NCBI RefSeq assembly: GCF_900109575.1
Contig: NZ_FOAF01000004.1
Span: 310,001-374,000 of the forward strand
DNA length: 64,000 nucleotides
Direction: 5' to 3'
From: Olivibacter domesticus
GTDB lineage: Bacteria > Bacteroidota > Bacteroidia > Sphingobacteriales > Sphingobacteriaceae
Shown here: positions 1 to 64,000 of the stretch, piece by piece
Layout of the letters: the number at the start of each line of letters is the position of its first letter
Position numbering within the stretch: the stretch's first letter is position 1
Position numbers and translations under genes: made by a program
The notes under the pieces: model-generated
The model's database searches: none
The model's input: the letters and a program-made list of their open reading frames with translations, nothing else
What the model was told of the DNA's origin: nothing

Positions 1-2503
1 TGTCAATATATTGGCCTGCGATATAATTTCCGATATCATTGGTTAGATTATAAAAGTTGAGGACTTTTGTTCTAGAATCGGAAAGATTCAATTTTGCACC
101 GTAGGAAACTTCTCCAATTTTGTCATCCCAAGCCAACGTAAACTCAAACCCCTTAGTAACGATGTCAATATTATTTATTAAGGGAACACCTGTTCCCAAT
201 GTAGCCGGCAAAGTTTGGCCACGACCAAGTCCGTCATCTGTATAGCGTAAATAGTAATCAAACGAGCCGCTCAAGCGACTGTTTAATGCCTGCCAATCCA
301 AACCAGCGTTCCAGTTACGAATCTTCTCCCAAGTTAACATCGTGCTTATCAAACCCGGAGCACTGGAAGTGTTAGGCCTAGCTCCATCTACCAACCAGCC
401 ACCATTCGCAGTTCCTGTCGGAATAGTCTGATAAGTAGGGTAATATTCCGGATTCCAATTATCTAATGTGTTTTGATTGCCCAACTTTCCATAAGAAACC
501 CGAAGCTTTAACATCTGCACTGTATTGGCCAAAGGTTGAAAGAAATCTTCCTGTGCAATATTCCATCCCGCAGAAACAGAAGGGAACCAGTTCCACCGCT
601 CATCTCTTCTAAAACGTGACGATCCGTCGTACCTCAGGTTACCTTCAAGTAAATACTTACCTTTATAATCATAGTTGATGCGACCAAAAAAACCGGCAGT
701 TGACCATTTATCCAAACCGCCACTTACAGTAGGAACAGGGTTACCTGTTAAACCCAATACAGGCAGTTCGGTGGTGATCAAGTCCATTCGTTGTGCATTG
801 AAGTTCTTCGTGCTTGTCCATTCGGACTGAAATCCCGTCATCAATTTAAAATTGTGATCATTTATGCTTTTTGTATAATTTGCATAAACATTGGGATTGA
901 AGAAGTATAATTTTCGGGCATATTCATAAACATAATCATTGGCAGGGCTAAGCAGCGAGACATATTGTCCTACCCCATCAGCGTTGCGTGAATACACTTT
1001 GAAAGCATCTTCATGAACAAATTGCGTCTCCGTTCTGTAGTTTAACTCACCAATAACATTCAAATTCTTGACTGGTGTATAAGTCATTCTCAGCTGCTGC
1101 GTAATGTAATCCTGTTCATCCGTTCTTCTTCCGCCATTTTGCAGGGCATCTACATAGTTAATATCCGACATATAAAACCCATTCGGATCATAAAGTGCCC
1201 GGTTTGGTCTAGCTCTTCGCATAACATTATCGTAGAACCCATCCGTCATGGACGTAGGTCTACCATAATTCGTACGAATAAGTCGATTCATATATTCAAC
1301 ACTCAGATTATTAGATAGCTGGCCGCTTATCTTAGCAGTAATGCCATATCGATTAAATTTATCTGTTCCATAGCGCATAAAGCCTCCCTGATTCAGAAAG
1401 TTACCTGACAGATAATAAGTCCATTTATCAGAACCGCCACTGATACTAAGATTATGCTCGTTCGTAGGGGCCCAATCGCGATAATACTCCTTCATCCAAT
1501 CCACATTCCCATAAGTATTATCGTAATCCCATTTACCATCCGGTCTTGCTACAGCCACATCATTTGGGTCCAAAAGGCCGTCTATATAGTCCTTCATCTT
1601 TTGAACTACTGTAGGCGCAAATTTTTGTCCGCTTCCACCGCCATTATAATCCGCGTCATTCCAATAATTGGCAAACTCATAAGAATTCATCATTTTCAAC
1701 AACAATACCGGTGTGCTCCACCGAAAACTGTTATTATAATTGATGCGTGCTGCTCCGGATGCGCCTTTCTTGGTTGTCACTAAAATAACTCCAAATGGGG
1801 CCCGTGAGCCATATACGGCAGAAGAGGCGGCATCTTTCAATACCGATATATTTTCTATGTCTTGTGGATTCAAGGCATCCAAGGATCCTTCAGAACCATC
1901 TATTAACACTAGGGGACTTCCCGACGAAAAACCGCTAATTGTCCCGGTTCCTCTAATATTGACACTCCTGCCCGCATTAAGTGTTCCCCCCAATCCTTGT
2001 GTGGAGATATTTAATCCTGGCAAAACTCCTTGAAGCGCCTGTGTAACGTTCTGCACAGGTCGAGCTTCCAAATCCTTCGCACTTACTGTTCCTACGGCTC
2101 CTGTCAAATTCACTTTCCTCTGTGTCCCGAATCCGACTACTACAACCTCCTCCAGGTTATTGGCTTCATCGGGAAATAGTTCCACCTTTAATACATAAGT
2201 TCCCTGATCGTTTGGAGTCAGTGCACGTAGACTTACTTCTTTCGATTGATAGCCTATGAATGAAAAAATCAATGTAGCCTCTTTTGTAGCTTCAATTTTA
2301 AACGTCCCTTGATCCCCCGTTTGCCCCAGGGCTTTTCCACTGCTTTTCTCCTTAATCGATACACCTGGAACAGGGCCATGCGCATCTCTGACAATGCCGG
2401 TAACTTGAATGTTCTGTGCAGCTACAAGCCGCACACTTAAGAGCAAAAGAGAAATGAACAATAAACTTCCATATCGGAAATAATATACCTTTGGCTCTCT
2501 CAT
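1..2503 (-). CDS. SusC/RagA-type TonB-dependent receptor, 5' part (C-terminus beyond the window)
   Basis: Outer-membrane active-transport channel, partner of a SusD lipoprotein that should lie beyond the left edge. The start is the ATG complementary to 2501-2503; about 834 codons are visible with no stop. Translated by eye it shows a hydrophobic signal peptide ending around AAQN, a CarboxypepD_reg-like beta-sandwich (about residues 28-110, with VTGIVRDAHGPVPGVSI), the SusC signature LEEVVVVGFGTQRKVNLTGAV, and a plug domain with LVLIDG and VLKDAASSAVYGSRAPFGVI. The rest is beta-barrel sequence rich in aromatic residues. There is no STN domain, so no direct anti-sigma control is evident. The substrate cannot be read from the sequence. 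Family assignment is certain; the polysaccharide or peptide transported is unknown. Confidence 0.93.
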   Translation of the reverse strand, partial: MREPKVYYFRYGSLLFISLLLLSVRLVAAQNIQVTGIVRDAHGPVPGVSIKEKSSGKALGQTGDQGTFKIEATKEATLIFSFIGYQSKEVSLRALTPNDQGTYVLKVELFPDEANNLEEVVVVGFGTQRKVNLTGAVGTVSAKDLEARPVQNVTQALQGVLPGLNISTQGLGGTLNAGRSVNIRGTGTISGFSSGSPLVLIDGSEGSLDALNPQDIENISVLKDAASSAVYGSRAPFGVILVTTKKGASGAARINYNNSFRWSTPVLLLKMMNSYEFANYWNDADYNGGGSGQKFAPTVVQKMKDYIDGLLDPNDVAVARPDGKWDYDNTYGNVDWMKEYYRDWAPTNEHNLSISGGSDKWTYYLSGNFLNQGGFMRYGTDKFNRYGITAKISGQLSNNLSVEYMNRLIRTNYGRPTSMTDGFYDNVMRRARPNRALYDPNGFYMSDINYVDALQNGGRRTDEQDYITQQLRMTYTPVKNLNVIGELNYRTETQFVHEDAFKVYSRNADGVGQYVSLLSPANDYVYEYARKLYFFNPNVYANYTKSINDHNFKLMTGFQSEWTSTKNFNAQRMDLITTELPVLGLTGNPVPTVSGGLDKWSTAGFFGRINYDYKGKYLLEGNLRYDGSSRFRRDERWNWFPSVSAGWNIAQEDFFQPLANTVQMLKLRVSYGKLGNQNTLDNWNPEYYPTYQTIPTGTANGGWLVDGARPNTSSAPGLISTMLTWEKIRNWNAGLDWQALNSRLSGSFDYYLRYTDDGLGRGQTLPATLGTGVPLINNIDIVTKGFEFTLAWDDKIGEVSYGAKLNLSDSRTKVLNFYNLTNDIGNYIAGQYID

Positions 2504-2750
2504 AATTTAAAAAAATTACAATTCATAATGTTGTTGGTTGGTTTTAATAGATAAAGGCATTGTGGTTAGATATTGACCAGTCATCCTATTGTATTGCAAT
2601 AATGGAAGATTTTAACCGATGAAACAGGGGTTGAAATATGATAATTAGGGGGGCAAAATAATACGCTAACTAAGCTAAAATCGATTTGACGACTTTTTTA
2701 TTCAGATGTAGTTATACTTGCACATTACATCCAACAAAACAAATCGTAGC

Positions 2751-2889
2751 TACCTGCAACCAACTTTCGTCGTTCCAATAAGAGTAAGCTGGGGATCATA
2801 CGGGACTTACCACTACACGCCGCCTAGAGCGAACTCCCAGTTAATCACCGTATGCCCGCTAGATGATTCCCAGAGAGACGAAGCAGGTA
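2751..2889 (+). ncRNA. Candidate structured RNA: long interrupted hairpin
   Basis: Four co-linear, nested stems can be drawn. They are TACCTGC (2751-2757) with GCAGGTA (2883-2889), TTCGTC (2766-2771) with GACGAA (2877-2882), CTGGGGATC (2789-2797) with GATTCCCAG (2865-2873), and ATACGG (2798-2803) with CCGTAT (2848-2853). The one imperfect pair in the third stem is G-U if the plus strand is transcribed but C-A if the minus strand is, which favours a plus-strand RNA. A weak -7-like TATACTTG lies at 2713-2720. The element looks richer in G+C than the flanks. No terminator with a U-run follows, so the 3' end is unknown. The class is not recognised; the shape recalls 6S RNA but this is not shown. 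A 79-codon TTG-start frame spans the element and is judged spurious. The rest of the 2504-3079 gap shows only an AACAATAATTGTT palindrome near 2913-2925 and the repeat at 3004-3050. Confidence 0.45.
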
Positions 2890-3003
2890 CGAACAAAGTA
2901 TCTAGCTCAATTAACAATAATTGTTGTGATGGAGGTGGATGGGTGGAGAAATTTTGAGATGCGACAGTAAGGATGAATATCTACTAAATTTTCTATCTTT
3001 ATC

Positions 3004-3050
3004 TAAGTGCTTAAGGGATTGAAATCAATGTTTAAGTGCATTAAAAGATT
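3004..3050. repeat. Direct repeat upstream of the response regulator gene
   Basis: Two related copies, TAAGTGCTTAAGGGATT (3004-3020) and TAAGTGCATTAAAAGATT (3033-3050), start 29 bp apart and lie 30-76 bp upstream of the response-regulator ATG. OmpR-type regulators bind tandem half-sites, so an autoregulatory operator is plausible, but binding is inferred only from position. Confidence 0.35.
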
Positions 3051-3079
3051 AACATAATGGATCTACCATTTCGGTAAAC

Positions 3080-3760
3080 ATGAAAATTCTCATTATAGAA
3101 GACCAGAAGGATCTTGCATTGGAGATTGCCGAATTTCTCTTTACAGAAGAAGGTTGCATCATCGACCATGCGTGGAAAAAAAGTTCTGCTCTTGAGAAAA
3201 TAAATGAAGTAGAATATGATTTTATCCTGTTGGATATTACATTACCTGATGGAAACGGCCTGGAGGTATTAAAAGAGCTAAAAAGGATCAAAAATAGAAA
3301 GGATGCCGTCATTGTTCTTTCTGCCCGGGGAGCAACAGACGATCGCATTGTGGGCTTGGAATTAGGGGCAGACGATTACCTACCAAAACCCTTCTCTTTA
3401 GCAGAGCTGCGCGCGCGGATCCATGCTATTTTACGCAGAAAGCATCAACTTAATGACAACAACATTATGGTGCATGGTTTTTCATTAAACATACAACAAA
3501 GAACCTTCAGTTATGAGGACCAAGAATTAAACCTTACTAAAAAAGAATATGAAATTTTAAACTATCTTATTTTAAATAAGAATAAGGTAGTTGCACGCAT
3601 GAGTTTAACAGAGCACGTGTGGGGTGATTTATATGATGCATATGCGGATTCTAATTTTGTAGATGTTCATATAAAAAACTTACGCACGAAATTAAGAAAT
3701 TATGCAAAAGTTGACTGGTTTGAAACCGTGCGTGGTATGGGTTATCGAATTAAGATTTAA
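3080..3760 (+). CDS. OmpR-family response regulator
   Basis: Cytoplasmic DNA-binding regulator of 226 residues. The receiver domain (about 1-120) has the acidic pair E7-D8, phosphoacceptor D52 in FILLDITLPDG, switch S81 and conserved K103 in DDYLPKPF. The C-terminal winged helix (about 130-226) has LTKKEYEILNYL and the end motif VRGMGYRIKI. Length is typical for the family. The start ATG is followed immediately by the conserved beta-strand MKILIIED. The gene is 11 bp upstream of the histidine kinase gene, so the two are almost certainly co-transcribed. Target genes are unknown; the two genes downstream of the pair carry matching 29-bp boxes and are the first candidates. Confidence 0.95.
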   Translation: MKILIIEDQKDLALEIAEFLFTEEGCIIDHAWKKSSALEKINEVEYDFILLDITLPDGNGLEVLKELKRIKNRKDAVIVLSARGATDDRIVGLELGADDYLPKPFSLAELRARIHAILRRKHQLNDNNIMVHGFSLNIQQRTFSYEDQELNLTKKEYEILNYLILNKNKVVARMSLTEHVWGDLYDAYADSNFVDVHIKNLRTKLRNYAKVDWFETVRGMGYRIKI

Positions 3761-3771
3761 CAGCATGGAAG

Positions 3772-5094
3772 ATGAAGCTTTCTAATAAAATAGCGTTATA
3801 TAATTCACTCACAAAAATCGTTATTATTTTAGTATTGAGCTTTGTTATTTATGTTTTTACTGATGGCATTTCCAACTATCATTTACAGGAACGTTTGGTT
3901 GACAAAGGTAAGAAGTTTATGTCAGGGCTTACCCAAGACCATATCGATGACCTGATTCAAAGTCAGGTTAACTTTACCGATTATAATATCTTAAAAGAAG
4001 AATTTATTATACTTACCCCCATTAGGAAGGTTATTAACGTTAACCATGACAACTTTACTAAGCAAACGCGCGAAATAGAAGGTGAAGTGCACGAATATCT
4101 TGTTTATACTTATTACTTTCGATTCAACCACCACAATTATCGGCTGGAAATAGGTGAAACGATGTCCGTACTGGCACAGCTCGAAAAGAGCATTTGGTTG
4201 TTTACATTTTTAGTTCTTTTTATCTCTGTTGCTGTAACCTTAATTATCGACATCGCCTTTACCAACCGATTACTAAGACCATTCTACAATATTGTCGACA
4301 AGAAACTAAATAAAATTCATGATCCCCTCTCGTTTAGCTATGTGCCTGAGAAAACAAACACTGAAGATTTTGTGCTACTTGATAAGAGTTTAATGCAGTT
4401 GATGGAAAAGGTCAGTAAGCAGTTAGACGTAGAGAAGCAATTTACGTCGAATGTTTCACATGAGCTATTAACGCCCATCAGCACCTTAAGTACTCGCTTT
4501 GAAAATCTGCTTAACGATGAAAGCTTATCGGCCGCTGCCTTTAAAAAAATCAACGACTCGCTGCTAACGCTTACCTTTATAAAACGGACTATAAAAGACC
4601 TGCTTTTGATTGCGAAAATTGAAAATGGGCAATATGAAAAGTTTGAAGAAATCAATCTCGCAAACCTGGTTGGCGAAATTGAAATGGAGATGGAAGACTT
4701 ACTGGCAAGTAAGGATATTCATTTCCATAATATGCTTGCTAAAGACATCCATATTAAAGGAAATTCAACCCTCATCCATATCTTATTCGCTAACCTGATA
4801 AAGAATGCTATAAAGTACAATAAACGACAAGGGACAATCAAAATTTCAAATGAAATTAAAGATGGAAATATAATTCTCTTCTTTGAAGATTCCGGAATAG
4901 GTATGACAGAAGAAGCTGTGCAAAGAATATTTAACCGTTATGAACGGTTCAGTACATCACCAGAGGAAGGACATGGTTTAGGGCTGGCTATTGTCAAAAG
5001 CATTGCTGTTTTTCATGCTGTGGATATCCATGTGTCTAGTATTCTTCACGAAGGCACTACCATAGAATTAAGCGTACCTATTCCGCATAGCTAG
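3772..5094 (+). CDS. Membrane sensor histidine kinase, partner of the adjacent OmpR regulator
   Basis: Inner-membrane sensor of 440 residues. A first membrane helix lies at about 16-33 and a second at about 143-163, leaving a periplasmic sensor loop of about 105 residues with no recognised domain. The dimerisation/phosphoacceptor region has FTSNVSHELLTPIS with H230; Leu replaces the usual Arg of HELRTP. The ATPase domain has the N-box NLIKNAIKYN (341-350), G1 box DSGIGM (373-378) and G2 box HGLGLAIV (401-408), so it should be catalytically active. It begins 11 bp after the response regulator stop. A different-frame ATG at 3765 was rejected because it does not lead into this protein. The stimulus is unknown. 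Confidence 0.94.
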   Translation: MKLSNKIALYNSLTKIVIILVLSFVIYVFTDGISNYHLQERLVDKGKKFMSGLTQDHIDDLIQSQVNFTDYNILKEEFIILTPIRKVINVNHDNFTKQTREIEGEVHEYLVYTYYFRFNHHNYRLEIGETMSVLAQLEKSIWLFTFLVLFISVAVTLIIDIAFTNRLLRPFYNIVDKKLNKIHDPLSFSYVPEKTNTEDFVLLDKSLMQLMEKVSKQLDVEKQFTSNVSHELLTPISTLSTRFENLLNDESLSAAAFKKINDSLLTLTFIKRTIKDLLLIAKIENGQYEKFEEINLANLVGEIEMEMEDLLASKDIHFHNMLAKDIHIKGNSTLIHILFANLIKNAIKYNKRQGTIKISNEIKDGNIILFFEDSGIGMTEEAVQRIFNRYERFSTSPEEGHGLGLAIVKSIAVFHAVDIHVSSILHEGTTIELSVPIPHS

Positions 5095-5110
5095 TTTCTT
5101 CTCTATCAAA

Positions 5111-5139
5111 TTTCCACTTTACATCTTTGGCATAACAAA
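5111..5139 (+). promoter_or_regulatory. 29-bp box A, matching box B at 6028-6056
   Basis: This stretch matches 6028-6056 at 24 of 29 positions; the shared core reads RCAWCTTTGGYATAACAAA, preceded by TTTYCAC-N-TT. The core contains an inverted repeat TTTG-N6-CAAA. Box A is 181 bp upstream of the lipoprotein gene and just after the kinase stop. It could be a regulator operator or an alternative promoter; CTTTG resembles the 3' part of a Bacteroidota -7 element. The 180 bp that follow hold a possible 26-codon frame from 5181 that I cannot support as a gene. Confidence 0.5.
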
Positions 5140-5319
5140 GATCTCAACTTTAAGCTGGCAGATCAGATAAGGTCAGTAAAATGCTCCAAAATTTAAAGAA
5201 AAGTACTATAAAAAAGCAATATTTACGCCTGCACTCCTTACGTGAACTTTCCAGTTATTAATTTTTTATCGTTTTTATTTTCCGCACCTTTATAAAATAT
5301 CGTATTTTTAATCAATAAA

Positions 5320-5907
5320 ATGAGATTTACGGTATTCATAATCTTAGCAACCCTCCTTATAATGTCTGGCTGTATTTCAAATGGTCAGCTAAACACAATG
5401 TATCAACAAACTGATACCCTATACAACAGTCTTACCCATAGCCGTATTATACTAAAGACCCAAGTATCTTCTGAAAATGAATTCCATGAGTTATCTGGTG
5501 CCAGTGATTCCGTGAGAGATTACCGCTCGACTGATGGCAAATTTCAGATAAGTGTTTCACCTCCTCGCATTAACATTGGTACGTCTATCGATGAGCTGGG
5601 AAAAGAGCTTTCCTATGAAAACATTCATGGTGAATTGATTATTAGTCGCGAAGGCGACATGTTACATGATAGCACAGGAAATTTGTTGCCGGATGTTTTT
5701 TTTTATAATACCGATTATATCGGTACTACTGTCAGATGGAAAGACAGCACGAGCTTTATTCTGAAAGCGCACCCTATCCGATATCGTGTTCCTGCCAACA
5801 CCAAAGGAGATCTAAAAGATGTAGTGGAAAAGCAGCAGTTCATTTACAGAGCGTTTCAACTACAATACGCTACTGTTACAGATAGTTTAACCGTTCCTAG
5901 TCAATAG
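5320..5907 (+). CDS. Putative lipoprotein of unknown function
   Basis: A 195-residue protein with an N-terminal hydrophobic stretch and a lipobox ending at LIMSGC (Cys18), so it should be lipid-anchored in the cell envelope. After the signal the sequence is hydrophilic, with no membrane segment and no motif I recognise; a central segment SPPRINIGTSIDELGKEL and the phrase VFFYNTDYIGTTVRWKDS suggest a beta-rich fold. I do not recognise the family and assign no function. It follows the two-component pair in the same direction after 225 bp that contain box A, which suggests it is regulated by, or reports to, that system. Confidence 0.7.
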   Translation: MRFTVFIILATLLIMSGCISNGQLNTMYQQTDTLYNSLTHSRIILKTQVSSENEFHELSGASDSVRDYRSTDGKFQISVSPPRINIGTSIDELGKELSYENIHGELIISREGDMLHDSTGNLLPDVFFYNTDYIGTTVRWKDSTSFILKAHPIRYRVPANTKGDLKDVVEKQQFIYRAFQLQYATVTDSLTVPSQ

Positions 5908-6027
5908 ACAGTACCCTCTTTAAGCATTCTCGCTCAAATAGCTATAGTAAATACAACAGTTTTCAGATCAACAATGAAAAAGCCGCTTATTAAAATGCAT
6001 CTTCTCTTTTTCTTCATCAAAACTTCA

Positions 6028-6056
6028 TTTTCACGTTGCAACTTTGGTATAACAAA
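6028..6056 (+). promoter_or_regulatory. 29-bp box B, matching box A at 5111-5139
   Basis: The second copy of the shared box, differing from box A at five positions, ends 69 bp upstream of the Lys-rich protein ATG at 6126. The position is compatible with a promoter or activator site. The pairing of the same box with two consecutive genes beside a two-component system is the main evidence for function. Confidence 0.5.
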
Positions 6057-6125
6057 ACAACGAAGCTGAGACATTAACATTATAAGATTAGTCAAGTGTT
6101 TCGATGCATTAAAAAAATAAATACC

Positions 6126-6350
6126 ATGAAAAAAGCAATTTTAGCGCTAGCATTAGTTGCAACAACTTTCGGCGCATTCGCACAACAAACAGTTAAAAAA
6201 GAAACAGCATCTGCTACCAAAACTGAAATTCAGAAGAAAGAAGATGGTGTAAAAAAGCATCATAAGAATCGTGCTGCAAAAGCAGAAAGTAAAAAAGCAG
6301 AAAATAAAGTGATGGCTGCAAAAAAAGAGGTTAAAGCACCCATCAAATAA
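6126..6350 (+). CDS. Small secreted Lys/Ala-rich protein
   Basis: A 74-residue protein. I chose the ATG at 6126 over an upstream GTG frame start at 6096 because it gives a textbook signal peptide (MKKAILALALVA, cleavage near AFAQ). The mature part, about 54 residues, is dominated by Lys, Ala and Glu with a KKHHKNRAAK stretch and no Cys, so it is highly basic, probably helical or disordered and periplasmic. No catalytic motif is visible and I do not know the function; roles in envelope stress, metal or nucleic-acid binding are guesses. It is preceded by box B and followed by a strong terminator, so it is a single-gene transcription unit. Confidence 0.72.
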   Translation: MKKAILALALVATTFGAFAQQTVKKETASATKTEIQKKEDGVKKHHKNRAAKAESKKAENKVMAAKKEVKAPIK

Positions 6351-6369
6351 TCAGGAGACAGGTATTAGC

Positions 6370-6405
6370 AAAAAAGCCAGCAGAAAAGAATATGCTGGCT
6401 TTTTT
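6370..6405 (+). terminator. Intrinsic terminator after the Lys-rich protein gene
   Basis: Perfect 13-bp inverted repeat AAAAAAGCCAGCA (6370-6382) and TGCTGGCTTTTTT (6393-6405) with a 10-nt loop. The GC core followed by six T is a textbook rho-independent terminator. The A-run makes it potentially bidirectional, so it could also stop the convergent hybrid-sensor gene. Confidence 0.9.
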
Positions 6406-6488
6406 GTTCTCCAACTAAAACAGCTTTGGAGACTTTGGTTTAACTCAAATTCTTTGTAAAAGCTGCTAATTTAAGAGATTAATGCGTT

Positions 6489-9400
6489 CTAACTCATTTG
6501 ATATTTCTTTTGGAAAGCAGTTCTGTAGGTTCTAACATACTCTGAGGGCGTCATGCCAAATGCTTGCTGAAATTGTTCCCGGAAGTACTTCACATCGTTA
6601 AAGCCCGCAATAATAGTCACCTCATTGATATTAACCTCCTCTTTAAGTAATGTCTGAGCCGCTTTTCGAAGTTTAACTAGGCGCATAAATTCATTGGCCG
6701 TACGGCCAGATAAATTTTTAATTTTTTTATAAAGTGCCGAATGGCTCATTCCTATTTCTAAAGAAAGTTCTTTAATGGTAAAACCTTCATGCAAATGTTC
6801 TAAAATCATCTGCTCACAACGTTGCAGAAATTTCACATCTTCCTTTGAAATACCTGTTTGATTTGATAAGGTTATTTCTTCATAAAAATCGTCTGCGCGG
6901 TCCTTCTTTTGCCTAAGAATTGCCCGCACGCGGGCAGTTAAATGCGCCTGATTAAAAGGCTTACTAATATAATCGTCTGCCCCTAACTCAATTCCCCGAA
7001 GTTTGCTTTCTTCCGAGCTGCTTGCTGTTAGCATAATAATAGGAATATGACGTAGATTCTTGTCGGTCTTTATTTCTTTACAGAATTGCAGTCCATCCAT
7101 CTTATCCATCATCACGTCACAAAGAATAATTTGAGGCTTGCAATTATGAATATCCATCAATGCCTCTTCGGCACTATAGCATACTTTTAAGGAGAAATCC
7201 TCTTCAAATACATTACATAAATAATCTCCTATTTCTTTATGATCATCAATAATCATCATAGAGGGTTTATTCTCTACTATGCTATTAGCCATGATAGATG
7301 GTCGTTTTATTGTACGTGCATTTTTTTCAGTAAAAGCAACGTCAACCAATAATTCTTCTAAAAAGATTGACTTACTATCTATATCCTCATATATTAAACG
7401 ATTCGTCCAATGTTCTTTTCCAGCTAATAACGATAAGACAAATGTGGCCCCTCCCGTCTCCTTATTATGGAAGGTGAGTGTTCCGCGGTGTAGCTCGGCA
7501 AACTTTTTCGATAAAAATAGGCCAATACCAAACCCGACTTGCTTATGTTGCACATTTCTAGCGAATTTATCGAATAATGTTTCCTTTAGCTCATCAGCCA
7601 CACCTGCTCCACTATCTTCTACCAGTATATGGACCTTCTCTTGATCGCAACTTACTTTTAGTCCAATATATCCTCCATATGGTGTAAATTTGAAAGCATT
7701 TGCCAACAAATTGAAGAGAATAATTTCGACCTTTTCCCGATCTGCATATACTTCTTGCAACTCATTTGTTGTGGCTAACTTGAAATCTATCTGTTGCTGA
7801 GCCGCTTGTAGTTGATAGCATTGGTATACTTCTTTACAAATTTCATTCACATTAAGGCGGGCAATTTTCAATGAATCATTATGGCTATCAGCCTTTTTGA
7901 ATAAGAGTAGCTGATCCACCATACTTAAGAGCCTTTTACTGTTTCGAAAAATTACCTGCAATGTTTCATGCTCATATCCCTTTTTTTCCAAAAGAAGTTG
8001 GCGTATAGGATTTATAATGAGCGTAAGAGGTGTTCTCAGCTCATGCGATATGTGCGTAAAAAAGGCTGTCTTTTTCTCGTTCAATTCATGTTCCTTCTCT
8101 TTTTCCAAGGTTGCTTTATCAATTTCATAACGAAGCCTACTTGCATTTTTGCGATATCTATGATAGACAAAGATTAGGAACAATACTAAAAAAGCATAGG
8201 CACTATAAGCCCACCAAGTAGCCCACCAAGGTGGAGAAACCTTAATAAAAAGCAGACGTTCTTCCTCATCCCATACACCATCAGCATCCGAAGCTTTTAT
8301 ATGCAGGGTATAGCTCCCCGATGGAAGCTTACCGTAATTTGCGGAACGTGAATGCCCCACATAATTCCAGTTTTCTTCCCACCCCTCTAAATAAAAAGCG
8401 TAATTAATTTTATCTTGAAAGCTGTAATCCAATTTTGCAAAATCAACAGACAGCACTGCCTTATCATGCGGTAATCGCAAAAACTGGATATCACTAACAT
8501 TCTGCTTATTAAAATTTAAATCAGACAGTTCAATGGGATTATTATTAATACGTATGCCTGTAATTAAGGTAGGTGCATCGTCAGATAATGGTTTAATAGC
8601 TTTTGGATCAAAAATATTGAAGCCATTTATCCCTCCAAATAGTAGTTCTCCTGTGGATAACTCTAGAGCAGCATTATAATTAAATTGATTGCTTTGCAAG
8701 CCATCTGCTGTAAAGAAATTTCTGAAATTATCTTCAGCAGAAGAGAATTCGGATAATCCATTAAACGTACTTAACCATAAACGACCATGCTCACCTTCCA
8801 GTATATTCAGGACTGCATTTTCCGGCAGGCCATCTACCTCTGAATATGTTTTTAAAAAACCTCTTTGTTTGTCGAAAAATTTTAAACCGGCACCCTCTGT
8901 TCCCACCCAAAGATGTCCTTTTCTATCTGTTTTAATAGCTCTTACCGCGCTTCCCACTTTGTACCAAACATGATTCTTATTAACCAGATCTATTTTCACC
9001 AAGCTATTGAAATTACCTCCCCATAACTGCCCTGCCTCATCTTCCATGAGGGTTAATAGATTTGTAACGCGATTATCAACCAACTCAAAATAATCTGCTG
9101 TTTTATTAAATCGATACAGTCCTCCATCAGATAAGGCTCCAGCCCATATCGTACCCTTGCTGTCCTTATATAAAGCCCACACATTCACTTCTTCATATCC
9201 ATAGGATGCATTGAAGCAGGCATAGCGTTTAAATTTCTTCGTTTTTGGATCTAACTTATTTATTCCACCACCATAAGTGGCAATCCAAATAGACCCTTCA
9301 TTATCTTTGACAATATTTACGACATTGTTGTTACTCAACGAGTTCGGTTTAAGCGCATCATACTTATAGTTCTCAAAGGTTCCGGATAATCTGTGCCACA

Positions 9401-10547
9401 GGCTTATGCCTGCACCATCGGTACCTATCCAAATTTTTTGATCGTTTTCTTCACAAAATGAAAGAATAAAATTGCTACTAAGCGGGGAAACGCTATTGGT
9501 ATTACGTTGGATTAGTGTAAAACGACTTGTAGACTTATCAATAATATTAAGCCCTCCCCTTAACGTACCTATCCACTTTCGATTAGTTTTATCAACATAA
9601 ACAGCATATACCGCCGCACTAGATAGATTCTCCGGGCCATCGCCCACCTCGTGCTTAGTAACATGCTCCGTTCTGGGATCGATTTGAAATACACCTGCCC
9701 CATCAGATCCAACCCACACTTGGCTTTGTTTATCAACGCTTAAACTCATAATAGGAGAATTGCCTACGCTCGCATAATATTGGATGGAGATGGGCTTTTT
9801 ATTCGCCATCTCGTATTTGTACAAACCATTATTATTACCTAGAAAAATATCTCCACTCTGCTCTACCAGCAAACAATTAGCATGCGAGATAGCACGATTC
9901 ACCACTTCTAAGACTCTCTTTGAGGTGTTATAACGTGTAAGACCTACGTTTTGAATGAAAATCCATACAGTATTATCTTGATCAATAACTGCCGACTGCG
10001 CATGGAATAAATATTGCTTTTTTTTGTCATCTAGCGGAATTTGAACGGCTACATTCGTTCCGTTTTCTTTTAATAATAACCCCTCCCCAGCTGTGCAAAT
10101 AAACAGTGCACCATTATTGCTTTTTAAAAGACCATTAACTGGATTGGTTAATTTCTTTTTTTTCTGAGAAGAACCGAACTGATAATATAAGGGCAAGAAT
10201 TCCCATTTTATTTGATTGAGACGGTAAACTCCTCGTTTTGTGCCAATCCAAAGAGCACCATCACCATCCTCCTGTATGGCGGATATTCTATTGTTAGGCA
10301 GTGAAAGGGTATCATGGAGCTTATTCTTAAATATCTTAAACTGATGCCCATCATAGCGGTTCAATCCGTCAAAGGTTCCTGCCCACATAAACCCATATCG
10401 GTCTTCGTAAACGGCAGTAATAGAATTATTTGAAAGGCCATCATGGAGATTGAGTCTTTTAATCTGCGCATTAACTGTTAAATACACATTTATTAAAACA
10501 ACTACGATAAAGCACTTTTTACTGTTTGGTAGGAAAAATTTAGACAT
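6489..10547 (-). CDS. Hybrid two-component system sensor/AraC regulator (SusR/HTCS type)
   Basis: One-protein signalling system of 1352 residues. In order it has a signal/membrane segment (about 10-27), two 7-bladed Reg_prop propellers (about 30-650, with repeated WIGT-G-GL motifs), a Y_Y_Y domain (about 690-770), a membrane helix (about 778-796), a HisKA domain with H835 in SHELRTPL, HATPase with N-box NLLANAFKFT and EDSGAGV, a receiver with D1144 and K1196 (DDYISKPF), and a C-terminal AraC helix-turn-helix (about 1250-1345, with GFNDVKYFREQFQQAFGMTPSEY). All catalytic residues are present. HTCS proteins typically bind an oligosaccharide in the periplasm and activate a nearby polysaccharide locus. 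The target could be the SusC locus at 1-2503 or one of the arabinose loci to the right; the sequence does not decide. Confidence 0.96.
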   Translation of the reverse strand: MSKFFLPNSKKCFIVVVLINVYLTVNAQIKRLNLHDGLSNNSITAVYEDRYGFMWAGTFDGLNRYDGHQFKIFKNKLHDTLSLPNNRISAIQEDGDGALWIGTKRGVYRLNQIKWEFLPLYYQFGSSQKKKKLTNPVNGLLKSNNGALFICTAGEGLLLKENGTNVAVQIPLDDKKKQYLFHAQSAVIDQDNTVWIFIQNVGLTRYNTSKRVLEVVNRAISHANCLLVEQSGDIFLGNNNGLYKYEMANKKPISIQYYASVGNSPIMSLSVDKQSQVWVGSDGAGVFQIDPRTEHVTKHEVGDGPENLSSAAVYAVYVDKTNRKWIGTLRGGLNIIDKSTSRFTLIQRNTNSVSPLSSNFILSFCEENDQKIWIGTDGAGISLWHRLSGTFENYKYDALKPNSLSNNNVVNIVKDNEGSIWIATYGGGINKLDPKTKKFKRYACFNASYGYEEVNVWALYKDSKGTIWAGALSDGGLYRFNKTADYFELVDNRVTNLLTLMEDEAGQLWGGNFNSLVKIDLVNKNHVWYKVGSAVRAIKTDRKGHLWVGTEGAGLKFFDKQRGFLKTYSEVDGLPENAVLNILEGEHGRLWLSTFNGLSEFSSAEDNFRNFFTADGLQSNQFNYNAALELSTGELLFGGINGFNIFDPKAIKPLSDDAPTLITGIRINNNPIELSDLNFNKQNVSDIQFLRLPHDKAVLSVDFAKLDYSFQDKINYAFYLEGWEENWNYVGHSRSANYGKLPSGSYTLHIKASDADGVWDEEERLLFIKVSPPWWATWWAYSAYAFLVLFLIFVYHRYRKNASRLRYEIDKATLEKEKEHELNEKKTAFFTHISHELRTPLTLIINPIRQLLLEKKGYEHETLQVIFRNSKRLLSMVDQLLLFKKADSHNDSLKIARLNVNEICKEVYQCYQLQAAQQQIDFKLATTNELQEVYADREKVEIILFNLLANAFKFTPYGGYIGLKVSCDQEKVHILVEDSGAGVADELKETLFDKFARNVQHKQVGFGIGLFLSKKFAELHRGTLTFHNKETGGATFVLSLLAGKEHWTNRLIYEDIDSKSIFLEELLVDVAFTEKNARTIKRPSIMANSIVENKPSMMIIDDHKEIGDYLCNVFEEDFSLKVCYSAEEALMDIHNCKPQIILCDVMMDKMDGLQFCKEIKTDKNLRHIPIIMLTASSSEESKLRGIELGADDYISKPFNQAHLTARVRAILRQKKDRADDFYEEITLSNQTGISKEDVKFLQRCEQMILEHLHEGFTIKELSLEIGMSHSALYKKIKNLSGRTANEFMRLVKLRKAAQTLLKEEVNINEVTIIAGFNDVKYFREQFQQAFGMTPSEYVRTYRTAFQKKYQMS

Positions 10548-10571
10548 AATTGGCTCTCAAATAGTTTATCC

Positions 10572-10602
10572 CAAACTTAATCATTAAGTCCTTGATTTCA
10601 AA
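10572..10602 (-). promoter_or_regulatory. Bacteroidota-type promoter of the hybrid sensor gene
   Basis: On the minus strand TTTG (10602-10599) and TAAGTTTG (10579-10572) are separated by 19 bp, matching the consensus -33 TTTG and -7 TAnnTTTG. It lies 25 bp upstream of the start codon, giving a very short leader. Confidence 0.7.
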
Positions 10603-10765
10603 AAACAAGTCTTAACTAAATGTTCAGCTTTTCAAGCTATCTACAGACTATTTTCTAATCAAAAAAAGGCAATTATTTTACATGATAGGTTTATAATCAA
10701 TTGCAGGTAGTAGTATTACCCAAGTGACTTTTATAGCAATATTCGGGACAGAGAAAGAACGAATG

Positions 10766-12400
10766 TCAGTTTAAATGATCCTGCGAGAAATCGATAACAT
10801 TAATGGTTGGGATCGACTCGTTGTCATTTAATTTACATAGCAAGTTGGCGGATGCCCTTTCCGTTTTATCAGCCTTAAAAACGTTTATATTTATATTTTT
10901 TGAAGGTATGAACAGCAATGACGAATCAAGCTGCATAAAATCAGGCGTATCGATTATTACATAATCAAAATGTTTTTTAAAGGCTAACAAATCCTTTTTG
11001 AATGTCGTTTTGGTTAAATAATGTTGCAAGGTCCAGTAAAATTTAAGCCCATGAGTTGCTTGAGGCTCTTGCTCTATTAATGAGTTATCGACTTTAATGT
11101 TTATTTGATGATATGGCTGATCGTTTGTTGTTTTTAGAAGACGCTCTTTTATTGCATCTGCGTTCGCCGTAAAGTCGGATAGACTGTATATATTTTCATG
11201 CTGTTCTTTGTCGTTTGACTGATCTAATAAGCTAATAGTAAGTACTAAGTTTCCAAGCTTGGACAATAACACGCCCAATTGCCTACTTATTATTTGCTTT
11301 TGATCTCCCGCTCCCACCGAATAAAATGCTACGATAGCATGTTTACTCTTTTTTAGGCGTTTAACTTCTTTCACAAAACGTTCGTAGTTAAAAGCAATGA
11401 GCTCCTCATTTACATTTTTATTGAGCGCTAATGTGATGAATTTTTCCGAACTGGGCACCTCTACATCTTCGAGACGTTTAACAAAAGGCGAAGTATATTT
11501 TTTAAATAGTATAATAAAAAAAGGTACACTAAATGAAAGTAAAAACAGTGGTATGGCAATAAATAGCCAACTAGATACAATTCTATTGATTTGGTGAGCA
11601 GTAGTTCTGGTATTTTTAGTTGATTGATCCAAATTGGGAATCGAGGGGTTGGATAATTGAACCACCGTCATATTATCAAGTTTTTTTTGATAACGCTCTA
11701 ACTGATCAGCATATATATCGAGCATAGCCCCTCTTTCACGAAGCAATTCATTAAGCCTTTTAGATGTTGTCCGTTTGTTTGTTACTTCAACTTTTCGCTG
11801 CACGGGCCGTCGAGCGAGCATGTCCTTTTCGGCAATTAACTTTTCAATTAAATTACGCTGCAAAAAGCTCAACGAGTCAAAAAAAGACGTGTCGTACTTG
11901 CTTTTTGCTTGATATTCTTTAGCGATCTTAACCTGCTCGGTATTGTAGTCTTTTATCTGCTTTTCTAAGTTTGGGTTGTTTATAAAATATGTTGGTAATT
12001 GGTTGAATTGATTTAAAGGTGTTTTGAGGTATCTTAAAATGGCGTCTATCTTTTTTATAAGTAGCTGCTTATTAAATTCTGATACCTGTTTCGGTGCCGG
12101 TTTTTTTAAAACGGGTTCTTCTTTCTGCAATTCCTTATTAATGGCTAGATCTAACTGTTCGACCTTCTTGTTGGTGACAGCGATACTATCTTCCAATTTT
12201 AGTAGGGAAGCTTGAGGTGTAAACTTCTTTTCCTCCTGGGAATGATTACTGAGAGGGCTATTCGAAAAAAAAAGGAAGTAAAAAATGACTGCGCCAAGAA
12301 TTACTGCCGTACAAAACAGTACCACTGATCGACTACTGACATAGCTTCTTATACTTTCTTTCGCTATGACTGTCGTCCTTTCATACCTCCTACTCTGCAT
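10766..12400 (-). CDS. Wzc-like membrane protein with degenerate P-loop
   Basis: A 544-residue protein starting at the ATG at 12400 (a TTG two codons upstream is less likely). It has a membrane helix at about 25-46, a long periplasmic region predicted to form coiled coils (about 55-245, many Lys/Glu/Gln), a second membrane helix at about 279-300, and a cytoplasmic domain to the end. This is the layout of Wzz/Wzc chain-length regulators fused to a BY-kinase. The expected Walker A (GxxGxGKS/T) is replaced by YSVGAGDQKQ with no Lys-Ser/Thr in place, while a Walker B-like DYVIIDTPD is kept; there is no C-terminal tyrosine cluster. It is therefore probably a non-catalytic relative. No exopolysaccharide genes are nearby and it stands alone between the sensor gene and the hydroxyproline cluster. 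The assignment is by architecture, not by clear sequence identity. Confidence 0.6.
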   Translation of the reverse strand: MQSRRYERTTVIAKESIRSYVSSRSVVLFCTAVILGAVIFYFLFFSNSPLSNHSQEEKKFTPQASLLKLEDSIAVTNKKVEQLDLAINKELQKEEPVLKKPAPKQVSEFNKQLLIKKIDAILRYLKTPLNQFNQLPTYFINNPNLEKQIKDYNTEQVKIAKEYQAKSKYDTSFFDSLSFLQRNLIEKLIAEKDMLARRPVQRKVEVTNKRTTSKRLNELLRERGAMLDIYADQLERYQKKLDNMTVVQLSNPSIPNLDQSTKNTRTTAHQINRIVSSWLFIAIPLFLLSFSVPFFIILFKKYTSPFVKRLEDVEVPSSEKFITLALNKNVNEELIAFNYERFVKEVKRLKKSKHAIVAFYSVGAGDQKQIISRQLGVLLSKLGNLVLTISLLDQSNDKEQHENIYSLSDFTANADAIKERLLKTTNDQPYHQINIKVDNSLIEQEPQATHGLKFYWTLQHYLTKTTFKKDLLAFKKHFDYVIIDTPDFMQLDSSLLFIPSKNININVFKADKTERASANLLCKLNDNESIPTINVIDFSQDHLN

Positions 12401-12527
12401 TACCAACGTTTTTTTGGTAGTACATACGATAGAACAAGAAATATATTCTATTATTTGTTTGCTTTGTGTATCAAACTATGAAAAAGTGTGAAATTTTTTG
12501 AAAGAACTAGCGCCCCAGTTCAATCTA

Positions 12528-13808
12528 CTAAAACCGTTCGGGCGCGAAAAGTGAAATATCTGCGGAAAGCTTTTGCTCATTTATAAGTTCACTTACTACC
12601 TTCCCTACTGCCGGCCCTAAACTCAATCCCATCATACCGCAACCACCCGCTACAATTAGGTTCTTTATCTTTTTGCTTTCACCTAAATAAGGTAATCCAT
12701 CGGGTGAGCATGGTCGAAACCCGAACCATACATCTCGCTTTTCAGGAATATCAACCTGTAACTCAGGATAGTATTGAGGTATTGCCTCTACAATGCCCTG
12801 CACACGATTCATATTAATATTACTATTAATGGCCGCTAATTCCATAGTACCGCCAAAACGGATATGGCCATTCATAGGTGTAACAGCAACCCTGGCTTCT
12901 AAAAGCAAGGAAGGGTGTTGCAGTGTGTGCTGGCCTGGTTTATACATAAATGAATATCCTTTACCTGGCATTAGCGGAATCTTTAGCCCGACCTTTTTTG
13001 CCAGTTCCGGCAGCCACGCGCCGCCAGTCATCACCACTTTATCGCTTTTGAAGCTTTGATTTCCAGCAATAACCTTAGCAATTTTTCCTCCCTCCACTTC
13101 AAAATCCGTCACTTTTGTATGTTCAAGGATAACCGCACCTTTTCCTTTTATGTAAGCTATCAATTGCTGCATCAGTGCCTGCGGATATAAATGTCCGTCG
13201 CAACGATAATGCACTGCTCCCAGCACATCTAGTTTTACATGCGGCTCGAGTTGCTGAACTTCGTCCTTCTTCAAAACGGCAACATCCAACCCAAGTGCCT
13301 GTGCCTGATGAGCTAAGTGGGTCTCTTCTTCCGCTGTTTTCTCACTTTTATACAGCATTAATATCCCTCTATGTAATAATTCGAAATCAAAACCTTTATC
13401 TTTTGCGATTTCGTCATATAGATTACTGCTCAACAAATTCAGGTCACGTATGGAAGGAGCGGAACGATTAACATGTTCGCTATTGGCATGCTTTACAAAT
13501 TTCAGCCCCCAGGAGATTAAATTGGCACTCAAACTTGGTTTAACATAAAATGGACTTTTACTATTAAACATCCACTTGATACCTTGTGCCACAATGCCGG
13601 GCGCAGCTAAAGGCGTAAAATGACTCGGGACAAGCATTCCCGCATTCCCATAAGAGCAATTGTCTTGTAAGTCTCCGCTATCCAGCAAGGTTACCTGCCA
13701 TCCTTCATTTAAAAGATAATAGGCAGAACATAGCCCAGCAATACCTCCACCAATGATGAGGACATTCCCTTTACTTAATTGATTGGTATCTATAGTAGTT
13801 GATGTCAT
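12528..13808 (-). CDS. FAD-dependent D-amino-acid dehydrogenase, probably cis-4-hydroxy-D-proline dehydrogenase
   Basis: DAO-family flavoprotein of 426 residues that should oxidise cis-4-hydroxy-D-proline to pyrroline-4-hydroxy-2-carboxylate, the second step of hydroxyproline breakdown. It has the N-terminal dinucleotide motif VLIIGGGIAGL (16-26), the DadA-like region YGNAGMLVPSHFTPLAAPG, and a C-terminal FAD contact GCGMMGLSLGPAVG. Length matches DadA-type enzymes. It is the last gene of the cluster, 39 bp after the epimerase gene. Substrate assignment comes from context; by sequence alone D-proline or another D-amino acid is equally possible. Confidence 0.85.
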   Translation of the reverse strand: MTSTTIDTNQLSKGNVLIIGGGIAGLCSAYYLLNEGWQVTLLDSGDLQDNCSYGNAGMLVPSHFTPLAAPGIVAQGIKWMFNSKSPFYVKPSLSANLISWGLKFVKHANSEHVNRSAPSIRDLNLLSSNLYDEIAKDKGFDFELLHRGILMLYKSEKTAEEETHLAHQAQALGLDVAVLKKDEVQQLEPHVKLDVLGAVHYRCDGHLYPQALMQQLIAYIKGKGAVILEHTKVTDFEVEGGKIAKVIAGNQSFKSDKVVMTGGAWLPELAKKVGLKIPLMPGKGYSFMYKPGQHTLQHPSLLLEARVAVTPMNGHIRFGGTMELAAINSNINMNRVQGIVEAIPQYYPELQVDIPEKRDVWFGFRPCSPDGLPYLGESKKIKNLIVAGGCGMMGLSLGPAVGKVVSELINEQKLSADISLFAPERF

Positions 13809-13847
13809 GTTAAATTAAAATTACTCAATCTTGGTAGTCAATAGCAT

Positions 13848-14846
13848 TTAAATCACCTGAAAACCAAAAGCATAAGGATCTTCATCATCAATAATGATAT
13901 GGTTATACCCCGTTATTAGTGCCCAACCCTCCACGCCTGGAATAATAGCAGGCTTACCCGCTACTTCTGTTTCTTCTTCAATTGTTCCTGTAAATTGAGA
14001 ACCTATATAGCTCTCATGAATAAATTGATCGCCTTTTTTTAGCTTTCCTTTGGCATACCACTGCGCCATCCTGGCAGAAGTGCCTGTTCCGCAAGGGGAA
14101 CGGTCAAGCGCATTTTCGCCTACCAATACAGCATTACGGCCACTCGCTTTTGGATCGATCACTTTTCCTGTCCACTGAATATGGCTCAAGCCAAAGATAT
14201 TTGAATTCTCTGGATGGATAAATTCATATTTATCATTTAGCAGCTGCCTAATGATTTTGCCATAATGGATAAGCTGACTCGCGGTAAAATCTGCGATATC
14301 TTTAAAATTCTCTTGCGGATCGATAATTCCATAAAAGTTACCGCCATAAGCAACATCAACCTTTACGGTACCTAAATCAGGGCATTCAACCTCCAGTGCT
14401 TCGGCGTAAAGAAAGGACTTTACGTTCGTAAGTTTAACAGATTTAACTTTCCTACCTTCCTGCTTATAGTCTATTAAAATTAAACCAGCAGGCGTCTCCA
14501 GTCGCAGCTTACCGGGTGTTTTTGGTTCAATCAACCCTTCCTCAATAGCCACCGTTACGGTACCGATCGTACCATGTCCGCACATTGGCAAACAACCGCT
14601 TGTTTCGATATATAAGACCCCAATATCATTTGCTGGGTCACATGGCGGGTAGAGGATGCTACCACTCATCATGTCGTGCCCCCTAGGTTCAAACATAAGG
14701 CCTTTACGGATCCAATCGTATTCTTTCATAAAATGGAGGCGGCGTTCCATCATGGAGTTCCCATTTAAAAGTGGTCCACCACCAGCAACCAAACGCACCG
14801 GACAACCGCAGGTATGGGCGTCTATACAGAAAAATGTTTTCTTCAT
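13848..14846 (-). CDS. 4-hydroxyproline 2-epimerase
   Basis: Proline racemase superfamily enzyme of 332 residues, converting trans-4-hydroxy-L-proline to cis-4-hydroxy-D-proline, the entry step of the pathway. Both catalytic Cys are present, C89 in PMCGHGTIG and C252 in RSPCGTGTSARM. Having both Cys fits an epimerase/racemase, whereas the related dehydratases replace the second with Thr. The HGT after the first Cys resembles 4-hydroxyproline epimerases rather than proline racemases. It lies between the FAD dehydrogenase and aldehyde dehydrogenase genes, all on one strand. Confidence 0.9.
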   Translation of the reverse strand: MKKTFFCIDAHTCGCPVRLVAGGGPLLNGNSMMERRLHFMKEYDWIRKGLMFEPRGHDMMSGSILYPPCDPANDIGVLYIETSGCLPMCGHGTIGTVTVAIEEGLIEPKTPGKLRLETPAGLILIDYKQEGRKVKSVKLTNVKSFLYAEALEVECPDLGTVKVDVAYGGNFYGIIDPQENFKDIADFTASQLIHYGKIIRQLLNDKYEFIHPENSNIFGLSHIQWTGKVIDPKASGRNAVLVGENALDRSPCGTGTSARMAQWYAKGKLKKGDQFIHESYIGSQFTGTIEEETEVAGKPAIIPGVEGWALITGYNHIIIDDEDPYAFGFQVI

Positions 14847-14924
14847 CTTGTGGCTATGAGTTATCGGTTTTTCAGCGTTAACTCATTTAATATTTTACTC
14901 TAACTCAATTTTAACTTTTAAGGA

Positions 14925-14956
14925 GTTGTCTGCTTTACGTGCTAACAGCAGGCAAC
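14925..14956 (-). other. Inverted repeat between dehydrogenase and epimerase genes
   Basis: GTTGTCTGCT (14925-14934) and AGCAGGCAAC (14947-14956) form a 10-bp stem with one mismatch and a 12-nt loop in the 130-bp gap. No T-run follows on the minus strand, so it is more likely an RNA-stabilising or attenuating hairpin inside the operon than a full terminator. Confidence 0.4.
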
Positions 14957-14976
14957 TAATAACGAGTAACTAGGAA

Positions 14977-16458
14977 CTAAATACTTTCTTTCGTCAATAC
15001 ATTATCTACCGTACGATAAATTCCCAAGGGATTACTGTTCTTTAATTCATCGGGTAATAAGCCATCTGGCCAATTCTGAAAAGCAATTGGGCGTAAAAAG
15101 CGCACGATAGCATCAGACCCTACAGAGGTAAAGCGGCTATCAGTTGTTGCCGGGAAAGGACCGCCATGTTGCATCGACAAACAAACTTCCACACCTGTTG
15201 GCATACCGTTGAATAATAGGCGTCCACATTTGTCTTGCAATATGTTTACTAATTCAGGTTGTTGCCTTATATCAGCTTCAGTAGCCGCTAAAGTAATGGT
15301 CAGTTGTCCTTTTAATTTCTTTGCCACCAATAACATGTCTGCAACATCATTACAACTCACGATCAGGCCAAAAGGCCCAAAAACCTCCTCCAGTAGATGT
15401 TCATTGCTAAGCAAGCCGGCAGCATCTGTTGCCGCAATTAGTGCAGCACCCTGACCCTCTATTTCTTTATTTTCAGCACTTGCCAATACAGTTACCTCCT
15501 TCTGAGACAACATTTTTTCTTTGTTAGAAGAGTAGGCATTGGCTATTCCTTTATGTAACATATTAGCGGGTAATGAACCCTGAATTATCCCTGTTAATGC
15601 CTTTTTAAAGGCATCAAGTGTTTCTCCTTTTATTGCCACCAGCACACCCGGATTAGTACAAAACTGACCCACGCCTAAAGTAAGAGATGCAGCGTATTGA
15701 GCTGCGAAGTCTTGCGGATTTGTCGCTAACTTTTCAGGAAGTGCAAACACAGGGTTTATACTTCCCATCTCGGCAAATACGGGGATAGGCTCTTCTCGTG
15801 TGTTTGCTAAATCAAATAAAGCCTTACCTCCGTGGAAAGATCCCGTGAAAGCAACCGACTTTACCAATGGATGTTTCACCAAATAGGCGCCCGCTTCGTT
15901 AGAATTTCCATAAATATGTGAAAAAATTCCTTCGGGCCATCCTTCTTCTTTTAAGGCACTTAAAATGGCGTCAGCCATTAAAGAAGAGGTTTTAAGATGC
16001 CCTGGATGCGCTTTCAGTACAACCGGGCAACCCGCAGCGATAGCGCTAGCAGTGTCTCCACCGGCGGTTGAAAAGGCAAAAGGGAAATTACTTGCACCGA
16101 AAACCACGACAGGACCAACACCCACCATCAGCTTACGAAGATCAGGCTTGGGCGGCGTTTTGTCAGGAATTGCTGTATCAATTCGTGCGGATAAACAAGC
16201 TCCGTCTTTTAGTCTATCAGCGTAACTTCTCCATTGAAAAACTGTACGTGCTTTTTCACCAACCAACCTCGCTTCGGGTAGCGAAGTTTCCTCCATTGCA
16301 GCAGTTATTAGCTCTGGGCCTAAAGACGCTATTTTATCGGCAATTGCATACATGAGTGCAGCACGGTCTTTAATCGATCTTTTTTTAAGGTATTGAAAAG
16401 CCTCGGCCGCACCATTTAACAATTCATCTACTTTATCCTGCGTTGTTTCCTTATACAT
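14977..16458 (-). CDS. Aldehyde dehydrogenase, probably 2-oxoglutarate semialdehyde dehydrogenase
   Basis: A 493-residue ALDH expected to oxidise 2-oxoglutarate semialdehyde (2,5-dioxopentanoate) to 2-oxoglutarate with NAD(P), the last step of hydroxyproline catabolism. It shows FGASNFPFAFS with the oxyanion Asn, general base E230 in VFAEMGSINP, and nucleophile C267 in GVGQFCTNPG. The FCTNPG context is typical of the KGSADH subgroup. It lies 84 bp after the DapA-family gene. The same activity also serves oxidative L-arabinose, xylarate or glucarate pathways, but the neighbours here point to hydroxyproline. Confidence 0.9.
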   Translation of the reverse strand: MYKETTQDKVDELLNGAAEAFQYLKKRSIKDRAALMYAIADKIASLGPELITAAMEETSLPEARLVGEKARTVFQWRSYADRLKDGACLSARIDTAIPDKTPPKPDLRKLMVGVGPVVVFGASNFPFAFSTAGGDTASAIAAGCPVVLKAHPGHLKTSSLMADAILSALKEEGWPEGIFSHIYGNSNEAGAYLVKHPLVKSVAFTGSFHGGKALFDLANTREEPIPVFAEMGSINPVFALPEKLATNPQDFAAQYAASLTLGVGQFCTNPGVLVAIKGETLDAFKKALTGIIQGSLPANMLHKGIANAYSSNKEKMLSQKEVTVLASAENKEIEGQGAALIAATDAAGLLSNEHLLEEVFGPFGLIVSCNDVADMLLVAKKLKGQLTITLAATEADIRQQPELVNILQDKCGRLLFNGMPTGVEVCLSMQHGGPFPATTDSRFTSVGSDAIVRFLRPIAFQNWPDGLLPDELKNSNPLGIYRTVDNVLTKESI

Positions 16459-16542
16459 ATCTATTATTTGTGCATATCAAGATATTAAGACACTGGTCCC
16501 CTGGACCTATCTACCAAAATACCCTAAAGCTATGTTAAAATT

Positions 16543-17454
16543 TTAAACGTTAACGGAAAGTTGCGGTCTATTCGCCTTGCTCGCTTCGATCACATTCAAT
16601 ACGCGTTCACGTTCTTCTCCTATTAGCGTAAGTCGGGGTGCCCTTACATATTCATTGCTTATTCCTTCGCTAACGGCAGCCAATTTAATATATTGTACTA
16701 ATTTTGGATGGATGTCTAGCTCCAACAACGGCATGAACCATCTATAGATTTTAATAGCTTCTTCATAATTACCTGATTTGACATAATTATAAATGGCAAC
16801 CGTTTCTCTTGGGTATGCATCTACCAAACCTGCAACTAAACCATCGGCACCAATCATAAGGGATTCTAAAGAAATCGGGTCAACACCACCTAATACTTTA
16901 AAGCGATCACCGAATCGATTGATCATTCGTGTAATATTTGTTAGATCTCTGCTCGATTCTTTTACCGCTTGAATGTTTGGCAATAGTGCTAACTCTTCAA
17001 ACATCTCTACTGTGACAAAAATACCATAATCTACTGGATTATTATAAATCATGATTGGTAGCGAGGTACTCTTCGCGACTGACTTAAAGAATTCCACCGT
17101 TTCTCTACTATCAGCTTTATAACGCATTGGAGGCAATAACATAAGTCCGTCTGCACCTAATTCTTCTGCTTTTTTTGCAATTGCAATCGCTTCTCTCGTT
17201 CCTTGTTCAGCGATATTTAATACGACAGGATAGTCATTCCCAACAGTTGTTTTCGTAAATTTGAGTAATTCAAATTTTTCTTCAGTGCTTAACGTGCTCG
17301 CTTCTCCAAGTGATCCTGCTAAAATCAATCCATGCACTCCCGCATCTAATTGGGCTGTAAGATTTTTACTAAACATGTCATAATCAATTGTTCCATCCTC
17401 TTTAAAGGGAGTCAACAATGCCGGATAAATTCCTTTCCAAAGTTCTTTACTCAT
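16543..17454 (-). CDS. DapA-family lyase, probably pyrroline-4-hydroxy-2-carboxylate deaminase
   Basis: TIM-barrel aldolase-class enzyme of 303 residues. It has the family motif GSLGEASTLS (47-56), Tyr137 in MIYNNP and Schiff-base Lys165 in IQAVKESS. In this cluster it should hydrolytically deaminate pyrroline-4-hydroxy-2-carboxylate to 2-oxoglutarate semialdehyde and ammonia. A biosynthetic dihydrodipicolinate synthase is unlikely because its immediate neighbours are all hydroxyproline-pathway genes. It follows the AraC regulator gene by 91 bp. Confidence 0.88.
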   Translation of the reverse strand: MSKELWKGIYPALLTPFKEDGTIDYDMFSKNLTAQLDAGVHGLILAGSLGEASTLSTEEKFELLKFTKTTVGNDYPVVLNIAEQGTREAIAIAKKAEELGADGLMLLPPMRYKADSRETVEFFKSVAKSTSLPIMIYNNPVDYGIFVTVEMFEELALLPNIQAVKESSRDLTNITRMINRFGDRFKVLGGVDPISLESLMIGADGLVAGLVDAYPRETVAIYNYVKSGNYEEAIKIYRWFMPLLELDIHPKLVQYIKLAAVSEGISNEYVRAPRLTLIGEERERVLNVIEASKANRPQLSVNV

Positions 17455-17545
17455 TATATTAATTTTTTCTTCAAAGGTAAAGTGTACTTTTCAAGACATC
17501 CTTCCATGTATTAATCAATTGTGAGCATATTTTAACATATCTCCA

Positions 17546-18421
17546 TTAGTGAACATTTTTATGGAAGCTTATCATAAATTCTTTCGGAGAATTTCCTATG
17601 ACACTTTTAAACACTCTATTAAAGTTTGTGATGCTGTTAAAACCACAATTATAAGCTACGGCAGATATACTTTCACATTTCTGGTGAGTCAGTTTTTTAC
17701 AGGCCTCATGCACGCGCATTTCATTTAAAAAGGCCACAAACGTGTTTCCGGTATGCTTCTTAAAATAACGGCAAAATGCCTGGGGAGTTAAATTCGCTTG
17801 ATCAGCAACCTCTTCCAGGGTAATGGCCTTGGTAAAATTTTGAGAAATAAAGTTATAAATAGACCCTATACGGATTCCTTCATTTTCGGAAATAGCATTT
17901 GTCCCACCCGACAGCGCTGGTACATTTTTTGACACGATACTTAATGTACGCAACAGATAGAAAAAATGCATTAATTGATCCATCTGATTCGCCTCTTTTA
18001 AACGAACGATTCGCCTATAAACCTCTCTGAAATGGTCCGTAGGCACCTTAAAGCCATTAGTATGATCTTTCACAAAAGTTTGCAACATATAAAGTTCAGG
18101 AAGATTGAAAAAAGATGCTAAATTACCATTCGGATTAAAAAATACGGAAACGGAACGCACTTGTTTCGGGTTAGCATCATCAAAATAATCAGCATTGCTT
18201 TTAAAGACATGAGATTGATTTGCTCCTAATAAAAAAATGTCATTTTCCTGAAAAGGATGCATACTATTATCTGCTATTAAGGTGCCTTTTCCTTCCACAA
18301 TCCACATCAATTGAGCTTCATGATGTCGATGTAAATACGGATAAAAGTGGGGCATGCAATCTTCCTGAACTATTACTGTTCGATCATGCGCAACCGGAAT
18401 TGTAAATTGTAGTGTCTTCAT
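17546..18421 (-). CDS. AraC-family transcriptional regulator of the hydroxyproline cluster
   Basis: A 291-residue regulator with an N-terminal cupin-like sensing domain (about 25-110, with HRHHEAQLMWIVEGKGTLI) and a C-terminal AraC double helix-turn-helix (about 190-291, ending with GFNSITNFNRVFKSVIGNSPKEF). It is the first gene of the leftward cluster and is divergent from the Xaa-Pro aminopeptidase gene, so it could control both sides from the shared 514-bp region. The likely effector is hydroxyproline or a pathway intermediate; this is inferred from position only. Confidence 0.9.
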   Translation of the reverse strand: MKTLQFTIPVAHDRTVIVQEDCMPHFYPYLHRHHEAQLMWIVEGKGTLIADNSMHPFQENDIFLLGANQSHVFKSNADYFDDANPKQVRSVSVFFNPNGNLASFFNLPELYMLQTFVKDHTNGFKVPTDHFREVYRRIVRLKEANQMDQLMHFFYLLRTLSIVSKNVPALSGGTNAISENEGIRIGSIYNFISQNFTKAITLEEVADQANLTPQAFCRYFKKHTGNTFVAFLNEMRVHEACKKLTHQKCESISAVAYNCGFNSITNFNRVFKSVIGNSPKEFMISFHKNVH

Positions 18422-18460
18422 CTCAATCGGTTTGGTATATTAGGTAGGGTGAATTTGCTA

Positions 18461-18558
18461 ATTTTAACCGATAAATGCAACATAAATTGTAAAATAGGTT
18501 AAAATACGGTCAATATTTGTTAATTGATTACCAAAACACTACTCCTTAGGTTAAAATA
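18461..18558. promoter_or_regulatory. Triple GGTTAAAAT motif, candidate AraC operator
   Basis: GGTTAAAAT occurs in reverse at 18461-18469 and forward at 18497-18505 and 18549-18557; the two forward copies share TAGGTTAAAATA and start 52 bp apart (about five helical turns). They lie 40-137 bp upstream of the AraC regulator start. The remainder of the 18422-18935 gap, including a moderately GC-rich stretch at 18640-18740, shows no gene and no fold I can support. Confidence 0.35.
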
Positions 18559-18767
18559 TGAACAGCATAAGAGAAAAACAGTATAGATTATTAGCAAACA
18601 AATCATGAATTTTACCCTTTCATAACAATGATCCGTAAGTTGTCACCAGAATCAAAAGCAGGATTTAGGTTTCTGACATGGGTCGAGCAGACAAGCTAAT
18701 GCCGGTTTCAGGAAGAATGCAGGAGCAAAAACAAAAAGTCATCCTTTTAAATAATTTCAAAAGGTTA

Positions 18768-18800
18768 TTTGGTGTTTTTATAGCGACTCCTTTACCTTTG
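18768..18800 (+). promoter_or_regulatory. Promoter of the Xaa-Pro aminopeptidase / DPP-IV operon
   Basis: TTTG (18768-18771) and TACCTTTG (18793-18800, followed by C) are separated by 21 bp, an exact match to the Bacteroidota consensus. It leaves a 5' leader of about 130 nt before the ATG at 18936. Confidence 0.7.
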
Positions 18801-18935
18801 CAGTTCATCCGTAATTAATTTTTGGTCCAACGGCTGGCAGGAGGCTTAACATATTAAAAATTGCCTTATACTAGGTGACAGCAATTGAATTTTAAACAAG
18901 AACGGATCATAATTTAAACACCTATTTTATTAAAT

Positions 18936-20330
18936 ATGTTTCACTCGAGTACTTATATTGATCGTCGTAAGCAGTTAAAAACAACTATCTCAAAAGGAAT
19001 TTTATTGTTTATTGGAAATAATGAGAGCCCCATGAATTATGCAGATAATGCTTTTCCTTTTCGACAGGACAGTTCTTTTTTATATTATTTTGGTATTCAA
19101 GAGCCAAAACTTGCAGCCGTCATTGACCTTGATGAAAATAAGGATATTTTGTTTGGTGACGAGTTAACCATTGATGAAATTGTATGGATGGGTCGACAGG
19201 AAACACTCCAGGAAAAATGTAGAAAGGTAGGCATTGAGGATATACAACCTTCTTCACAATTAGCACCCTATCTACAAAAAGCATTACGGCAACAAAGAGT
19301 TATTCATTTCCTTCCTCCGTATCAGTCAGAGAATAAATTAAAACTCATCGACCTGTTAGGTCTTAGTCTGAAAGAATTAGCTAGCCAGGCATCTGCACCC
19401 TTTATCCAAGCGGTAGTAGCACAACGTTCGGTAAAAAGTCAGGAAGAGGTTACGCAAATTGAAACAGCGGTAAATACATCCGTTGATATGCATCTGTTAG
19501 CCATGCGATTGGCAAAAGCAGGAACGACAGAATTGCAAGTAGCGAATGCTATACAAGAAATGGCTCAAAATGCCGGAGGTCGTTTAGCTTATCCAACCAT
19601 TTTATCTGTGCATGGTGAAATATTGCATAATCATAAGCACTTGAACACGTTGAGAGATGGTCAGTTAGTATTAAACGATTCAGGTGCGGAAACCGCCATG
19701 GGTTATGCCGGAGATCTCACCAGAACGTTTCCTGTAGGCAAGACGTTCACAAATAAACAAAAAGAGATTTATAACATCGTACTAGAAGCGCTACAGCAAT
19801 CATCCGCATTACTTGCTCCTAGTGTTCGTTATTTAGACGTTCACTTCAAAGCTTGTAGCACCTTAGTAGAAGGACTAAAATCTATTGGACTCATGAAAGG
19901 CAATACCGAAGAGGCGGTAGCTTTAGGTGCTCATACATTATTTTTTCAATGCGGCACGGGACATATGATGGGGCTCGATGTACATGATATGGAGGACCTT
20001 GGAGAACAATATGTAGGTTATACCGAAACATTGAAGAAAGATACCACCACCTTTGGCCTTAAATCTCTTCGTCTGGGAAAAGAATTGGCCGCAGGTTATG
20101 TGCTAACTGTAGAACCCGGTATTTATTTTATTCCCGAATTATTTTCTCGCTGGAAAGCAGAAAATAAGTTAAAGGATTTTATTAATTACAATGAAGTTGA
20201 AAAATACCTTAGTTTTGGAGGAGTACGTATAGAAGACAATTATCTTGTCACAGATACGGGATACAAAAAGCTAGGGAAAGAATTAGCTAAAACAATAGAG
20301 GAAGTAGAGGAGATTAGAAAAGACATATAA
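18936..20330 (+). CDS. pepP: Xaa-Pro aminopeptidase (M24B)
   Basis: A 464-residue dinuclear metallopeptidase that removes the N-terminal residue preceding proline. The N-terminal creatinase-like domain spans about 1-160 and the pita-bread catalytic domain about 165-450. All five metal ligands are seen: D248 in LNDSGAE, D260 in AGDLTRTF, H343 in GTGHMMGLDVHD, E393 in TVEPGIYF and E433 in VRIEDNY. There is no signal peptide, so it acts in the cytoplasm on imported peptides. It is 10 bp upstream of the DPP-IV gene and divergent from the hydroxyproline cluster, which suits joint use of proline/hydroxyproline-rich peptides. Confidence 0.95.
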   Translation: MFHSSTYIDRRKQLKTTISKGILLFIGNNESPMNYADNAFPFRQDSSFLYYFGIQEPKLAAVIDLDENKDILFGDELTIDEIVWMGRQETLQEKCRKVGIEDIQPSSQLAPYLQKALRQQRVIHFLPPYQSENKLKLIDLLGLSLKELASQASAPFIQAVVAQRSVKSQEEVTQIETAVNTSVDMHLLAMRLAKAGTTELQVANAIQEMAQNAGGRLAYPTILSVHGEILHNHKHLNTLRDGQLVLNDSGAETAMGYAGDLTRTFPVGKTFTNKQKEIYNIVLEALQQSSALLAPSVRYLDVHFKACSTLVEGLKSIGLMKGNTEEAVALGAHTLFFQCGTGHMMGLDVHDMEDLGEQYVGYTETLKKDTTTFGLKSLRLGKELAAGYVLTVEPGIYFIPELFSRWKAENKLKDFINYNEVEKYLSFGGVRIEDNYLVTDTGYKKLGKELAKTIEEVEEIRKDI

Positions 20331-20340
20331 TAATACACAC

Positions 20341-22530
20341 ATGAATAAAAACATAAACCAACTATTATGGGCGTGCTGCCTCTTTTTCGGTACCCTTTCT
20401 GTAAATCTCTTATTTGCCCAACCTGGTGTAAAAACCCAATGGAGCAAAGATGGAAATGCCTATTATGAAATAGAACAGGGAAAAATAGTAGAGATCAAGT
20501 TGCTGGATCCAACCCATCCAACAAGTTATTTAGACGCGGCCCAGTTAACCCCTAAAGATAGCAGCGGCCCGTTAAATATTCGATCTTTTACTATTTCGGA
20601 CAATCGGCAAAAAGTATTAATCTTCACCAATACTAAAAAAGTTTGGCGTTATCACACCCGTGGAGATTATTGGATTTATGATTTAAACAAAAAACAATTA
20701 ACACAATTAGGAAAAAACCTACCTGCCTCCTCATTGATGTTTGCCAAGCTTTCCCCTGATGGCACACAAGTAGCTTATGTTAGTAAACACAACTTATATA
20801 CCGAGGACCTGGCAACCAACACCGTTACTCAGCTAACAACGGATGGTACAGACCGCATCATTAACGGTACATTCGATTGGGTTTATGAAGAAGAATTTGG
20901 TTGCCGTGACGGTTTCCGCTGGTCGTCGGACAGTAAACATATTGCCTATTGGAAAATTGATGCGCGCACCATTCGTAATTACCTCATGCTAAACACGACT
21001 GATTCTACTTACTCTTTTACGATTCCTGTTGAGTATCCTAAAGCGGGGCAAAATCCAAGCGCCTGTACTGTTCATGTAGTGAATATTAACACAAAGGAAA
21101 GTAAGCAGATGAATGTTCCAGGCGACCCCATACAACACTATATTCCACGTATGGAATGGACTTTGGATGGAAAGGCACTTATTATACAGCAGCTGAACCG
21201 CAAGCAGAATGAAAGTAAGTTAATACTTTGTCAGATCGCTGATGGATCAGCAAAAGATATTTACCGGGAAAATGATGATGCTTGGATAGATATAAAATCT
21301 CGTTGGAATGACGATGACCCAAGCGGTTGGGAGTGGCTAGATGAAGGTCAATCATTTCTATGGGTAAGTGAAAAAGACGGTTGGCGTCATATTTACAAAA
21401 TAGATTTAAAAGGAAAGGAAACATTGCTTACAGCAGGCGAATATGACATCATTGCAATTGATCTGATAGATGAAACCAATCAAAAGATATATTTCAGTGC
21501 TTCCCCTGAGAATGCAACACAAAAGTATCTGTATCAAATTTCTTTAAAAGGCGGGAAAGCAAAACAAATCTCTCCTGACGATGAAATAGGAACCCATAGT
21601 TATCAAATTTCTCCAAATGGAAAAATAGCACAACATGAATTTAGCAGTAGTATGACCTATCGTTCAGGTGCTGTGGTAAGTTTACCTGACCATAAAGAAA
21701 AATTTGCTGCGCCAGTCCACCGAGATCTTCCTACAAATAGCCCTAAACCAGAATTTTTTAAAATTAAAACGGTAGACGGTATAGAGATGGACGGGTGGAT
21801 GGTAAAACCAACAAATTTTGATCCAGCTAAAAAATATCCTGTAGTATTTATGGTGTATGGTGAGCCCGCTGGACAAACGGTTACCGACACCTACGGCATC
21901 GGTTCAAACCGACTCTATGAGGGGAGCATGGCAGATGACGGATATCTTTATCTATCAGTAGAAAATCGCGGAGCACCTGCACCCAAAGGAAGAGCATGGA
22001 GAAAAGCAATCTATGGCAATATCGGCACCCTTAATATCCGAGATCAGGCAATGGCTGCCAAGGAAATACTCAAATGGGGTTTTGTGGATGCTGACCGCGT
22101 AGCTGTATGGGGATGGAGTGGTGGCGGTTCATCCACCCTAAATTTACTATTCCAATATCCTGAAATTTACAAAACAGGAATTGCTGTGGCTGCTGTAGGG
22201 AATCAATTGATGTATGATAATATTTATCAGGAACGTTATATGGGAGTACCTCCGGAAGCAGAACAAAATTATATTAAAGGATCTCCCATTACGCATGCTA
22301 AAAACCTGCAAGGTAATTTATTATATATTCACGGTACGGGAGACGATAATGTGCATTATCAAAACGCTGAAATGCTAATCAATGAATTAGTAAAACATAA
22401 TAAACAATTTCAGTTAATGTCTTACCCAAATCGCACACATTCTATTTCAGAAGGCGCAGGAACGTCGGCGCATTTGGCAAGATTATATACGAACTATTTG
22501 AAACAGTATTGCACTCCGGGAGGAAGATGA
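20341..22530 (+). CDS. Dipeptidyl peptidase IV (S9B)
   Basis: Exported serine peptidase of 729 residues that cleaves Xaa-Pro dipeptides from N-termini. It has a signal peptide (1-27, ending LLFAQ), an eight-bladed propeller (about 60-440) carrying the DPP-IV substrate-anchoring Glu motif DWVYEEEFG (179-187), and an alpha/beta hydrolase domain. The triad is S593 in GWSGGGSST, the Asp in HGTGDDNVHY (668-669) and H700 in NRTHSI. The Glu motif distinguishes true DPP-IV from other S9 enzymes. It is in one operon with the Xaa-Pro aminopeptidase and should work in the periplasm. Confidence 0.95.
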   Translation: MNKNINQLLWACCLFFGTLSVNLLFAQPGVKTQWSKDGNAYYEIEQGKIVEIKLLDPTHPTSYLDAAQLTPKDSSGPLNIRSFTISDNRQKVLIFTNTKKVWRYHTRGDYWIYDLNKKQLTQLGKNLPASSLMFAKLSPDGTQVAYVSKHNLYTEDLATNTVTQLTTDGTDRIINGTFDWVYEEEFGCRDGFRWSSDSKHIAYWKIDARTIRNYLMLNTTDSTYSFTIPVEYPKAGQNPSACTVHVVNINTKESKQMNVPGDPIQHYIPRMEWTLDGKALIIQQLNRKQNESKLILCQIADGSAKDIYRENDDAWIDIKSRWNDDDPSGWEWLDEGQSFLWVSEKDGWRHIYKIDLKGKETLLTAGEYDIIAIDLIDETNQKIYFSASPENATQKYLYQISLKGGKAKQISPDDEIGTHSYQISPNGKIAQHEFSSSMTYRSGAVVSLPDHKEKFAAPVHRDLPTNSPKPEFFKIKTVDGIEMDGWMVKPTNFDPAKKYPVVFMVYGEPAGQTVTDTYGIGSNRLYEGSMADDGYLYLSVENRGAPAPKGRAWRKAIYGNIGTLNIRDQAMAAKEILKWGFVDADRVAVWGWSGGGSSTLNLLFQYPEIYKTGIAVAAVGNQLMYDNIYQERYMGVPPEAEQNYIKGSPITHAKNLQGNLLYIHGTGDDNVHYQNAEMLINELVKHNKQFQLMSYPNRTHSISEGAGTSAHLARLYTNYLKQYCTPGGR

Positions 22531-22534
22531 GTTT

Positions 22535-22665
22535 ACTTTTTGTCTTCAGCCACAAAAGTAACAAAAAAGGCCGCGGCTGTGCCTGATGCTACATCGTTTC
22601 TGCATTAAATACTTTTCAGCTTCCGCGTCAGCCAAGGCCGAAAAAGCAGGACGATAAGTCCCTGC
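22535..22665. repeat. Intergenic palindromic (REP-like) element
   Basis: Three stem-loops lie in tandem in the 193-bp gap. They are ACTTTTTGT (22535-22543) with ACAAAAGT (22552-22559), GGCCGCGGCTG (22569-22579) with CAGCCAAGGCC (22629-22639, 9 of 11 paired), and a GCAGGAC/GTCCCTGC hairpin at 22646-22665. The layout and the phrase CACAAAAGTAACAAAAAAGG resemble dispersed repeats seen between genes in Sphingobacteriaceae. Only one copy is in this window. Confidence 0.4.
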
Positions 22666-22723
22666 GCTAAACCATAGTAAATGAAAAGCGATATCGAAAA
22701 AAATAAGTTTATCATTAATCAAC

Positions 22724-24394
22724 ATGTTTAAATTAAACTATCAAAAAATATTATACATCCTATCAATGGCTGTGTTACCATTGGCAGGTTCTGCGCAGCT
22801 GCTCATAAAAGACCAGCCAGTATTTACAAAAGCAGATTCCTTACGGGGCACCTTGACCCCGTTACGTACCTCCTATGATATCAAATACTACCACTTAGAC
22901 GTAAAAGTAGATATCGACAATAAGTTCATCAGTGGCAGCAATCTCTTTAAATTTGAGGCAGTCACAGATTTCAAGAAGCTACAGTTCGATCTATTCGCCA
23001 ACTTAAAAGTTGAAAAAGTGGTATACCATGGCCAAGCAATACCCTTTACGCGTGAATTCAATGCTGTCTTTGTTAACTTCCCTACGGAAATTAAAGAAGG
23101 TGCGTTAGACTCTATGCAAGTATTCTACTCGGGCAATCCACAGGTAGCCAAGCGAGCGCCCTGGGATGGCGGTTTTGTATTTTCAAAAGATAGTAAAGGA
23201 AAACCATGGGTAGCTACTGCTTGTCAAGGTTTGGGTGCCAGTGTTTGGTGGCCTACTAAAGATCATCAAGCGGACGAAGTAGATAGCATGCTCATCAGTA
23301 TCCGTGTACCGAAAGGCCTAAGTGACGTTTCTAATGGCCGACTTGTAAAGAAAACCAACCATAAAGATGGCTATACACAATTTGATTGGTTTGTCAGCAA
23401 TCCCATAAACAATTATAGTGTTTCCGTAAATATTGGCGACTATGTTAATTTTACAGACACTTACCAAGGAGAAAAAGGAGCATTAGATTTAAGCTACTGG
23501 GTATTGCGTGAAAATGAGGCGAAAGCAAAGAAGTTTTTTCCTACTAATGTTATACCCATGCTTAAAGCCTTTGAGCATTGGTTTGGCCCCTATCCGTTCT
23601 ATGAAGACAGTTATAAACTCGTGGATGTCCCCTATACCGGTATGGAACATCAAAGTGCTGTAACCTATGGTAATGGATATGCAAACGGTTATCGGGGCAG
23701 AGATGCCTCTGATACGGGATGGGGCATGAAATGGGATTTCATCATCGTGCATGAAAGCGGACATGAATGGTTTGGCAATAACATCACCTCCAAAGATCTT
23801 GCTGATATGTGGATACATGAAAGCTTCACCAATTATTCGGAAGCCTTGTTTGTTGATTATAATTATGGAAAAGAGGCCGGAGAAGCCTACGTGCACGGCA
23901 TACGAAGCGGCATACAGAACGATAATCCCGTACAGGGTCCTTATGGGGTAAATCAAGAAGGGTCTGGTGATATGTATCCAAAAGGGGGCGTTTTATTGAA
24001 TATGATCCGCACCATTATTAATAACGACGAACAATGGAGGCAGATTTTGCGCGGTTTAAATAAAACATTTTATCATCAGACCGTTAATTATGAAGATATT
24101 GTAAACTTCATCAGCGAGCAATCAGGCAAGAATTTAAATCCGGTATTTGATCAATATATCAAACATACTAATATCCCAACCCTTGAATTCAGATTTAAAG
24201 AAAACAAATTATATAGCCGTTGGATTGCCGATGTTGCCGACTTTAGCATGCCTGTTAAAGTGCGTGTAAAAGGGGGGCAATATCAATTTATTAACCCTGA
24301 TAGATCATGGAAGAAAGTAGATATCACGGGTGCTACTAAAGAGAACTTAGAAGTAGATACTTTTAATTATTATATTGGAGTATTAGTGGAGTAG
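22724..24394 (+). CDS. M1-family metallo-aminopeptidase, exported
   Basis: A 556-residue zinc aminopeptidase with a signal peptide (about 1-24, ending AGSAQ). The N-terminal beta-saddle domain spans about 45-245 and the catalytic domain follows. It has the exopeptidase motif GMEHQ (306-310), zinc motif H343-E344-S-G-H347 and third ligand E366 (WIHESFTNYSEALF). It is much shorter than typical 850-residue M1 enzymes because it lacks the large C-terminal helical domain, a compact form that is common in Bacteroidota. It lies downstream of the DPP-IV gene behind a REP-like spacer and probably releases single residues from exported-side peptides. Confidence 0.93.
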   Translation: MFKLNYQKILYILSMAVLPLAGSAQLLIKDQPVFTKADSLRGTLTPLRTSYDIKYYHLDVKVDIDNKFISGSNLFKFEAVTDFKKLQFDLFANLKVEKVVYHGQAIPFTREFNAVFVNFPTEIKEGALDSMQVFYSGNPQVAKRAPWDGGFVFSKDSKGKPWVATACQGLGASVWWPTKDHQADEVDSMLISIRVPKGLSDVSNGRLVKKTNHKDGYTQFDWFVSNPINNYSVSVNIGDYVNFTDTYQGEKGALDLSYWVLRENEAKAKKFFPTNVIPMLKAFEHWFGPYPFYEDSYKLVDVPYTGMEHQSAVTYGNGYANGYRGRDASDTGWGMKWDFIIVHESGHEWFGNNITSKDLADMWIHESFTNYSEALFVDYNYGKEAGEAYVHGIRSGIQNDNPVQGPYGVNQEGSGDMYPKGGVLLNMIRTIINNDEQWRQILRGLNKTFYHQTVNYEDIVNFISEQSGKNLNPVFDQYIKHTNIPTLEFRFKENKLYSRWIADVADFSMPVKVRVKGGQYQFINPDRSWKKVDITGATKENLEVDTFNYYIGVLVE

Positions 24395-24416
24395 TAAAAT
24401 CAATGTTTACGCCTTG

Positions 24417-24474
24417 AAGCTTGGAAACTTTATAAACCTAACCAAATTTATAAAGCTTCCGAGCTTTTTATTTT
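24417..24474 (+). terminator. Intrinsic terminator after the M1 peptidase gene
   Basis: A 20-bp inverted repeat (24417-24436 with 24447-24466, 18 pairs plus one wobble) with a 10-nt loop runs into TTTTTATTTT. The remaining 24475-24803 sequence before the convergent DUF885 gene shows nothing recognisable. Confidence 0.85.
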
Positions 24475-24803
24475 ATAGCTTTATTCCTATGCTTAGACAG
24501 GGCTAAGGCAGGCTTAAGCTAGCAACATGCTTATGTCGATCTAGGGAGAAAGCAGGGTGATTATAGTATGTTTATAGGGTCATTCTATAGTGTTTATTGG
24601 GTGTTTGTTATGCCATTGTAGCAAGAAGCCTATATTGGAGTTAAACACAATTTCTTTTTAGGAATAATTTTATCCTTAAAGTAGTTACTTCTTAGTATAA
24701 ACCCCATATTCTCTATTCAATAAGTGACCACACTATTCATCTGAAGTAAAAATGAGCATTAAGTATTAGCATTGCCCTATTAATATGGAAGCCATTACGA
24801 AAA

Positions 24804-26552
24804 CTAGTTATAAAACTTCCATTTGGTCTGATAATTTACTTCCAACGGTTTTTCTAACAAAATAGCGCTGATCATTTCAACAGGCATAGCATTCAATTTC
24901 AGCACCGTATCATGAAACTCTTTCAAGGTGTATCTACCAGATTTTAGTGCCTCTCGCTGCAGGGCATAGAATTGCAGTCCACCAATATAGTAAGACACTT
25001 GATAGAGCGGAAAAGCTTGGCTATCCCTCGAAAGCGGCCAATTGAGTTCACTTTCTACGTTTGCCCGTTCATGGCCAACCTCCTCTACCAGAAAGTTGGC
25101 ACATTGTTCGGGCGACCATTTTCCTAAATGAAAATTAAGCTGAAAGATTATACGCGCACAACGATACTTCCGCCAAAATAACATGCCCATTTTTTCTTCG
25201 GGTGTACGGGCAAAACCTTTATCCCACAGGAGCATTTCCCAATAAAGAGCCCAACCCTCCATCCAAAACGGTGTGTCAAAATTTCTATAGGTTCTATTCC
25301 GGGCATTCATAAAAAACTCTAAGTTGTGTCCTGCAATTAATTCATGGTGTACCGTTGCCCTTGAAAAGTATGGATTGTTACCGAGCATCCGCATCTGAGC
25401 TAAATCATAATCCATCGTATTAGTTGGATAGGTGACACTGATTTCCCATCCACCGGTAAAGAAAGCATTTGATTTTTGGCGTTCAGGTGACATCATTATC
25501 ATTCCCCAGGTCTCTTCCGCGAGCGGTGGAATACTTATTAAATCGTTCTTTTTCAAGAAATCTATCGATTCTTTGTACAGCTTATTAATAGCTTCGGGCT
25601 GCTTGCCCGGAGGCACAGCGCTTTGTTTCACCTTTTCGAGTGCGGCCTTCCAGTTAGTACCGTAACCCATTTCTTTGGTGGCTTTCTGCATTTCTTCTTG
25701 ACACCAAGCCATTTCCTTATGCGCAATGGCCAGCAACTCTTCCGGGCTGTAATTCACCATCTCCAATTTCAAAAGACGCAGGAGCTCCTCTCTACCGATA
25801 GGTGAGCGGGTATAAATCCCCATCTTATTGGGCTGTTGCTTCGTTTTAAAAGCTTGTGAATAGCGATCTAAAGCATTGTCGGCCTGCTGGTAGGAGGTGG
25901 GTACCCACCAGGTAAAGGCCGGATCATAACCATTGTAAAACTGGAAGATACTGTTCGCAGTTTTTTGTAATAGCTGAAGCTCCTCCTGCGCAATCCGAAT
26001 CTGTTCTGGAGTTAGCTCCACCGCTCCTAGTTTCGTTATCAGCATTGGCACTTCCTTAGCTACCTTATTAAAATTAGCTGCCACACGAGGAGCATCCAGC
26101 GGTTGTCCCCGTCTACGCAAGCGCTCCAAAGAAAAAAGACTATCGGCAAAAGGAAACCAATTTTGCAACTCAGCCATCGCAGTAACCTGCCGGTTAATAA
26201 GGTGCAGATTTTCTTTTAGATCCCTAGTGAATAAGAGGTAGTCTACCTTACATTCCTGTGGAAGTGACTTAAATTGAACAGTCTTCAGTTTTGCGACATA
26301 TTTTTCATTCAATTCTTTTAAGCGATTTTGCCGATCGGGTGAACCCATCCCTTCGGCGGGACGATATCGGGGTGCATTTTCTGAAGGTGAGTAAAAACGA
26401 TAAATGGCTGCTTCGTCAGCTTCAAACTGTTGCATCAAATAAGGGATTTCCTGACAAGGGACATATAGTTCAGGAGAAATCTGCGCTTTAACCGAATGCC
26501 AATTGACAAAAAGCGGTATAACAGCTATTGATAAAAAAAATTTCTTTTGCAT
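24804..26552 (-). CDS. DUF885-family metallopeptidase-like protein, exported
   Basis: A 582-residue protein starting at the ATG at 26552, which gives a good signal peptide (MQKKFFLSIAVI, ending SVKAQ); a TTG three codons upstream is less likely. It has the DUF885 gluzincin-like motif HELIAGH (His403, Glu404, His409) and a downstream Glu432 in FWMEGWALYWE, consistent with zinc binding. Its function is predicted as periplasmic peptidase, but the family is little characterised. It is the last gene of a SusC-SusD-DUF885 operon (45-bp gap from SusD), implying that it acts on peptides brought in by that transporter. A close paralogue sits at 53504-55288. Confidence 0.88.
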   Translation of the reverse strand: MQKKFFLSIAVIPLFVNWHSVKAQISPELYVPCQEIPYLMQQFEADEAAIYRFYSPSENAPRYRPAEGMGSPDRQNRLKELNEKYVAKLKTVQFKSLPQECKVDYLLFTRDLKENLHLINRQVTAMAELQNWFPFADSLFSLERLRRRGQPLDAPRVAANFNKVAKEVPMLITKLGAVELTPEQIRIAQEELQLLQKTANSIFQFYNGYDPAFTWWVPTSYQQADNALDRYSQAFKTKQQPNKMGIYTRSPIGREELLRLLKLEMVNYSPEELLAIAHKEMAWCQEEMQKATKEMGYGTNWKAALEKVKQSAVPPGKQPEAINKLYKESIDFLKKNDLISIPPLAEETWGMIMMSPERQKSNAFFTGGWEISVTYPTNTMDYDLAQMRMLGNNPYFSRATVHHELIAGHNLEFFMNARNRTYRNFDTPFWMEGWALYWEMLLWDKGFARTPEEKMGMLFWRKYRCARIIFQLNFHLGKWSPEQCANFLVEEVGHERANVESELNWPLSRDSQAFPLYQVSYYIGGLQFYALQREALKSGRYTLKEFHDTVLKLNAMPVEMISAILLEKPLEVNYQTKWKFYN

Positions 26553-26606
26553 TTCTTTCAAATAGAAAACGCCAAACCTCTTGATTTGGCGCTAAAAAAT
26601 GAATAA

Positions 26607-28001
26607 CTATTGCGCATCCCACCAAACACGTTTGGTAAGTGCATCGGCACTCTGTTGAGGTTGCGGATTATTGGTCAACTCATTCAATGGATAAAGCATC
26701 TTCCTCGGAATATCGGAAACAGCATTTTGCACTTTATTAATTGCAGGATATCCTGTTCTACGCCAATCATTAAATATCTCTGGTGAGAGAAAATTGACAA
26801 CGGCTTTTTCTTCCATCATGTACGACAAAGCGTTATCAGCATTGATATTTCCTCTGCTCGCTAAATAGGTAGCGATAGCAGTGCTAGACGAAACACCAAT
26901 ATGAGCCATGTCTGCTTCAATTGCCTGCCGATAAAAAGGAGCTGCCGTCTCTAGCCCTGACAAGATTAAAGTAGCTTCCGCTTTCAGTAATAGCGCTTCT
27001 CTATAGTTAATTAAGTATAGCGGCGAATTAGCATTTGCATAAAATGAACCCCCTAAAGAATATTCTTCCAATGCGCCTATTCCTGCGGAACCGATCGATC
27101 TTCCTTTGTAATTATTATTTAACTTCGATCGCGATATCAGTTTATCTAGCCGAGGGTCGGCTCTACTAACCAATGAATCAACCGTTTTAGAAGATAAAAC
27201 GATTGTTTCAACAGGTAAAAAGTTTCTGTACCACCGATTTTCTCTACCAGAAGTTCCATCATATACCAAACACAAATCATCATCATTACTTTGCATACCA
27301 TTCTCTAAGGCATTTAATGCTAATTGTGCCTGTTCTGTTGCATTGTGATTTGGCGCTTTACTTAAATGCATATAATACCTTGCTTTAAGTGTATAGGCAG
27401 CTTTAACCCATTGTTCTGTATTTCCATTATAAAAAAAATCACGATCGCCAGGAGCAGAGCCTTCCCCCGTAGTCAGTTTTGCTATCGCTTCATCCAACAA
27501 CGATTGAATAGTTGTATACACCGTTTCCTGGCTATCATAGGCAGGACGAAAAGTTTCAGTAGCATTTAAGCCTTGCGAATAGGGAACATCCCCCCACATA
27601 TCAGTAGCATAGGCAATGGTATAAGCGGTCAATACATTAGCGATACCAGCATAGATATCGTTTCCTTTCTCATCTGCTTGTTCTTTAAGCAATTTTAAAT
27701 TCTGCAAACAGTCGGTATACGTATACCGCCAAGTATCATTCAAATCCACCGGATTCAACAGATACGTTCCGGTATTTGGAGGTGCTTGATTAAGGGCTAT
27801 TAACTGCATAAAATGAGCCGCGTTAATAGATGCCCAGCCAGCCACCACATTGTGAACAAGGTTAAATTCAATTGCTGGAAGGATTAATGATTCCTGTACG
27901 GTAGAAGGTTGATTAGGATTTTCATTTACATCCAAAAACTTTTCACAGCTAGAAAAAGTCAACGCTGCAAAGGTAGTTATATAAGCTATGTATGATTTCA
28001 T
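26607..28001 (-). CDS. SusD/RagB-family outer-membrane lipoprotein
   Basis: A 464-residue surface substrate-binding lid of the adjacent SusC-type channel. The signal ends in a lipobox with Cys19 (LTFSSCEKF), followed by DVNENPNQPS, typical of the SusD-like_2 subgroup. The body is helical TPR-like with RYYMHLSKAPN and a C-terminal MMEEKAVVNFLSPEIFNDWRRTGYP. It is 10 bp downstream of its SusC partner. Association with a peptidase rather than with glycosidases suggests peptide substrates, as in RagAB. Confidence 0.93.
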   Translation of the reverse strand: MKSYIAYITTFAALTFSSCEKFLDVNENPNQPSTVQESLILPAIEFNLVHNVVAGWASINAAHFMQLIALNQAPPNTGTYLLNPVDLNDTWRYTYTDCLQNLKLLKEQADEKGNDIYAGIANVLTAYTIAYATDMWGDVPYSQGLNATETFRPAYDSQETVYTTIQSLLDEAIAKLTTGEGSAPGDRDFFYNGNTEQWVKAAYTLKARYYMHLSKAPNHNATEQAQLALNALENGMQSNDDDLCLVYDGTSGRENRWYRNFLPVETIVLSSKTVDSLVSRADPRLDKLISRSKLNNNYKGRSIGSAGIGALEEYSLGGSFYANANSPLYLINYREALLLKAEATLILSGLETAAPFYRQAIEADMAHIGVSSSTAIATYLASRGNINADNALSYMMEEKAVVNFLSPEIFNDWRRTGYPAINKVQNAVSDIPRKMLYPLNELTNNPQPQQSADALTKRVWWDAQ

Positions 28002-28011
28002 TTTTTTACGA

Positions 28012-31011
28012 TTAAAAGGTTAAGGATAGCGTAAAGTTATAAGACCTCGAAGTAGGTACTGAATTACCATATAAACCTAACGCGTCGTTACCAGTCCCAT
28101 AACTGCTGACTTCAGGGTCCGACCCAGTAAAGTGAGGGGCGTAAATCCAAAGATTACGTCCGGTTGCCGTTAACGAAGCACGTTTAAAAGGGGTCCTCTT
28201 AATATATTTCTCTGGAAAATTATAGGTTAGGCTAACATTACGCAACTTTACGTAAGTACCATCTTGAATGGCCGATTCGTAAATATTACTTAAGCGCTGA
28301 TAGTAATCCTGTCCGGAAACAGTAACCGTATTCGTTTCTCCTGTATTTATATTCACTCCCTCTACCACACGATCTTCGCGATTTTCGGTGGCCTTACTTG
28401 TTCCATAGAAGAAGCCATAGCGATCATCCGAATTCATCAGGTCGCCACCCTTTCGCATATCGAAGAAGAAGCTTAGATTTAGATTTTTATACGTAATGCT
28501 GTTATTTAATCCGGCTAACCAATCGGGTTGAATATTCCCGATGGCCTTCGACTCGCTGATTACAGGCAAGCCTGTATCATCAATTAGCAATTGTCCGGCA
28601 TCATTGTAACTATAACCAGAGGCGAAGAAGGTGCCGTAGGGTTGCCCCTTAAAGGCATAGGTTTGTCCGATCTGTACGCTCTCAGCATCGTCGTATAAAG
28701 CCGTCACCCTATTTTTAATTTTAGTAAAATTAAAGGTCAGGTCCCATGAAAAATTTTCTTTTTTTACAGGCGCAATATTTAACAAAGCTTCAATACCTTT
28801 GTTATACATGCTTCCAGCATTGATATATGAATTACGGTATCCGGTGGAATTCGCCAAAGTAACATACGACAACAGGTCTTTATGATCCCGATCAAAATAG
28901 TTAACTTCTAAGCCGATACGGTTATTTAAAAATTGTGTTTCTAATCCTATTTCAAGCTCGGTGGTTGTTTCATTTTTCAGGTTAGAATTACCCAAATCAC
29001 CACTAATTAAGAAACCCGGAATACCATTGAATGGGAAATTATCGGCAATGCTGTACACTGTAGTGGTTGCATAAGCTCCAACATTATCATTCCCTACTTT
29101 TGAGTAAGAAGCTCTTAATTTACCAAAACTTAACCATGGCATTTTATCTTTTAAGAGCTCTGAGAATACAAAACCACCAGATGCAGAACCATAAAAGTAC
29201 GTTCGATTCTCTTTATCAAAAACCGAACTCTGTTCCATGCGTCCAGTGAAAGATAGGGTGAGCATCTTTTTATAGTCAACCGTTGGCTGCGCGTAAAAAG
29301 AGACACGTCTAAAACGCCTATAGTCTTCTGTACTCACCTGTGTTTCAGTGTTGCTAATATTATTAAAATCCTCAACAGTAAAACCACCTGTGCCTGTAAT
29401 CTGATACCGCTGATCGTAGGTTGAAAACACATTATTACCAACCAGCATACTTACTTCAAAATCATCTCCTATTTGTTTGCGGGCTTCGGCAATGAAATCA
29501 TGGTTAAACTGACGATAGTTATTATTACGATCGCGCAGGATGCCCGGTGTCGCCAGCACATCACTCGGTGCTTCATGGTACTTGGATTGCTCCGAATAAA
29601 TATCGGCTCCTAACCGTTCAGTTATTGTCAGCCAATCCGCTGGATTATAGGTGAAAGTAGCAATGGGAATAAAACGATTACCTCGCGTGTCATTATAAAT
29701 ATTCTCTAATGCCCAAAAAGGGTTATTCCTTGAATAGCGAAAAACACGTTGGGTTCCATCTTCATTGGTAGCAGGCGATGGGTCCCAAGAAAAGGGGGCT
29801 GTATAGATCGTCCAAAGCGGACTTTCTAAGCCATACCCTTCTGAGGTGCGGTGGGAAGTAGTAGAAACATAGTTAAACTGAAAGTTCGCCGTTAGCTTAT
29901 CAAAAATCTTATTGCTAAATTTTGCAAATGCAGCATGCCGCTTATAATCTGTCGTTGGAACAGTACCTTCCTGATCTAAGTATGAGTAAGACATAAAATA
30001 ATTAGATTTATCCGTTCCGCCTTGCACACTTATTGTGTTTGTATAGGTTTTTCCCGTTTGGAAAAAGGCGTCCATCGGATTAACATTTCTTACAGGATTT
30101 CCGTTTACCCTTAATGTGTCTAATCTTGGACCCCATATCAAGCTTGTTTTCTGATCATTATCTATACCATTCCAGTATATTCCGCGGTCTCCCTGCGCAT
30201 AGAGCGATTGTACTTCAGGATAAATGGCCTTATCTATTGCATATTGTGAGGTGAAGTTGATGCTTGGTTTTTGATCTTTAGAGCCATTTTTGGTAGTAAC
30301 AATCACTACTCCCCTTGCGGCACTTGAACCATAAAGTGCAGAAGCCGCGGAACCTTTTAACACATTGACACTTTCGATAATGGCGGGGTCAATATCCGAA
30401 AACCTGCTAATTCCGTTTCCATTACCATTATTTCCCGTTTGATCGTTGTTAATGGGGACACCATCTACCACAATTAGTGCTTCATTATTTCCACTTAATG
30501 AGCTCGTCCCTCTGATCACGATCCTGGAAGAGCTACCAGGCTGACCGGAAGAAGAAGTGATCTGCACACCGGAAACTTTTCCGGTTAAGGAGTTTAATAC
30601 ATTCGGCTCTTTGGTTTTTGCGATATCGGCACCGGTCACTTCCTGTGTGCTATACGTTAGTTGTCGCTTTTCTCGTTTAATACCCAGCGCCGTAACTACC
30701 ACTTCATTTAAGGTTTGGTTGTCCTCTTCCAATTGGATAGTAAGCTGTGTTTGCCCGGTAAAGGGTATTTCTTGAGATTGATACCCTAAGGCGGTTATTA
30801 CCAATGTTGCCCCTGAGGGAGTATTAATAGTAAATGCGCCCTCACTATTAGAGGAGGTACCCGTTGAAATGCCTTTAATACGGATCGATACACCCTGTAC
30901 GGGTGAATTTGCCGCATCGATCACCTTCCCTCTGAGGGTAGCGGTTTGAGACTGCACTCTGAAAAAGCTTAATAAGCTGATCAAGAGTAAAATGAAATAG
31001 TTAATTCTCAT
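28012..31011 (-). CDS. SusC/RagA-type TonB-dependent receptor
   Basis: A 999-residue outer-membrane transporter. It has a signal peptide (1-22, ending RVQSQ), a CarboxypepD_reg-like domain (about 25-105), the SusC motif LNEVVVTALGIKREKRQ, a plug (about 105-230, with LIVVDGVPINND and VLKGSAASALYGSSAARGVV) and a barrel ending in LTF. It is the first gene of a three-gene operon with SusD and DUF885. A 221-bp upstream region separates it from the convergently ending GH43 gene; no clear -33/-7 pair was found there. Confidence 0.95.
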   Translation of the reverse strand: MRINYFILLLISLLSFFRVQSQTATLRGKVIDAANSPVQGVSIRIKGISTGTSSNSEGAFTINTPSGATLVITALGYQSQEIPFTGQTQLTIQLEEDNQTLNEVVVTALGIKREKRQLTYSTQEVTGADIAKTKEPNVLNSLTGKVSGVQITSSSGQPGSSSRIVIRGTSSLSGNNEALIVVDGVPINNDQTGNNGNGNGISRFSDIDPAIIESVNVLKGSAASALYGSSAARGVVIVTTKNGSKDQKPSINFTSQYAIDKAIYPEVQSLYAQGDRGIYWNGIDNDQKTSLIWGPRLDTLRVNGNPVRNVNPMDAFFQTGKTYTNTISVQGGTDKSNYFMSYSYLDQEGTVPTTDYKRHAAFAKFSNKIFDKLTANFQFNYVSTTSHRTSEGYGLESPLWTIYTAPFSWDPSPATNEDGTQRVFRYSRNNPFWALENIYNDTRGNRFIPIATFTYNPADWLTITERLGADIYSEQSKYHEAPSDVLATPGILRDRNNNYRQFNHDFIAEARKQIGDDFEVSMLVGNNVFSTYDQRYQITGTGGFTVEDFNNISNTETQVSTEDYRRFRRVSFYAQPTVDYKKMLTLSFTGRMEQSSVFDKENRTYFYGSASGGFVFSELLKDKMPWLSFGKLRASYSKVGNDNVGAYATTTVYSIADNFPFNGIPGFLISGDLGNSNLKNETTTELEIGLETQFLNNRIGLEVNYFDRDHKDLLSYVTLANSTGYRNSYINAGSMYNKGIEALLNIAPVKKENFSWDLTFNFTKIKNRVTALYDDAESVQIGQTYAFKGQPYGTFFASGYSYNDAGQLLIDDTGLPVISESKAIGNIQPDWLAGLNNSITYKNLNLSFFFDMRKGGDLMNSDDRYGFFYGTSKATENREDRVVEGVNINTGETNTVTVSGQDYYQRLSNIYESAIQDGTYVKLRNVSLTYNFPEKYIKRTPFKRASLTATGRNLWIYAPHFTGSDPEVSSYGTGNDALGLYGNSVPTSRSYNFTLSLTF

Positions 31012-31232
31012 GAGTAATTTAGTGTTGGTGTTTGTGCTGGTTGAATCTTCCTTGAGATCTCTATAACAAAACTATTACATCATGACATTCAACGATTATC
31101 AAATTTTAACTACAACAAACCGTATATTGGCATATATCTAAATTTTATGTTAAATTTTTAATTTTTTATCACTTTTTAGCATTATTTAACGTAGAAAACA
31201 AAAATAAATACAAAATTTGTTTAGTATTTTTT

Positions 31233-34200
31233 CTAATTTGTCGTAAATATAAAATCACTAAACATTCCAAAACCTTTTTTCTCCCCATAGCTCGCTTGGT
31301 AGGGCCCTATCTGTAAGTTTTCACCTATCCATTGCGGCTTTTCATATGGACTTCCCGGAAATTCCTGCCAATTCTCACCATCTTTGCTGCCTCGAACAAA
31401 AATAAACCTACCTTCTCGTTGAATTTGCAGGTAAGAATAAAAATCAAAACCGGTATTATTATGCTGTTGCCGGCGAACTCCTGCTAAATCGGTTACAATG
31501 TTACCTATCCCCCAGCCTAACATAATACCATTTTGTAATAATTGATCCTCTTTCCCTTTAGAAACGTAACGTAACATAAGACCTACTTCATTCGCTCCTA
31601 AGGGTCTTTTTTGCCGCAAACCAGCGATGTCACTCACTTTCAATTGCATAAGAAAATTTTCAGTAGTATTTTTATATAAAAAAGGTCCCTTTTTCGAACT
31701 CCCGTCCCATGCACTTTTTGCAGAAGCCAATACAATTGTATCATTTCTCTGCGAAAGCTTTACACTGTCAGCTATACCCCCTTCCATTCCATCCCATATT
31801 CGCTGAACGGAAAAGTCTTTTGCAAAATCCTTCACCTCCTGCCGATTGGTAAGAAGGTTTTTTACGCTGCCCTCCAACGGAGCTTCCGCTGAAACCCATA
31901 CCCGACCAAAACGATCTTTTGCAAAGAATTTGAAGCTAGTTTTCTCGCCTGAAGCCAATCCCTGGGCAAGATAATGGGTAACCGATTGCCAAGCAGTGCT
32001 TCCAGTTGCCTGTGCATCTTTAAAACTAAATTGATATCCCTTATCTGCAAGCGAGGTATCTACTTGCATAAATGCCAAATGCTCTGTCAGCCATTTTGGC
32101 TTAACGGAGTAGGTCAGTTTCAACTTCTCCACTGATTCCATGTTTACTACTAACGTATTTGCCAAACGTTCCAACTGAATCACATCTAATGCTTCATCCA
32201 ATAAGTAGAAAGAACGCAGATAGAAATCTCCAGCGGGCAATAGATCTTTCAATACATCCGCTGTACTACTTTCCTTTACCAATTTGTTGGCTATATAGAG
32301 ATAAATTGTGTTATGTTTTTTTATGAGGGTACTTAACTTCCAATCTCCTTTATCTTGCTCTTTATTATTCGCATGCACCCAAGTCAAGGTATAGGTAGCC
32401 ATGCTGTCTAATTTTGGTTGTAAATAGTGCAACAAAGAAGCTTTTCCACCTTTTAAAGACAGTGCCATCTGCTGTTTATAAGCCAAGAGTTCAGCGGCAC
32501 GATCCTGAAAATCAATTCTTGCATCCCCGTAGCCTTTGTTGATCCACGCTTTCACTGGTCCGAAAGTCAAATCTTTCGCTTCAAAAGAAGCTAAGTATGT
32601 ACTTCTTTTTGCGCTTCTTTGTAATTGCTTTAACTCCTGTACTCCTAATGCTCGATCAAAGATCTTTAAAGAAGCAAGAGCTCCACTGAAATAATGTTGC
32701 AAACGCCTGTCTGTTCCGATCAGAATGTCTGATGCCTTTTGCAAAAAAAGCATACGATTACCTTCATTTTCTAACATACCATCCACATAAAGTCGCTCTT
32801 CTGTGCCATCAAAAACGAGCGCAATATGATGCCACTGATTTGGCGCTGGCGTTATTTTGAAAGGCAGATTAGACCATCCCCCGTGGACAGCCGCACCTAA
32901 TGCTTGATCAGAACCATATCCTAACGAGGCATGTGTTAAATCCCTTCCGCCAGAAGCCCATTGCATCAACGGTTCTTCCTTAGCAATCTCCGAGTTGTGC
33001 ACCCAAGCGCTGATAGTAAAACTGCTATTGCCGCTTAATGTTGCCGGAAGCAGCATTTGTGATTGCCAGTAACTTTGTCCGTCGAAAATAAAAGCTTTCT
33101 TTCCCTGTACCAAATCCACTAAATAAGCTCCGTTCTTCACCTGAAAGGCACCCCCTAACACACCTTTATTTGACACTTCCATTCCTGATGCTTGCAGGTC
33201 GTATTGATCTGCCTCTAGATCAACTAACAAACCCATACTCTGCTGTCTGCCGACAGGCTGCTGCGGGTCCGAAAATTTTCCTTCCTCACGGCCTACGTTG
33301 GCCTCACTATAAATTTTCACGTTCCAAATTGCTTTGTTTAAACCTGCTAGCTGGGTATCCTTTATGGTAATACGAAGGTAGCGTGCCATTACGTTACCAT
33401 AATCTTTCATCGGACTTCCCCATTGCGTATTTTTAGTCCGATCTGCAAAAGTTTCCCAATAGTTGCCATCGCTCGAGTATTCTACCAAGTACTGATAATA
33501 CCACGTGGCATATTCAAATTGTGTTAACACGCTCCGTATAGATTCTTCTTTACCTAAATCCACCTGCCACCAGGCATCATGCATATTATCTGCAGCTTTC
33601 CATAAGGTTCCATTATTATCATCTGCGGCATATGCCGCCATAAAGTCGTCGCTATAAGTTGAAGATGCACTGACCGATCTGCCCAATGCTAAATTCTTCC
33701 CGGAGATGGTGTTTTTGGCCAATCCACCAATACCTGTATGCGTTGGAACTATCTTTTTTATATTTCCTATGGCATCAAACTCTAATTTATCGGCGGCAAT
33801 CTGCCGATGGAATCCCCCACCACTATGTGGATTATTATGCCGATGGTAAACAATATAAAAATCATTCCCTTCTTGCAGCACACTGTTGTGCCCAGGTCCA
33901 TGCACTGTACCCTCTTCATTGGTAACCAAAATCGGACTGTTTTCACCATAAGTAAAGGGCCCTAAGGGTCCGGTCTTGCTCATTACATAGTGCACCTTAT
34001 AACTTGCATCTTCGCAATGTTCAGCGCTATACATCAGGTAGTAAATCCCATTTCTTTTGAACATAAATGGCGCTTCAAAGAAATCCTTGGCGATGGTATT
34101 TGGAATGATATCCGTTTTAGCAAAAGATTTCATATCGGCGTTTAGTAAGCCCATACCACAGCCACTGTTTGGATAAATACCCCAAGTTCCCCAATACATA

Positions 34201-34685
34201 TACATTTTTCCGTCATCATCAAGAAAGGTTTGTCCATCCAGTGTAATTACATTCGGCACGAAGTGATTAGGAACTACGGGTTTATTATCAGGTAGCAGCG
34301 AAGTCCAAGGCCCAACAGGTGAATTTGAAGAAGCCCCATATAATTCAACGGGCTGGCTATAGTACATGTAATATTTACCGTCACTTGCTTTGTTTACATC
34401 CGGTGCCCAATAAATAGGTGTTGAAGGCCAGTTCATAGGCTGCATATACCAGTTTACGAAATCTTTGGAAGTCCACACTTGAGAGGGACCTAAGCCAAAG
34501 CCATTGCCATCAGTCGTTGCATAAATATAATAGGTATCGCCCCATTTTTTAACGGTAGGATCAGCAAAATAGCCCGGTATAATTGGATTACCGGTTTGTG
34601 GAGAAGTATGTTTCAGCTGCTGGGCAAAGCCCGAAAATGAAACTAGAAAAACGAAAAAAGTGAGTATTTTTTTTGTATTGAACAT
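31233..34685 (-). CDS. Multidomain GH43 glycosidase with F5/8 and LamG-type modules
   Basis: A 1150-residue secreted enzyme. The signal peptide is about 1-21. The GH43 five-bladed propeller (about 30-325) has the catalytic Asp42 in YFADPTV, the probable pKa-modulating Asp150 (VITLDGQTF) and acid Glu204 in DFFEAPF. An F5/8-type C (CBM32-like) module follows at about 335-465 and a LamG/concanavalin-like module at about 490-690. The C-terminal 450 residues look beta-rich and end with a further lectin-like segment (about 960-1150). GH43 members act mostly on alpha-L-arabinofuranosides, beta-xylosides or galactans; specificity cannot be read here. It stands alone on the minus strand between the peptide-import operon and the TonB receptor gene. 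Confidence 0.9.
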   Translation of the reverse strand: MFNTKKILTFFVFLVSFSGFAQQLKHTSPQTGNPIIPGYFADPTVKKWGDTYYIYATTDGNGFGLGPSQVWTSKDFVNWYMQPMNWPSTPIYWAPDVNKASDGKYYMYYSQPVELYGASSNSPVGPWTSLLPDNKPVVPNHFVPNVITLDGQTFLDDDGKMYMYWGTWGIYPNSGCGMGLLNADMKSFAKTDIIPNTIAKDFFEAPFMFKRNGIYYLMYSAEHCEDASYKVHYVMSKTGPLGPFTYGENSPILVTNEEGTVHGPGHNSVLQEGNDFYIVYHRHNNPHSGGGFHRQIAADKLEFDAIGNIKKIVPTHTGIGGLAKNTISGKNLALGRSVSASSTYSDDFMAAYAADDNNGTLWKAADNMHDAWWQVDLGKEESIRSVLTQFEYATWYYQYLVEYSSDGNYWETFADRTKNTQWGSPMKDYGNVMARYLRITIKDTQLAGLNKAIWNVKIYSEANVGREEGKFSDPQQPVGRQQSMGLLVDLEADQYDLQASGMEVSNKGVLGGAFQVKNGAYLVDLVQGKKAFIFDGQSYWQSQMLLPATLSGNSSFTISAWVHNSEIAKEEPLMQWASGGRDLTHASLGYGSDQALGAAVHGGWSNLPFKITPAPNQWHHIALVFDGTEERLYVDGMLENEGNRMLFLQKASDILIGTDRRLQHYFSGALASLKIFDRALGVQELKQLQRSAKRSTYLASFEAKDLTFGPVKAWINKGYGDARIDFQDRAAELLAYKQQMALSLKGGKASLLHYLQPKLDSMATYTLTWVHANNKEQDKGDWKLSTLIKKHNTIYLYIANKLVKESSTADVLKDLLPAGDFYLRSFYLLDEALDVIQLERLANTLVVNMESVEKLKLTYSVKPKWLTEHLAFMQVDTSLADKGYQFSFKDAQATGSTAWQSVTHYLAQGLASGEKTSFKFFAKDRFGRVWVSAEAPLEGSVKNLLTNRQEVKDFAKDFSVQRIWDGMEGGIADSVKLSQRNDTIVLASAKSAWDGSSKKGPFLYKNTTENFLMQLKVSDIAGLRQKRPLGANEVGLMLRYVSKGKEDQLLQNGIMLGWGIGNIVTDLAGVRRQQHNNTGFDFYSYLQIQREGRFIFVRGSKDGENWQEFPGSPYEKPQWIGENLQIGPYQASYGEKKGFGMFSDFIFTTN

Positions 34686-34718
34686 AGGCTTAATTTGTCC
34701 ATGATTTTAGAAGGTTTG

Positions 34719-34741
34719 AATTGTTAGGCCCCTTAACAATT
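34719..34741. promoter_or_regulatory. Inverted repeat upstream of the multidomain GH43 gene
   Basis: AATTGTTA (34719-34726) and TAACAATT (34734-34741) form perfect 8-bp arms around 7 nt, 34-56 bp upstream of the GH43 start. It could be an operator or a leader hairpin. A -7-like TAACTTTG on the minus strand lies at 34805-34798 without a clear -33 partner. The middle of the 34686-35046 gap shows nothing else. Confidence 0.3.
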
Positions 34742-34970
34742 TAACATATTTATGTTGGGTAGTTTTTAAAGATTAATAAAACATTTAAAACATAAGTCAA
34801 AGTTAATCGCCAGCAGTGCCCTTTTCTACTTATATTTTTGCTAGGAATTAGCAGATTTTATCGGAAAGTCGTTTTGTGCTTCTTTAGGAGTTTGCAGTAT
34901 ATTTTAGCATTTTATCCGCATTCCTTCTCATTTCTTATAGCACATAAAAATAGAGAAGAATCAATTCTTA

Positions 34971-35024
34971 TTTAGAACAATTTAAAATAAAATTGTTTAG
35001 ACTTGTTTTAAATAATATATTTGC
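34971..35024 (+). promoter_or_regulatory. Promoter with two iron-box-like repeats
   Basis: TTG (34993-34995) and TATATTTGC (35016-35024) are 20 bp apart and form a good promoter 23 bp before the TonB receptor ATG. TTTAGA-N4-TTTAAA-like repeats occur at 34971-34987 and 34996-35013, the second inside the -33/-7 spacer where a bound repressor would block transcription. The resemblance to Bacteroidota Fur-type sites is from memory and needs testing. Confidence 0.5.
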
Positions 35025-35046
35025 AGCCAAAATAATCTAACTACCC

Positions 35047-37470
35047 ATGTCACAACCGTTTACACTTTTTATTTTTCTCTTTTTATGGTCTTTCAGCCTT
35101 TCATTTGCCCAAAATGGCGAGGTCAGTGGCTCTATCCATACCTCAGATGGCAAACCGGCCGAGTTGGTAACTATTACCATTAAGGGCACAAACAAGGGTT
35201 CCATAACCGATAAAACTGGAAATTACACAATAAAAGATGTTACACCTGGCTCCTATATATTAAAAGTGACGTCAGTTGGCCTCGAAAAGCAAGAAAAGGC
35301 TATTGAGATAAGTCCCGGAAGTTCACTGAACGTAAATTTTGTATTGAAAGAGAATGCCGCCACCTTACAAGAGGTGCTTGTATCTACCAAGAATCTGAAT
35401 AAAAAAGACACTTACAGCGCTCGGATGCCCTTAAAGAAGCTGGAAAACCCACAAGTTTATAGTACTGTTTCAGTGGAAACAATGAAGGAACAGGGCCTTA
35501 CCAACTTTGACGATGCCTTACGCAACGTTCCAGGCATTACCCGAACCTGGGAATCAACGGGAAGAGCCAGTGATGGAGCTTCTTACTTTGCATTAAGAGG
35601 TTTTGACTCTCAACCCATTATGTATAATGGCTTACCTGGTTTAACAAGCGGCAATCTTGATCCAATAAATATCGAAGAAATACAGGTTATCAAAGGGCCT
35701 TCGGCTACACTGTTTGGGGGTAGCTTTTATAGTTATGGAGGAATGATCAATACGATCACGAAGAAGCCGTACTATGCGTTTGGAGGTGAGGTTACCTATC
35801 AAATGGGAAGCTACGGATTAAACAGGGTGACGGCCGATATCAACACACCCTTAAGCAAAACAGAAAAGATAGCCTTGCGCATTAATACAGCCTATCATGA
35901 TGAAAACAGTTTTCAAGATGCCGGATCTAAAAAGTCATTCTTCCTCGCCCCGTCTCTCGTTTATGAAGTAAACGACCGACTTTCCTTCCACCTTATGGCC
36001 GAAATTCTCGAGGAAGAGCGTGCCGTTCCTGCTGTATTTTTTCATTCAGATCGTACAGGCCCATTGCCATTCAAATCACTCGAAGAGCTTAACCTTAACA
36101 ACAATTTATCATTTATCAGCAACGATCTAACCATTAAGAATCCGCGATTTAACTTACAAGGGCAAATGCTTTATAAGTTATCGGAACAATGGACTTCGCA
36201 AACAGCCATTTCAAGAGGAACTGTAAAATCTGATGGCTACTATACTTATATCTGGGATGATGGGATTACAGACAACTATTTTGATCAATTCGCTCAAAAA
36301 GAACAACAAACAACAAGCGTAACCAATATTCAACAAAACTTTAATGGCGATTTCAAGATTGGCGCCCTGCGTAATCGCTTGCTAGTGGGTTTAAACTATT
36401 TTAACCGCAACACCATTAACAACGGTTCGGGTTCTGCAATAGTGAGAAAGGTTACCCCACAACAAGCAGAAGTGGCATATATAGCACCAGGTACTACCGA
36501 TACCATTCCACCGGTGTACCTGTCTCGTATGTTTGTAGATAATATTTTAGCCAATACCGGCGCCGCCAATAGCAACGTAAGCAACAGCTCTTATAGTGCA
36601 TATGTTTCGGATGTATTAAATATCACACCGTCATTGTCGGCCATGGCTAGTTTACGGGTTGATCATTTTGTCTCGAAAGGGGAAAAGAGTGATCCGGACG
36701 ATGACTTCAACCAAACAGCTTTATCTCCAAAATTTGGATTGGTTTATCAACCCATTTTAGATAAAGTATCGATTTTTGCCAACTACATGAATGCCTTCAT
36801 CAATGTAACCCCTAGATCCATCGCTAATACCGATGGTAGTGATCCTCGAATCAAATCATTTAAACCTGAGCAAGCCAATCAATTTGAGTATGGTATAAAA
36901 ACCGATTTGTTCAACGAACGATTAAATACTACTATATCCGTATATAACATTAAAGTGTCTGATCGCGTATCAACTGACCCCAACAATCGTAACGATTATT
37001 TACAAGGAGGGAAAGTTCAGAGTAAAGGTTTTGAAATTGAATTGAATGCCAATCCTTTTCAGGGATTAAATCTTATTGCCGGTTATAGTTACAATAAAAC
37101 AGAAGTGATAGCAGGTGACGAAAACGACTTCTACAGTGAACCCGGTAGAGCAATTGGAGGGCAGGGACCTCAAAATTTAGCAAATCTATGGGCAAGCTAT
37201 CGATTTACCAGCGGAAAATTGCAGCATCTTGGCCTTGGGTTTGGCGGTAATTATGCGGGCAAGTACAGGGTGATGGATAGCAGTATAACGGGAGAGTTCG
37301 ATTTGCCCAGTTACATCTTATTGAATGCTGGCGTATTTTATAATCTTGCGCATTACCGAATCTCTTTTAATCTAAACAATATAACCAATAAGGAGTACTA
37401 TATAGGCTACTGGTCGGTTAATCCACAAAGGTTACGTAACTTTTCGGCAAGCTTTAGCTATAAGTTTTAA
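35047..37470 (+). CDS. TonB-dependent siderophore-type receptor
   Basis: An 807-residue outer-membrane receptor. It has a signal peptide (about 1-22), a CarboxypepD_reg-like domain (about 25-110), a plug (about 130-245, with DALRNVPGITR, ALRGFDSQPIMYNGLPG and IQVIKGPSATLFGG) and a barrel ending in FSYKF. This is the FhuA/FecA-like siderophore class rather than SusC, and no SusD follows. The iron-box-like promoter supports iron regulation. Its stop is 12 bp from the convergent POT transporter gene, with no visible terminator between them. Confidence 0.92.
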   Translation: MSQPFTLFIFLFLWSFSLSFAQNGEVSGSIHTSDGKPAELVTITIKGTNKGSITDKTGNYTIKDVTPGSYILKVTSVGLEKQEKAIEISPGSSLNVNFVLKENAATLQEVLVSTKNLNKKDTYSARMPLKKLENPQVYSTVSVETMKEQGLTNFDDALRNVPGITRTWESTGRASDGASYFALRGFDSQPIMYNGLPGLTSGNLDPINIEEIQVIKGPSATLFGGSFYSYGGMINTITKKPYYAFGGEVTYQMGSYGLNRVTADINTPLSKTEKIALRINTAYHDENSFQDAGSKKSFFLAPSLVYEVNDRLSFHLMAEILEEERAVPAVFFHSDRTGPLPFKSLEELNLNNNLSFISNDLTIKNPRFNLQGQMLYKLSEQWTSQTAISRGTVKSDGYYTYIWDDGITDNYFDQFAQKEQQTTSVTNIQQNFNGDFKIGALRNRLLVGLNYFNRNTINNGSGSAIVRKVTPQQAEVAYIAPGTTDTIPPVYLSRMFVDNILANTGAANSNVSNSSYSAYVSDVLNITPSLSAMASLRVDHFVSKGEKSDPDDDFNQTALSPKFGLVYQPILDKVSIFANYMNAFINVTPRSIANTDGSDPRIKSFKPEQANQFEYGIKTDLFNERLNTTISVYNIKVSDRVSTDPNNRNDYLQGGKVQSKGFEIELNANPFQGLNLIAGYSYNKTEVIAGDENDFYSEPGRAIGGQGPQNLANLWASYRFTSGKLQHLGLGFGGNYAGKYRVMDSSITGEFDLPSYILLNAGVFYNLAHYRISFNLNNITNKEYYIGYWSVNPQRLRNFSASFSYKF

Positions 37471-37482
37471 AATGGAATAAAG

Positions 37483-38970
37483 TTAACGGATTGATCTAGC
37501 GCGCATCATTCGCTTCATTAGCGGATTGATCAACATTAACAAAATGCCTATCCCTACTGCATAGATTGCCAATTGTTTATATCCTTCGGTATAAGCCATC
37601 AATTTGTCCAGTAGGGAAGCCTTTTGATCAGTGGTAGACATATCAGCGCCCAATAAACCTGCTACATATTGTCCGTAAGCACTTCCTAAAAACCAAAGTC
37701 CCATCATCATACCCGTTAATTTCTGCGGTGACAATCGGGTAATTACCGACATACCTATCGGACCAATACACAATTCGCTTAAAGTGATGAAGAACCAGGC
37801 CAGTGTAAAGATATTCAGCGAAGTTTTGCCTTGTGCATCCGTATAAAAACGCGTAAAGAAAAAGAGGTAAAAACCAATAGCCAGTAATAAAAAACCTATG
37901 CCGAATTTAATTAAGGTATTGGGTTCTATTTTCTTCTTAGCCATCCAAATCCATAACATTCCTAAGGGGGAACTACAGAGAACAATAAACAAAGCTCCAG
38001 AAGAATTATTAATCATGTTAGGGTCTATTTGGAAGAACAATAAATCATGCTTTAAATTATTGGCGGCAAAAAGACTTAAAGATCCACCCATCTGCTCGAA
38101 AAAAGCGATATAGAAAATATACGCTACGATAAAGATTAAGGCGGCTAGCAAAGGGTAACGAAATTGCTTATCCGGCAGTCGGAACCACTCATAAAAGAAA
38201 TAGATCAAGGCTAGAGGGCCGATCGTATACATAAAAAAATCAGTATACTGTGTATTCTGGATCATTACCAGGATAAATGGAATTGCAATTAAAGCAAGGA
38301 GGTACACAAGCAGCTCGTTACGTCGTCTCTTAGCTTTGGGCTGATCGGATTGTGGAGATAAGCCAATGGGACCTAAATGCCTTTTAGAAAAATGAAAAGT
38401 AATCAGTCCAATTAGCATAACCCCTCCAGCAGCTGCAAAAGCTGCGCTCCAGCTGACATACTTTCCTAAGTAAACACATAAAATACCACCTAGAAACGAC
38501 CCTATGTTGATGCCCGCATAAAACATGCTAAATCCGGCGTCTCGTCGTGTATCCTCTGGCTTATACAACTGGCCAACCATGGAAGAAATATTCGGTTTGA
38601 AAAAGCCTGTACCTATAATACACAATGAAATACCTACGTAAAAGAAATGGCTCGGAGAGATTGCTATCAAGGTATTTCCGGCGATCATGATCAATGCACC
38701 AAACACCAACGACTTATTAAATCCCAATATTTTATCTGCCACGATCCCACCCATAAAAGTAAAGGCATAAACAAATGCCTGAATCGCCCCATACTTAAGA
38801 TTTGCTTCCCTATCATTCAAAGCCAATTGATCCACCATGAAAAGCGCCAATATGCCCCGCATACCATAAAAGCAAAAGCGTTCCCACATTTCTACGGTAA
38901 AGAGATACCATAGCTGCTTGGGATATTTTCCTTCGAAATTTTGGATTTCGTCTAAAGTTGTTTGGCGCAT
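37483..38970 (-). CDS. POT/PTR-family proton-coupled oligopeptide transporter
   Basis: A 495-residue inner-membrane protein with about 12-14 hydrophobic helices. The family signature ExxERFxYY appears as EMWERFCFYG in helix 1, and FYAGINIGSFLGG matches the second PTR signature. It imports di- and tripeptides with protons. The products of the nearby dipeptidyl peptidases (Xaa-Pro dipeptides) are natural substrates, and the cytoplasmic Xaa-Pro aminopeptidase could process them. It is transcribed alone on the minus strand. Confidence 0.94.
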   Translation of the reverse strand: MRQTTLDEIQNFEGKYPKQLWYLFTVEMWERFCFYGMRGILALFMVDQLALNDREANLKYGAIQAFVYAFTFMGGIVADKILGFNKSLVFGALIMIAGNTLIAISPSHFFYVGISLCIIGTGFFKPNISSMVGQLYKPEDTRRDAGFSMFYAGINIGSFLGGILCVYLGKYVSWSAAFAAAGGVMLIGLITFHFSKRHLGPIGLSPQSDQPKAKRRRNELLVYLLALIAIPFILVMIQNTQYTDFFMYTIGPLALIYFFYEWFRLPDKQFRYPLLAALIFIVAYIFYIAFFEQMGGSLSLFAANNLKHDLLFFQIDPNMINNSSGALFIVLCSSPLGMLWIWMAKKKIEPNTLIKFGIGFLLLAIGFYLFFFTRFYTDAQGKTSLNIFTLAWFFITLSELCIGPIGMSVITRLSPQKLTGMMMGLWFLGSAYGQYVAGLLGADMSTTDQKASLLDKLMAYTEGYKQLAIYAVGIGILLMLINPLMKRMMRARSIR

Positions 38971-39092
38971 AGTGAATATTAGATTAACAATAAAATTAGA
39001 GGCGAATGTAAATAATTATCTCGGTAACAAACAAAAATCTACCAGTTGCCCTTTAGACATCTGGTAGATACAATTAAAAATTCCGTTATTGG

Positions 39093-40544
39093 TTAAGGTA
39101 CAAATACAGGCGCTTGGCTTGGATTCGGATTCTGTTCCAATAAACTATTATTAATCACTTCTTTTTCGGGTATCATCATTATCAGCTTATTTGAATTCCG
39201 AGGAATACTTATGTTTTGATAATGCCCTTGTGTTGTTGTGCGTTCAATAGGTAATTGCAGGCGTTGGATATCAAACCATTCTAAGCCTTCACCCCACATT
39301 TCCTTTCGCCTTTCCAATAAGATTGCATCAATTAGGGCATCCTGACTTGAAGTACTGGTAACACTTGCACCTCTTTCACGCTGTAATGTATTCAATATTT
39401 GCAAAGCCGTTTGCACGTCATTTTGTCTTGCCGCCGCTTCAGCCTCTACCAAATACATTTCGGCAGCGCGGAGATCGTAGAGGTTTCCATATGGGGGCTC
39501 ATCCCGCAGCTCTCTAAATTTCGTAGCCGCATATTTCCCTGGATAAAGGGGATTTGCAATAACCAGCATACGCGGATCACTCTTCATAACAACGTCCACA
39601 AAATAATTGGAAGGGAGGATCTGCTCTGCTTGCCAAGGTGCATTATTCTGGCCGAAATCAAACCAGCATGCCGGTGAATCGTACCACCAATAGTCTTGTG
39701 ACCCTTGTTCATAACCTAATACCCACTCCCGATTTGGAGTAGAAAAACCGGCGTTGTATTCACCCATAGTCATCAATTCATAGCCTGAACGGATTTTATT
39801 CGCATATTGTTGCGCTTTAGCCCAATCTTCCATAGTGAGATATACCTCCGCTAATAGGAAATTAACCACATCGAGATTGTAGTAATTAATGCTGGGGCGA
39901 CTATACTCGGGCAATAAAGTCTCTGCATTGGTTAGATCAGCCACAATTTGATTATAGACTTCCTGCACAGTTGCCCTTGCCTTCGGTTCCAGATCAGAAG
40001 TCAATTGCAAAGGCACACCCGGCTTGTCCTTAGCTAGGCTATACGTATGTTGGTACAATCTCACCAAATTAAAGTAGCAGCGTGCACGTAGCGCCAAGGC
40101 TTGCCCTTTAATGGCATTGATTTGTGACTGTTCACCTTGAATATTGTCTACGTTCTCCAAAATGATATTGGCATTGTTGATAACCTTATACATGGCCGTC
40201 CATATGGCAGCAGGAACACCACTTGTTGGATCATAGCGTTGATTACTATAGGTATAAAAGTACCAGTTATTGCCAACCTGTTCTTGATTGACCATCATGT
40301 CCAGCCCTGAACAGGTTGACAATAATTTAATTCCCAAAGGGCTTGCTATCGGTGGATTATCATTTCCATCACGCATCATACGGTAAGTTCCTTGCAGCAA
40401 TAAGTTCAGTCCGGTAACATCTTTTATGACTGTCGTATTCGTCAAATCCGAGGTAGGTTCTTCTGTTAAGAACTTTTCGCATCCGGTGGTCAATAGTAGC
40501 ATACACGAAACTAGACCAATTAGAGTTTTATTCATGACTTTCAT
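39093..40544 (-). CDS. SusD/RagB-family outer-membrane lipoprotein
   Basis: A 483-residue SusD with lipobox Cys22 (LLLTTGCEKFLTEEP). I chose the ATG at 40544; the ATG at 40535 is equally possible and keeps the signal. The TPR-like core has ALRARCYFNLVRLYQ and the C-terminal LLERRKEMWGEGLEWFDIQRL, both typical of the RagB family. It is 28 bp downstream of its SusC partner. The pair sits next to GH127 and DUF5695 genes, suggesting import of arabinose-containing oligosaccharides or glycopeptides. Confidence 0.93.
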   Translation of the reverse strand: MKVMNKTLIGLVSCMLLLTTGCEKFLTEEPTSDLTNTTVIKDVTGLNLLLQGTYRMMRDGNDNPPIASPLGIKLLSTCSGLDMMVNQEQVGNNWYFYTYSNQRYDPTSGVPAAIWTAMYKVINNANIILENVDNIQGEQSQINAIKGQALALRARCYFNLVRLYQHTYSLAKDKPGVPLQLTSDLEPKARATVQEVYNQIVADLTNAETLLPEYSRPSINYYNLDVVNFLLAEVYLTMEDWAKAQQYANKIRSGYELMTMGEYNAGFSTPNREWVLGYEQGSQDYWWYDSPACWFDFGQNNAPWQAEQILPSNYFVDVVMKSDPRMLVIANPLYPGKYAATKFRELRDEPPYGNLYDLRAAEMYLVEAEAAARQNDVQTALQILNTLQRERGASVTSTSSQDALIDAILLERRKEMWGEGLEWFDIQRLQLPIERTTTQGHYQNISIPRNSNKLIMMIPEKEVINNSLLEQNPNPSQAPVFVP

Positions 40545-40572
40545 TTTCAATATTTTATTTTAACATCCCTTA

Positions 40573-43500
40573 TCAAAAGGATACGTTTAAACCAAGTGTG
40601 TAACTTCTCAATGCAGGAACACCTGAACTAGCATCGACTACTCCAACGAGATTATTACCAAAGTTTTCGGGGTCTGTTCCACGATCTTTTGCACTACCAA
40701 AAGTGAGAAGGTTATCTCCCCGGAAATAGATTCTTAAAGTAGAAAGGCCCCATTTTGACACTAAAGACTGCGGTAAAGTATAACCTAACATCACATTCTT
40801 TAAGCGCACGAAATCATTATTGAAGATATATTGATCACTATAACGTGCATTGGAAAAAGCATCAAAGGTTCGATAGGTATAGATTTTTGCAATATCTGTC
40901 ACATCTCCTGGTTTTTGCCAACGGCGATCCAGATTATCATAGGCCGCAAAATTTTCTCTTAACACATTGCTCTCCGAGAAATTGTAGTCGTACAGCTTCC
41001 CGCCAAAGCTGTAATAAAGCATGAATGAAAGATCAAGACTTTTATACCGAAAATTATTTGTTAGTGCTCCGAAAACATCAGGCAAGACCGATCCTTGATT
41101 GATTCGTTGTTCATTCACATTAACCTCATTGTAATTTTCTGTCTTCTCTTGATCAATGATATTTCCACTTTCATCGAACGCATATTTCCACCATTGATTA
41201 TGTCCATTTTCCGGATTGACACCGGCAAAGCTAGGTGCATAAATATCATACCTAGATCCACCCTCTCTCCATTTGAAAATAGCAACACCTTGATTAAATT
41301 GCTCCTCCTTGCTTGGAAGACTTGTTATAGTATTCTTATAGCTGGTTGCATTTAAAGAAATATTCCAGTCAAAATCCTTTTTCCGAATAGCAGCATAATT
41401 GAGATCTACTTCCCACCCCTTATTCTGTACATCACCAATATTTGTTAAGATCGCATCCATCCCTAAAGAGGGTGCCAAAGGTCTATTTAATAATAAATCT
41501 TTCGATTTTCGGGTAAAGTATTCTACGCTTCCAGAAAGTTTATTAAACATTGAAAATTCCAAGCCAATATTGGTCTGAATATTGGTCTCCCATTTAATAT
41601 TTTCATTTTCCAATTGATTGAGCCTAACACCGACCGTTCCTACATAACTTGTTGGCCCATATAAAGCTTGATAGGCATAATAACTTCCTACACGATCATT
41701 ACCTACTTCACCGTAACTAGCCTTCAGCTTTAAATTTTGTAACCAATCCTGCGTATTCTCCATAAAAGACTCCTCCGAGATACGCCAAGAAGCGCCTAAA
41801 GAATAAAACTGCCCCCAACGATGGTCAGGATGGAAACGGGACGACCCATCAGTACGTATACTTCCTGATATATAATAGCGATTATCATAATCGTACTCCG
41901 CCTTACCGAAGAAACTAGCTAAACCATAGCGCCCGAAGCTTGACCAAGCCGTTGGATCATTAGAGGCAAGGGAAATCTCTTTAAAATAAGGAAGCGCAAG
42001 TCCGGAACGGGTTACCCCTGTACCAGAGGTAGTGTATGAATAAATTTCCTGTCCGGCTAACACATTGATATGATGCAAATCATTGAAGGTTTTATCGTAG
42101 GTCAACACATTATTCACCGTATGTGAATAGGTTCTATAGCTATCGCGCTGTACATACCCTTCCGATGGAAGCAACTGGTTTTCGCGTTCCGGACTTTTCC
42201 ACATACTATAGAAATTATCGATCAACTGAAAAGAATAAGTTGTTTTTAGGCTTAACCCTTCCAACAATCGGAAACTAAGAGCAGAGACCGTTTGCAAATT
42301 ATCAGTTTGACTATTTTTTGCTTCTGTCAATGCACCGTAGGCGCTCCACCGTGGCCACCAGGCACGACCATTACCGACACCCTCATCTAGCTGCGGTTTA
42401 CCGGTAAAGGGACTAATAGCATAGGAATTCGTTTCATAATCCCACAAATAAGCAGAATATTCGGTCGGCATCACGCGGAATACCCGCGCATCAAAGCCGC
42501 CATTTATATCGGCGCTGTTCATGAACATAATAGAATTGCTCATGCTGAACCAATCGTTCATCTTTGAGTTCAAAGCCACTCTTCCCGTGTAACGTTTAAA
42601 GCCATCGCTGATATGAACCCCTTTGTCATTCAAGTAAGAAAAAGAGGCATAATACGTATTGTTCTCACCCATTGCTCCACTAAAGTCTACACCATAATCT
42701 TGTTTCAAACGATAGTTGAAAGCTTCATTAAACAGATCAAAATCCCATAAACGCGTTGCTTCAGGTTTGATCTTCCCGTCCAAGCCAATGGGATAGTCCA
42801 TATTCCAACCCGAGCGGTAATTCCGTAATATGTTACCATTATCATCTCGTATGGGCGTTGTATTCCAAAATACAGAAGGTACCCGATTGCTAGCATATTC
42901 TCTCGCTTCCTCATCAGACAATTCGTCAAAATCCCGGGCATCATTATATAAGCCTTCCCAAGCTAGCTCCCATTGCTTGGCTGGTGATACCCGTTCTGGA
43001 AATTTCACAGCAAAATCACTGGTTGTCCAGGCCGCACGCGCATTCACGTTAGCCTTACCACTCGCGCCTCGTTTTGTTGTAATCATAATAACTCCATTGG
43101 CTGCCCTCGACCCATAAAGTGATGTTGCCGCCGCATCCTTCATCACCGTAATGGATTCGATATCGGAAGGTGAATAAGCACTTAAATCCACATCCGAAGG
43201 TACACCATCTACTACGTAGAGCGGTGCCATATCCGCAGTTAGCGACCCAATTCCCCGAATGGTAATAGTTGGATTCGCTCCCGGACGCCCGGAGCTGTTG
43301 GTCACCTGTACCCCTGCTGAGAGCCCTTGTAAGCCTTGAGCAACATTGGAAGTATTTACATTTTCGAGCTGCTTGGTATCGATAACGGTAGCCGAACCTG
43401 TAAATGAGGCCTTCTTGCTCGTTCCATAAGCGGTAACCAAGACCTCGTCCAGGCCAGCAATATCGTCCTCAAGCACAACCTCGATATTGTTCGAGCTCGT

Positions 43501-43776
43501 AACGGATAGTTCATAGTTTTTATACCCAATAGACCTGAAAATCAGTTTAATACCGCTCTTAGGTACCTTCAGCATAAATTTACCCGAATCATCGGTTTTT
43601 GTACCAATGCTTTCCCCTTCTTGTACAATACTTACTCCAGGAAGCGGAAGCCCCCTGGAATCTTTGACGATCCCTGTTATCTGCTCCTGCGCTTCAACAC
43701 GCATCACAGAAAGCAACAAAAGGAATAAAAACGCCCAACTGAGACGCTTTTTACTGGTTTGGTAATTTGTCTGCAT
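40573..43776 (-). CDS. SusC/RagA-type TonB-dependent receptor
   Basis: A 1067-residue outer-membrane transporter. The signal peptide is about 1-30 (ending RVEAQ), followed by a CarboxypepD_reg-like domain (about 33-110), the motif LDEVLVTAYGTSKKASFTG, a plug (with LYVVDGVPSD and VMKDAAATSLYGSRAANGVI) and a barrel ending LNVSF. It heads a SusCD pair and is divergent from the GH127 gene over a 333-bp region. Substrate is inferred from neighbours only. Confidence 0.95.
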   Translation of the reverse strand: MQTNYQTSKKRLSWAFLFLLLLSVMRVEAQEQITGIVKDSRGLPLPGVSIVQEGESIGTKTDDSGKFMLKVPKSGIKLIFRSIGYKNYELSVTSSNNIEVVLEDDIAGLDEVLVTAYGTSKKASFTGSATVIDTKQLENVNTSNVAQGLQGLSAGVQVTNSSGRPGANPTITIRGIGSLTADMAPLYVVDGVPSDVDLSAYSPSDIESITVMKDAAATSLYGSRAANGVIMITTKRGASGKANVNARAAWTTSDFAVKFPERVSPAKQWELAWEGLYNDARDFDELSDEEAREYASNRVPSVFWNTTPIRDDNGNILRNYRSGWNMDYPIGLDGKIKPEATRLWDFDLFNEAFNYRLKQDYGVDFSGAMGENNTYYASFSYLNDKGVHISDGFKRYTGRVALNSKMNDWFSMSNSIMFMNSADINGGFDARVFRVMPTEYSAYLWDYETNSYAISPFTGKPQLDEGVGNGRAWWPRWSAYGALTEAKNSQTDNLQTVSALSFRLLEGLSLKTTYSFQLIDNFYSMWKSPERENQLLPSEGYVQRDSYRTYSHTVNNVLTYDKTFNDLHHINVLAGQEIYSYTTSGTGVTRSGLALPYFKEISLASNDPTAWSSFGRYGLASFFGKAEYDYDNRYYISGSIRTDGSSRFHPDHRWGQFYSLGASWRISEESFMENTQDWLQNLKLKASYGEVGNDRVGSYYAYQALYGPTSYVGTVGVRLNQLENENIKWETNIQTNIGLEFSMFNKLSGSVEYFTRKSKDLLLNRPLAPSLGMDAILTNIGDVQNKGWEVDLNYAAIRKKDFDWNISLNATSYKNTITSLPSKEEQFNQGVAIFKWREGGSRYDIYAPSFAGVNPENGHNQWWKYAFDESGNIIDQEKTENYNEVNVNEQRINQGSVLPDVFGALTNNFRYKSLDLSFMLYYSFGGKLYDYNFSESNVLRENFAAYDNLDRRWQKPGDVTDIAKIYTYRTFDAFSNARYSDQYIFNNDFVRLKNVMLGYTLPQSLVSKWGLSTLRIYFRGDNLLTFGSAKDRGTDPENFGNNLVGVVDASSGVPALRSYTLGLNVSF

Positions 43777-44109
43777 ATAAATTTAAGTTATAGTTATACA
43801 TCTTGTGGATTACACAAAAGTTAGATCTCGTAGTGATTTCCTCGGTTCTGATAAATAAATAATTGGCTAGTGTTAGTATAAATGTCAATTAAACATTTAA
43901 TATTCAAATGTAGAATGAAAAGAGAGTCTCTGCTCTCCGGATTTTAACAAGAACGCTTCGAAATTTAACCAGTTTGACGGAAGCTTACTAGTTATCAAGA
44001 GATTGGCTAATATCTACGAAGTTTAAGTGAATAAATAGCTGCTTTGAGGATTAGATATCTCTTATTTTTGTTTTTATGGATTCCTATAAACCCTATTATA
44101 AAATCAATT
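43777..44109. other. Divergent regulatory region between SusC and GH127 genes
   Basis: No gene is visible. On the minus strand a -7-like TACATTTG lies at 43912-43905, 129 bp before the SusC start, without a clear -33. GTTAAAAT lies at 43948-43941 on the minus strand, and a short GAGAG/CTCTC palindrome lies near 43921-43937. No convincing promoter for the GH127 gene was found. Confidence 0.35.
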
Positions 44110-46527
44110 ATGAATAAGAACACCATTATATATAAGGTATTTGCTTTTGCTTTTGCTTTTGCCACGAATGTATGGACGGGACTGGCACAAACACATAAAG
44201 ACTATCCCATTCAACCGGTACCTTTTACGCATGTGCAGGTAAACGACAATTTTTGGGCACCAAAAATGCAGGTAAATGCTAATGTGACCATTCCTTATAT
44301 CTTAAATAAATGTTATGAAACGGGCAGGGTGGATAACTTCCGTTTAGCGGCGGGTGAAATACACGACCACAAACTAACCGAGTATACCTTTGATGATACA
44401 GACCTATACAAGCTAATTGAAGGTGCTTCTTATGCTTTACAAGTTAAGAAAGATCCCAAATTGGATGCAGAACTCGATAAATTAATTATCATTATAGGTA
44501 AAGCACAGGAAGACGACGGCTATCTCTACACTTTTCGTACCGCAAAGGTAAGTAAACCTCATCCATGGATTGGCAGCAAACGCTGGGAAATGGAAGAAGA
44601 TTTAAGTCACGAGCTCTATAACGCGGGACATCTCTATGAAGCCGCTGTGGCCCATTACCTTACCACCGGAAAGAAAACGCTTCTTACTATTGCCACAAAA
44701 AATGCGGATCTATTGGTAAAAGACTTTGGATACGGCAAGGAAGAACGTTTTCCGGGACATCAAATTATAGAGACGGGTTTAACTCGTTTGTACCGCGTAA
44801 CAGGCAAACAAGAATACCTTGATTTGGCAAAATTTTTCTTGGACATACGTGGCCCTGGAAAACCTCATAGTGGTGAATATAATCAATCTTTTAAGAAAGT
44901 GACCGAACAGGAGGAAGCCGTCGGGCATGCCGTGCGAGCCACCTATATGTACACAGGCATGGCAGATGTAGCCGCATTAACAGGCGATCAGGTATATTTA
45001 ACAGCGATAGACAAGTTATGGGACAATGTGGTAGATAAGAAGCTCTACATTACTGGCGGCATCGGTGCCACGGGTGCTGGCGAAGCTTTCGGCAAAAATT
45101 ACCAGCTTCCTAATATGTCGGCTTACGCTGAAACCTGCGCCGCTATTGCTAATGTATACTGGAACAGTCGCATGTTCCAATTACATGGCGATGCAAAATA
45201 TATAGATGTACTTGAGCGAACGCTTTATAATGGATTGCTTTCAGGGGTTTCATTAAGTGGAGATCACTTCTTTTACCCCAATCCTTTGGCCTCCATGGGG
45301 CAACATCAACGGAGTGCTTGGTTTGGTTGCGCCTGCTGTATTTCTAACATGACACGCTTTTTACCTTCCATGCCGGGATATATGTATGGGCAGGACGGTA
45401 ACAATCTCTACATAAATCTTTATGCTGGCAGCGAGGCAAATATCGATTTGCCAAAAGGAACAATGCAAGTGGTACAACAAACGAATTATCCCTGGGAGGG
45501 TTCGAACGAAATTACGATCAACCCCGCGGAAAATATGCAGGTAAAAATTCATGTTCGGATTCCAGGATGGGCACAGGGAGATCCCCTACCAAGTAATCTT
45601 TACAGGGAAAATGCTGTTGTACTTCCAGCTGTCTTAAAACTGAATGGTAAACAAATAGATTATACATTGGAAAAAGGATATGCCATACTGGATAGAACAT
45701 GGAAGAAAGGCGACAGGATTTCCTTAGTACTGCCTATGGAAGTTCAAAAGGTTTTCGCAAACGAACAGGTAGAAGATGACCAAAACCGATTCGCTTTACA
45801 ACGTGGTCCGATTGTCTATTGTTTAGAAGGGCCTGACAACCTCGACTCAACGGTAATGAATATTGTAGTCGATAAAGATGCCACGGTGCAACCCAAATTT
45901 GAAAACACCTTATTAAATGGCGTTATGACATTAAAAATGAAGGGAAATAGCACCAAACGCCAGGTAAATAGCGATGAATTGATAAAAAATGAACAGGAAG
46001 TTACAGCGATCCCTTATTATGCTTGGGCAAACCGGGGCCCAAGTGAAATGGAAGTATGGATCCCATACGAAGCTTCCGCTGCAAAGCCCAAACCGGCTCC
46101 TACCATCGCTTCGAAAAGTAAGGTAAGCGGCTCCATAAAAAATGCGAGAATGTTGCGCGGATTGAACGATCAATATGACCCAAAGAGTTCAGCTGACGCC
46201 AGTTCAATATACCTGCATTGGTGGCCCGCTAAAGATACGGAAGAATATGTGCAGTATGACTTTGATCGAGCATATACAGTATCTCAATCAAGTGTTTATT
46301 GGTATGACGACAGCCCTTTCGGTGGTTGCCGTATTCCAGCAAGCTGGAAATTGCAATACCTAGATGGCACAGATTGGAAAGACGTCAAAAATACGGGAAC
46401 CTATCCAAATGATAAAGACAGCTACAACAAGGTAAGTTTCGAACCCGTAAACACGAAAGCACTGCGTTTGCTGGTTCAGCAACCTAAAGAACATTCTTCT
46501 GGTATACAGGAATGGAGTATTAAGTAA
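44110..46527 (+). CDS. GH127 beta-L-arabinofuranosidase with C-terminal lectin-like module
   Basis: An 805-residue exported enzyme; I chose the ATG at 44110, which starts a signal peptide ending TGLAQ, over an upstream TTG. The (alpha/alpha)6 barrel spans about 40-430. Catalytic and zinc residues align with those known for HypBA1: Glu341 and Cys343 (YAETCAAIANVYW), Cys409 and Cys410 (GCACCISN), one Cys being the nucleophile. GH127 enzymes hydrolyse beta-L-arabinofuranosides, the founding member those attached to hydroxyproline in plant extensin; other members act on pectin side chains. The C-terminal 140 residues (about 660-805) look like an F5/8-type module. The signal peptide contains an in-frame hexanucleotide repeat. 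Confidence 0.93.
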   Translation: MNKNTIIYKVFAFAFAFATNVWTGLAQTHKDYPIQPVPFTHVQVNDNFWAPKMQVNANVTIPYILNKCYETGRVDNFRLAAGEIHDHKLTEYTFDDTDLYKLIEGASYALQVKKDPKLDAELDKLIIIIGKAQEDDGYLYTFRTAKVSKPHPWIGSKRWEMEEDLSHELYNAGHLYEAAVAHYLTTGKKTLLTIATKNADLLVKDFGYGKEERFPGHQIIETGLTRLYRVTGKQEYLDLAKFFLDIRGPGKPHSGEYNQSFKKVTEQEEAVGHAVRATYMYTGMADVAALTGDQVYLTAIDKLWDNVVDKKLYITGGIGATGAGEAFGKNYQLPNMSAYAETCAAIANVYWNSRMFQLHGDAKYIDVLERTLYNGLLSGVSLSGDHFFYPNPLASMGQHQRSAWFGCACCISNMTRFLPSMPGYMYGQDGNNLYINLYAGSEANIDLPKGTMQVVQQTNYPWEGSNEITINPAENMQVKIHVRIPGWAQGDPLPSNLYRENAVVLPAVLKLNGKQIDYTLEKGYAILDRTWKKGDRISLVLPMEVQKVFANEQVEDDQNRFALQRGPIVYCLEGPDNLDSTVMNIVVDKDATVQPKFENTLLNGVMTLKMKGNSTKRQVNSDELIKNEQEVTAIPYYAWANRGPSEMEVWIPYEASAAKPKPAPTIASKSKVSGSIKNARMLRGLNDQYDPKSSADASSIYLHWWPAKDTEEYVQYDFDRAYTVSQSSVYWYDDSPFGGCRIPASWKLQYLDGTDWKDVKNTGTYPNDKDSYNKVSFEPVNTKALRLLVQQPKEHSSGIQEWSIK

Positions 46528-46541
46528 GAGGAGGTTAACAC

Positions 46542-46798
46542 AAAAAAAGACCATCCGCCTCACGGCGGACAGTCCAACACACATGAAACAAAATTTTTAA
46601 CTTGTTTAGGTTTTACACCTTCGCTCGGCAAGCGGTCAACGCGTATTGTTCTCAAACCAAACACAAGCCCAGCACAGTGTCCCTGAATTCGATAGCTATA
46701 TCATATTTATGTTCGTCATATTTTTAATTCATATTCATTACACTCTTTCAGAAAATCGAGCAATGACTTAATTGGTTCAGCACTTATTGTATATATGT
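46542..46798 (-). ncRNA. Candidate small RNA gene with its own terminator
   Basis: On the minus strand a -7-like TACATTTG (46812-46805) precedes a stretch with three hairpins. One is TCATT/AATGA at 46735-46766. The second is a layered stem whose outer arms are 46601-46613 and 46654-46667, with inner TAC/GTA and CGCT/AGCG pairs. The last is a terminator, TCCGCC/GGCGGA (46554-46569) followed by seven T on that strand (46548-46542). The unit lies after the DUF5695 terminator, so it would be an independent RNA of about 250 nt. A 28-codon frame from 46802 to 46716 exists, but its ATG would precede the predicted RNA start. The class is not recognised. Together with the terminator entry at 46871 this accounts for most of the 46528-46926 gap. 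Confidence 0.4.
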
Positions 46799-46870
46799 AC
46801 ATCACAAATGTAGTTAAGACATTTAAGCTAATTTACGCAAATATTAACGACTTATCATCGAATATGAATC

Positions 46871-46903
46871 AAAAAAAGAGGCTGTTCCTTTCGAAACAAC
46901 CTC
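46871..46903 (-). terminator. Intrinsic terminator of the DUF5695 gene
   Basis: On the minus strand GAGGTTGTT pairs with AACAGCCTC (nine pairs including one wobble) around an 8-nt loop and is followed by seven T. It begins 24 bp after the DUF5695 stop. Confidence 0.88.
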
Positions 46904-46926
46904 CAAACCATAGATTGAAAAGGATT

Positions 46927-49677
46927 TTAAAGAATACCGAGCTCCACACTGGTCTGTTCTTGACCGAGCGGAACAATATAAGCTCCGCGTTCTTGTTGAT
47001 ATTGCCCTTTTAATGAATACATCGCTCCCTCGCTCTCTCCACCTTGTTCTAAGCGAAGGAATGCTTTAGGCGTAAATTCATCTTTGGAAGCAAGTTTCAA
47101 CTGAATAGTTTTTGTATTTATATTATAGGAGACTTCGCTAAATCGACCAGCATCTAGCGTCAGCCATAATTGAGCAGGGGCGATAAACACCTTCGATTTA
47201 GCGGCGGTTGTTGGCGTCAAAATAATCGAGCCTTTCTTTTCGGTTAAATTTCCACCAAAACTTAACCATCCAAAAGTATTGTCCTTTATAATATAACTGG
47301 ATGTATTGATGGCATAGCCAAAAAAGCCACTTCCATAGTCGCCTGATAAGGCGTCATTCGCCAAGGTAGACGGATAGGAATGAAAGGCTGACGGACCAAA
47401 ACCATCTTTTGTAACGTTAGCTATGGATCCCATCAGACCGCCATAACCTACCCGGAGCAGATAAAGATCGTTGGGATGTTTACGATATTCTTTCAAAACA
47501 GGGATGGCATTTAAAGCAGAACCATAATGATGTATCTGACGCTCCACCCGTGCTATCTTACCGCCATATAGAAAATCCCAGTACCGGCGTGCATTGCCAT
47601 TGTAAGCCCAATGCGGCACAGTTGGCATATAAGCTAAAATAGCGCTTAATGTAACGGCCGCCTTATCATCATATCCAAAATAATCTGACCACATATAGAC
47701 TTCTTCTTGTCCAGTAGAATCCCAAGGCATTTCACTACCAAAAGGGTAATTTAAGGTACGCCAGTGATCTGCCCGCGCTTTCATTGTCAACTCTAAGGCT
47801 TGTGCCTCTTGCTGCATTCCTTCTGCTTTTAAATCCTTTAAGACCAAGAGAAAGATCGTTCCCTCCATTTGTCCAAACTGCGCATAATAAGGTGCCTGTT
47901 TTACCATTGCCATGCTCGTGTTGAATGCATTTTCGAGATACCATTGCCAATTTTTGTCGACAATTAAGCCCTGATGATAACGTGCCAAACGATAGAGCAC
48001 CCAATGCGCTGCGGTAACATGTGGGTAATTGTAAGACCGTCCTACATCATCAGCCCCTTTTTTATTCCAGGCCGACCATACCTTATAGTTAATAGTAGGA
48101 TCATAAGTGCCGGGAGGCATCGAATCGGGCTCATAATAAAATACACTTTTCTTTACACCATATTTTTGGGAACCTTCGCTGTGCTGAATATTTCCCCAAA
48201 GTGTTTGTTGCACAAATTCCTGTAGCTTAGCTAATTCCGCCTTATTTGGCTGCACCAACTGTTTCATGATGGCTTCCAGCCAACTGCCTGCACCGCCTTC
48301 ATCACTCAGACCGGCTACCCAAGCTCTACTATCCTGCGTAACCTGTTTTTGCTCCTGGTAATCGTAAGAAATAACCGAAGGATTTCTACCAAAGGGGTCA
48401 TTCGGTTGATTGAACCACTGTTTAGTCGTTAAAAAATGGCCAATGGAATCCATTATTTGTGTTTCGGGATTAATCACTTTATAATGAATTGTTTGCTCCA
48501 CTCCATCGGCATACCTTATAGTCACTCTTGCTTTGCCCCAGGTATTTGCAGATACCTCATACACTTCTAGGTTAGCTTTCTTTTTTATTTGTTTAAATGA
48601 TAAAGCTCCTTTAGGCAATACGGCTATTGAAAGAACTTTCTTTGGATACTTGATAAATAATTTTCCCGCTACATCTTTTGGCAGGACATAGCCCGGAACG
48701 CCGATGGTAACAGGGCGGAGATTCATTTCAAGCGATTTCTCTACTTGTTTAACATTTTCGGCAAGTACAAATTGCAAACCGTAGTTTATACTTTCATTGG
48801 GTTTTAGCAAAACTGAAGTAGGTTCATTCCACTGCTCTATCCCTTTCCATTCTTTTTCGGCATAAGCCTTACTGCACACCATCCATTCATAGAAACCTTC
48901 AAAAGTGATTCCACGTGGTGTTGGATCATCTAAGAGTGGACGATACGCTTCAAAAGGTGTCTTTCCGTAAGGTATTACCACTAAAGCTTCACCTTTGCCA
49001 CTCAAACGCGCTACTTGTAAATATCCAGCATCTTTACCTATATAAGGATCAAAGAACACATTTTTTGCATGTGCTTCATCGAGCGTTCGCTTCTGTAAAA
49101 TGTTGTTGAAGATCATAGGAATACCTAAAGCGCCAATTTCAACTATTTTATCTGATGTATTATGCAACTCAAACCGAAGCACTAATTTACCATCTATCTG
49201 CTCCCAATAACGATTAATTTTTAAAGGAATGTTAGCGGATAATGTATTCGTTAAATTAGCGGCTGCAAGTATGTTACCTGTTGGTTTAAGCGTTTCAACT
49301 GCTTTTCTATGTTTTGCTGTTGAAAATTCTTGCCACGCTCGCTGACCTGACGTTCTTAATCGTAAATTAAGGTCTCCCAGTTGATATAAGCCATCACCTT
49401 TTCTCAGATCTAATCTATCGCCCGGGGTGAAGTCGAAAGACAAATCACTCGTGGGATACAACGCTGCAACTGTTTGGGATTGTTTTACAAGCGCCAACTC
49501 GAAAGTTTTGGTTCGATGCTTCTGCATGCCTCCCTCAATGCCTAAAGTAGCAGGTCTTTTCGATAAGGCATCCCAAGGGTTTTGCGCATCAGAAACCTTT
49601 GCAACCAACAATAAGGCTGATATCATTACACTATTCTTAGCGATTGTAAGTAGCCGATTTTTTAAGGAATCACGCAT
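46927..49677 (-). CDS. DUF5695-type large secreted protein, possible carbohydrate-active enzyme
   Basis: A 916-residue protein starting at the ATG at 49677, which opens a signal peptide (about 1-32, ending KVSDAQ); an upstream start adds 15 residues before it. The N-terminal half is beta-rich. The second half (about 440-800) has the aromatic, helix-rich pattern of an (alpha/alpha)6 toroid (for example YPHVTAAHWVLYRLARYHQG and MWSDYFGYDDKAAVTLSAI), as in many glycosidases and lyases. I recall this family as DUF5695, common beside glycosidase genes in Bacteroidota, but no activity is known to me and I assign none. It shares the neighbourhood with GH127, facing it convergently. Confidence 0.75.
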   Translation of the reverse strand: MRDSLKNRLLTIAKNSVMISALLLVAKVSDAQNPWDALSKRPATLGIEGGMQKHRTKTFELALVKQSQTVAALYPTSDLSFDFTPGDRLDLRKGDGLYQLGDLNLRLRTSGQRAWQEFSTAKHRKAVETLKPTGNILAAANLTNTLSANIPLKINRYWEQIDGKLVLRFELHNTSDKIVEIGALGIPMIFNNILQKRTLDEAHAKNVFFDPYIGKDAGYLQVARLSGKGEALVVIPYGKTPFEAYRPLLDDPTPRGITFEGFYEWMVCSKAYAEKEWKGIEQWNEPTSVLLKPNESINYGLQFVLAENVKQVEKSLEMNLRPVTIGVPGYVLPKDVAGKLFIKYPKKVLSIAVLPKGALSFKQIKKKANLEVYEVSANTWGKARVTIRYADGVEQTIHYKVINPETQIMDSIGHFLTTKQWFNQPNDPFGRNPSVISYDYQEQKQVTQDSRAWVAGLSDEGGAGSWLEAIMKQLVQPNKAELAKLQEFVQQTLWGNIQHSEGSQKYGVKKSVFYYEPDSMPPGTYDPTINYKVWSAWNKKGADDVGRSYNYPHVTAAHWVLYRLARYHQGLIVDKNWQWYLENAFNTSMAMVKQAPYYAQFGQMEGTIFLLVLKDLKAEGMQQEAQALELTMKARADHWRTLNYPFGSEMPWDSTGQEEVYMWSDYFGYDDKAAVTLSAILAYMPTVPHWAYNGNARRYWDFLYGGKIARVERQIHHYGSALNAIPVLKEYRKHPNDLYLLRVGYGGLMGSIANVTKDGFGPSAFHSYPSTLANDALSGDYGSGFFGYAINTSSYIIKDNTFGWLSFGGNLTEKKGSIILTPTTAAKSKVFIAPAQLWLTLDAGRFSEVSYNINTKTIQLKLASKDEFTPKAFLRLEQGGESEGAMYSLKGQYQQERGAYIVPLGQEQTSVELGIL

Positions 49678-49801
49678 AGGAAAGGATTTTATTTCAGTAT
49701 TATACAAATGTATAAAAGACACTTATTTTCAAGAAGGCAGATTTGAATGAATGTTACTCTTATTTTAACACTGTGATCAAATGAATTTCGCCCGGATAAA
49801 C

Positions 49802-52051
49802 TTACCAAGCAGGCGGTTCAACATCCAATAAATGTTTCACAAAATAGTCCCTTCTTTTATGTTCACCGAAATCGCCTCCGGAAGAGTGCCCCATGCCCGG
49901 CACCATGATAAAATCAAAGTTCTTATTAGCTTTTATTAATGCATTCACTACTTGCAGGGTAGAGGAAGGGTCAACATTATCATCTAACTCTCCTACGATT
50001 AACATTAATTTCCCTTGCAATCGATACGCATTTTCCACGTTCGACGATTCTGCATAATGCGGTCCGATAGGATAACCCATCCATTGTTCATTCCACCACA
50101 TTTTATCCATCCGATTATCATGACAACCACAGGACGAAATCGCTACTTTATAAAATTCAGGGTGAAAAAGCATGGCACCAGCAGAACTTTGCCCACCTGC
50201 AGAAGTTCCATAAATTCCTACTTTACTAATATCCATATAGGAGTATTTCTTAGCCGCAGCTTTCATCCAAGCGATCCTATCGGGGAAACCGGCATCTTTT
50301 AAGTTCTTCCAACATACATCATGAAAGGCTTTTGAACGGTTAGAGGTTCCCATGCCATCCATCTGCACGACGATGAAACCTAGTTCGGCTAGTTCTTGTG
50401 CTCCATATGGCACTAGGGTTTGGAAGCTTTTTGGAACAAATGAACTGTGTGGACCGGCATAGATATACTCTATAACAGGATATTTTTTATTTTCATCGAA
50501 GTTAGTAGGCCGCACAATAATACCCCAGATATCCGTTTGGCCATCCCTGCCTTTTGCTGTAAACACTTCAGGCATCTTCCAGCCTATTGTCAGCAGAGAT
50601 TTAATATCCGCTTTTTCGAGTTCCATCAACACCTTTCCATCTACCGCGCTCCTTATTACTGTAACTGGTGGTGAGTCGATACGCGAATATTGATCGACAA
50701 AAGCAGCGGAATCTGTGGAAAAAGTGCCTTCGTGGTTGGCATTTTCCTTTGTCAAAGCCGTTAGTTCGCTTCCATCAAAATTAACACGATAATACTGAAC
50801 AAGATATGGATCTTGTCCTTTTTCCCTTCCGCTTGCTGCAAAAATAATCTGCCTCTTTGCCTCATCTACTATCACCACTTTTCGAACCACCCAATCTCCT
50901 TTCGTAATTTGGTTTTTAACTGTTCCGGTAATACCGTCATACAGATAAAGATGGTTCCAGCCATCCCGCTCTGACGCCCATATCAATTCTTTTCCATCAG
51001 CCACATCATAACGATATTTCTTACCACTATAGTCGATAAAAGTTTTACTTTGCTCGTCGATTAAAACCTTTGCAGCACCTGTTGTGGCATCCATTTCGAT
51101 GACACTATATCGCTGATGTCCTCGCTGGTTATATTCTACTGTAAATGAGCGACTATCTTTACGCCAATCCGGAAATGAAAGATCATATTGGTTAACTATC
51201 AAACTAGCTGGCAGGGTAAACATTTTTTTCTGCCCTATCAAAAACAGTGTAGGGGTACGTTGAGGTAACGCATCGCCAGGTTTTAGGTAATTACGTGTTT
51301 GTAACTTTGGCTGCAGTTGATCACTTGGCGATGATTCTATTAAATAGAGCGTATGATCTTCGTTTTTTCTCACTTTAGCTGCTACCAATTTTTTGCTATC
51401 GGGCGACCAGAACATATCGCTATCGTAGTATTCGCCCGTAGATCCATCAAAACTAAGCTGCATTTCCTTTTCAGATAAGCCATTCCGCTTTACATAAACG
51501 TTATAGTTTTTGATATAGGCGACCCACTGACTATCCGGTGAAAAACTCTTCTTATGTTGATCTTCTTTCATGCGTCCTCCCCAATAGCGATTCCCTTTAG
51601 CCAAACGTTCCGTAAATTCCTTATCCTCCCTTAGCTCATTAGTCGGAAGATTTAACCTCCATCCCTTATTAAATGCAGCAAACTGAAGTTGTTTAGATGA
51701 ATCTGGAAAACTAATTTGTGTGAGTGGTAGATCAGCTGGATTTACTACCTCTTTAGTTCCCTGCCTCAATTGCTGTGCTACGTTTTGATGATCGAAAGCC
51801 AGTTTTTTTTCGTTTTTCTTCCAATTGGCTATTATGAATTGCTTTCCCTCCCTGGTAGTTTTGCTATAAAAGACTTGATCTGTACCTTTCATCCACAAAA
51901 TACTAGCGGTTAAGTTGAGCGCTTTCCCTTTTACTAGTTGCCGCATATTATTTGCCCGTTCATAGTCGGCTTTAGTACCCTGAGCATTAAGAATTATAGC
52001 GTTAAAAATGAGAATTATCAGTAAGGAAGCAATATGTAAGAGGGTTTTCAT
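49802..52051 (-). CDS. DPP-IV-like S9 prolyl peptidase
   Basis: A 749-residue exported serine peptidase; I chose the ATG at 52051 because it starts a clear signal peptide (ending IILNAQ) and overlaps the permease stop. The propeller spans about 40-480. The triad is S617 in GIYGTSAGGQSS, Asp in VGELDDNVDP (690-691) and H722 in PGMGHSSGG. The canonical DPP-IV double-Glu motif is not obvious; NRYWGGRMKEDQ sits in its place, so specificity may differ from the DPP-IV at 20341. ATG and the upstream TGA share bases (ATGA), implying translational coupling in a DUF885-permease-peptidase operon. Confidence 0.9.
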   Translation of the reverse strand: MKTLLHIASLLIILIFNAIILNAQGTKADYERANNMRQLVKGKALNLTASILWMKGTDQVFYSKTTREGKQFIIANWKKNEKKLAFDHQNVAQQLRQGTKEVVNPADLPLTQISFPDSSKQLQFAAFNKGWRLNLPTNELREDKEFTERLAKGNRYWGGRMKEDQHKKSFSPDSQWVAYIKNYNVYVKRNGLSEKEMQLSFDGSTGEYYDSDMFWSPDSKKLVAAKVRKNEDHTLYLIESSPSDQLQPKLQTRNYLKPGDALPQRTPTLFLIGQKKMFTLPASLIVNQYDLSFPDWRKDSRSFTVEYNQRGHQRYSVIEMDATTGAAKVLIDEQSKTFIDYSGKKYRYDVADGKELIWASERDGWNHLYLYDGITGTVKNQITKGDWVVRKVVIVDEAKRQIIFAASGREKGQDPYLVQYYRVNFDGSELTALTKENANHEGTFSTDSAAFVDQYSRIDSPPVTVIRSAVDGKVLMELEKADIKSLLTIGWKMPEVFTAKGRDGQTDIWGIIVRPTNFDENKKYPVIEYIYAGPHSSFVPKSFQTLVPYGAQELAELGFIVVQMDGMGTSNRSKAFHDVCWKNLKDAGFPDRIAWMKAAAKKYSYMDISKVGIYGTSAGGQSSAGAMLFHPEFYKVAISSCGCHDNRMDKMWWNEQWMGYPIGPHYAESSNVENAYRLQGKLMLIVGELDDNVDPSSTLQVVNALIKANKNFDFIMVPGMGHSSGGDFGEHKRRDYFVKHLLDVEPPAW

Positions 52052-53517
52052 GCTATAATCTGTTTTTTTGCTATATAATAATATACTGGAATACCCGCTA
52101 AAGTAAGAAGAAGTCCTGGCCAAGTGTATTGCGGTTTGTAGATAATTAATAACAGACAAAAGGTTGTTCCCATTAAAATATAGATAATAGGTAATACCGG
52201 ATATCCGAAAGCTTTATAAGGGCGAGGATGATCTGGCTTTTTCTTTCGAAGAATAAAAATTCCGGCGATCGTCAGCATATAAAACAAAACCACCACAAAA
52301 GATATCATGTCTAATAGGTCGCCGTATTTACCACTTAAACACCATAAAGAAGCAATAATAGCCTGTAACCAAAGGGCTACTTCGGGAACAGCATTTTTAT
52401 TTAATGTACCCACCTTCTTGAAAAACACCCCTTCCTTTGCCATTGAATAATAAACACGCGCACCCGCCATAATCAGTCCATTGTTACAGCCGAAAGTAGA
52501 AACCATAATCATCAAAGCAATAATCACAGTACCCGATCCGCCAAAAATAACATGCGAAGCGGTAACTGCCACACGATCTTTTTCGGAAGCGGCCATTTCA
52601 GGCAAGGTTAACACACCCGTGTACATGATATTAGTAAGCATATACAGCAAGGTTACAAGAATGGTTCCCAATGCCAGACTCAAGCCAACATTGCGTTGTG
52701 GATTTTTAACTTCTCCTGCTATAAATGCCACGCTATGCCAAGAGTCGCTACTAAATATGGAGCCAACCATAGCTGCAGCAATAGCGCCAAAAGCGGCCAT
52801 GGTGGTATATATTTCAAACGATCCGTCGACATTTAGACGTTGCAGGTCCCATGTTATACCACTTAACCAGTTAGCTTTCCAGACCTCGGATTTTAAGGCC
52901 CACAGACCAAAAATAATCAACAAGGCTAATGAAAGGATCTTTGCCAAGGTAATAATGGTTTGCACCCATTTGGCATTGCTCACACCACGCGTATTAATAT
53001 ATGTAAGCAGCACAATAACGATTATACTTAATAGTTGCGCCGGCGAAATGGTTAAAAACCCGAGGTCTAACATGATCATATCTTCACTAACCTGTGGAAT
53101 TAAATAGGCTGTAAACTTTGCAAAGGCAACACCAACCGCTGCAATCGTAGCGGTTTGAATAACAGTAAAAAAACTCCAGCCATATAAAAAGCTGATAAGT
53201 GGATTATAGGCCTCTTTAAGGTAGATATATTGCCCTCCAGCCTTAGGGAACATGGAGCTTAACTCACCGTAACTCAGTGCGGCAGTTAGTGTCATAAAAC
53301 CGGTAATAAACCAAACGAACATTAGCCAACCTGCACTGCCCGTTTGACGGACAATATCTGCGCTTACTATAAAGATTCCTGACCCAATCATGCTTCCCGC
53401 TACCAACATCGTGGCATCGATAAGTCGTAAAGAAGGCTTGAATGATGGCTGACTACCACTCAAGGAATCAGAAACCTGATTTGATACTGTTTGAGAATCG
53501 CTTTTATTTGAAATCAT
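52048..53517 (-). CDS. APC-superfamily amino-acid permease
   Basis: A 489-residue inner-membrane transporter with about 12 helices after a polar 30-residue N-terminus. The helix-1 signature AGSMIGSGIFIVSADIV and the region LSYGELSSMFPKAGGQYIYLKEAY are typical of LAT/YfnA-type amino-acid permeases. Its start codon lies inside the end of the DUF885 gene (14-bp overlap) and its stop overlaps the next start, so the three genes should be translated together. It probably takes up amino acids released by the two flanking peptidases. Confidence 0.94.
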   Translation of the reverse strand: MISNKSDSQTVSNQVSDSLSGSQPSFKPSLRLIDATMLVAGSMIGSGIFIVSADIVRQTGSAGWLMFVWFITGFMTLTAALSYGELSSMFPKAGGQYIYLKEAYNPLISFLYGWSFFTVIQTATIAAVGVAFAKFTAYLIPQVSEDMIMLDLGFLTISPAQLLSIIVIVLLTYINTRGVSNAKWVQTIITLAKILSLALLIIFGLWALKSEVWKANWLSGITWDLQRLNVDGSFEIYTTMAAFGAIAAAMVGSIFSSDSWHSVAFIAGEVKNPQRNVGLSLALGTILVTLLYMLTNIMYTGVLTLPEMAASEKDRVAVTASHVIFGGSGTVIIALMIMVSTFGCNNGLIMAGARVYYSMAKEGVFFKKVGTLNKNAVPEVALWLQAIIASLWCLSGKYGDLLDMISFVVVLFYMLTIAGIFILRKKKPDHPRPYKAFGYPVLPIIYILMGTTFCLLLIIYKPQYTWPGLLLTLAGIPVYYYIAKKQIIA

Positions 53518-55288
53518 AGAATTTCCAAGTTGTTTTAAAATTTTTGGATAGCGCTTGTTTGGTGAGTACTGCCCGCATTAATTCAATAGGCATTTGATTT
53601 TCTTTCATAAAGGCGTCATGAAACTCCTTCATACTCATCTTACCACTATCTACCAACTCATGTTTTAATCCCATAATCTGAATCCCGCCAAGAAGATAGG
53701 CCGCTTGATAAAGTGGCGGATAATTTCCTTGGAAGGAACGCCTTACTTCCCCTTCTGCGTTTGCCTGTTCAAAACCTACACGATCGACCAAGAAATCGAT
53801 GCATTCTTGGGGCGACCATTTTCCTAAATGATAGTTGAGAGAGAAGATAATACGTGCACAACGATGCATGCGCCAGAACAACATTCCTATACGCTCCTCT
53901 GGCGTTTTGGCAAAACCATTCTCATATAGCAATAACTCCCAATAGAGCGCCCAACCTTCCGTATAAAATGGCGTATTAAATTCTCTCCGATAGGGCTTGT
54001 AACGACTATTCATAAAATACTGTAGATGATGCCCGGGGATAAGTTCATGCTGTACAGTACCCCTTGAAAAATAAGGATTATTTCCACGCATACTCATCAA
54101 TTTATCTTCATAAGACATCTCCGGAGTAGGATAAGATATGCTAATTTCTCTACCTCCAGTAAAGAATGGATTTACGAGTTGCCTTTCAGGTGTCATCATA
54201 ATCATACCCCAAGTCTCATCAGCCAATTCCGGCCAGGTAATCCAGTCGCGCTCGGTTATAAAAGATTTCGCATCGTTATATAACTTTACAATTAGCTCCG
54301 GTTGTTTTCCAACAGGCACATAACTATTTTTAACCTGCTCTTGTGCTTTTTTCCAATCGTCTCCAAAGCCCATTTCTTTAGAAGCTTTCAGCAATTCTTT
54401 ATCGCACCAAGCAAACTCCTGATTGGCAAGCGTAATCAACTCTTGCGGCGTATAAGGAATGAACTCTCGCTGTAACAGTTTATTCAGTGTTTCTTCTCCT
54501 ACAGGGTTACCTTTAATGCCACTTTTATCTGGTTTTTGGGTTGTTCTTATTTCACCATTCGCCACTAATGCTTCCCCATATTTACCCAAAAGAGAATCCA
54601 CCTCTTCATACGTTTTTGGTACCCACCAAGTAAATGCCGGGTCATAACCATTATAAAAACCGTATACGTTTTTTAATCTCGCCTGTAGTGCCGTAACCGC
54701 CTCTTGTGCAAAGACGGCCTGTTTCATATCAATTTTCGGCTGTTGAGGGAAGGTTTCTAATGTGCTTTTTAATGTTTTAGCTAGCATATTCAACTGCTTA
54801 GCTACTTTTTCGCCATCAATTGTATTTCCCCGTAGTCGTTCTTTTTCTAAGTCATAAACCATAGGTGCAAAAGGTATCAAAGCAGTTATATGCTCATACT
54901 CAGCCTCTTCTTCCTTTAGTTCTTCATCAAATCTTTCTATTTGATTTTTAAGTAGAATATAATCAACTTGCCCATTCACCTGAAGTTGCTCAAAAGGAAA
55001 TTGCTCGATCTCTTGAAGATAGGCCTGATTGATTTCTGCTAGTCTTTTACGTTGGGTAGGCGAGTTTAAGACGGGTTGATAAGAATAGCCACGAGGTGCT
55101 CGAGGCGAATAAAAATCAAGCAATGTACGTACATCCTGGTTATATCGGATAATAGTAGGCGCTAATTCACTTGTTTGACTATAAAAATCGGGGGCTTGTG
55201 CCTTTACTTCCTGCAGTTGAACTAAAAAGAAAAAGGCAAACACTACTTTTGATAGCTGTTGAACAGCTTTCGAATTAAAATTAATCAT
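53504..55288 (-). CDS. DUF885-family metallopeptidase-like protein, exported (second copy)
   Basis: A 594-residue protein with a signal peptide (about 1-31, ending EVKAQ). The zinc-type motif is HELIPGH (His414, Glu415, His420) with downstream Glu444 in FYTEGWALYW. It is clearly paralogous to the 24804-26552 gene, sharing long identical stretches such as FYNGYDPAFTWWVP and ETWGMIMM. It opens the operon with the permease and the DPP-IV-like gene. Predicted as a periplasmic peptidase or dipeptidase by family and context; the exact reaction is unknown. Confidence 0.88.
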   Translation of the reverse strand: MINFNSKAVQQLSKVVFAFFFLVQLQEVKAQAPDFYSQTSELAPTIIRYNQDVRTLLDFYSPRAPRGYSYQPVLNSPTQRKRLAEINQAYLQEIEQFPFEQLQVNGQVDYILLKNQIERFDEELKEEEAEYEHITALIPFAPMVYDLEKERLRGNTIDGEKVAKQLNMLAKTLKSTLETFPQQPKIDMKQAVFAQEAVTALQARLKNVYGFYNGYDPAFTWWVPKTYEEVDSLLGKYGEALVANGEIRTTQKPDKSGIKGNPVGEETLNKLLQREFIPYTPQELITLANQEFAWCDKELLKASKEMGFGDDWKKAQEQVKNSYVPVGKQPELIVKLYNDAKSFITERDWITWPELADETWGMIMMTPERQLVNPFFTGGREISISYPTPEMSYEDKLMSMRGNNPYFSRGTVQHELIPGHHLQYFMNSRYKPYRREFNTPFYTEGWALYWELLLYENGFAKTPEERIGMLFWRMHRCARIIFSLNYHLGKWSPQECIDFLVDRVGFEQANAEGEVRRSFQGNYPPLYQAAYLLGGIQIMGLKHELVDSGKMSMKEFHDAFMKENQMPIELMRAVLTKQALSKNFKTTWKFYDFK

Positions 55289-55462
55289 TCTCTTTGCTAT
55301 TTGTAAATTATATTTTAAATCAGCCTTATTTATGGCAGATTGCCCTAAGTAAAATGGAGGTTTATATCTTTTAAATTGTTAGCAAGAGCAAATATAATTT
55401 TATAGCAAGGTAATAAACTATCATATATTAACCAGTTATTACCTTATTTAAATCAATTACAT

Positions 55463-55498
55463 AAAAAAAGTGGTGTACGAAAGTACACCACTTTTTTA
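55463..55498. terminator. Bidirectional terminator-like hairpin with GAAA tetraloop
   Basis: GTGGTGTAC (55470-55478), a GAAA loop and GTACACCAC (55483-55491) form a perfect 9-bp stem flanked by seven A and six T. It terminates the arabinose locus ending with the GH97 gene at 55538. The 55289-55462 stretch before the DUF885 gene shows only a -7-like TATATTTG on the minus strand at 55396-55389. Confidence 0.92.
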
Positions 55499-55537
55499 TT
55501 GAATTCTTTTTTATTCGTTTACTTTTATCAATGCTTC

Positions 55538-57481
55538 TCAGAATATCATAATAAAACCACCTTTGTTCTGTAAAGAAATAGGCACCTTATTTGAGGCCCT
55601 TATTGTCTCCCTACGGAAGGCAGCGGTATCGTTTCCCTCGGTAATCAATTCCCCTTCTTTTCCTTCAAGAAAGCTTAGATCCAATTGCAGTTTTTTCTCT
55701 GTTTCTTCCCCATTTATACCTGCAACATACCAATGTGCTCCCGACTTCCGAGCTATTACGTTGAATTTTCCAGGATAACCATCTATAAACTTCACATCCT
55801 CCCAGTAATTGGGTAGCGTACGAAGAAAATCTTGCACATCACTCGGTACATGCTTCATCCCTTCAGGAGATTCGGCATAGTGCTGTATACCCGATAGAAA
55901 TAATACACTGGTAGCTAATTCAAAAGCTGCCGTCGTTTTTCGTTTTACATTTGTTTGTATTTTATGTAGGTTCATCGGTGTGAAATCCATCGGATCAAAG
56001 GCATTTCTGGTAAAGGGGAGCATCGCAGCATGCGTAGCCTCCTTGTTGGCATCCTCTTGCCCAAAGGTAATCATTTCAAAACCTCTTACTGCTTCTGCAG
56101 TCATAAGTTGTGGATAAGTTCTTGACCAGCCGCGAGGTAGCGTAGCCCCATGAAAATTAACCAGTAAATGGTAGTCGGCGGCATCATCCAAAATGTCCTG
56201 ATAGTATTTTATTACCGACCTTCCATCGCCACCAAAAAAATCAACCTTAATGCCTTTAATACCCATCTGTTTTAACTTCTCAAACTCTTTTACCCTGTCT
56301 TCTTTGGTAAGCAGTTTATTTTTAGGGGTATATTTAACGGTGTTCCAATTACCTGCAGAATTATACCATAAAATGATTCCAACCTTCTTTTGTTCAGCGT
56401 ATTTAGCCAATTCTGCAATTTTTTCATAGCCTATTTTTTCATCCCAATTCACATCGATAAGACAATATTGCCAATGCATATCTGCTGCAAAATCAATGTA
56501 TTTTTTTTGCTCATCGTAGGTAATGAAATCGTCTTTAGAGTTAATCCAACTCCAAGAAGCCTTACCTGGTTTAATAAAAGATTGGTCGACCTTTTTGGCA
56601 GGAGCAGCAACATCAGTGCCCAGCGTAGATTCAGCAATTGTAGCGAGATTACCTACGGTAATTACACGCCAAGGAGAATAAAAGGGGGTGTTTGAACGAG
56701 GTAAAATACCGCTCGTTTCTATTTCCTCTTTTGGATCAGGAAAGGCAATGTGGTATACACCTCCTGGAGATTGCGCACTCAAACGTGTGGCGCAATATTG
56801 ACTATCCAGAGCGGCTTCTGTTATTAATAACCATCGATCCCCTGTTTTGAATAACGCCGGATATACCCAGCCAGTTCCAGTACTTTCTGTCGTACCCACT
56901 GGAATTTCCTGTTGATAATGTTCTTCATAAGAAGGATTAGTATGTTCCCAACCTGATTTTGCAACGGCTGCCGGTTGTAACCAAGCTTTTGAATCGTTGG
57001 GTAAACGATAGGTCGTTACTTCTTTTGTAATAGTTGCCTGTTTATCTATGTCGGGAAAAAAATAACGAAAAGCCAAGCCATCGTTGGACAGATGGAAGAT
57101 AACATCCAATTTACGGCCTTCAGGATTTTGAAATTTCAGTATAAGTTTATTTGCTTCATAGTGATTATGTTGACGTTTTGCGTTAAGCGTTTCATAATCA
57201 TCTGTGATGCGCTCACTGGACGACTCAGAAATAAGCTCCAGATCTTCGGCAAGATTGGCGTCTTCAAAAATCACCCCCAAAAGGGAACTATCTAACACGG
57301 TCGTATCTTTTTGGGTTAACCGATACCAAGCTTGGCCTGCGTTGTCGACCCCATAATATAAAGCAATACTTCCATCTGGACTTTCCAACTTTTGTATTGA
57401 AGTTGTCTTACAACTTAATCCTCCAATAAGTATTGGAAGAAAACATACAAGCAACTTTCCTATTTTAAACAAGTATTTCAT
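55538..57481 (-). CDS. GH97 glycosidase, retaining (alpha-galactosidase-like) type
   Basis: A 647-residue lipoprotein (lipobox Cys24 in LIGGLSCKTT). The N-terminal beta-sandwich spans about 30-290, the TIM barrel about 300-560, and a C-terminal beta domain follows. Asp414 in GIKVDFFGGDG corresponds in position and context to the nucleophile Asp of retaining GH97 alpha-galactosidases; Glu463 in MTAEAVRGFE matches the acid/base. Inverting SusB-type alpha-glucosidases lack this Asp. Alpha-galactoside or beta-L-arabinopyranoside cleavage is therefore most likely. It is the last gene of the right-hand arabinose locus, 230 bp after the aldose epimerase gene; that gap shows no supported gene. Confidence 0.9.
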   Translation of the reverse strand: MKYLFKIGKLLVCFLPILIGGLSCKTTSIQKLESPDGSIALYYGVDNAGQAWYRLTQKDTTVLDSSLLGVIFEDANLAEDLELISESSSERITDDYETLNAKRQHNHYEANKLILKFQNPEGRKLDVIFHLSNDGLAFRYFFPDIDKQATITKEVTTYRLPNDSKAWLQPAAVAKSGWEHTNPSYEEHYQQEIPVGTTESTGTGWVYPALFKTGDRWLLITEAALDSQYCATRLSAQSPGGVYHIAFPDPKEEIETSGILPRSNTPFYSPWRVITVGNLATIAESTLGTDVAAPAKKVDQSFIKPGKASWSWINSKDDFITYDEQKKYIDFAADMHWQYCLIDVNWDEKIGYEKIAELAKYAEQKKVGIILWYNSAGNWNTVKYTPKNKLLTKEDRVKEFEKLKQMGIKGIKVDFFGGDGRSVIKYYQDILDDAADYHLLVNFHGATLPRGWSRTYPQLMTAEAVRGFEMITFGQEDANKEATHAAMLPFTRNAFDPMDFTPMNLHKIQTNVKRKTTAAFELATSVLFLSGIQHYAESPEGMKHVPSDVQDFLRTLPNYWEDVKFIDGYPGKFNVIARKSGAHWYVAGINGEETEKKLQLDLSFLEGKEGELITEGNDTAAFRRETIRASNKVPISLQNKGGFIMIF

Positions 57482-57711
57482 AAATTAATGACGTATAAAT
57501 TTGATGGCAATGATTACTTCTCTTTGCTAATACCCTCCGAGGTCATGATGATACGCTTCATAGTACCGTTATTACCAGTTATTCGTGCATCTCATAAAAG
57601 TTTTTTTCATTGGTGCCTGATCATGTCCGGGATATAAGTAAACCCTAACTTTATACACTAATGCAGCAGGACCGGCGATGTTCTTAATATATTATTCTTC
57701 ATCATAGTCCT

Positions 57712-58863
57712 TTATTTTACCAAAAACTTGTACACGGTTTTTGTTTTATAGGTGTCGCTTGGTTTTAAAACGGTTGATGGAAATGTCGGTTGATTGGGAG
57801 AATCCGGAAAATGTTGAGTTTCTAAACAAAATGCCGACCGGTGGCCATAGTCTTTGCCCCCCTTTCCAATATTTTTTCCCCCTTCCATAAAGTTGCCACT
57901 ATAAAACTGTATACCCGGCTCTTCTGTAAGCACATCCATTTGTATTCCTGTTTTTGGACTGTAGACAACTGCCGCACTTTGTAATCCCTCTTTTTTGTTC
58001 AACACAAAATTGTGGTCATAACCTTTTCCTCTTTTCAGTTGTTGATCATCTGCCTCAATACGTGCACCTATCACTGTTGCTTTCCTAAAGTCAAATGGTG
58101 TTTTAGTCACATCCAACAAATCGCCCGTAGGGATAAGTGTTTCATCTACAGGCGTAATTTCATTTGCATGGATCGTTAATTCATGATCTAAAATGGTAGC
58201 ATCTCCTTCACCATTTAAGTTGAAGTAAGCATGATTAGTTAAGTTTAAAACTGTTTCTTTATCCGTTGTAGCAGTATAGTCTATCGCTAACTCATTATCA
58301 TCTGTTAAAGTATAGGTAACTGCGATCGCTACATTTCCCGGATAACCTGCTTCTCCATCTGGAGAATGATAAGTAAGCTTCAATGTTTTATCGTTCACTT
58401 GCTTGGCATCCCAAACCTTATCATAAATCCCGTTATTACCACCATGCAAAGAATTTTCACCATCATTTTGTTCTAACTGGTACGTTTTACCATCTAATGT
58501 AAATTTGCCCTTTGCAATACGGTTGCCATAACGGCCTACAATAGCTCCAAAATAGGATGTTTTATTTTCCTTGTAAGTTTGCGCATTGTCATAACCTAAT
58601 ACCACATCAGTAAGTTTACCTTCTTTATTGGGAACTAGTAGACTAACCAAGCGTGCACCATAATTCGTGATGCTAGCTTTGGCATTTTTATTATTAGTTA
58701 ACGTATAGAGGTTTACTTCTTTGCCCTCTATTTTCGAGTTGAAGCTTATGCTCGAATCCTGCGAGATCGTATCTGCTGTCTCAGTTGATTTTTGTCCACT
58801 TTGATTGCACGCACTCTGTAAAACAATGGCTACTATGGTGCCAGTATAAATTATTTTCTTCAT
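57712..58863 (-). CDS. galM: Aldose 1-epimerase, lipoprotein form
   Basis: A 383-residue mutarotase that interconverts alpha and beta anomers of hexoses, and often of arabinose. A lipobox-like VLQSACNQSG places it in the envelope. Conserved regions are FGAIVGRYGNRIAKG, the catalytic His in NLTNHAYFNL and the Glu near the C-terminus in FCLETQHFPDSPN. It lies 18 bp after the GH43 gene in the arabinose locus, where it would equilibrate sugars released by the retaining and inverting glycosidases. Confidence 0.95.
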   Translation of the reverse strand: MKKIIYTGTIVAIVLQSACNQSGQKSTETADTISQDSSISFNSKIEGKEVNLYTLTNNKNAKASITNYGARLVSLLVPNKEGKLTDVVLGYDNAQTYKENKTSYFGAIVGRYGNRIAKGKFTLDGKTYQLEQNDGENSLHGGNNGIYDKVWDAKQVNDKTLKLTYHSPDGEAGYPGNVAIAVTYTLTDDNELAIDYTATTDKETVLNLTNHAYFNLNGEGDATILDHELTIHANEITPVDETLIPTGDLLDVTKTPFDFRKATVIGARIEADDQQLKRGKGYDHNFVLNKKEGLQSAAVVYSPKTGIQMDVLTEEPGIQFYSGNFMEGGKNIGKGGKDYGHRSAFCLETQHFPDSPNQPTFPSTVLKPSDTYKTKTVYKFLVK

Positions 58864-58881
58864 AATATTTATCTATTGGTT

Positions 58882-59904
58882 CTAATTATCTTCTTTCATT
58901 ATGACAGGCCAATTTTGGTCATTCCAAGTTAGTTTTTCTATTCTTAATTTTGGTTTTCCATCATCGAGCGCATCATAGCCATGGAATATTAAGTAACTTT
59001 TTCCTATCGAATTCACTACGGCATTATGTCCTACGCCATGCCAATTATCATCTCCTTCGAGAAGCATTTTACCTCCTCCTGTCGCAAGGGATTTGCCTTC
59101 TTCATCTAAATAAGGCCCTGTCAGCTGTTTTGCTCTACCCACAATTATTTTATAGGTACTTGCTATACCTTTGCAGCAATAATCGATAGAAGCAAAAAGG
59201 TAATAATATTTGCCTTTTTTAAAAATAAAGGGTGCTTCAATCGCATTACCTCCGGCATCAACTGGATTGTTATCAACAGCAGGTGGATTTGGTGATTTGG
59301 CATCTTCTTTCCTGCTAGCAATCGTTGGTATACTGGAAAGATCATCTGCTATTTTTAGTCCATCCTGACTAAGTTTCACCAGCTTGATTCCGTCCCAAAA
59401 AGATCCAAAAACCAGATAAGGAACACCCTTCTCATCCGTTATCAGGTTTGGATCAATAGCATTCCAATTGGTTTCCCCGGGGATTGACTGTATAATTTTA
59501 CCATGATCAGTCCACTTAAAGCGAGGGTCTTGCGGATCTAGTGTTGGATTGGTTACCAAACCTATACAAGAAGTGTTTTTACCAAAGGCAGAAACGCTAT
59601 AATAAAGATAGTATAAGCCGTTAAAGTGACTAATATCGGGTGCCCAGATATGTCCTTTAAAAGAGGGAACTGCCGCCACAGCCCATTTCGGAGGTGTTTC
59701 AAAAACAGGGAGCTCGCTCTTCCAGGATTTCATATCGGATGAAGACCATACAGAAATGCCATTTCCTGTGGCAAATACATAATATTTGCCATGTGAATGG
59801 ATCATCACCGGATCATGGGCTACCACCTGTCCTAGCTGTTGGCCAAATAAATGACCCCACCATCCAGTTAGTAACGCAAATACCAGCACATTGATCCTTC
59901 CCAT
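58882..59904 (-). CDS. GH43 arabinan endo-1,5-alpha-L-arabinosidase-like
   Basis: A 340-residue secreted GH43 of the single-domain arabinanase type. The signal peptide is about 1-22. The catalytic triad is Asp31 (VVAHDPVMI), Asp151 (WNAIDPNLI) and Glu223 (NAIEAPFIF). Conserved HIWAPDISHFNGLYYLYYSVSAFG and FGSFWDGIKL are typical of endo-arabinanases. Its start lies 3 bp after the upstream GH51 stop. It should cut alpha-1,5-linked arabinan; exo-acting arabinosidase activity is an alternative. Confidence 0.92.
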   Translation of the reverse strand: MGRINVLVFALLTGWWGHLFGQQLGQVVAHDPVMIHSHGKYYVFATGNGISVWSSSDMKSWKSELPVFETPPKWAVAAVPSFKGHIWAPDISHFNGLYYLYYSVSAFGKNTSCIGLVTNPTLDPQDPRFKWTDHGKIIQSIPGETNWNAIDPNLITDEKGVPYLVFGSFWDGIKLVKLSQDGLKIADDLSSIPTIASRKEDAKSPNPPAVDNNPVDAGGNAIEAPFIFKKGKYYYLFASIDYCCKGIASTYKIIVGRAKQLTGPYLDEEGKSLATGGGKMLLEGDDNWHGVGHNAVVNSIGKSYLIFHGYDALDDGKPKLRIEKLTWNDQNWPVIMKEDN

Positions 59905-59907
59905 GAG

Positions 59908-61878
59908 TTATTGCATTTTTATTTTAACAACATGAAACGAATAAGGTACTAAACTGATATTTAATTTTTTACCCTCAATTGCAATCGGCCTTGTTTGCGG
60001 ACTTACCTGATCGGGTTGATCGATTGTATTTATTGCATTTAGATTTGTTGCGGTCAAAAAGGTATGACTTCCATTGCTCGCTAATTTTCCTTTTACCTGA
60101 ATGTTAAACATTCCTTCTACAGGTTGGGCATTATGATTAACAATTTTGACGATAATTTCCTTTTGATTGTGATCAATAACGGCCGAGGCATACAGACTAT
60201 CTCGGCCGCTGACCAATTGGCCGTCTGAAAGGATAGGAATAACATCTGTCCCTTTATTGGTAGCATAGAGCTTTTGCACCTGATAATTAGGTGTTCCATA
60301 GGCGTGAAGATTATTTACCCAAATCAGATCCGGAGCCCATTGCCAACCATCAACATGTGCAAATAGGGGGGCATAAGATGCCATCTCTACCACATCAGCA
60401 TTGCGCTCAAGGCCTGTTAAAAAAGCAGCTTCCGCTATTGCTGCCGACCAGTTATTTTCTGATGGGCCATCCTCCACTTGTTTAGGATGACCTGCATATT
60501 CTCCGGCGAAAATCTTTGAACCATTGCGGTCATAGCTATCATATCTGCTTGTATTAGAAAGAAACCATTCTGGGCTACGATAATAATGTTCATCGATAAA
60601 ATCGACCTTCATTGCTCTAAGTCTTTGGTTTAAGAAATCAAAACGTTCCCCATCAGGATCAGTTCCTGAACTAGCCACAATTTTTATGTTAGGGTACCTA
60701 TCATTAAGCGCCTTTTTAAAAATCTCGAGTCGTTCTATATACTGGGGGCCCCAGTTTTCATTCCCCACACCCAACATTTTTAAATTGAAGGGATTAGGAT
60801 GTCCCATACTAGCTCTCAATTTGCCCCATTTTGTGGTCACATCGCCATTTGCAAACTCGATAAGATCCAGCGCATCTTGCACATATTCATCGAGCTCATC
60901 TATCGGAACGAGTTCTGCAGTATTGAACTGACAAGCCATACCACAATTTAAAATAGGCAGTGGTTCTGCTCCAATATCCTCTGCTAACTGAAAATACTCA
61001 AAGAAACCAAGTCCAAATGTCTGATAATAATCAGGAGCGGGACGATGCTTAAATTCTGTATTCCATCGGTTGATTATAAGTTGACGATCCTCAATAGGGC
61101 CTACTGTCTTCTTCCACTGAAATCGCGTTGCAAGCTCACGCCCTTCCACTATACATCCACCTGGGAAACGGATAAAGCCTGGTTTCATATCCGCCAGTAG
61201 CTGTACCATATCAGCACGTAGCCCCCCAGGGCGTTTTTTCCAAGTATCTTCCGGGAACAACGAGATCATATCTAGATCAATGATCCCCTTACCTTCAAAC
61301 CAAATATTCAATTTTGCTTTTAACTCCGTTTGCGTTGCATGAAAGCTGACTTGCTGTTTTTTCCAAGTATTTTGCTCTCCATCCGGAGAAAATTCTCCCT
61401 TTCCAATAATAGTTCCAGTGGTATCTACCAGCTCAATATGAAGCTTTACTCCCGGTTTTATTTGACGATAGAAAACGCTGAAATCATATCTTAACCCTTG
61501 TTTGATGCCCATTCCTCTAAAACCTTCATTCTGAAGTCCAAGCTTCTCGGCTCCAGTTAGTCTATTTATTCTTAAAAACCGTGGGTTATTTGTCTTCTCT
61601 TTTTGATTTAGCACTAAAAAAGTTCCTTCGGGGGCAGTCTCACCTATTTTTTTCCACCCCATAAGCGGTTGCGCAAACTCAAAAGATCTATTTTTTATAA
61701 GTTCCGCGTAAATTCCACCATCTGCTCCGAGATTAATGTCTTCAAAAAACACGCCCCACATATTAGGAGATACCTTTGCCGTTGGTTTATCAGCCTGTAT
61801 ACTAAATGTTTTTTTTACCTGAGCGTTTAAGCTTAGTGTAAAGGCTACTATGAGCGCCACTAATACATTTCTTTTCAT
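59908..61878 (-). CDS. GH51 alpha-L-arabinofuranosidase, long form
   Basis: A 656-residue exported enzyme. After the signal peptide (1-20) comes an N-terminal stretch with a CBM4_9-like insertion (about 65-215), then the TIM barrel and a C-terminal beta domain. The acid/base is Glu374 in GVGNENWG and the nucleophile Glu460 in FAGEYAGH. It removes terminal alpha-L-arabinofuranose. It lies between the other GH51 gene (22-bp gap) and the GH43 gene (3-bp gap), clearly in one operon. Confidence 0.94.
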   Translation of the reverse strand: MKRNVLVALIVAFTLSLNAQVKKTFSIQADKPTAKVSPNMWGVFFEDINLGADGGIYAELIKNRSFEFAQPLMGWKKIGETAPEGTFLVLNQKEKTNNPRFLRINRLTGAEKLGLQNEGFRGMGIKQGLRYDFSVFYRQIKPGVKLHIELVDTTGTIIGKGEFSPDGEQNTWKKQQVSFHATQTELKAKLNIWFEGKGIIDLDMISLFPEDTWKKRPGGLRADMVQLLADMKPGFIRFPGGCIVEGRELATRFQWKKTVGPIEDRQLIINRWNTEFKHRPAPDYYQTFGLGFFEYFQLAEDIGAEPLPILNCGMACQFNTAELVPIDELDEYVQDALDLIEFANGDVTTKWGKLRASMGHPNPFNLKMLGVGNENWGPQYIERLEIFKKALNDRYPNIKIVASSGTDPDGERFDFLNQRLRAMKVDFIDEHYYRSPEWFLSNTSRYDSYDRNGSKIFAGEYAGHPKQVEDGPSENNWSAAIAEAAFLTGLERNADVVEMASYAPLFAHVDGWQWAPDLIWVNNLHAYGTPNYQVQKLYATNKGTDVIPILSDGQLVSGRDSLYASAVIDHNQKEIIVKIVNHNAQPVEGMFNIQVKGKLASNGSHTFLTATNLNAINTIDQPDQVSPQTRPIAIEGKKLNISLVPYSFHVVKIKMQ

Positions 61879-61900
61879 AAATATGAGTTTGAAAGGTACG

Positions 61901-63445
61901 CTAATTTAATTCCAAAACAACCACCGAAAAAGGAGGTAGCTTTAAGGCAATCTGATTATTCTTAATTTGAGCCTCATTAAATACTGCTGGTTTTATATTA
62001 GCCGGATTGTCAAAAGAGTTAAAGTCTCTTAGTTTTTTCGACGTAAGCAAGCGTCCATTAATTGATTTATATTTTTTATCTGCAACATCTACCGTTATAG
62101 CTTGTTCCTTTGTAGGATCAATATTAACCAAAGAAATGTGCGTTTTACCATCTTTTGCAATAGAGGCAGAAGCGGTTACGGCCGGTATTTTCTCTCCATT
62201 GAACACGAAGTCAGCACTATTTAACTGTATTGGAATTAAAGTAGCATCTTGATGAACCTTATACATTTCCATGACATGATAAGTAGGTGTTAACAGCATT
62301 TTATTACCTTCAGTTAAAATAACTGCCTGCAATACGTTAACCGTCTGTGCTAAATTTGCCATCCGCACGCGTTCAGCATGATTATTAAAAATATTCAAGG
62401 TCATACCCGCAATCATGGCATCACGCATAGTGTTTTGCTGATATAAGAAACCGGGATTGGTTCCTGGCTCCACCTCATACCAACCACCCCATTCGTCTAC
62501 CACCAGGGCTATTTCCTTAGCCGGATCGTACTTATCCATAATAGCTGAATGTTTCTCCACTAACTCATTCATTAGCCATGCTGATTTCATTGTCTTAAAA
62601 TACTGTTCATCCGTATACATAGTAGAAGGCCCTTTCTTCTTCCATTCAATAACCGCATAGTGATGTAAAGCAATCCCCTTCACCAAATTTTTTGGTATTT
62701 TTTTCATAAGGGTTTCGGTCCAGTTATAATCGGCCCCATTTGCTCCTGAAGCAATACGGAAAAGTCCGCCAGTATTTGTCCAATCAGACATGAAAGTAGC
62801 ATACTTACGATATACATCGGCATAATAATCAGGCGTCATATTTCCGCCACATCCCCATGCCTCATTTCCTACGCCCCAAAATTTCACATTCCATGGTTTT
62901 TCGCGGCCATTTTCTCTACGTAGATCAGACATAGGGCTTTTACCACCAAAGTTTACATATTGTACCCAATCAGACAATTCCTGTACCTCGCCACTCCCTA
63001 CATTTCCAGCCAAGTACGGTTCGGTTCCCAATAATTCGCACATGTTAAGAAAATCATGCGTCCCGAAACTATTATTTTCTGTTACTCCTCCCCACCACGT
63101 GTTAACAATGCTGGGTCTTTTACCTTTAGGGCCAATACCATCTTTCCAATGATAGGTGTCTGCGAAACACCCTCCAGGCCATCTTAAGTTGGGGATATTT
63201 AAATTTTTAAGCGCGTCAATCACGTCGTTCCGTACACCATTGGTATGTGGGATCGTTGTATTCTCTTCACCTACATATATCCCATCGTAAATACAACGAC
63301 CTAAATGTTCTGCAAAATGACCATAAATATGTTTATTGATAGTTACGGTATCTTTTCCTGGAGTGAATGTTACCACATTCTGTGCCCAAACGTTACAAAA
63401 AGAGACAAGTACGGTTAGGGTTGCAATAATTGATCTTCTATTCAT
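61901..63445 (-). CDS. GH51 alpha-L-arabinofuranosidase, short form
   Basis: A 514-residue exported enzyme; I chose the ATG at 63445, which opens the signal peptide (about 1-22, ending VWAQ), over a frame start 14 codons upstream. It has FAEHLGRCIYDGIYVG and NLRWPGGCFADTYHW, the acid/base Glu195 in GVGNEAWG and the nucleophile Glu318 in VVDEWGGWY. It resembles the intracellular AbfA type but carries an export signal. It is 117 bp after the SusD gene at the right edge. Confidence 0.94.
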   Translation of the reverse strand: MNRRSIIATLTVLVSFCNVWAQNVVTFTPGKDTVTINKHIYGHFAEHLGRCIYDGIYVGEENTTIPHTNGVRNDVIDALKNLNIPNLRWPGGCFADTYHWKDGIGPKGKRPSIVNTWWGGVTENNSFGTHDFLNMCELLGTEPYLAGNVGSGEVQELSDWVQYVNFGGKSPMSDLRRENGREKPWNVKFWGVGNEAWGCGGNMTPDYYADVYRKYATFMSDWTNTGGLFRIASGANGADYNWTETLMKKIPKNLVKGIALHHYAVIEWKKKGPSTMYTDEQYFKTMKSAWLMNELVEKHSAIMDKYDPAKEIALVVDEWGGWYEVEPGTNPGFLYQQNTMRDAMIAGMTLNIFNNHAERVRMANLAQTVNVLQAVILTEGNKMLLTPTYHVMEMYKVHQDATLIPIQLNSADFVFNGEKIPAVTASASIAKDGKTHISLVNIDPTKEQAITVDVADKKYKSINGRLLTSKKLRDFNSFDNPANIKPAVFNEAQIKNNQIALKLPPFSVVVLELN

Positions 63446-63562
63446 GAGTTTATTAATAGTTGGTATATAATAATAATTGGCTAACACTTGCTAAAGATAT
63501 TAAATTAATTAATAAATGTAAAAACAACATTTAAAATTTATAAATCATCGCGCTTACTTTCC

Positions 63563-64000
63563 TTAATTAGCTGCATTCGGTAATAGATTTTTATTTATAT
63601 CTAATTCGCGTTGCGGAATTGGCAGATATTCTTTTCCAGGACGCCAGGTAGTAAAATCTGCATCGTGTTCTTTTAAAATTTGTAATTTCTCTGAGTTATA
63701 CAACCATCCCCATCGGATAATGTCATTGATGCGAATGCCTTCGATAGCGAGTTCCAAATATCTTTCATGTGCTAGTTGATCACGCATTTGCTCTTGCGTC
63801 ATATTTGGTTTTACAGTAGCAAGGTCGGGTAGTTTAGCACGGGTTCTCACTTGTTGTATATAAGTATATGCCTGCGTAGTTTGCCCAAGTTCATTTAACG
63901 CTTCAGCATACATAAGCAATACATCTGCATATCTCAGTATGCGATAATTAATACCTGAATTTTCAACACCATTGTTTTCATTCGTATATCCTGGAATCCC
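63563..64000 (-). CDS. SusD/RagB-family lipoprotein, C-terminal part (N-terminus beyond the window)
   Basis: The frame is open to the right edge, giving 145 codons plus stop. It shows the SusD motif NYRILRYADVLLMYAEALNELG, split here only by the annotation limit (ILRYADVL then MYAEALNELG), followed by ERYLELAIEGIRINDIIRWG and the C-terminal EYLPIPQRELDINKNLLPN. This is the usual RagB C-terminus. It precedes the GH51 gene on the same strand, so its SusC partner should lie beyond 64000. It marks the right-hand genes as a classical polysaccharide utilisation locus for arabinose-containing glycans. Confidence 0.93.
   Translation of the reverse strand, partial: GIPGYTNENNGVENSGINYRILRYADVLLMYAEALNELGQTTQAYTYIQQVRTRAKLPDLATVKPNMTQEQMRDQLAHERYLELAIEGIRINDIIRWGWLYNSEKLQILKEHDADFTTWRPGKEYLPIPQRELDINKNLLPNAAN

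Follow-up and report, generated by a model that had tools for sequence, protein, structure and literature searches.

A candidate locus for the use of extensin-type hydroxyproline-rich glycoproteins in Olivibacter and other Bacteroidota

Relation to described systems

Among plant wall proteins, hydroxyproline-rich glycoproteins (HRGPs) form a major class; their recycling by soil and marine bacteria is poorly described. Extensin is reported to carry chains of β-Araf on hydroxyproline (trans-4-hydroxyproline, Hyp), a terminal α-Araf, and α-Gal on Ser (PMC7933510). The closest described systems are HypBA1/HypBA2/HypAA of Bifidobacterium longum and Xanthomonas euvesicatoria (PMC6085000, PMC7263609), in which GH127 and GH43 enzymes act on extensin-type Hyp arabinosides. 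A prolyl oligopeptidase pseudogene adjoins xehypAA in Xanthomonas. These systems employ GH121, and the available portions of the two papers do not mention Hyp catabolic genes.

The window, the whole 64,000-nucleotide stretch of Olivibacter domesticus DNA analysed here, also has GH127 and GH43 genes. Unlike the HypBA systems, it joins them to Hyp catabolism, SusCD import, peptidases, a DUF5695 protein and an α-galactosidase-type gene, and no domain of a GH121 β-L-arabinobiosidase was found by Pfam among the window proteins scanned. An in-silico prediction for Latescibacteria (PMC4454575) likewise takes GH127 to indicate extensin use. The prediction is based on which genes are present, and its available text describes no Hyp locus. 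The bacterial Hyp pathway comprises the same four enzyme classes as the window. However, the main text of a genome-neighbourhood study of that pathway (PMC4113996, eLife 2014) does not contain the terms 'glycosid', 'arabinos' or 'extensin', whereas the window joins Hyp genes to glycosidases. No described locus with both Hyp genes and GH127 was found in a literature search covering titles and abstract openings.

The gene classes listed in the initial annotation (the Hyp pathway, proline-type peptidases, importers, and GH127, GH43, GH51 and GH97 enzymes) are all present, as called from a Pfam domain scan of the window proteins.

The hydroxyproline block

Bacteria degrade Hyp by means of an epimerase, a D-Hyp dehydrogenase, a deaminase and a semialdehyde dehydrogenase. 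Four pathway genes and an AraC regulator form a block on the minus strand of the window (12528-18421). The trans-4-hydroxy-L-proline 2-epimerase of step 1 (13848-14846) belongs to the NCBIfam equivalog NF010578, on which it scores 581 bits (cut-off 376). Both Cys89 and Cys252, which we take to be the catalytic residues, are present. The same operon encodes a FAD-dependent dehydrogenase (DAO; 12528-13808; Pfam DAO, E 4.5e-70), probably the D-Hyp dehydrogenase of step 2; a DHDPS-family enzyme (16543-17454; Pfam DHDPS, E 6e-60), the likely pyrroline-4-hydroxy-2-carboxylate deaminase of step 3; and an aldehyde dehydrogenase (14977-16458; Pfam Aldedh), whose place in the operon suggests the 2-oxoglutarate semialdehyde dehydrogenase of step 4. 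The AraC-type regulator (17546-18421; Pfam HTH_18) presumably controls the operon.

Of 84 epimerase neighbourhoods, all have the DAO gene at most 10 kb from the epimerase; 84 have the DHDPS gene, 80 the Aldedh gene and 75 the AraC regulator.

Peptidases and importers

The plus strand carries an M24 Xaa-Pro aminopeptidase (18936-20330; Pfam AMP_N and M24), a DPP-IV of the S9 family (20341-22530; Pfam DPPIV_N and Peptidase_S9) and an M1 aminopeptidase (22724-24394; Pfam Peptidase_M1). Two DUF885 proteins, assigned by Pfam on the minus strand (24804-26561, with an HELIAGH motif, and 53504-55288, with an HELIPGHH motif), are candidate metallopeptidases, DUF885 being in our assumption possibly a peptidase family. 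An S9 dipeptidyl-peptidase-like protein (49802-52159, minus strand; Pfam) has its true start probably near 52051. The APC amino-acid permease (52048-53517, minus strand; Pfam) and the second type of DUF885 are close to the epimerase in 31 and 33, respectively, of the 84 neighbourhoods. Peptidases can adjoin the Hyp genes without DUF5695, GH127 or GH146, for instance in G195.

As in SusCD-type polysaccharide utilization loci, adjacent SusC and SusD genes stand together with carbohydrate-active enzymes. Two SusCD pairs lie inside the window and one spans its right edge. The first, a SusD-like_2/SusC pair (26607-31011, minus strand; Pfam), is a putative glycopeptide importer, and such a pair adjoins the Hyp operon in G017, G135, G154, G173 and L175. 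The second (39093-43776, minus strand; Pfam) has an AraR-type operator in front. The third is represented by a partial SusD-like gene (63563-64000, minus strand), with a weak match to NF033071 (42 bits, far under the cut-off). A TonB receptor (35047-37470; Pfam) and a POT peptide:H+ symporter (37483-38970, minus strand; TIGR00924, 317 bits against a cut-off of 130) lie between the first two pairs.

Glycosidases

The GH127 β-L-arabinofuranosidase (44044-46527, plus strand; PF07944, E 6e-110) has an additional F5/8 (CBM32-type) domain. Its ETC and CACC motifs, the residues of which we take to be catalytic, are those of a zinc/cysteine active site. The nearest solved structure is 6ex6 (E 3e-213), presumably BT3674. 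Assignment as an aceric acid hydrolase (BT1003-type GH127) was rejected (NF049879, 503 bits against a cut-off of 950).

A GH43 protein with F5/8C and LamG domains (31233-34685, minus strand; Pfam) is α-arabinofuranosidase-like, and its nearest solved structure is 5msx (E 3e-55), which we assume to be BT3662. The GH97 protein (55538-57481, minus strand; Pfam) is predicted to be an α-galactosidase or a β-L-arabinopyranosidase. It contains a GIKVDFF stretch, presumably the mark of the retaining type, and is nearest to 5xfm (E 1e-139), in our assumption a β-L-arabinopyranosidase/α-galactosidase, followed by 3a24 and 5e1q (E about 1e-41). Judged by sequence matches, the nearest solved relatives of the GH127, GH97 and GH43 proteins are enzymes not known for extensin. 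BT3674 is reported to help in the degradation of larch arabinogalactan (PMC10850190), and BT3662 to be active on rhamnogalacturonan II (PMC8939339).

Further along the minus strand are an aldose 1-epimerase (57712-58863; Pfam), a GH43 protein resembling the endo-1,5-arabinanase AbnA (58882-59904; nearest solved structure 4kcb, E 1e-102; 294 bits on NF053747, under the cut-off of 480) and two GH51-type α-L-arabinofuranosidases (59908-63487; Pfam Alpha-L-AF_C). This end of the window looks like an ordinary arabinan locus.

DUF5695

The DUF5695 protein (46927-49722, minus strand; PF18951, 1342 bits), which the initial annotation had not singled out, probably starts 45 bases into its open reading frame. 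Its structure model (pLDDT 85, pTM 0.87) has a PL27-like predicted fold: Foldseek finds 5nok with an E value of 2e-25 and TM scores of 0.76 and 0.56, normalized by target and query length, respectively. A profile match to 5no8 (E 4e-10) was also obtained, yet the identity in the structural alignment is 14-15%.

The characterized PL27 enzyme BACCELL_00875 is reported to be an L-rhamnose-α-1,4-D-glucuronate lyase acting on gum arabic (PMC8377490). It and the DUF5695 model share a β-sandwich, a helical barrel and an R-x-Y-N-Y stretch. DUF5695 differs from it in belonging to a separate Pfam family, in its low identity and in its Hyp-linked genomic context. In the literature searched, DUF5695 is named in one paper only, on fungal velvet regulators. 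Genome-wide searches were made for DUF5695, GH146, GH127 and GH27 in addition to the epimerase, and of these four DUF5695 is the most strongly linked to Hyp genes.

AraR-type operators

Beyond the right edge (L221; window coordinates about 64001-75200) are the rest of the third SusCD pair, AraR, araB-D-A and a sodium symporter. The AraR homologue matches 5bs6 with an E value of 3.5e-64.

Putative AraR-type operators precede SusCD/GH127, DUF5695, GH51 and araR. The palindrome AAATGT-N7-ACATTT is exact between SusC and GH127 (43880-43898), and its counterpart is exact in O. jilunii (G001) and has one mismatch in strain XZL3 (G003). Another exact copy is found upstream of the GH51 genes (63514-63532), and is exact in both of these genomes as well. 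The site upstream of DUF5695 (49706-49724) has one mismatch. An operator is present at this place in G001, G003 and G004 also, making four of five Olivibacter genomes, and none was found before DUF5695 in G002. Exact palindromes number five in 122 kb, where 0.03 would be expected; the pattern itself was derived from two of them.

The published site of the BtAraR regulon of B. thetaiotaomicron (PMC4666351) has the same 6-N7-6 layout, and that regulon is likewise reported to cover AraR, arabinose genes, SusCD and arabinanase/arabinofuranosidase genes. In the window, by contrast, SusCD/GH127 and DUF5695 also have AraR-type sites in front of them, and the block includes the Hyp operon. With at most one mismatch, such sites stand before 7 of 127 DUF5695 genes and 1 of 27 GH127 genes (that of the window itself), and before none of 85 GH146-type, 81 second-type DUF885 and 57 APC genes.

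Gene order in relatives

Linkage was counted genome-wide in 201 genomes of the same family, 84 of which have the Hyp epimerase. DUF5695 is present in 61 genomes, and 59 of these also have the epimerase. Within epimerase genomes, 47 of 60 DUF5695 genes are at most 40 kb from it, where about one would be expected at random in a presumed 5 Mb genome. In 17 of 25 cases GH146 lies at most 15 kb from the epimerase, and in 16 of 34 GH127 lies at most 40 kb from it, the other 18 GH127 genes of epimerase genomes falling outside that distance. The Hyp operon begins with GH127 in ten genomes of one genus (g15, matched to Mucilaginibacter). Linkage is well above random placement, with the kinship of the sampled genomes a caveat, and the grouping therefore exceeds chance.

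The suggested check, whether the Hyp, GH127 and arabinose blocks stay together in relatives, gives a supportive outcome: many relatives do have such groupings, as seen from these operons, from GH146 and from the named loci below. The GH127 counterpart is absent at this place from G001 and G003, which have the longest conserved blocks (in G003 the AbnA-type GH43 and the TonB receptor have no matches either), and 22 of the 84 epimerase genomes have none of DUF5695, GH127 and GH146 within 40 kb of the epimerase.

In five genomes a GH27 gene separates GH127 from the Hyp genes. As a constant partner GH27 was rejected (of the 22 relatives that epimerase genomes contain, 5 are linked), and in G088 another GH27 adjoins GH127 away from the epimerase.

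Outside the family, 4 of 10 DUF5695 genomes in a phylum sample have the epimerase within 20 kb; the other six are unlinked, four of them being without an epimerase match. A comparison set of 80 named DUF5695 loci contains Hyp genes in 43, the epimerase in 31, GH127 or a GH146-like gene in 53, and both this and Hyp genes in 34. An M1, M24 or S9 peptidase is present in 53 loci, or 66 counting DUF885. Thirteen loci have no Hyp, β-arabinofuranosidase or α-galactosidase gene.

Hyp genes, GH127 or GH146-like genes and ara genes are united in 12 of the 80 (11 from Muricauda, Allomuricauda or Flagellimonas and one MAG), with araA or araB in nine and araR only in three. In L141 (Muricauda, Flavobacteriaceae), the order within 22.5 kb is AraC, DHDPS, epimerase, DAO, S9, GH146-like, DUF5695, AraR, GH51, GH127, araB, araD, araA and GalM. 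The recurrence of such groupings in another family points to a feeding system, apparently not described before.

Target and proposed pathway

The locus probably serves the utilization of Hyp-rich glycoproteins of plant or algal walls that carry Hyp-O-arabinosides, with the extensin type as the likeliest. Extensin was the target originally suggested; the linkage supports it, while arabinogalactan protein is an alternative and the right end of the window is also arabinan-like. An α-galactosidase-family gene is found in 26 of the 80 named loci (GH36 in 10, and a GH97 type near the solved α-galactosidase 3a24, with one member tested, in 9). Recurrence of three such families is fitting for the Ser-α-Gal of extensin.

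An arabinogalactan protein, with its type II arabinogalactan trimmed by GH127, GH97 and the PL27-like DUF5695 and its core consumed through the peptidases and Hyp genes, is an unlikely target. It would agree with the nearest relatives of these three proteins (6ex6, 5xfm and BACCELL_00875), with GH42 in 12 of the 80 named loci, and with at least one GH2 β-galactosidase-type protein among the unassigned reading frames of the Hyp-bearing loci. However, the window proteins scanned have no GH16, GH30, GH35, GH78, GH79 or GH105 domain, and none of these was found among 25 of 72 families (60 unassigned reading frames, 43 Hyp-bearing named loci). GH127/GH146 and α-galactosidase without galactanases suit extensin better.

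It is quite improbable that the window holds two or three ordinary loci as chance neighbours, one for Hyp and peptides from collagen or other Pro-rich sources and another, under AraR, for pectic arabinan. The transcription units are separate, AraR-type sites are on the arabinose side and an AraC regulator on the Hyp side, and the AbnA-like GH43 and two GH51 enzymes fit pectic arabinan; the 22 genomes with a Hyp pathway apart from DUF5695, GH127 and GH146, and peptidases beside Hyp genes as in G195, are also in keeping with it. Against this, Flavobacteriaceae have the combination in one contiguous stretch that includes AraR, and GH127 or GH146 is within or adjoins the Hyp operon in many genomes. 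We know of no role for β-arabinofuranosidases in collagen, which is not favoured as a target because GH127, GH146, GH51 and α-galactosidase-type genes recur with the Hyp genes.

For an extensin-type glycoprotein, we infer the substrates, the order of steps and the regulation as follows. SusCD pairs would import glycopeptides. GH43 and GH51 would remove α-Araf, GH127 (with GH146 in relatives) β-L-Araf from Hyp, and GH97 (GH27 or GH36 in relatives) α-Gal from Ser, while DUF5695 may attack a further HRGP linkage. The DPP-IV/S9, M1, DUF885 and M24 peptidases would trim the bared Pro/Hyp peptides, and the POT and APC carriers would bring in small peptides and Hyp. The four Hyp enzymes, from the epimerase to the semialdehyde dehydrogenase, would convert free Hyp to 2-oxoglutarate, and arabinose would be processed by way of araBDA just outside the window.

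More broadly, we lean towards a widespread, unnamed class of Bacteroidota loci that consume extensin-type Hyp-glycoproteins whole, the fullest form having both Hyp and arabinose catabolic genes, with DUF5695 founding a new PL27-related family active on a Hyp-linked glycan or another HRGP-specific bond. A locus uniting deglycosylation and proteolysis with the catabolism of Hyp and arabinose would be to glycoproteins what polysaccharide utilization loci are to polysaccharides. It would make HRGP recycling testable with few recombinant enzymes, and it offers a strong lead on DUF5695.

AraR may repress SusCD/GH127 and GH51, as well as DUF5695 in Olivibacter, until free arabinose relieves the repression. 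A search for an operator shared by GH127 and the Hyp operon gave no clear candidate. Sites of the AraR type are rare before Hyp genes in relatives (2 of 102 AraC_hyp and 2 of 112 DHDPS genes). In the window, a two-mismatch site (17473-17491) lies 19 bases before the DHDPS gene, and G001 has a one-mismatch site at the matching position.

Gene content of the window

The window is probably a locus for the utilization of trans-4-hydroxyproline (Hyp)-arabinosylated wall glycoproteins, most likely of the extensin type, as judged from its genes and those of related loci. All the gene classes named in the initial annotation, which proposed extensin consumption, are present by Pfam, NCBIfam and PDB searches. 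The host genome (6.78 Mb) belongs to the Sphingobacteriaceae, and the closest named relatives are Olivibacter jilunii (G001) and Olivibacter sp. XZL3 (G003).

Judged by protein family, nothing is missing from the Hyp block, which has an epimerase, a FAD dehydrogenase, a DHDPS-type enzyme, an aldehyde dehydrogenase (ALDH) and an AraC regulator. The 4-hydroxyproline epimerase scores above the curated NCBIfam cut-off; the pathway roles of the other three enzymes are assigned from operon context. A hybrid two-component system sensor (6489-10547) lies to the left of the operon; G001 and G003 each have a relative (62-63%) on that side too.

Conservation within the Sphingobacteriaceae

In Olivibacter, the gene order from the Hyp operon to GH51 is the same in G001 (67-93% identity, with araR and araBDA-like ORFs beyond), and most of the block is retained in G003, but GH127 (44044-46527, + strand) is missing from both. 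The G003 block also lacks the AbnA-type GH43 and the TonB receptor, and a GH127 (53%) is found on another contig. The presence of GH127 in the block therefore varies within this genus. The block is partly kept in G004 and fragmented in G002.

The family sample comprised 201 genomes, drawn evenly from a larger group. The epimerase (E ≤ 1e-70) was found in 84 of them, and GH127 relatives (E ≤ 1e-190; 41 genes) in 34, of which 27 also carry the epimerase. In the epimerase genomes, 16 of 34 GH127 genes lie less than 40 kb from the epimerase (about 0.5 expected from random placement). DUF5695 (46927-49722, - strand, in the window) is represented by 62 genes in 61 genomes, and 59 of these genomes also carry the epimerase. 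Of their 60 DUF5695 genes, 47 are within 40 kb of it (about 1 expected) and 40 within 15 kb. GH146, first noticed as a second GH127-like protein and assigned because it matches 5opj (E 4e-156), occurs in 27 genomes, 25 with the epimerase, and is within 15 kb in 17 of these 25 (about 0.15 expected).

Comparison of gene order, as proposed with the initial annotation, thus finds the Hyp genes close to β-arabinofuranosidase or DUF5695 genes in many relatives: GH127, DUF5695 or GH146 lies inside 40 kb in 62 of the 84 epimerase genomes, which represent seven of the ten genera that carry the epimerase, and 22 have none of the three at that distance. These counts are inflated because the genomes are related, and other families therefore weigh more.

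The 84 epimerase neighborhoods (10 kb on either side, some shortened by contig ends) contain DUF5695 (37), the window gene types DUF885b (33) and APC (31), GH146 (18) and GH127 (12), as well as the peptidases M24 (34), S9 (34), M1 (30) and DPP-IV (14). A LamG-bearing GH146-like type, which shares 35% identity over 615 residues with the GH146 of locus L134, is found in six. In ten genomes of one genus (G115, G164, G072, G018, G063, G167, G185, G094, G100 and G039), the Hyp operon begins with GH127, and in five of these a GH27 α-galactosidase-type gene (Pfam on two of the five) stands between GH127 and the Hyp genes.

Loci in other families

A phylum sample of 395 genomes contains DUF5695 in 14 and the epimerase above cut-off in 77. 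Among ten DUF5695 genomes outside the family, the epimerase is less than 20 kb away in four of a single genus (G220, G397, G416 and G536) and elsewhere in the genome in G315 and G331; G338, G413, G421 and G475 have no epimerase match.

From 474 DUF5695 relatives in named genomes, the 80 titled as Bacteroidota or as genera of that phylum were kept and read within fetched stretches of at most 10 kb per side. Hyp genes are present in 43 loci (the epimerase in 31), GH127 or GH146-like genes in 53 (34 together with Hyp genes), an M1, M24 or S9 peptidase in 53, an α-galactosidase-family gene in 26, and araA, araB or araR in 15. Within these stretches, 13 loci lack Hyp, β-arabinofuranosidase and α-galactosidase genes.

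The Hyp, GH127-type and arabinose blocks stand together in some relatives: 12 of the 80 loci pair an ara gene (araA or araB in nine, araR alone in three) with Hyp genes and a gene of the GH127 or GH146-like type. Eleven are from Muricauda, Allomuricauda or Flagellimonas, and one is from a MAG. Allomuricauda and Flagellimonas belong to the Flavobacteriaceae, as does Muricauda. In Muricauda sp. CP2A (L141), 22.5 kb hold, in this order, AraC, DHDPS, epimerase, FAD dehydrogenase, S9, GH146-like, DUF5695, AraR, GH51, GH127, araB, araD, araA and GalM genes, with no ALDH in the series. An Allomuricauda MAG (L152) has DUF885 and GH43 in addition, and its ALDH and araA are interrupted at the locus ends; the GH127 of its kin L136 is 49% identical to that of the window. 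A Flavobacterium locus (L129) has the order FAD dehydrogenase-APC-S9-GH146-like-DUF885-DUF5695-GH42-GH43-M24-GH36. The Flavobacteriaceae loci largely hold the gene set of the window in a second family.

Nine loci (L174:12768-13760 and eight others) have a gene of the ornithine cyclodeaminase/mu-crystallin type close to DUF5695 or to the Hyp operon, perhaps for pyrroline-2-carboxylate from other hydroxyprolines. DUF6055, a family without assigned function, recurs beside these loci (L192:8416-9765 and 11 more).

AraR-type sites

Upstream alignments reveal a palindrome common to the SusC/GH127 and GH51 upstream regions. The exact form, AAATGT-N7-ACATTT, has five copies in 122,460 bases (window and surroundings), two of which supplied the pattern; in 60 first-order Markov sequences the mean was 0.03 and the maximum one. 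Two copies precede SusC/GH127 and GH51, respectively, and a third is located between SusC and AraR. A fourth, left of the window, stands ahead of a 332-residue ORF followed by a GH43-like ORF (L222:5079-8213), and the fifth (46806-46824) is in the gap where GH127 and DUF5695 converge, with no obvious gene downstream. The protein encoded beside araBDA matches the solved AraR 5bs6 (E 3.5e-64, with Pfam support). These predicted sites have the same layout as a BtAraR site, AAGTGT-N7-ACACTT, that is bound in vitro (PMC4666351).

Upstream of DUF5695, a site with one mismatch is present in the window and in G001, G003 and G004; none was found there in G002. Across the loci examined, sites with at most one mismatch stand before 8 of 15 genes of one GH51 type (GH51b), 1 of 27 GH127 genes and 7 of 127 DUF5695 genes; three Olivibacter genomes account for four of these seven entries. 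Arabinose control of GH127 and DUF5695 is therefore not general.

A weak AraR-like site with two mismatches (17473-17491) lies 19 bases ahead of DHDPS in the Hyp operon, and the corresponding position in G001 has a site with one mismatch. It is a possible regulatory bridge.

The DUF5695 protein and the substrate

The AlphaFold2 model of DUF5695 (49 sequences; mean pLDDT 85.3, pTM 0.87) predicts a β-sandwich, a helical part from about residue 477 to 806, and a further β domain. A single-sequence search found no solved relative. The top Foldseek matches of the model are the PL27 structures 5nok (E 2e-25) and 5no8 (E 4e-25), with the next at E 3e-6; TM scores are 0.76 and 0.75 by target length and 0.56 and 0.55 by query. 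They are also the sole matches in a profile search of solved structures (E 4e-10). PL27 frees rhamnose from gum arabic by β-elimination (PMC8377490).

The main alternative, which we consider unlikely, is arabinogalactan protein as the target: arabinogalactan is the substrate of the closest solved relatives of both GH127 and DUF5695, and GH42 recurs in Flavobacterium. Extensin carries Hyp-β-Araf chains capped by α-Araf, and Ser-α-Gal (PMC7933510). The recurring set consists of GH127/GH146 β-arabinofuranosidases, GH43/GH51 α-arabinofuranosidases, α-galactosidase-type genes of three families, Pro-type peptidases, and Hyp and arabinose catabolism; from sequence, these are the classes that an extensin-like substrate would require. 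The AbnA-type GH43 and the GH51s probably serve arabinan too. Genomes of other families that lack the linkage, together with the sparse AraR evidence among relatives, slightly weaken the extensin reading and slightly strengthen its two alternatives, arabinogalactan protein and ordinary Hyp and arabinan loci that are neighbors by chance. No description of a locus with Hyp-catabolic and β-arabinofuranosidase genes was found in the open-licence papers searched.

DUF5695 copies at G149:C29:60110-62777 and G056:C11:285209-287254 are each split in two; three of these four fragments contain stop codons, so both copies are apparently decaying, and no epimerase match was found in G056. A distant second DUF5695 protein (L163:13379-16096), about 21% identical to that of the window and followed by a GH97-like ORF, suggests a broader family.
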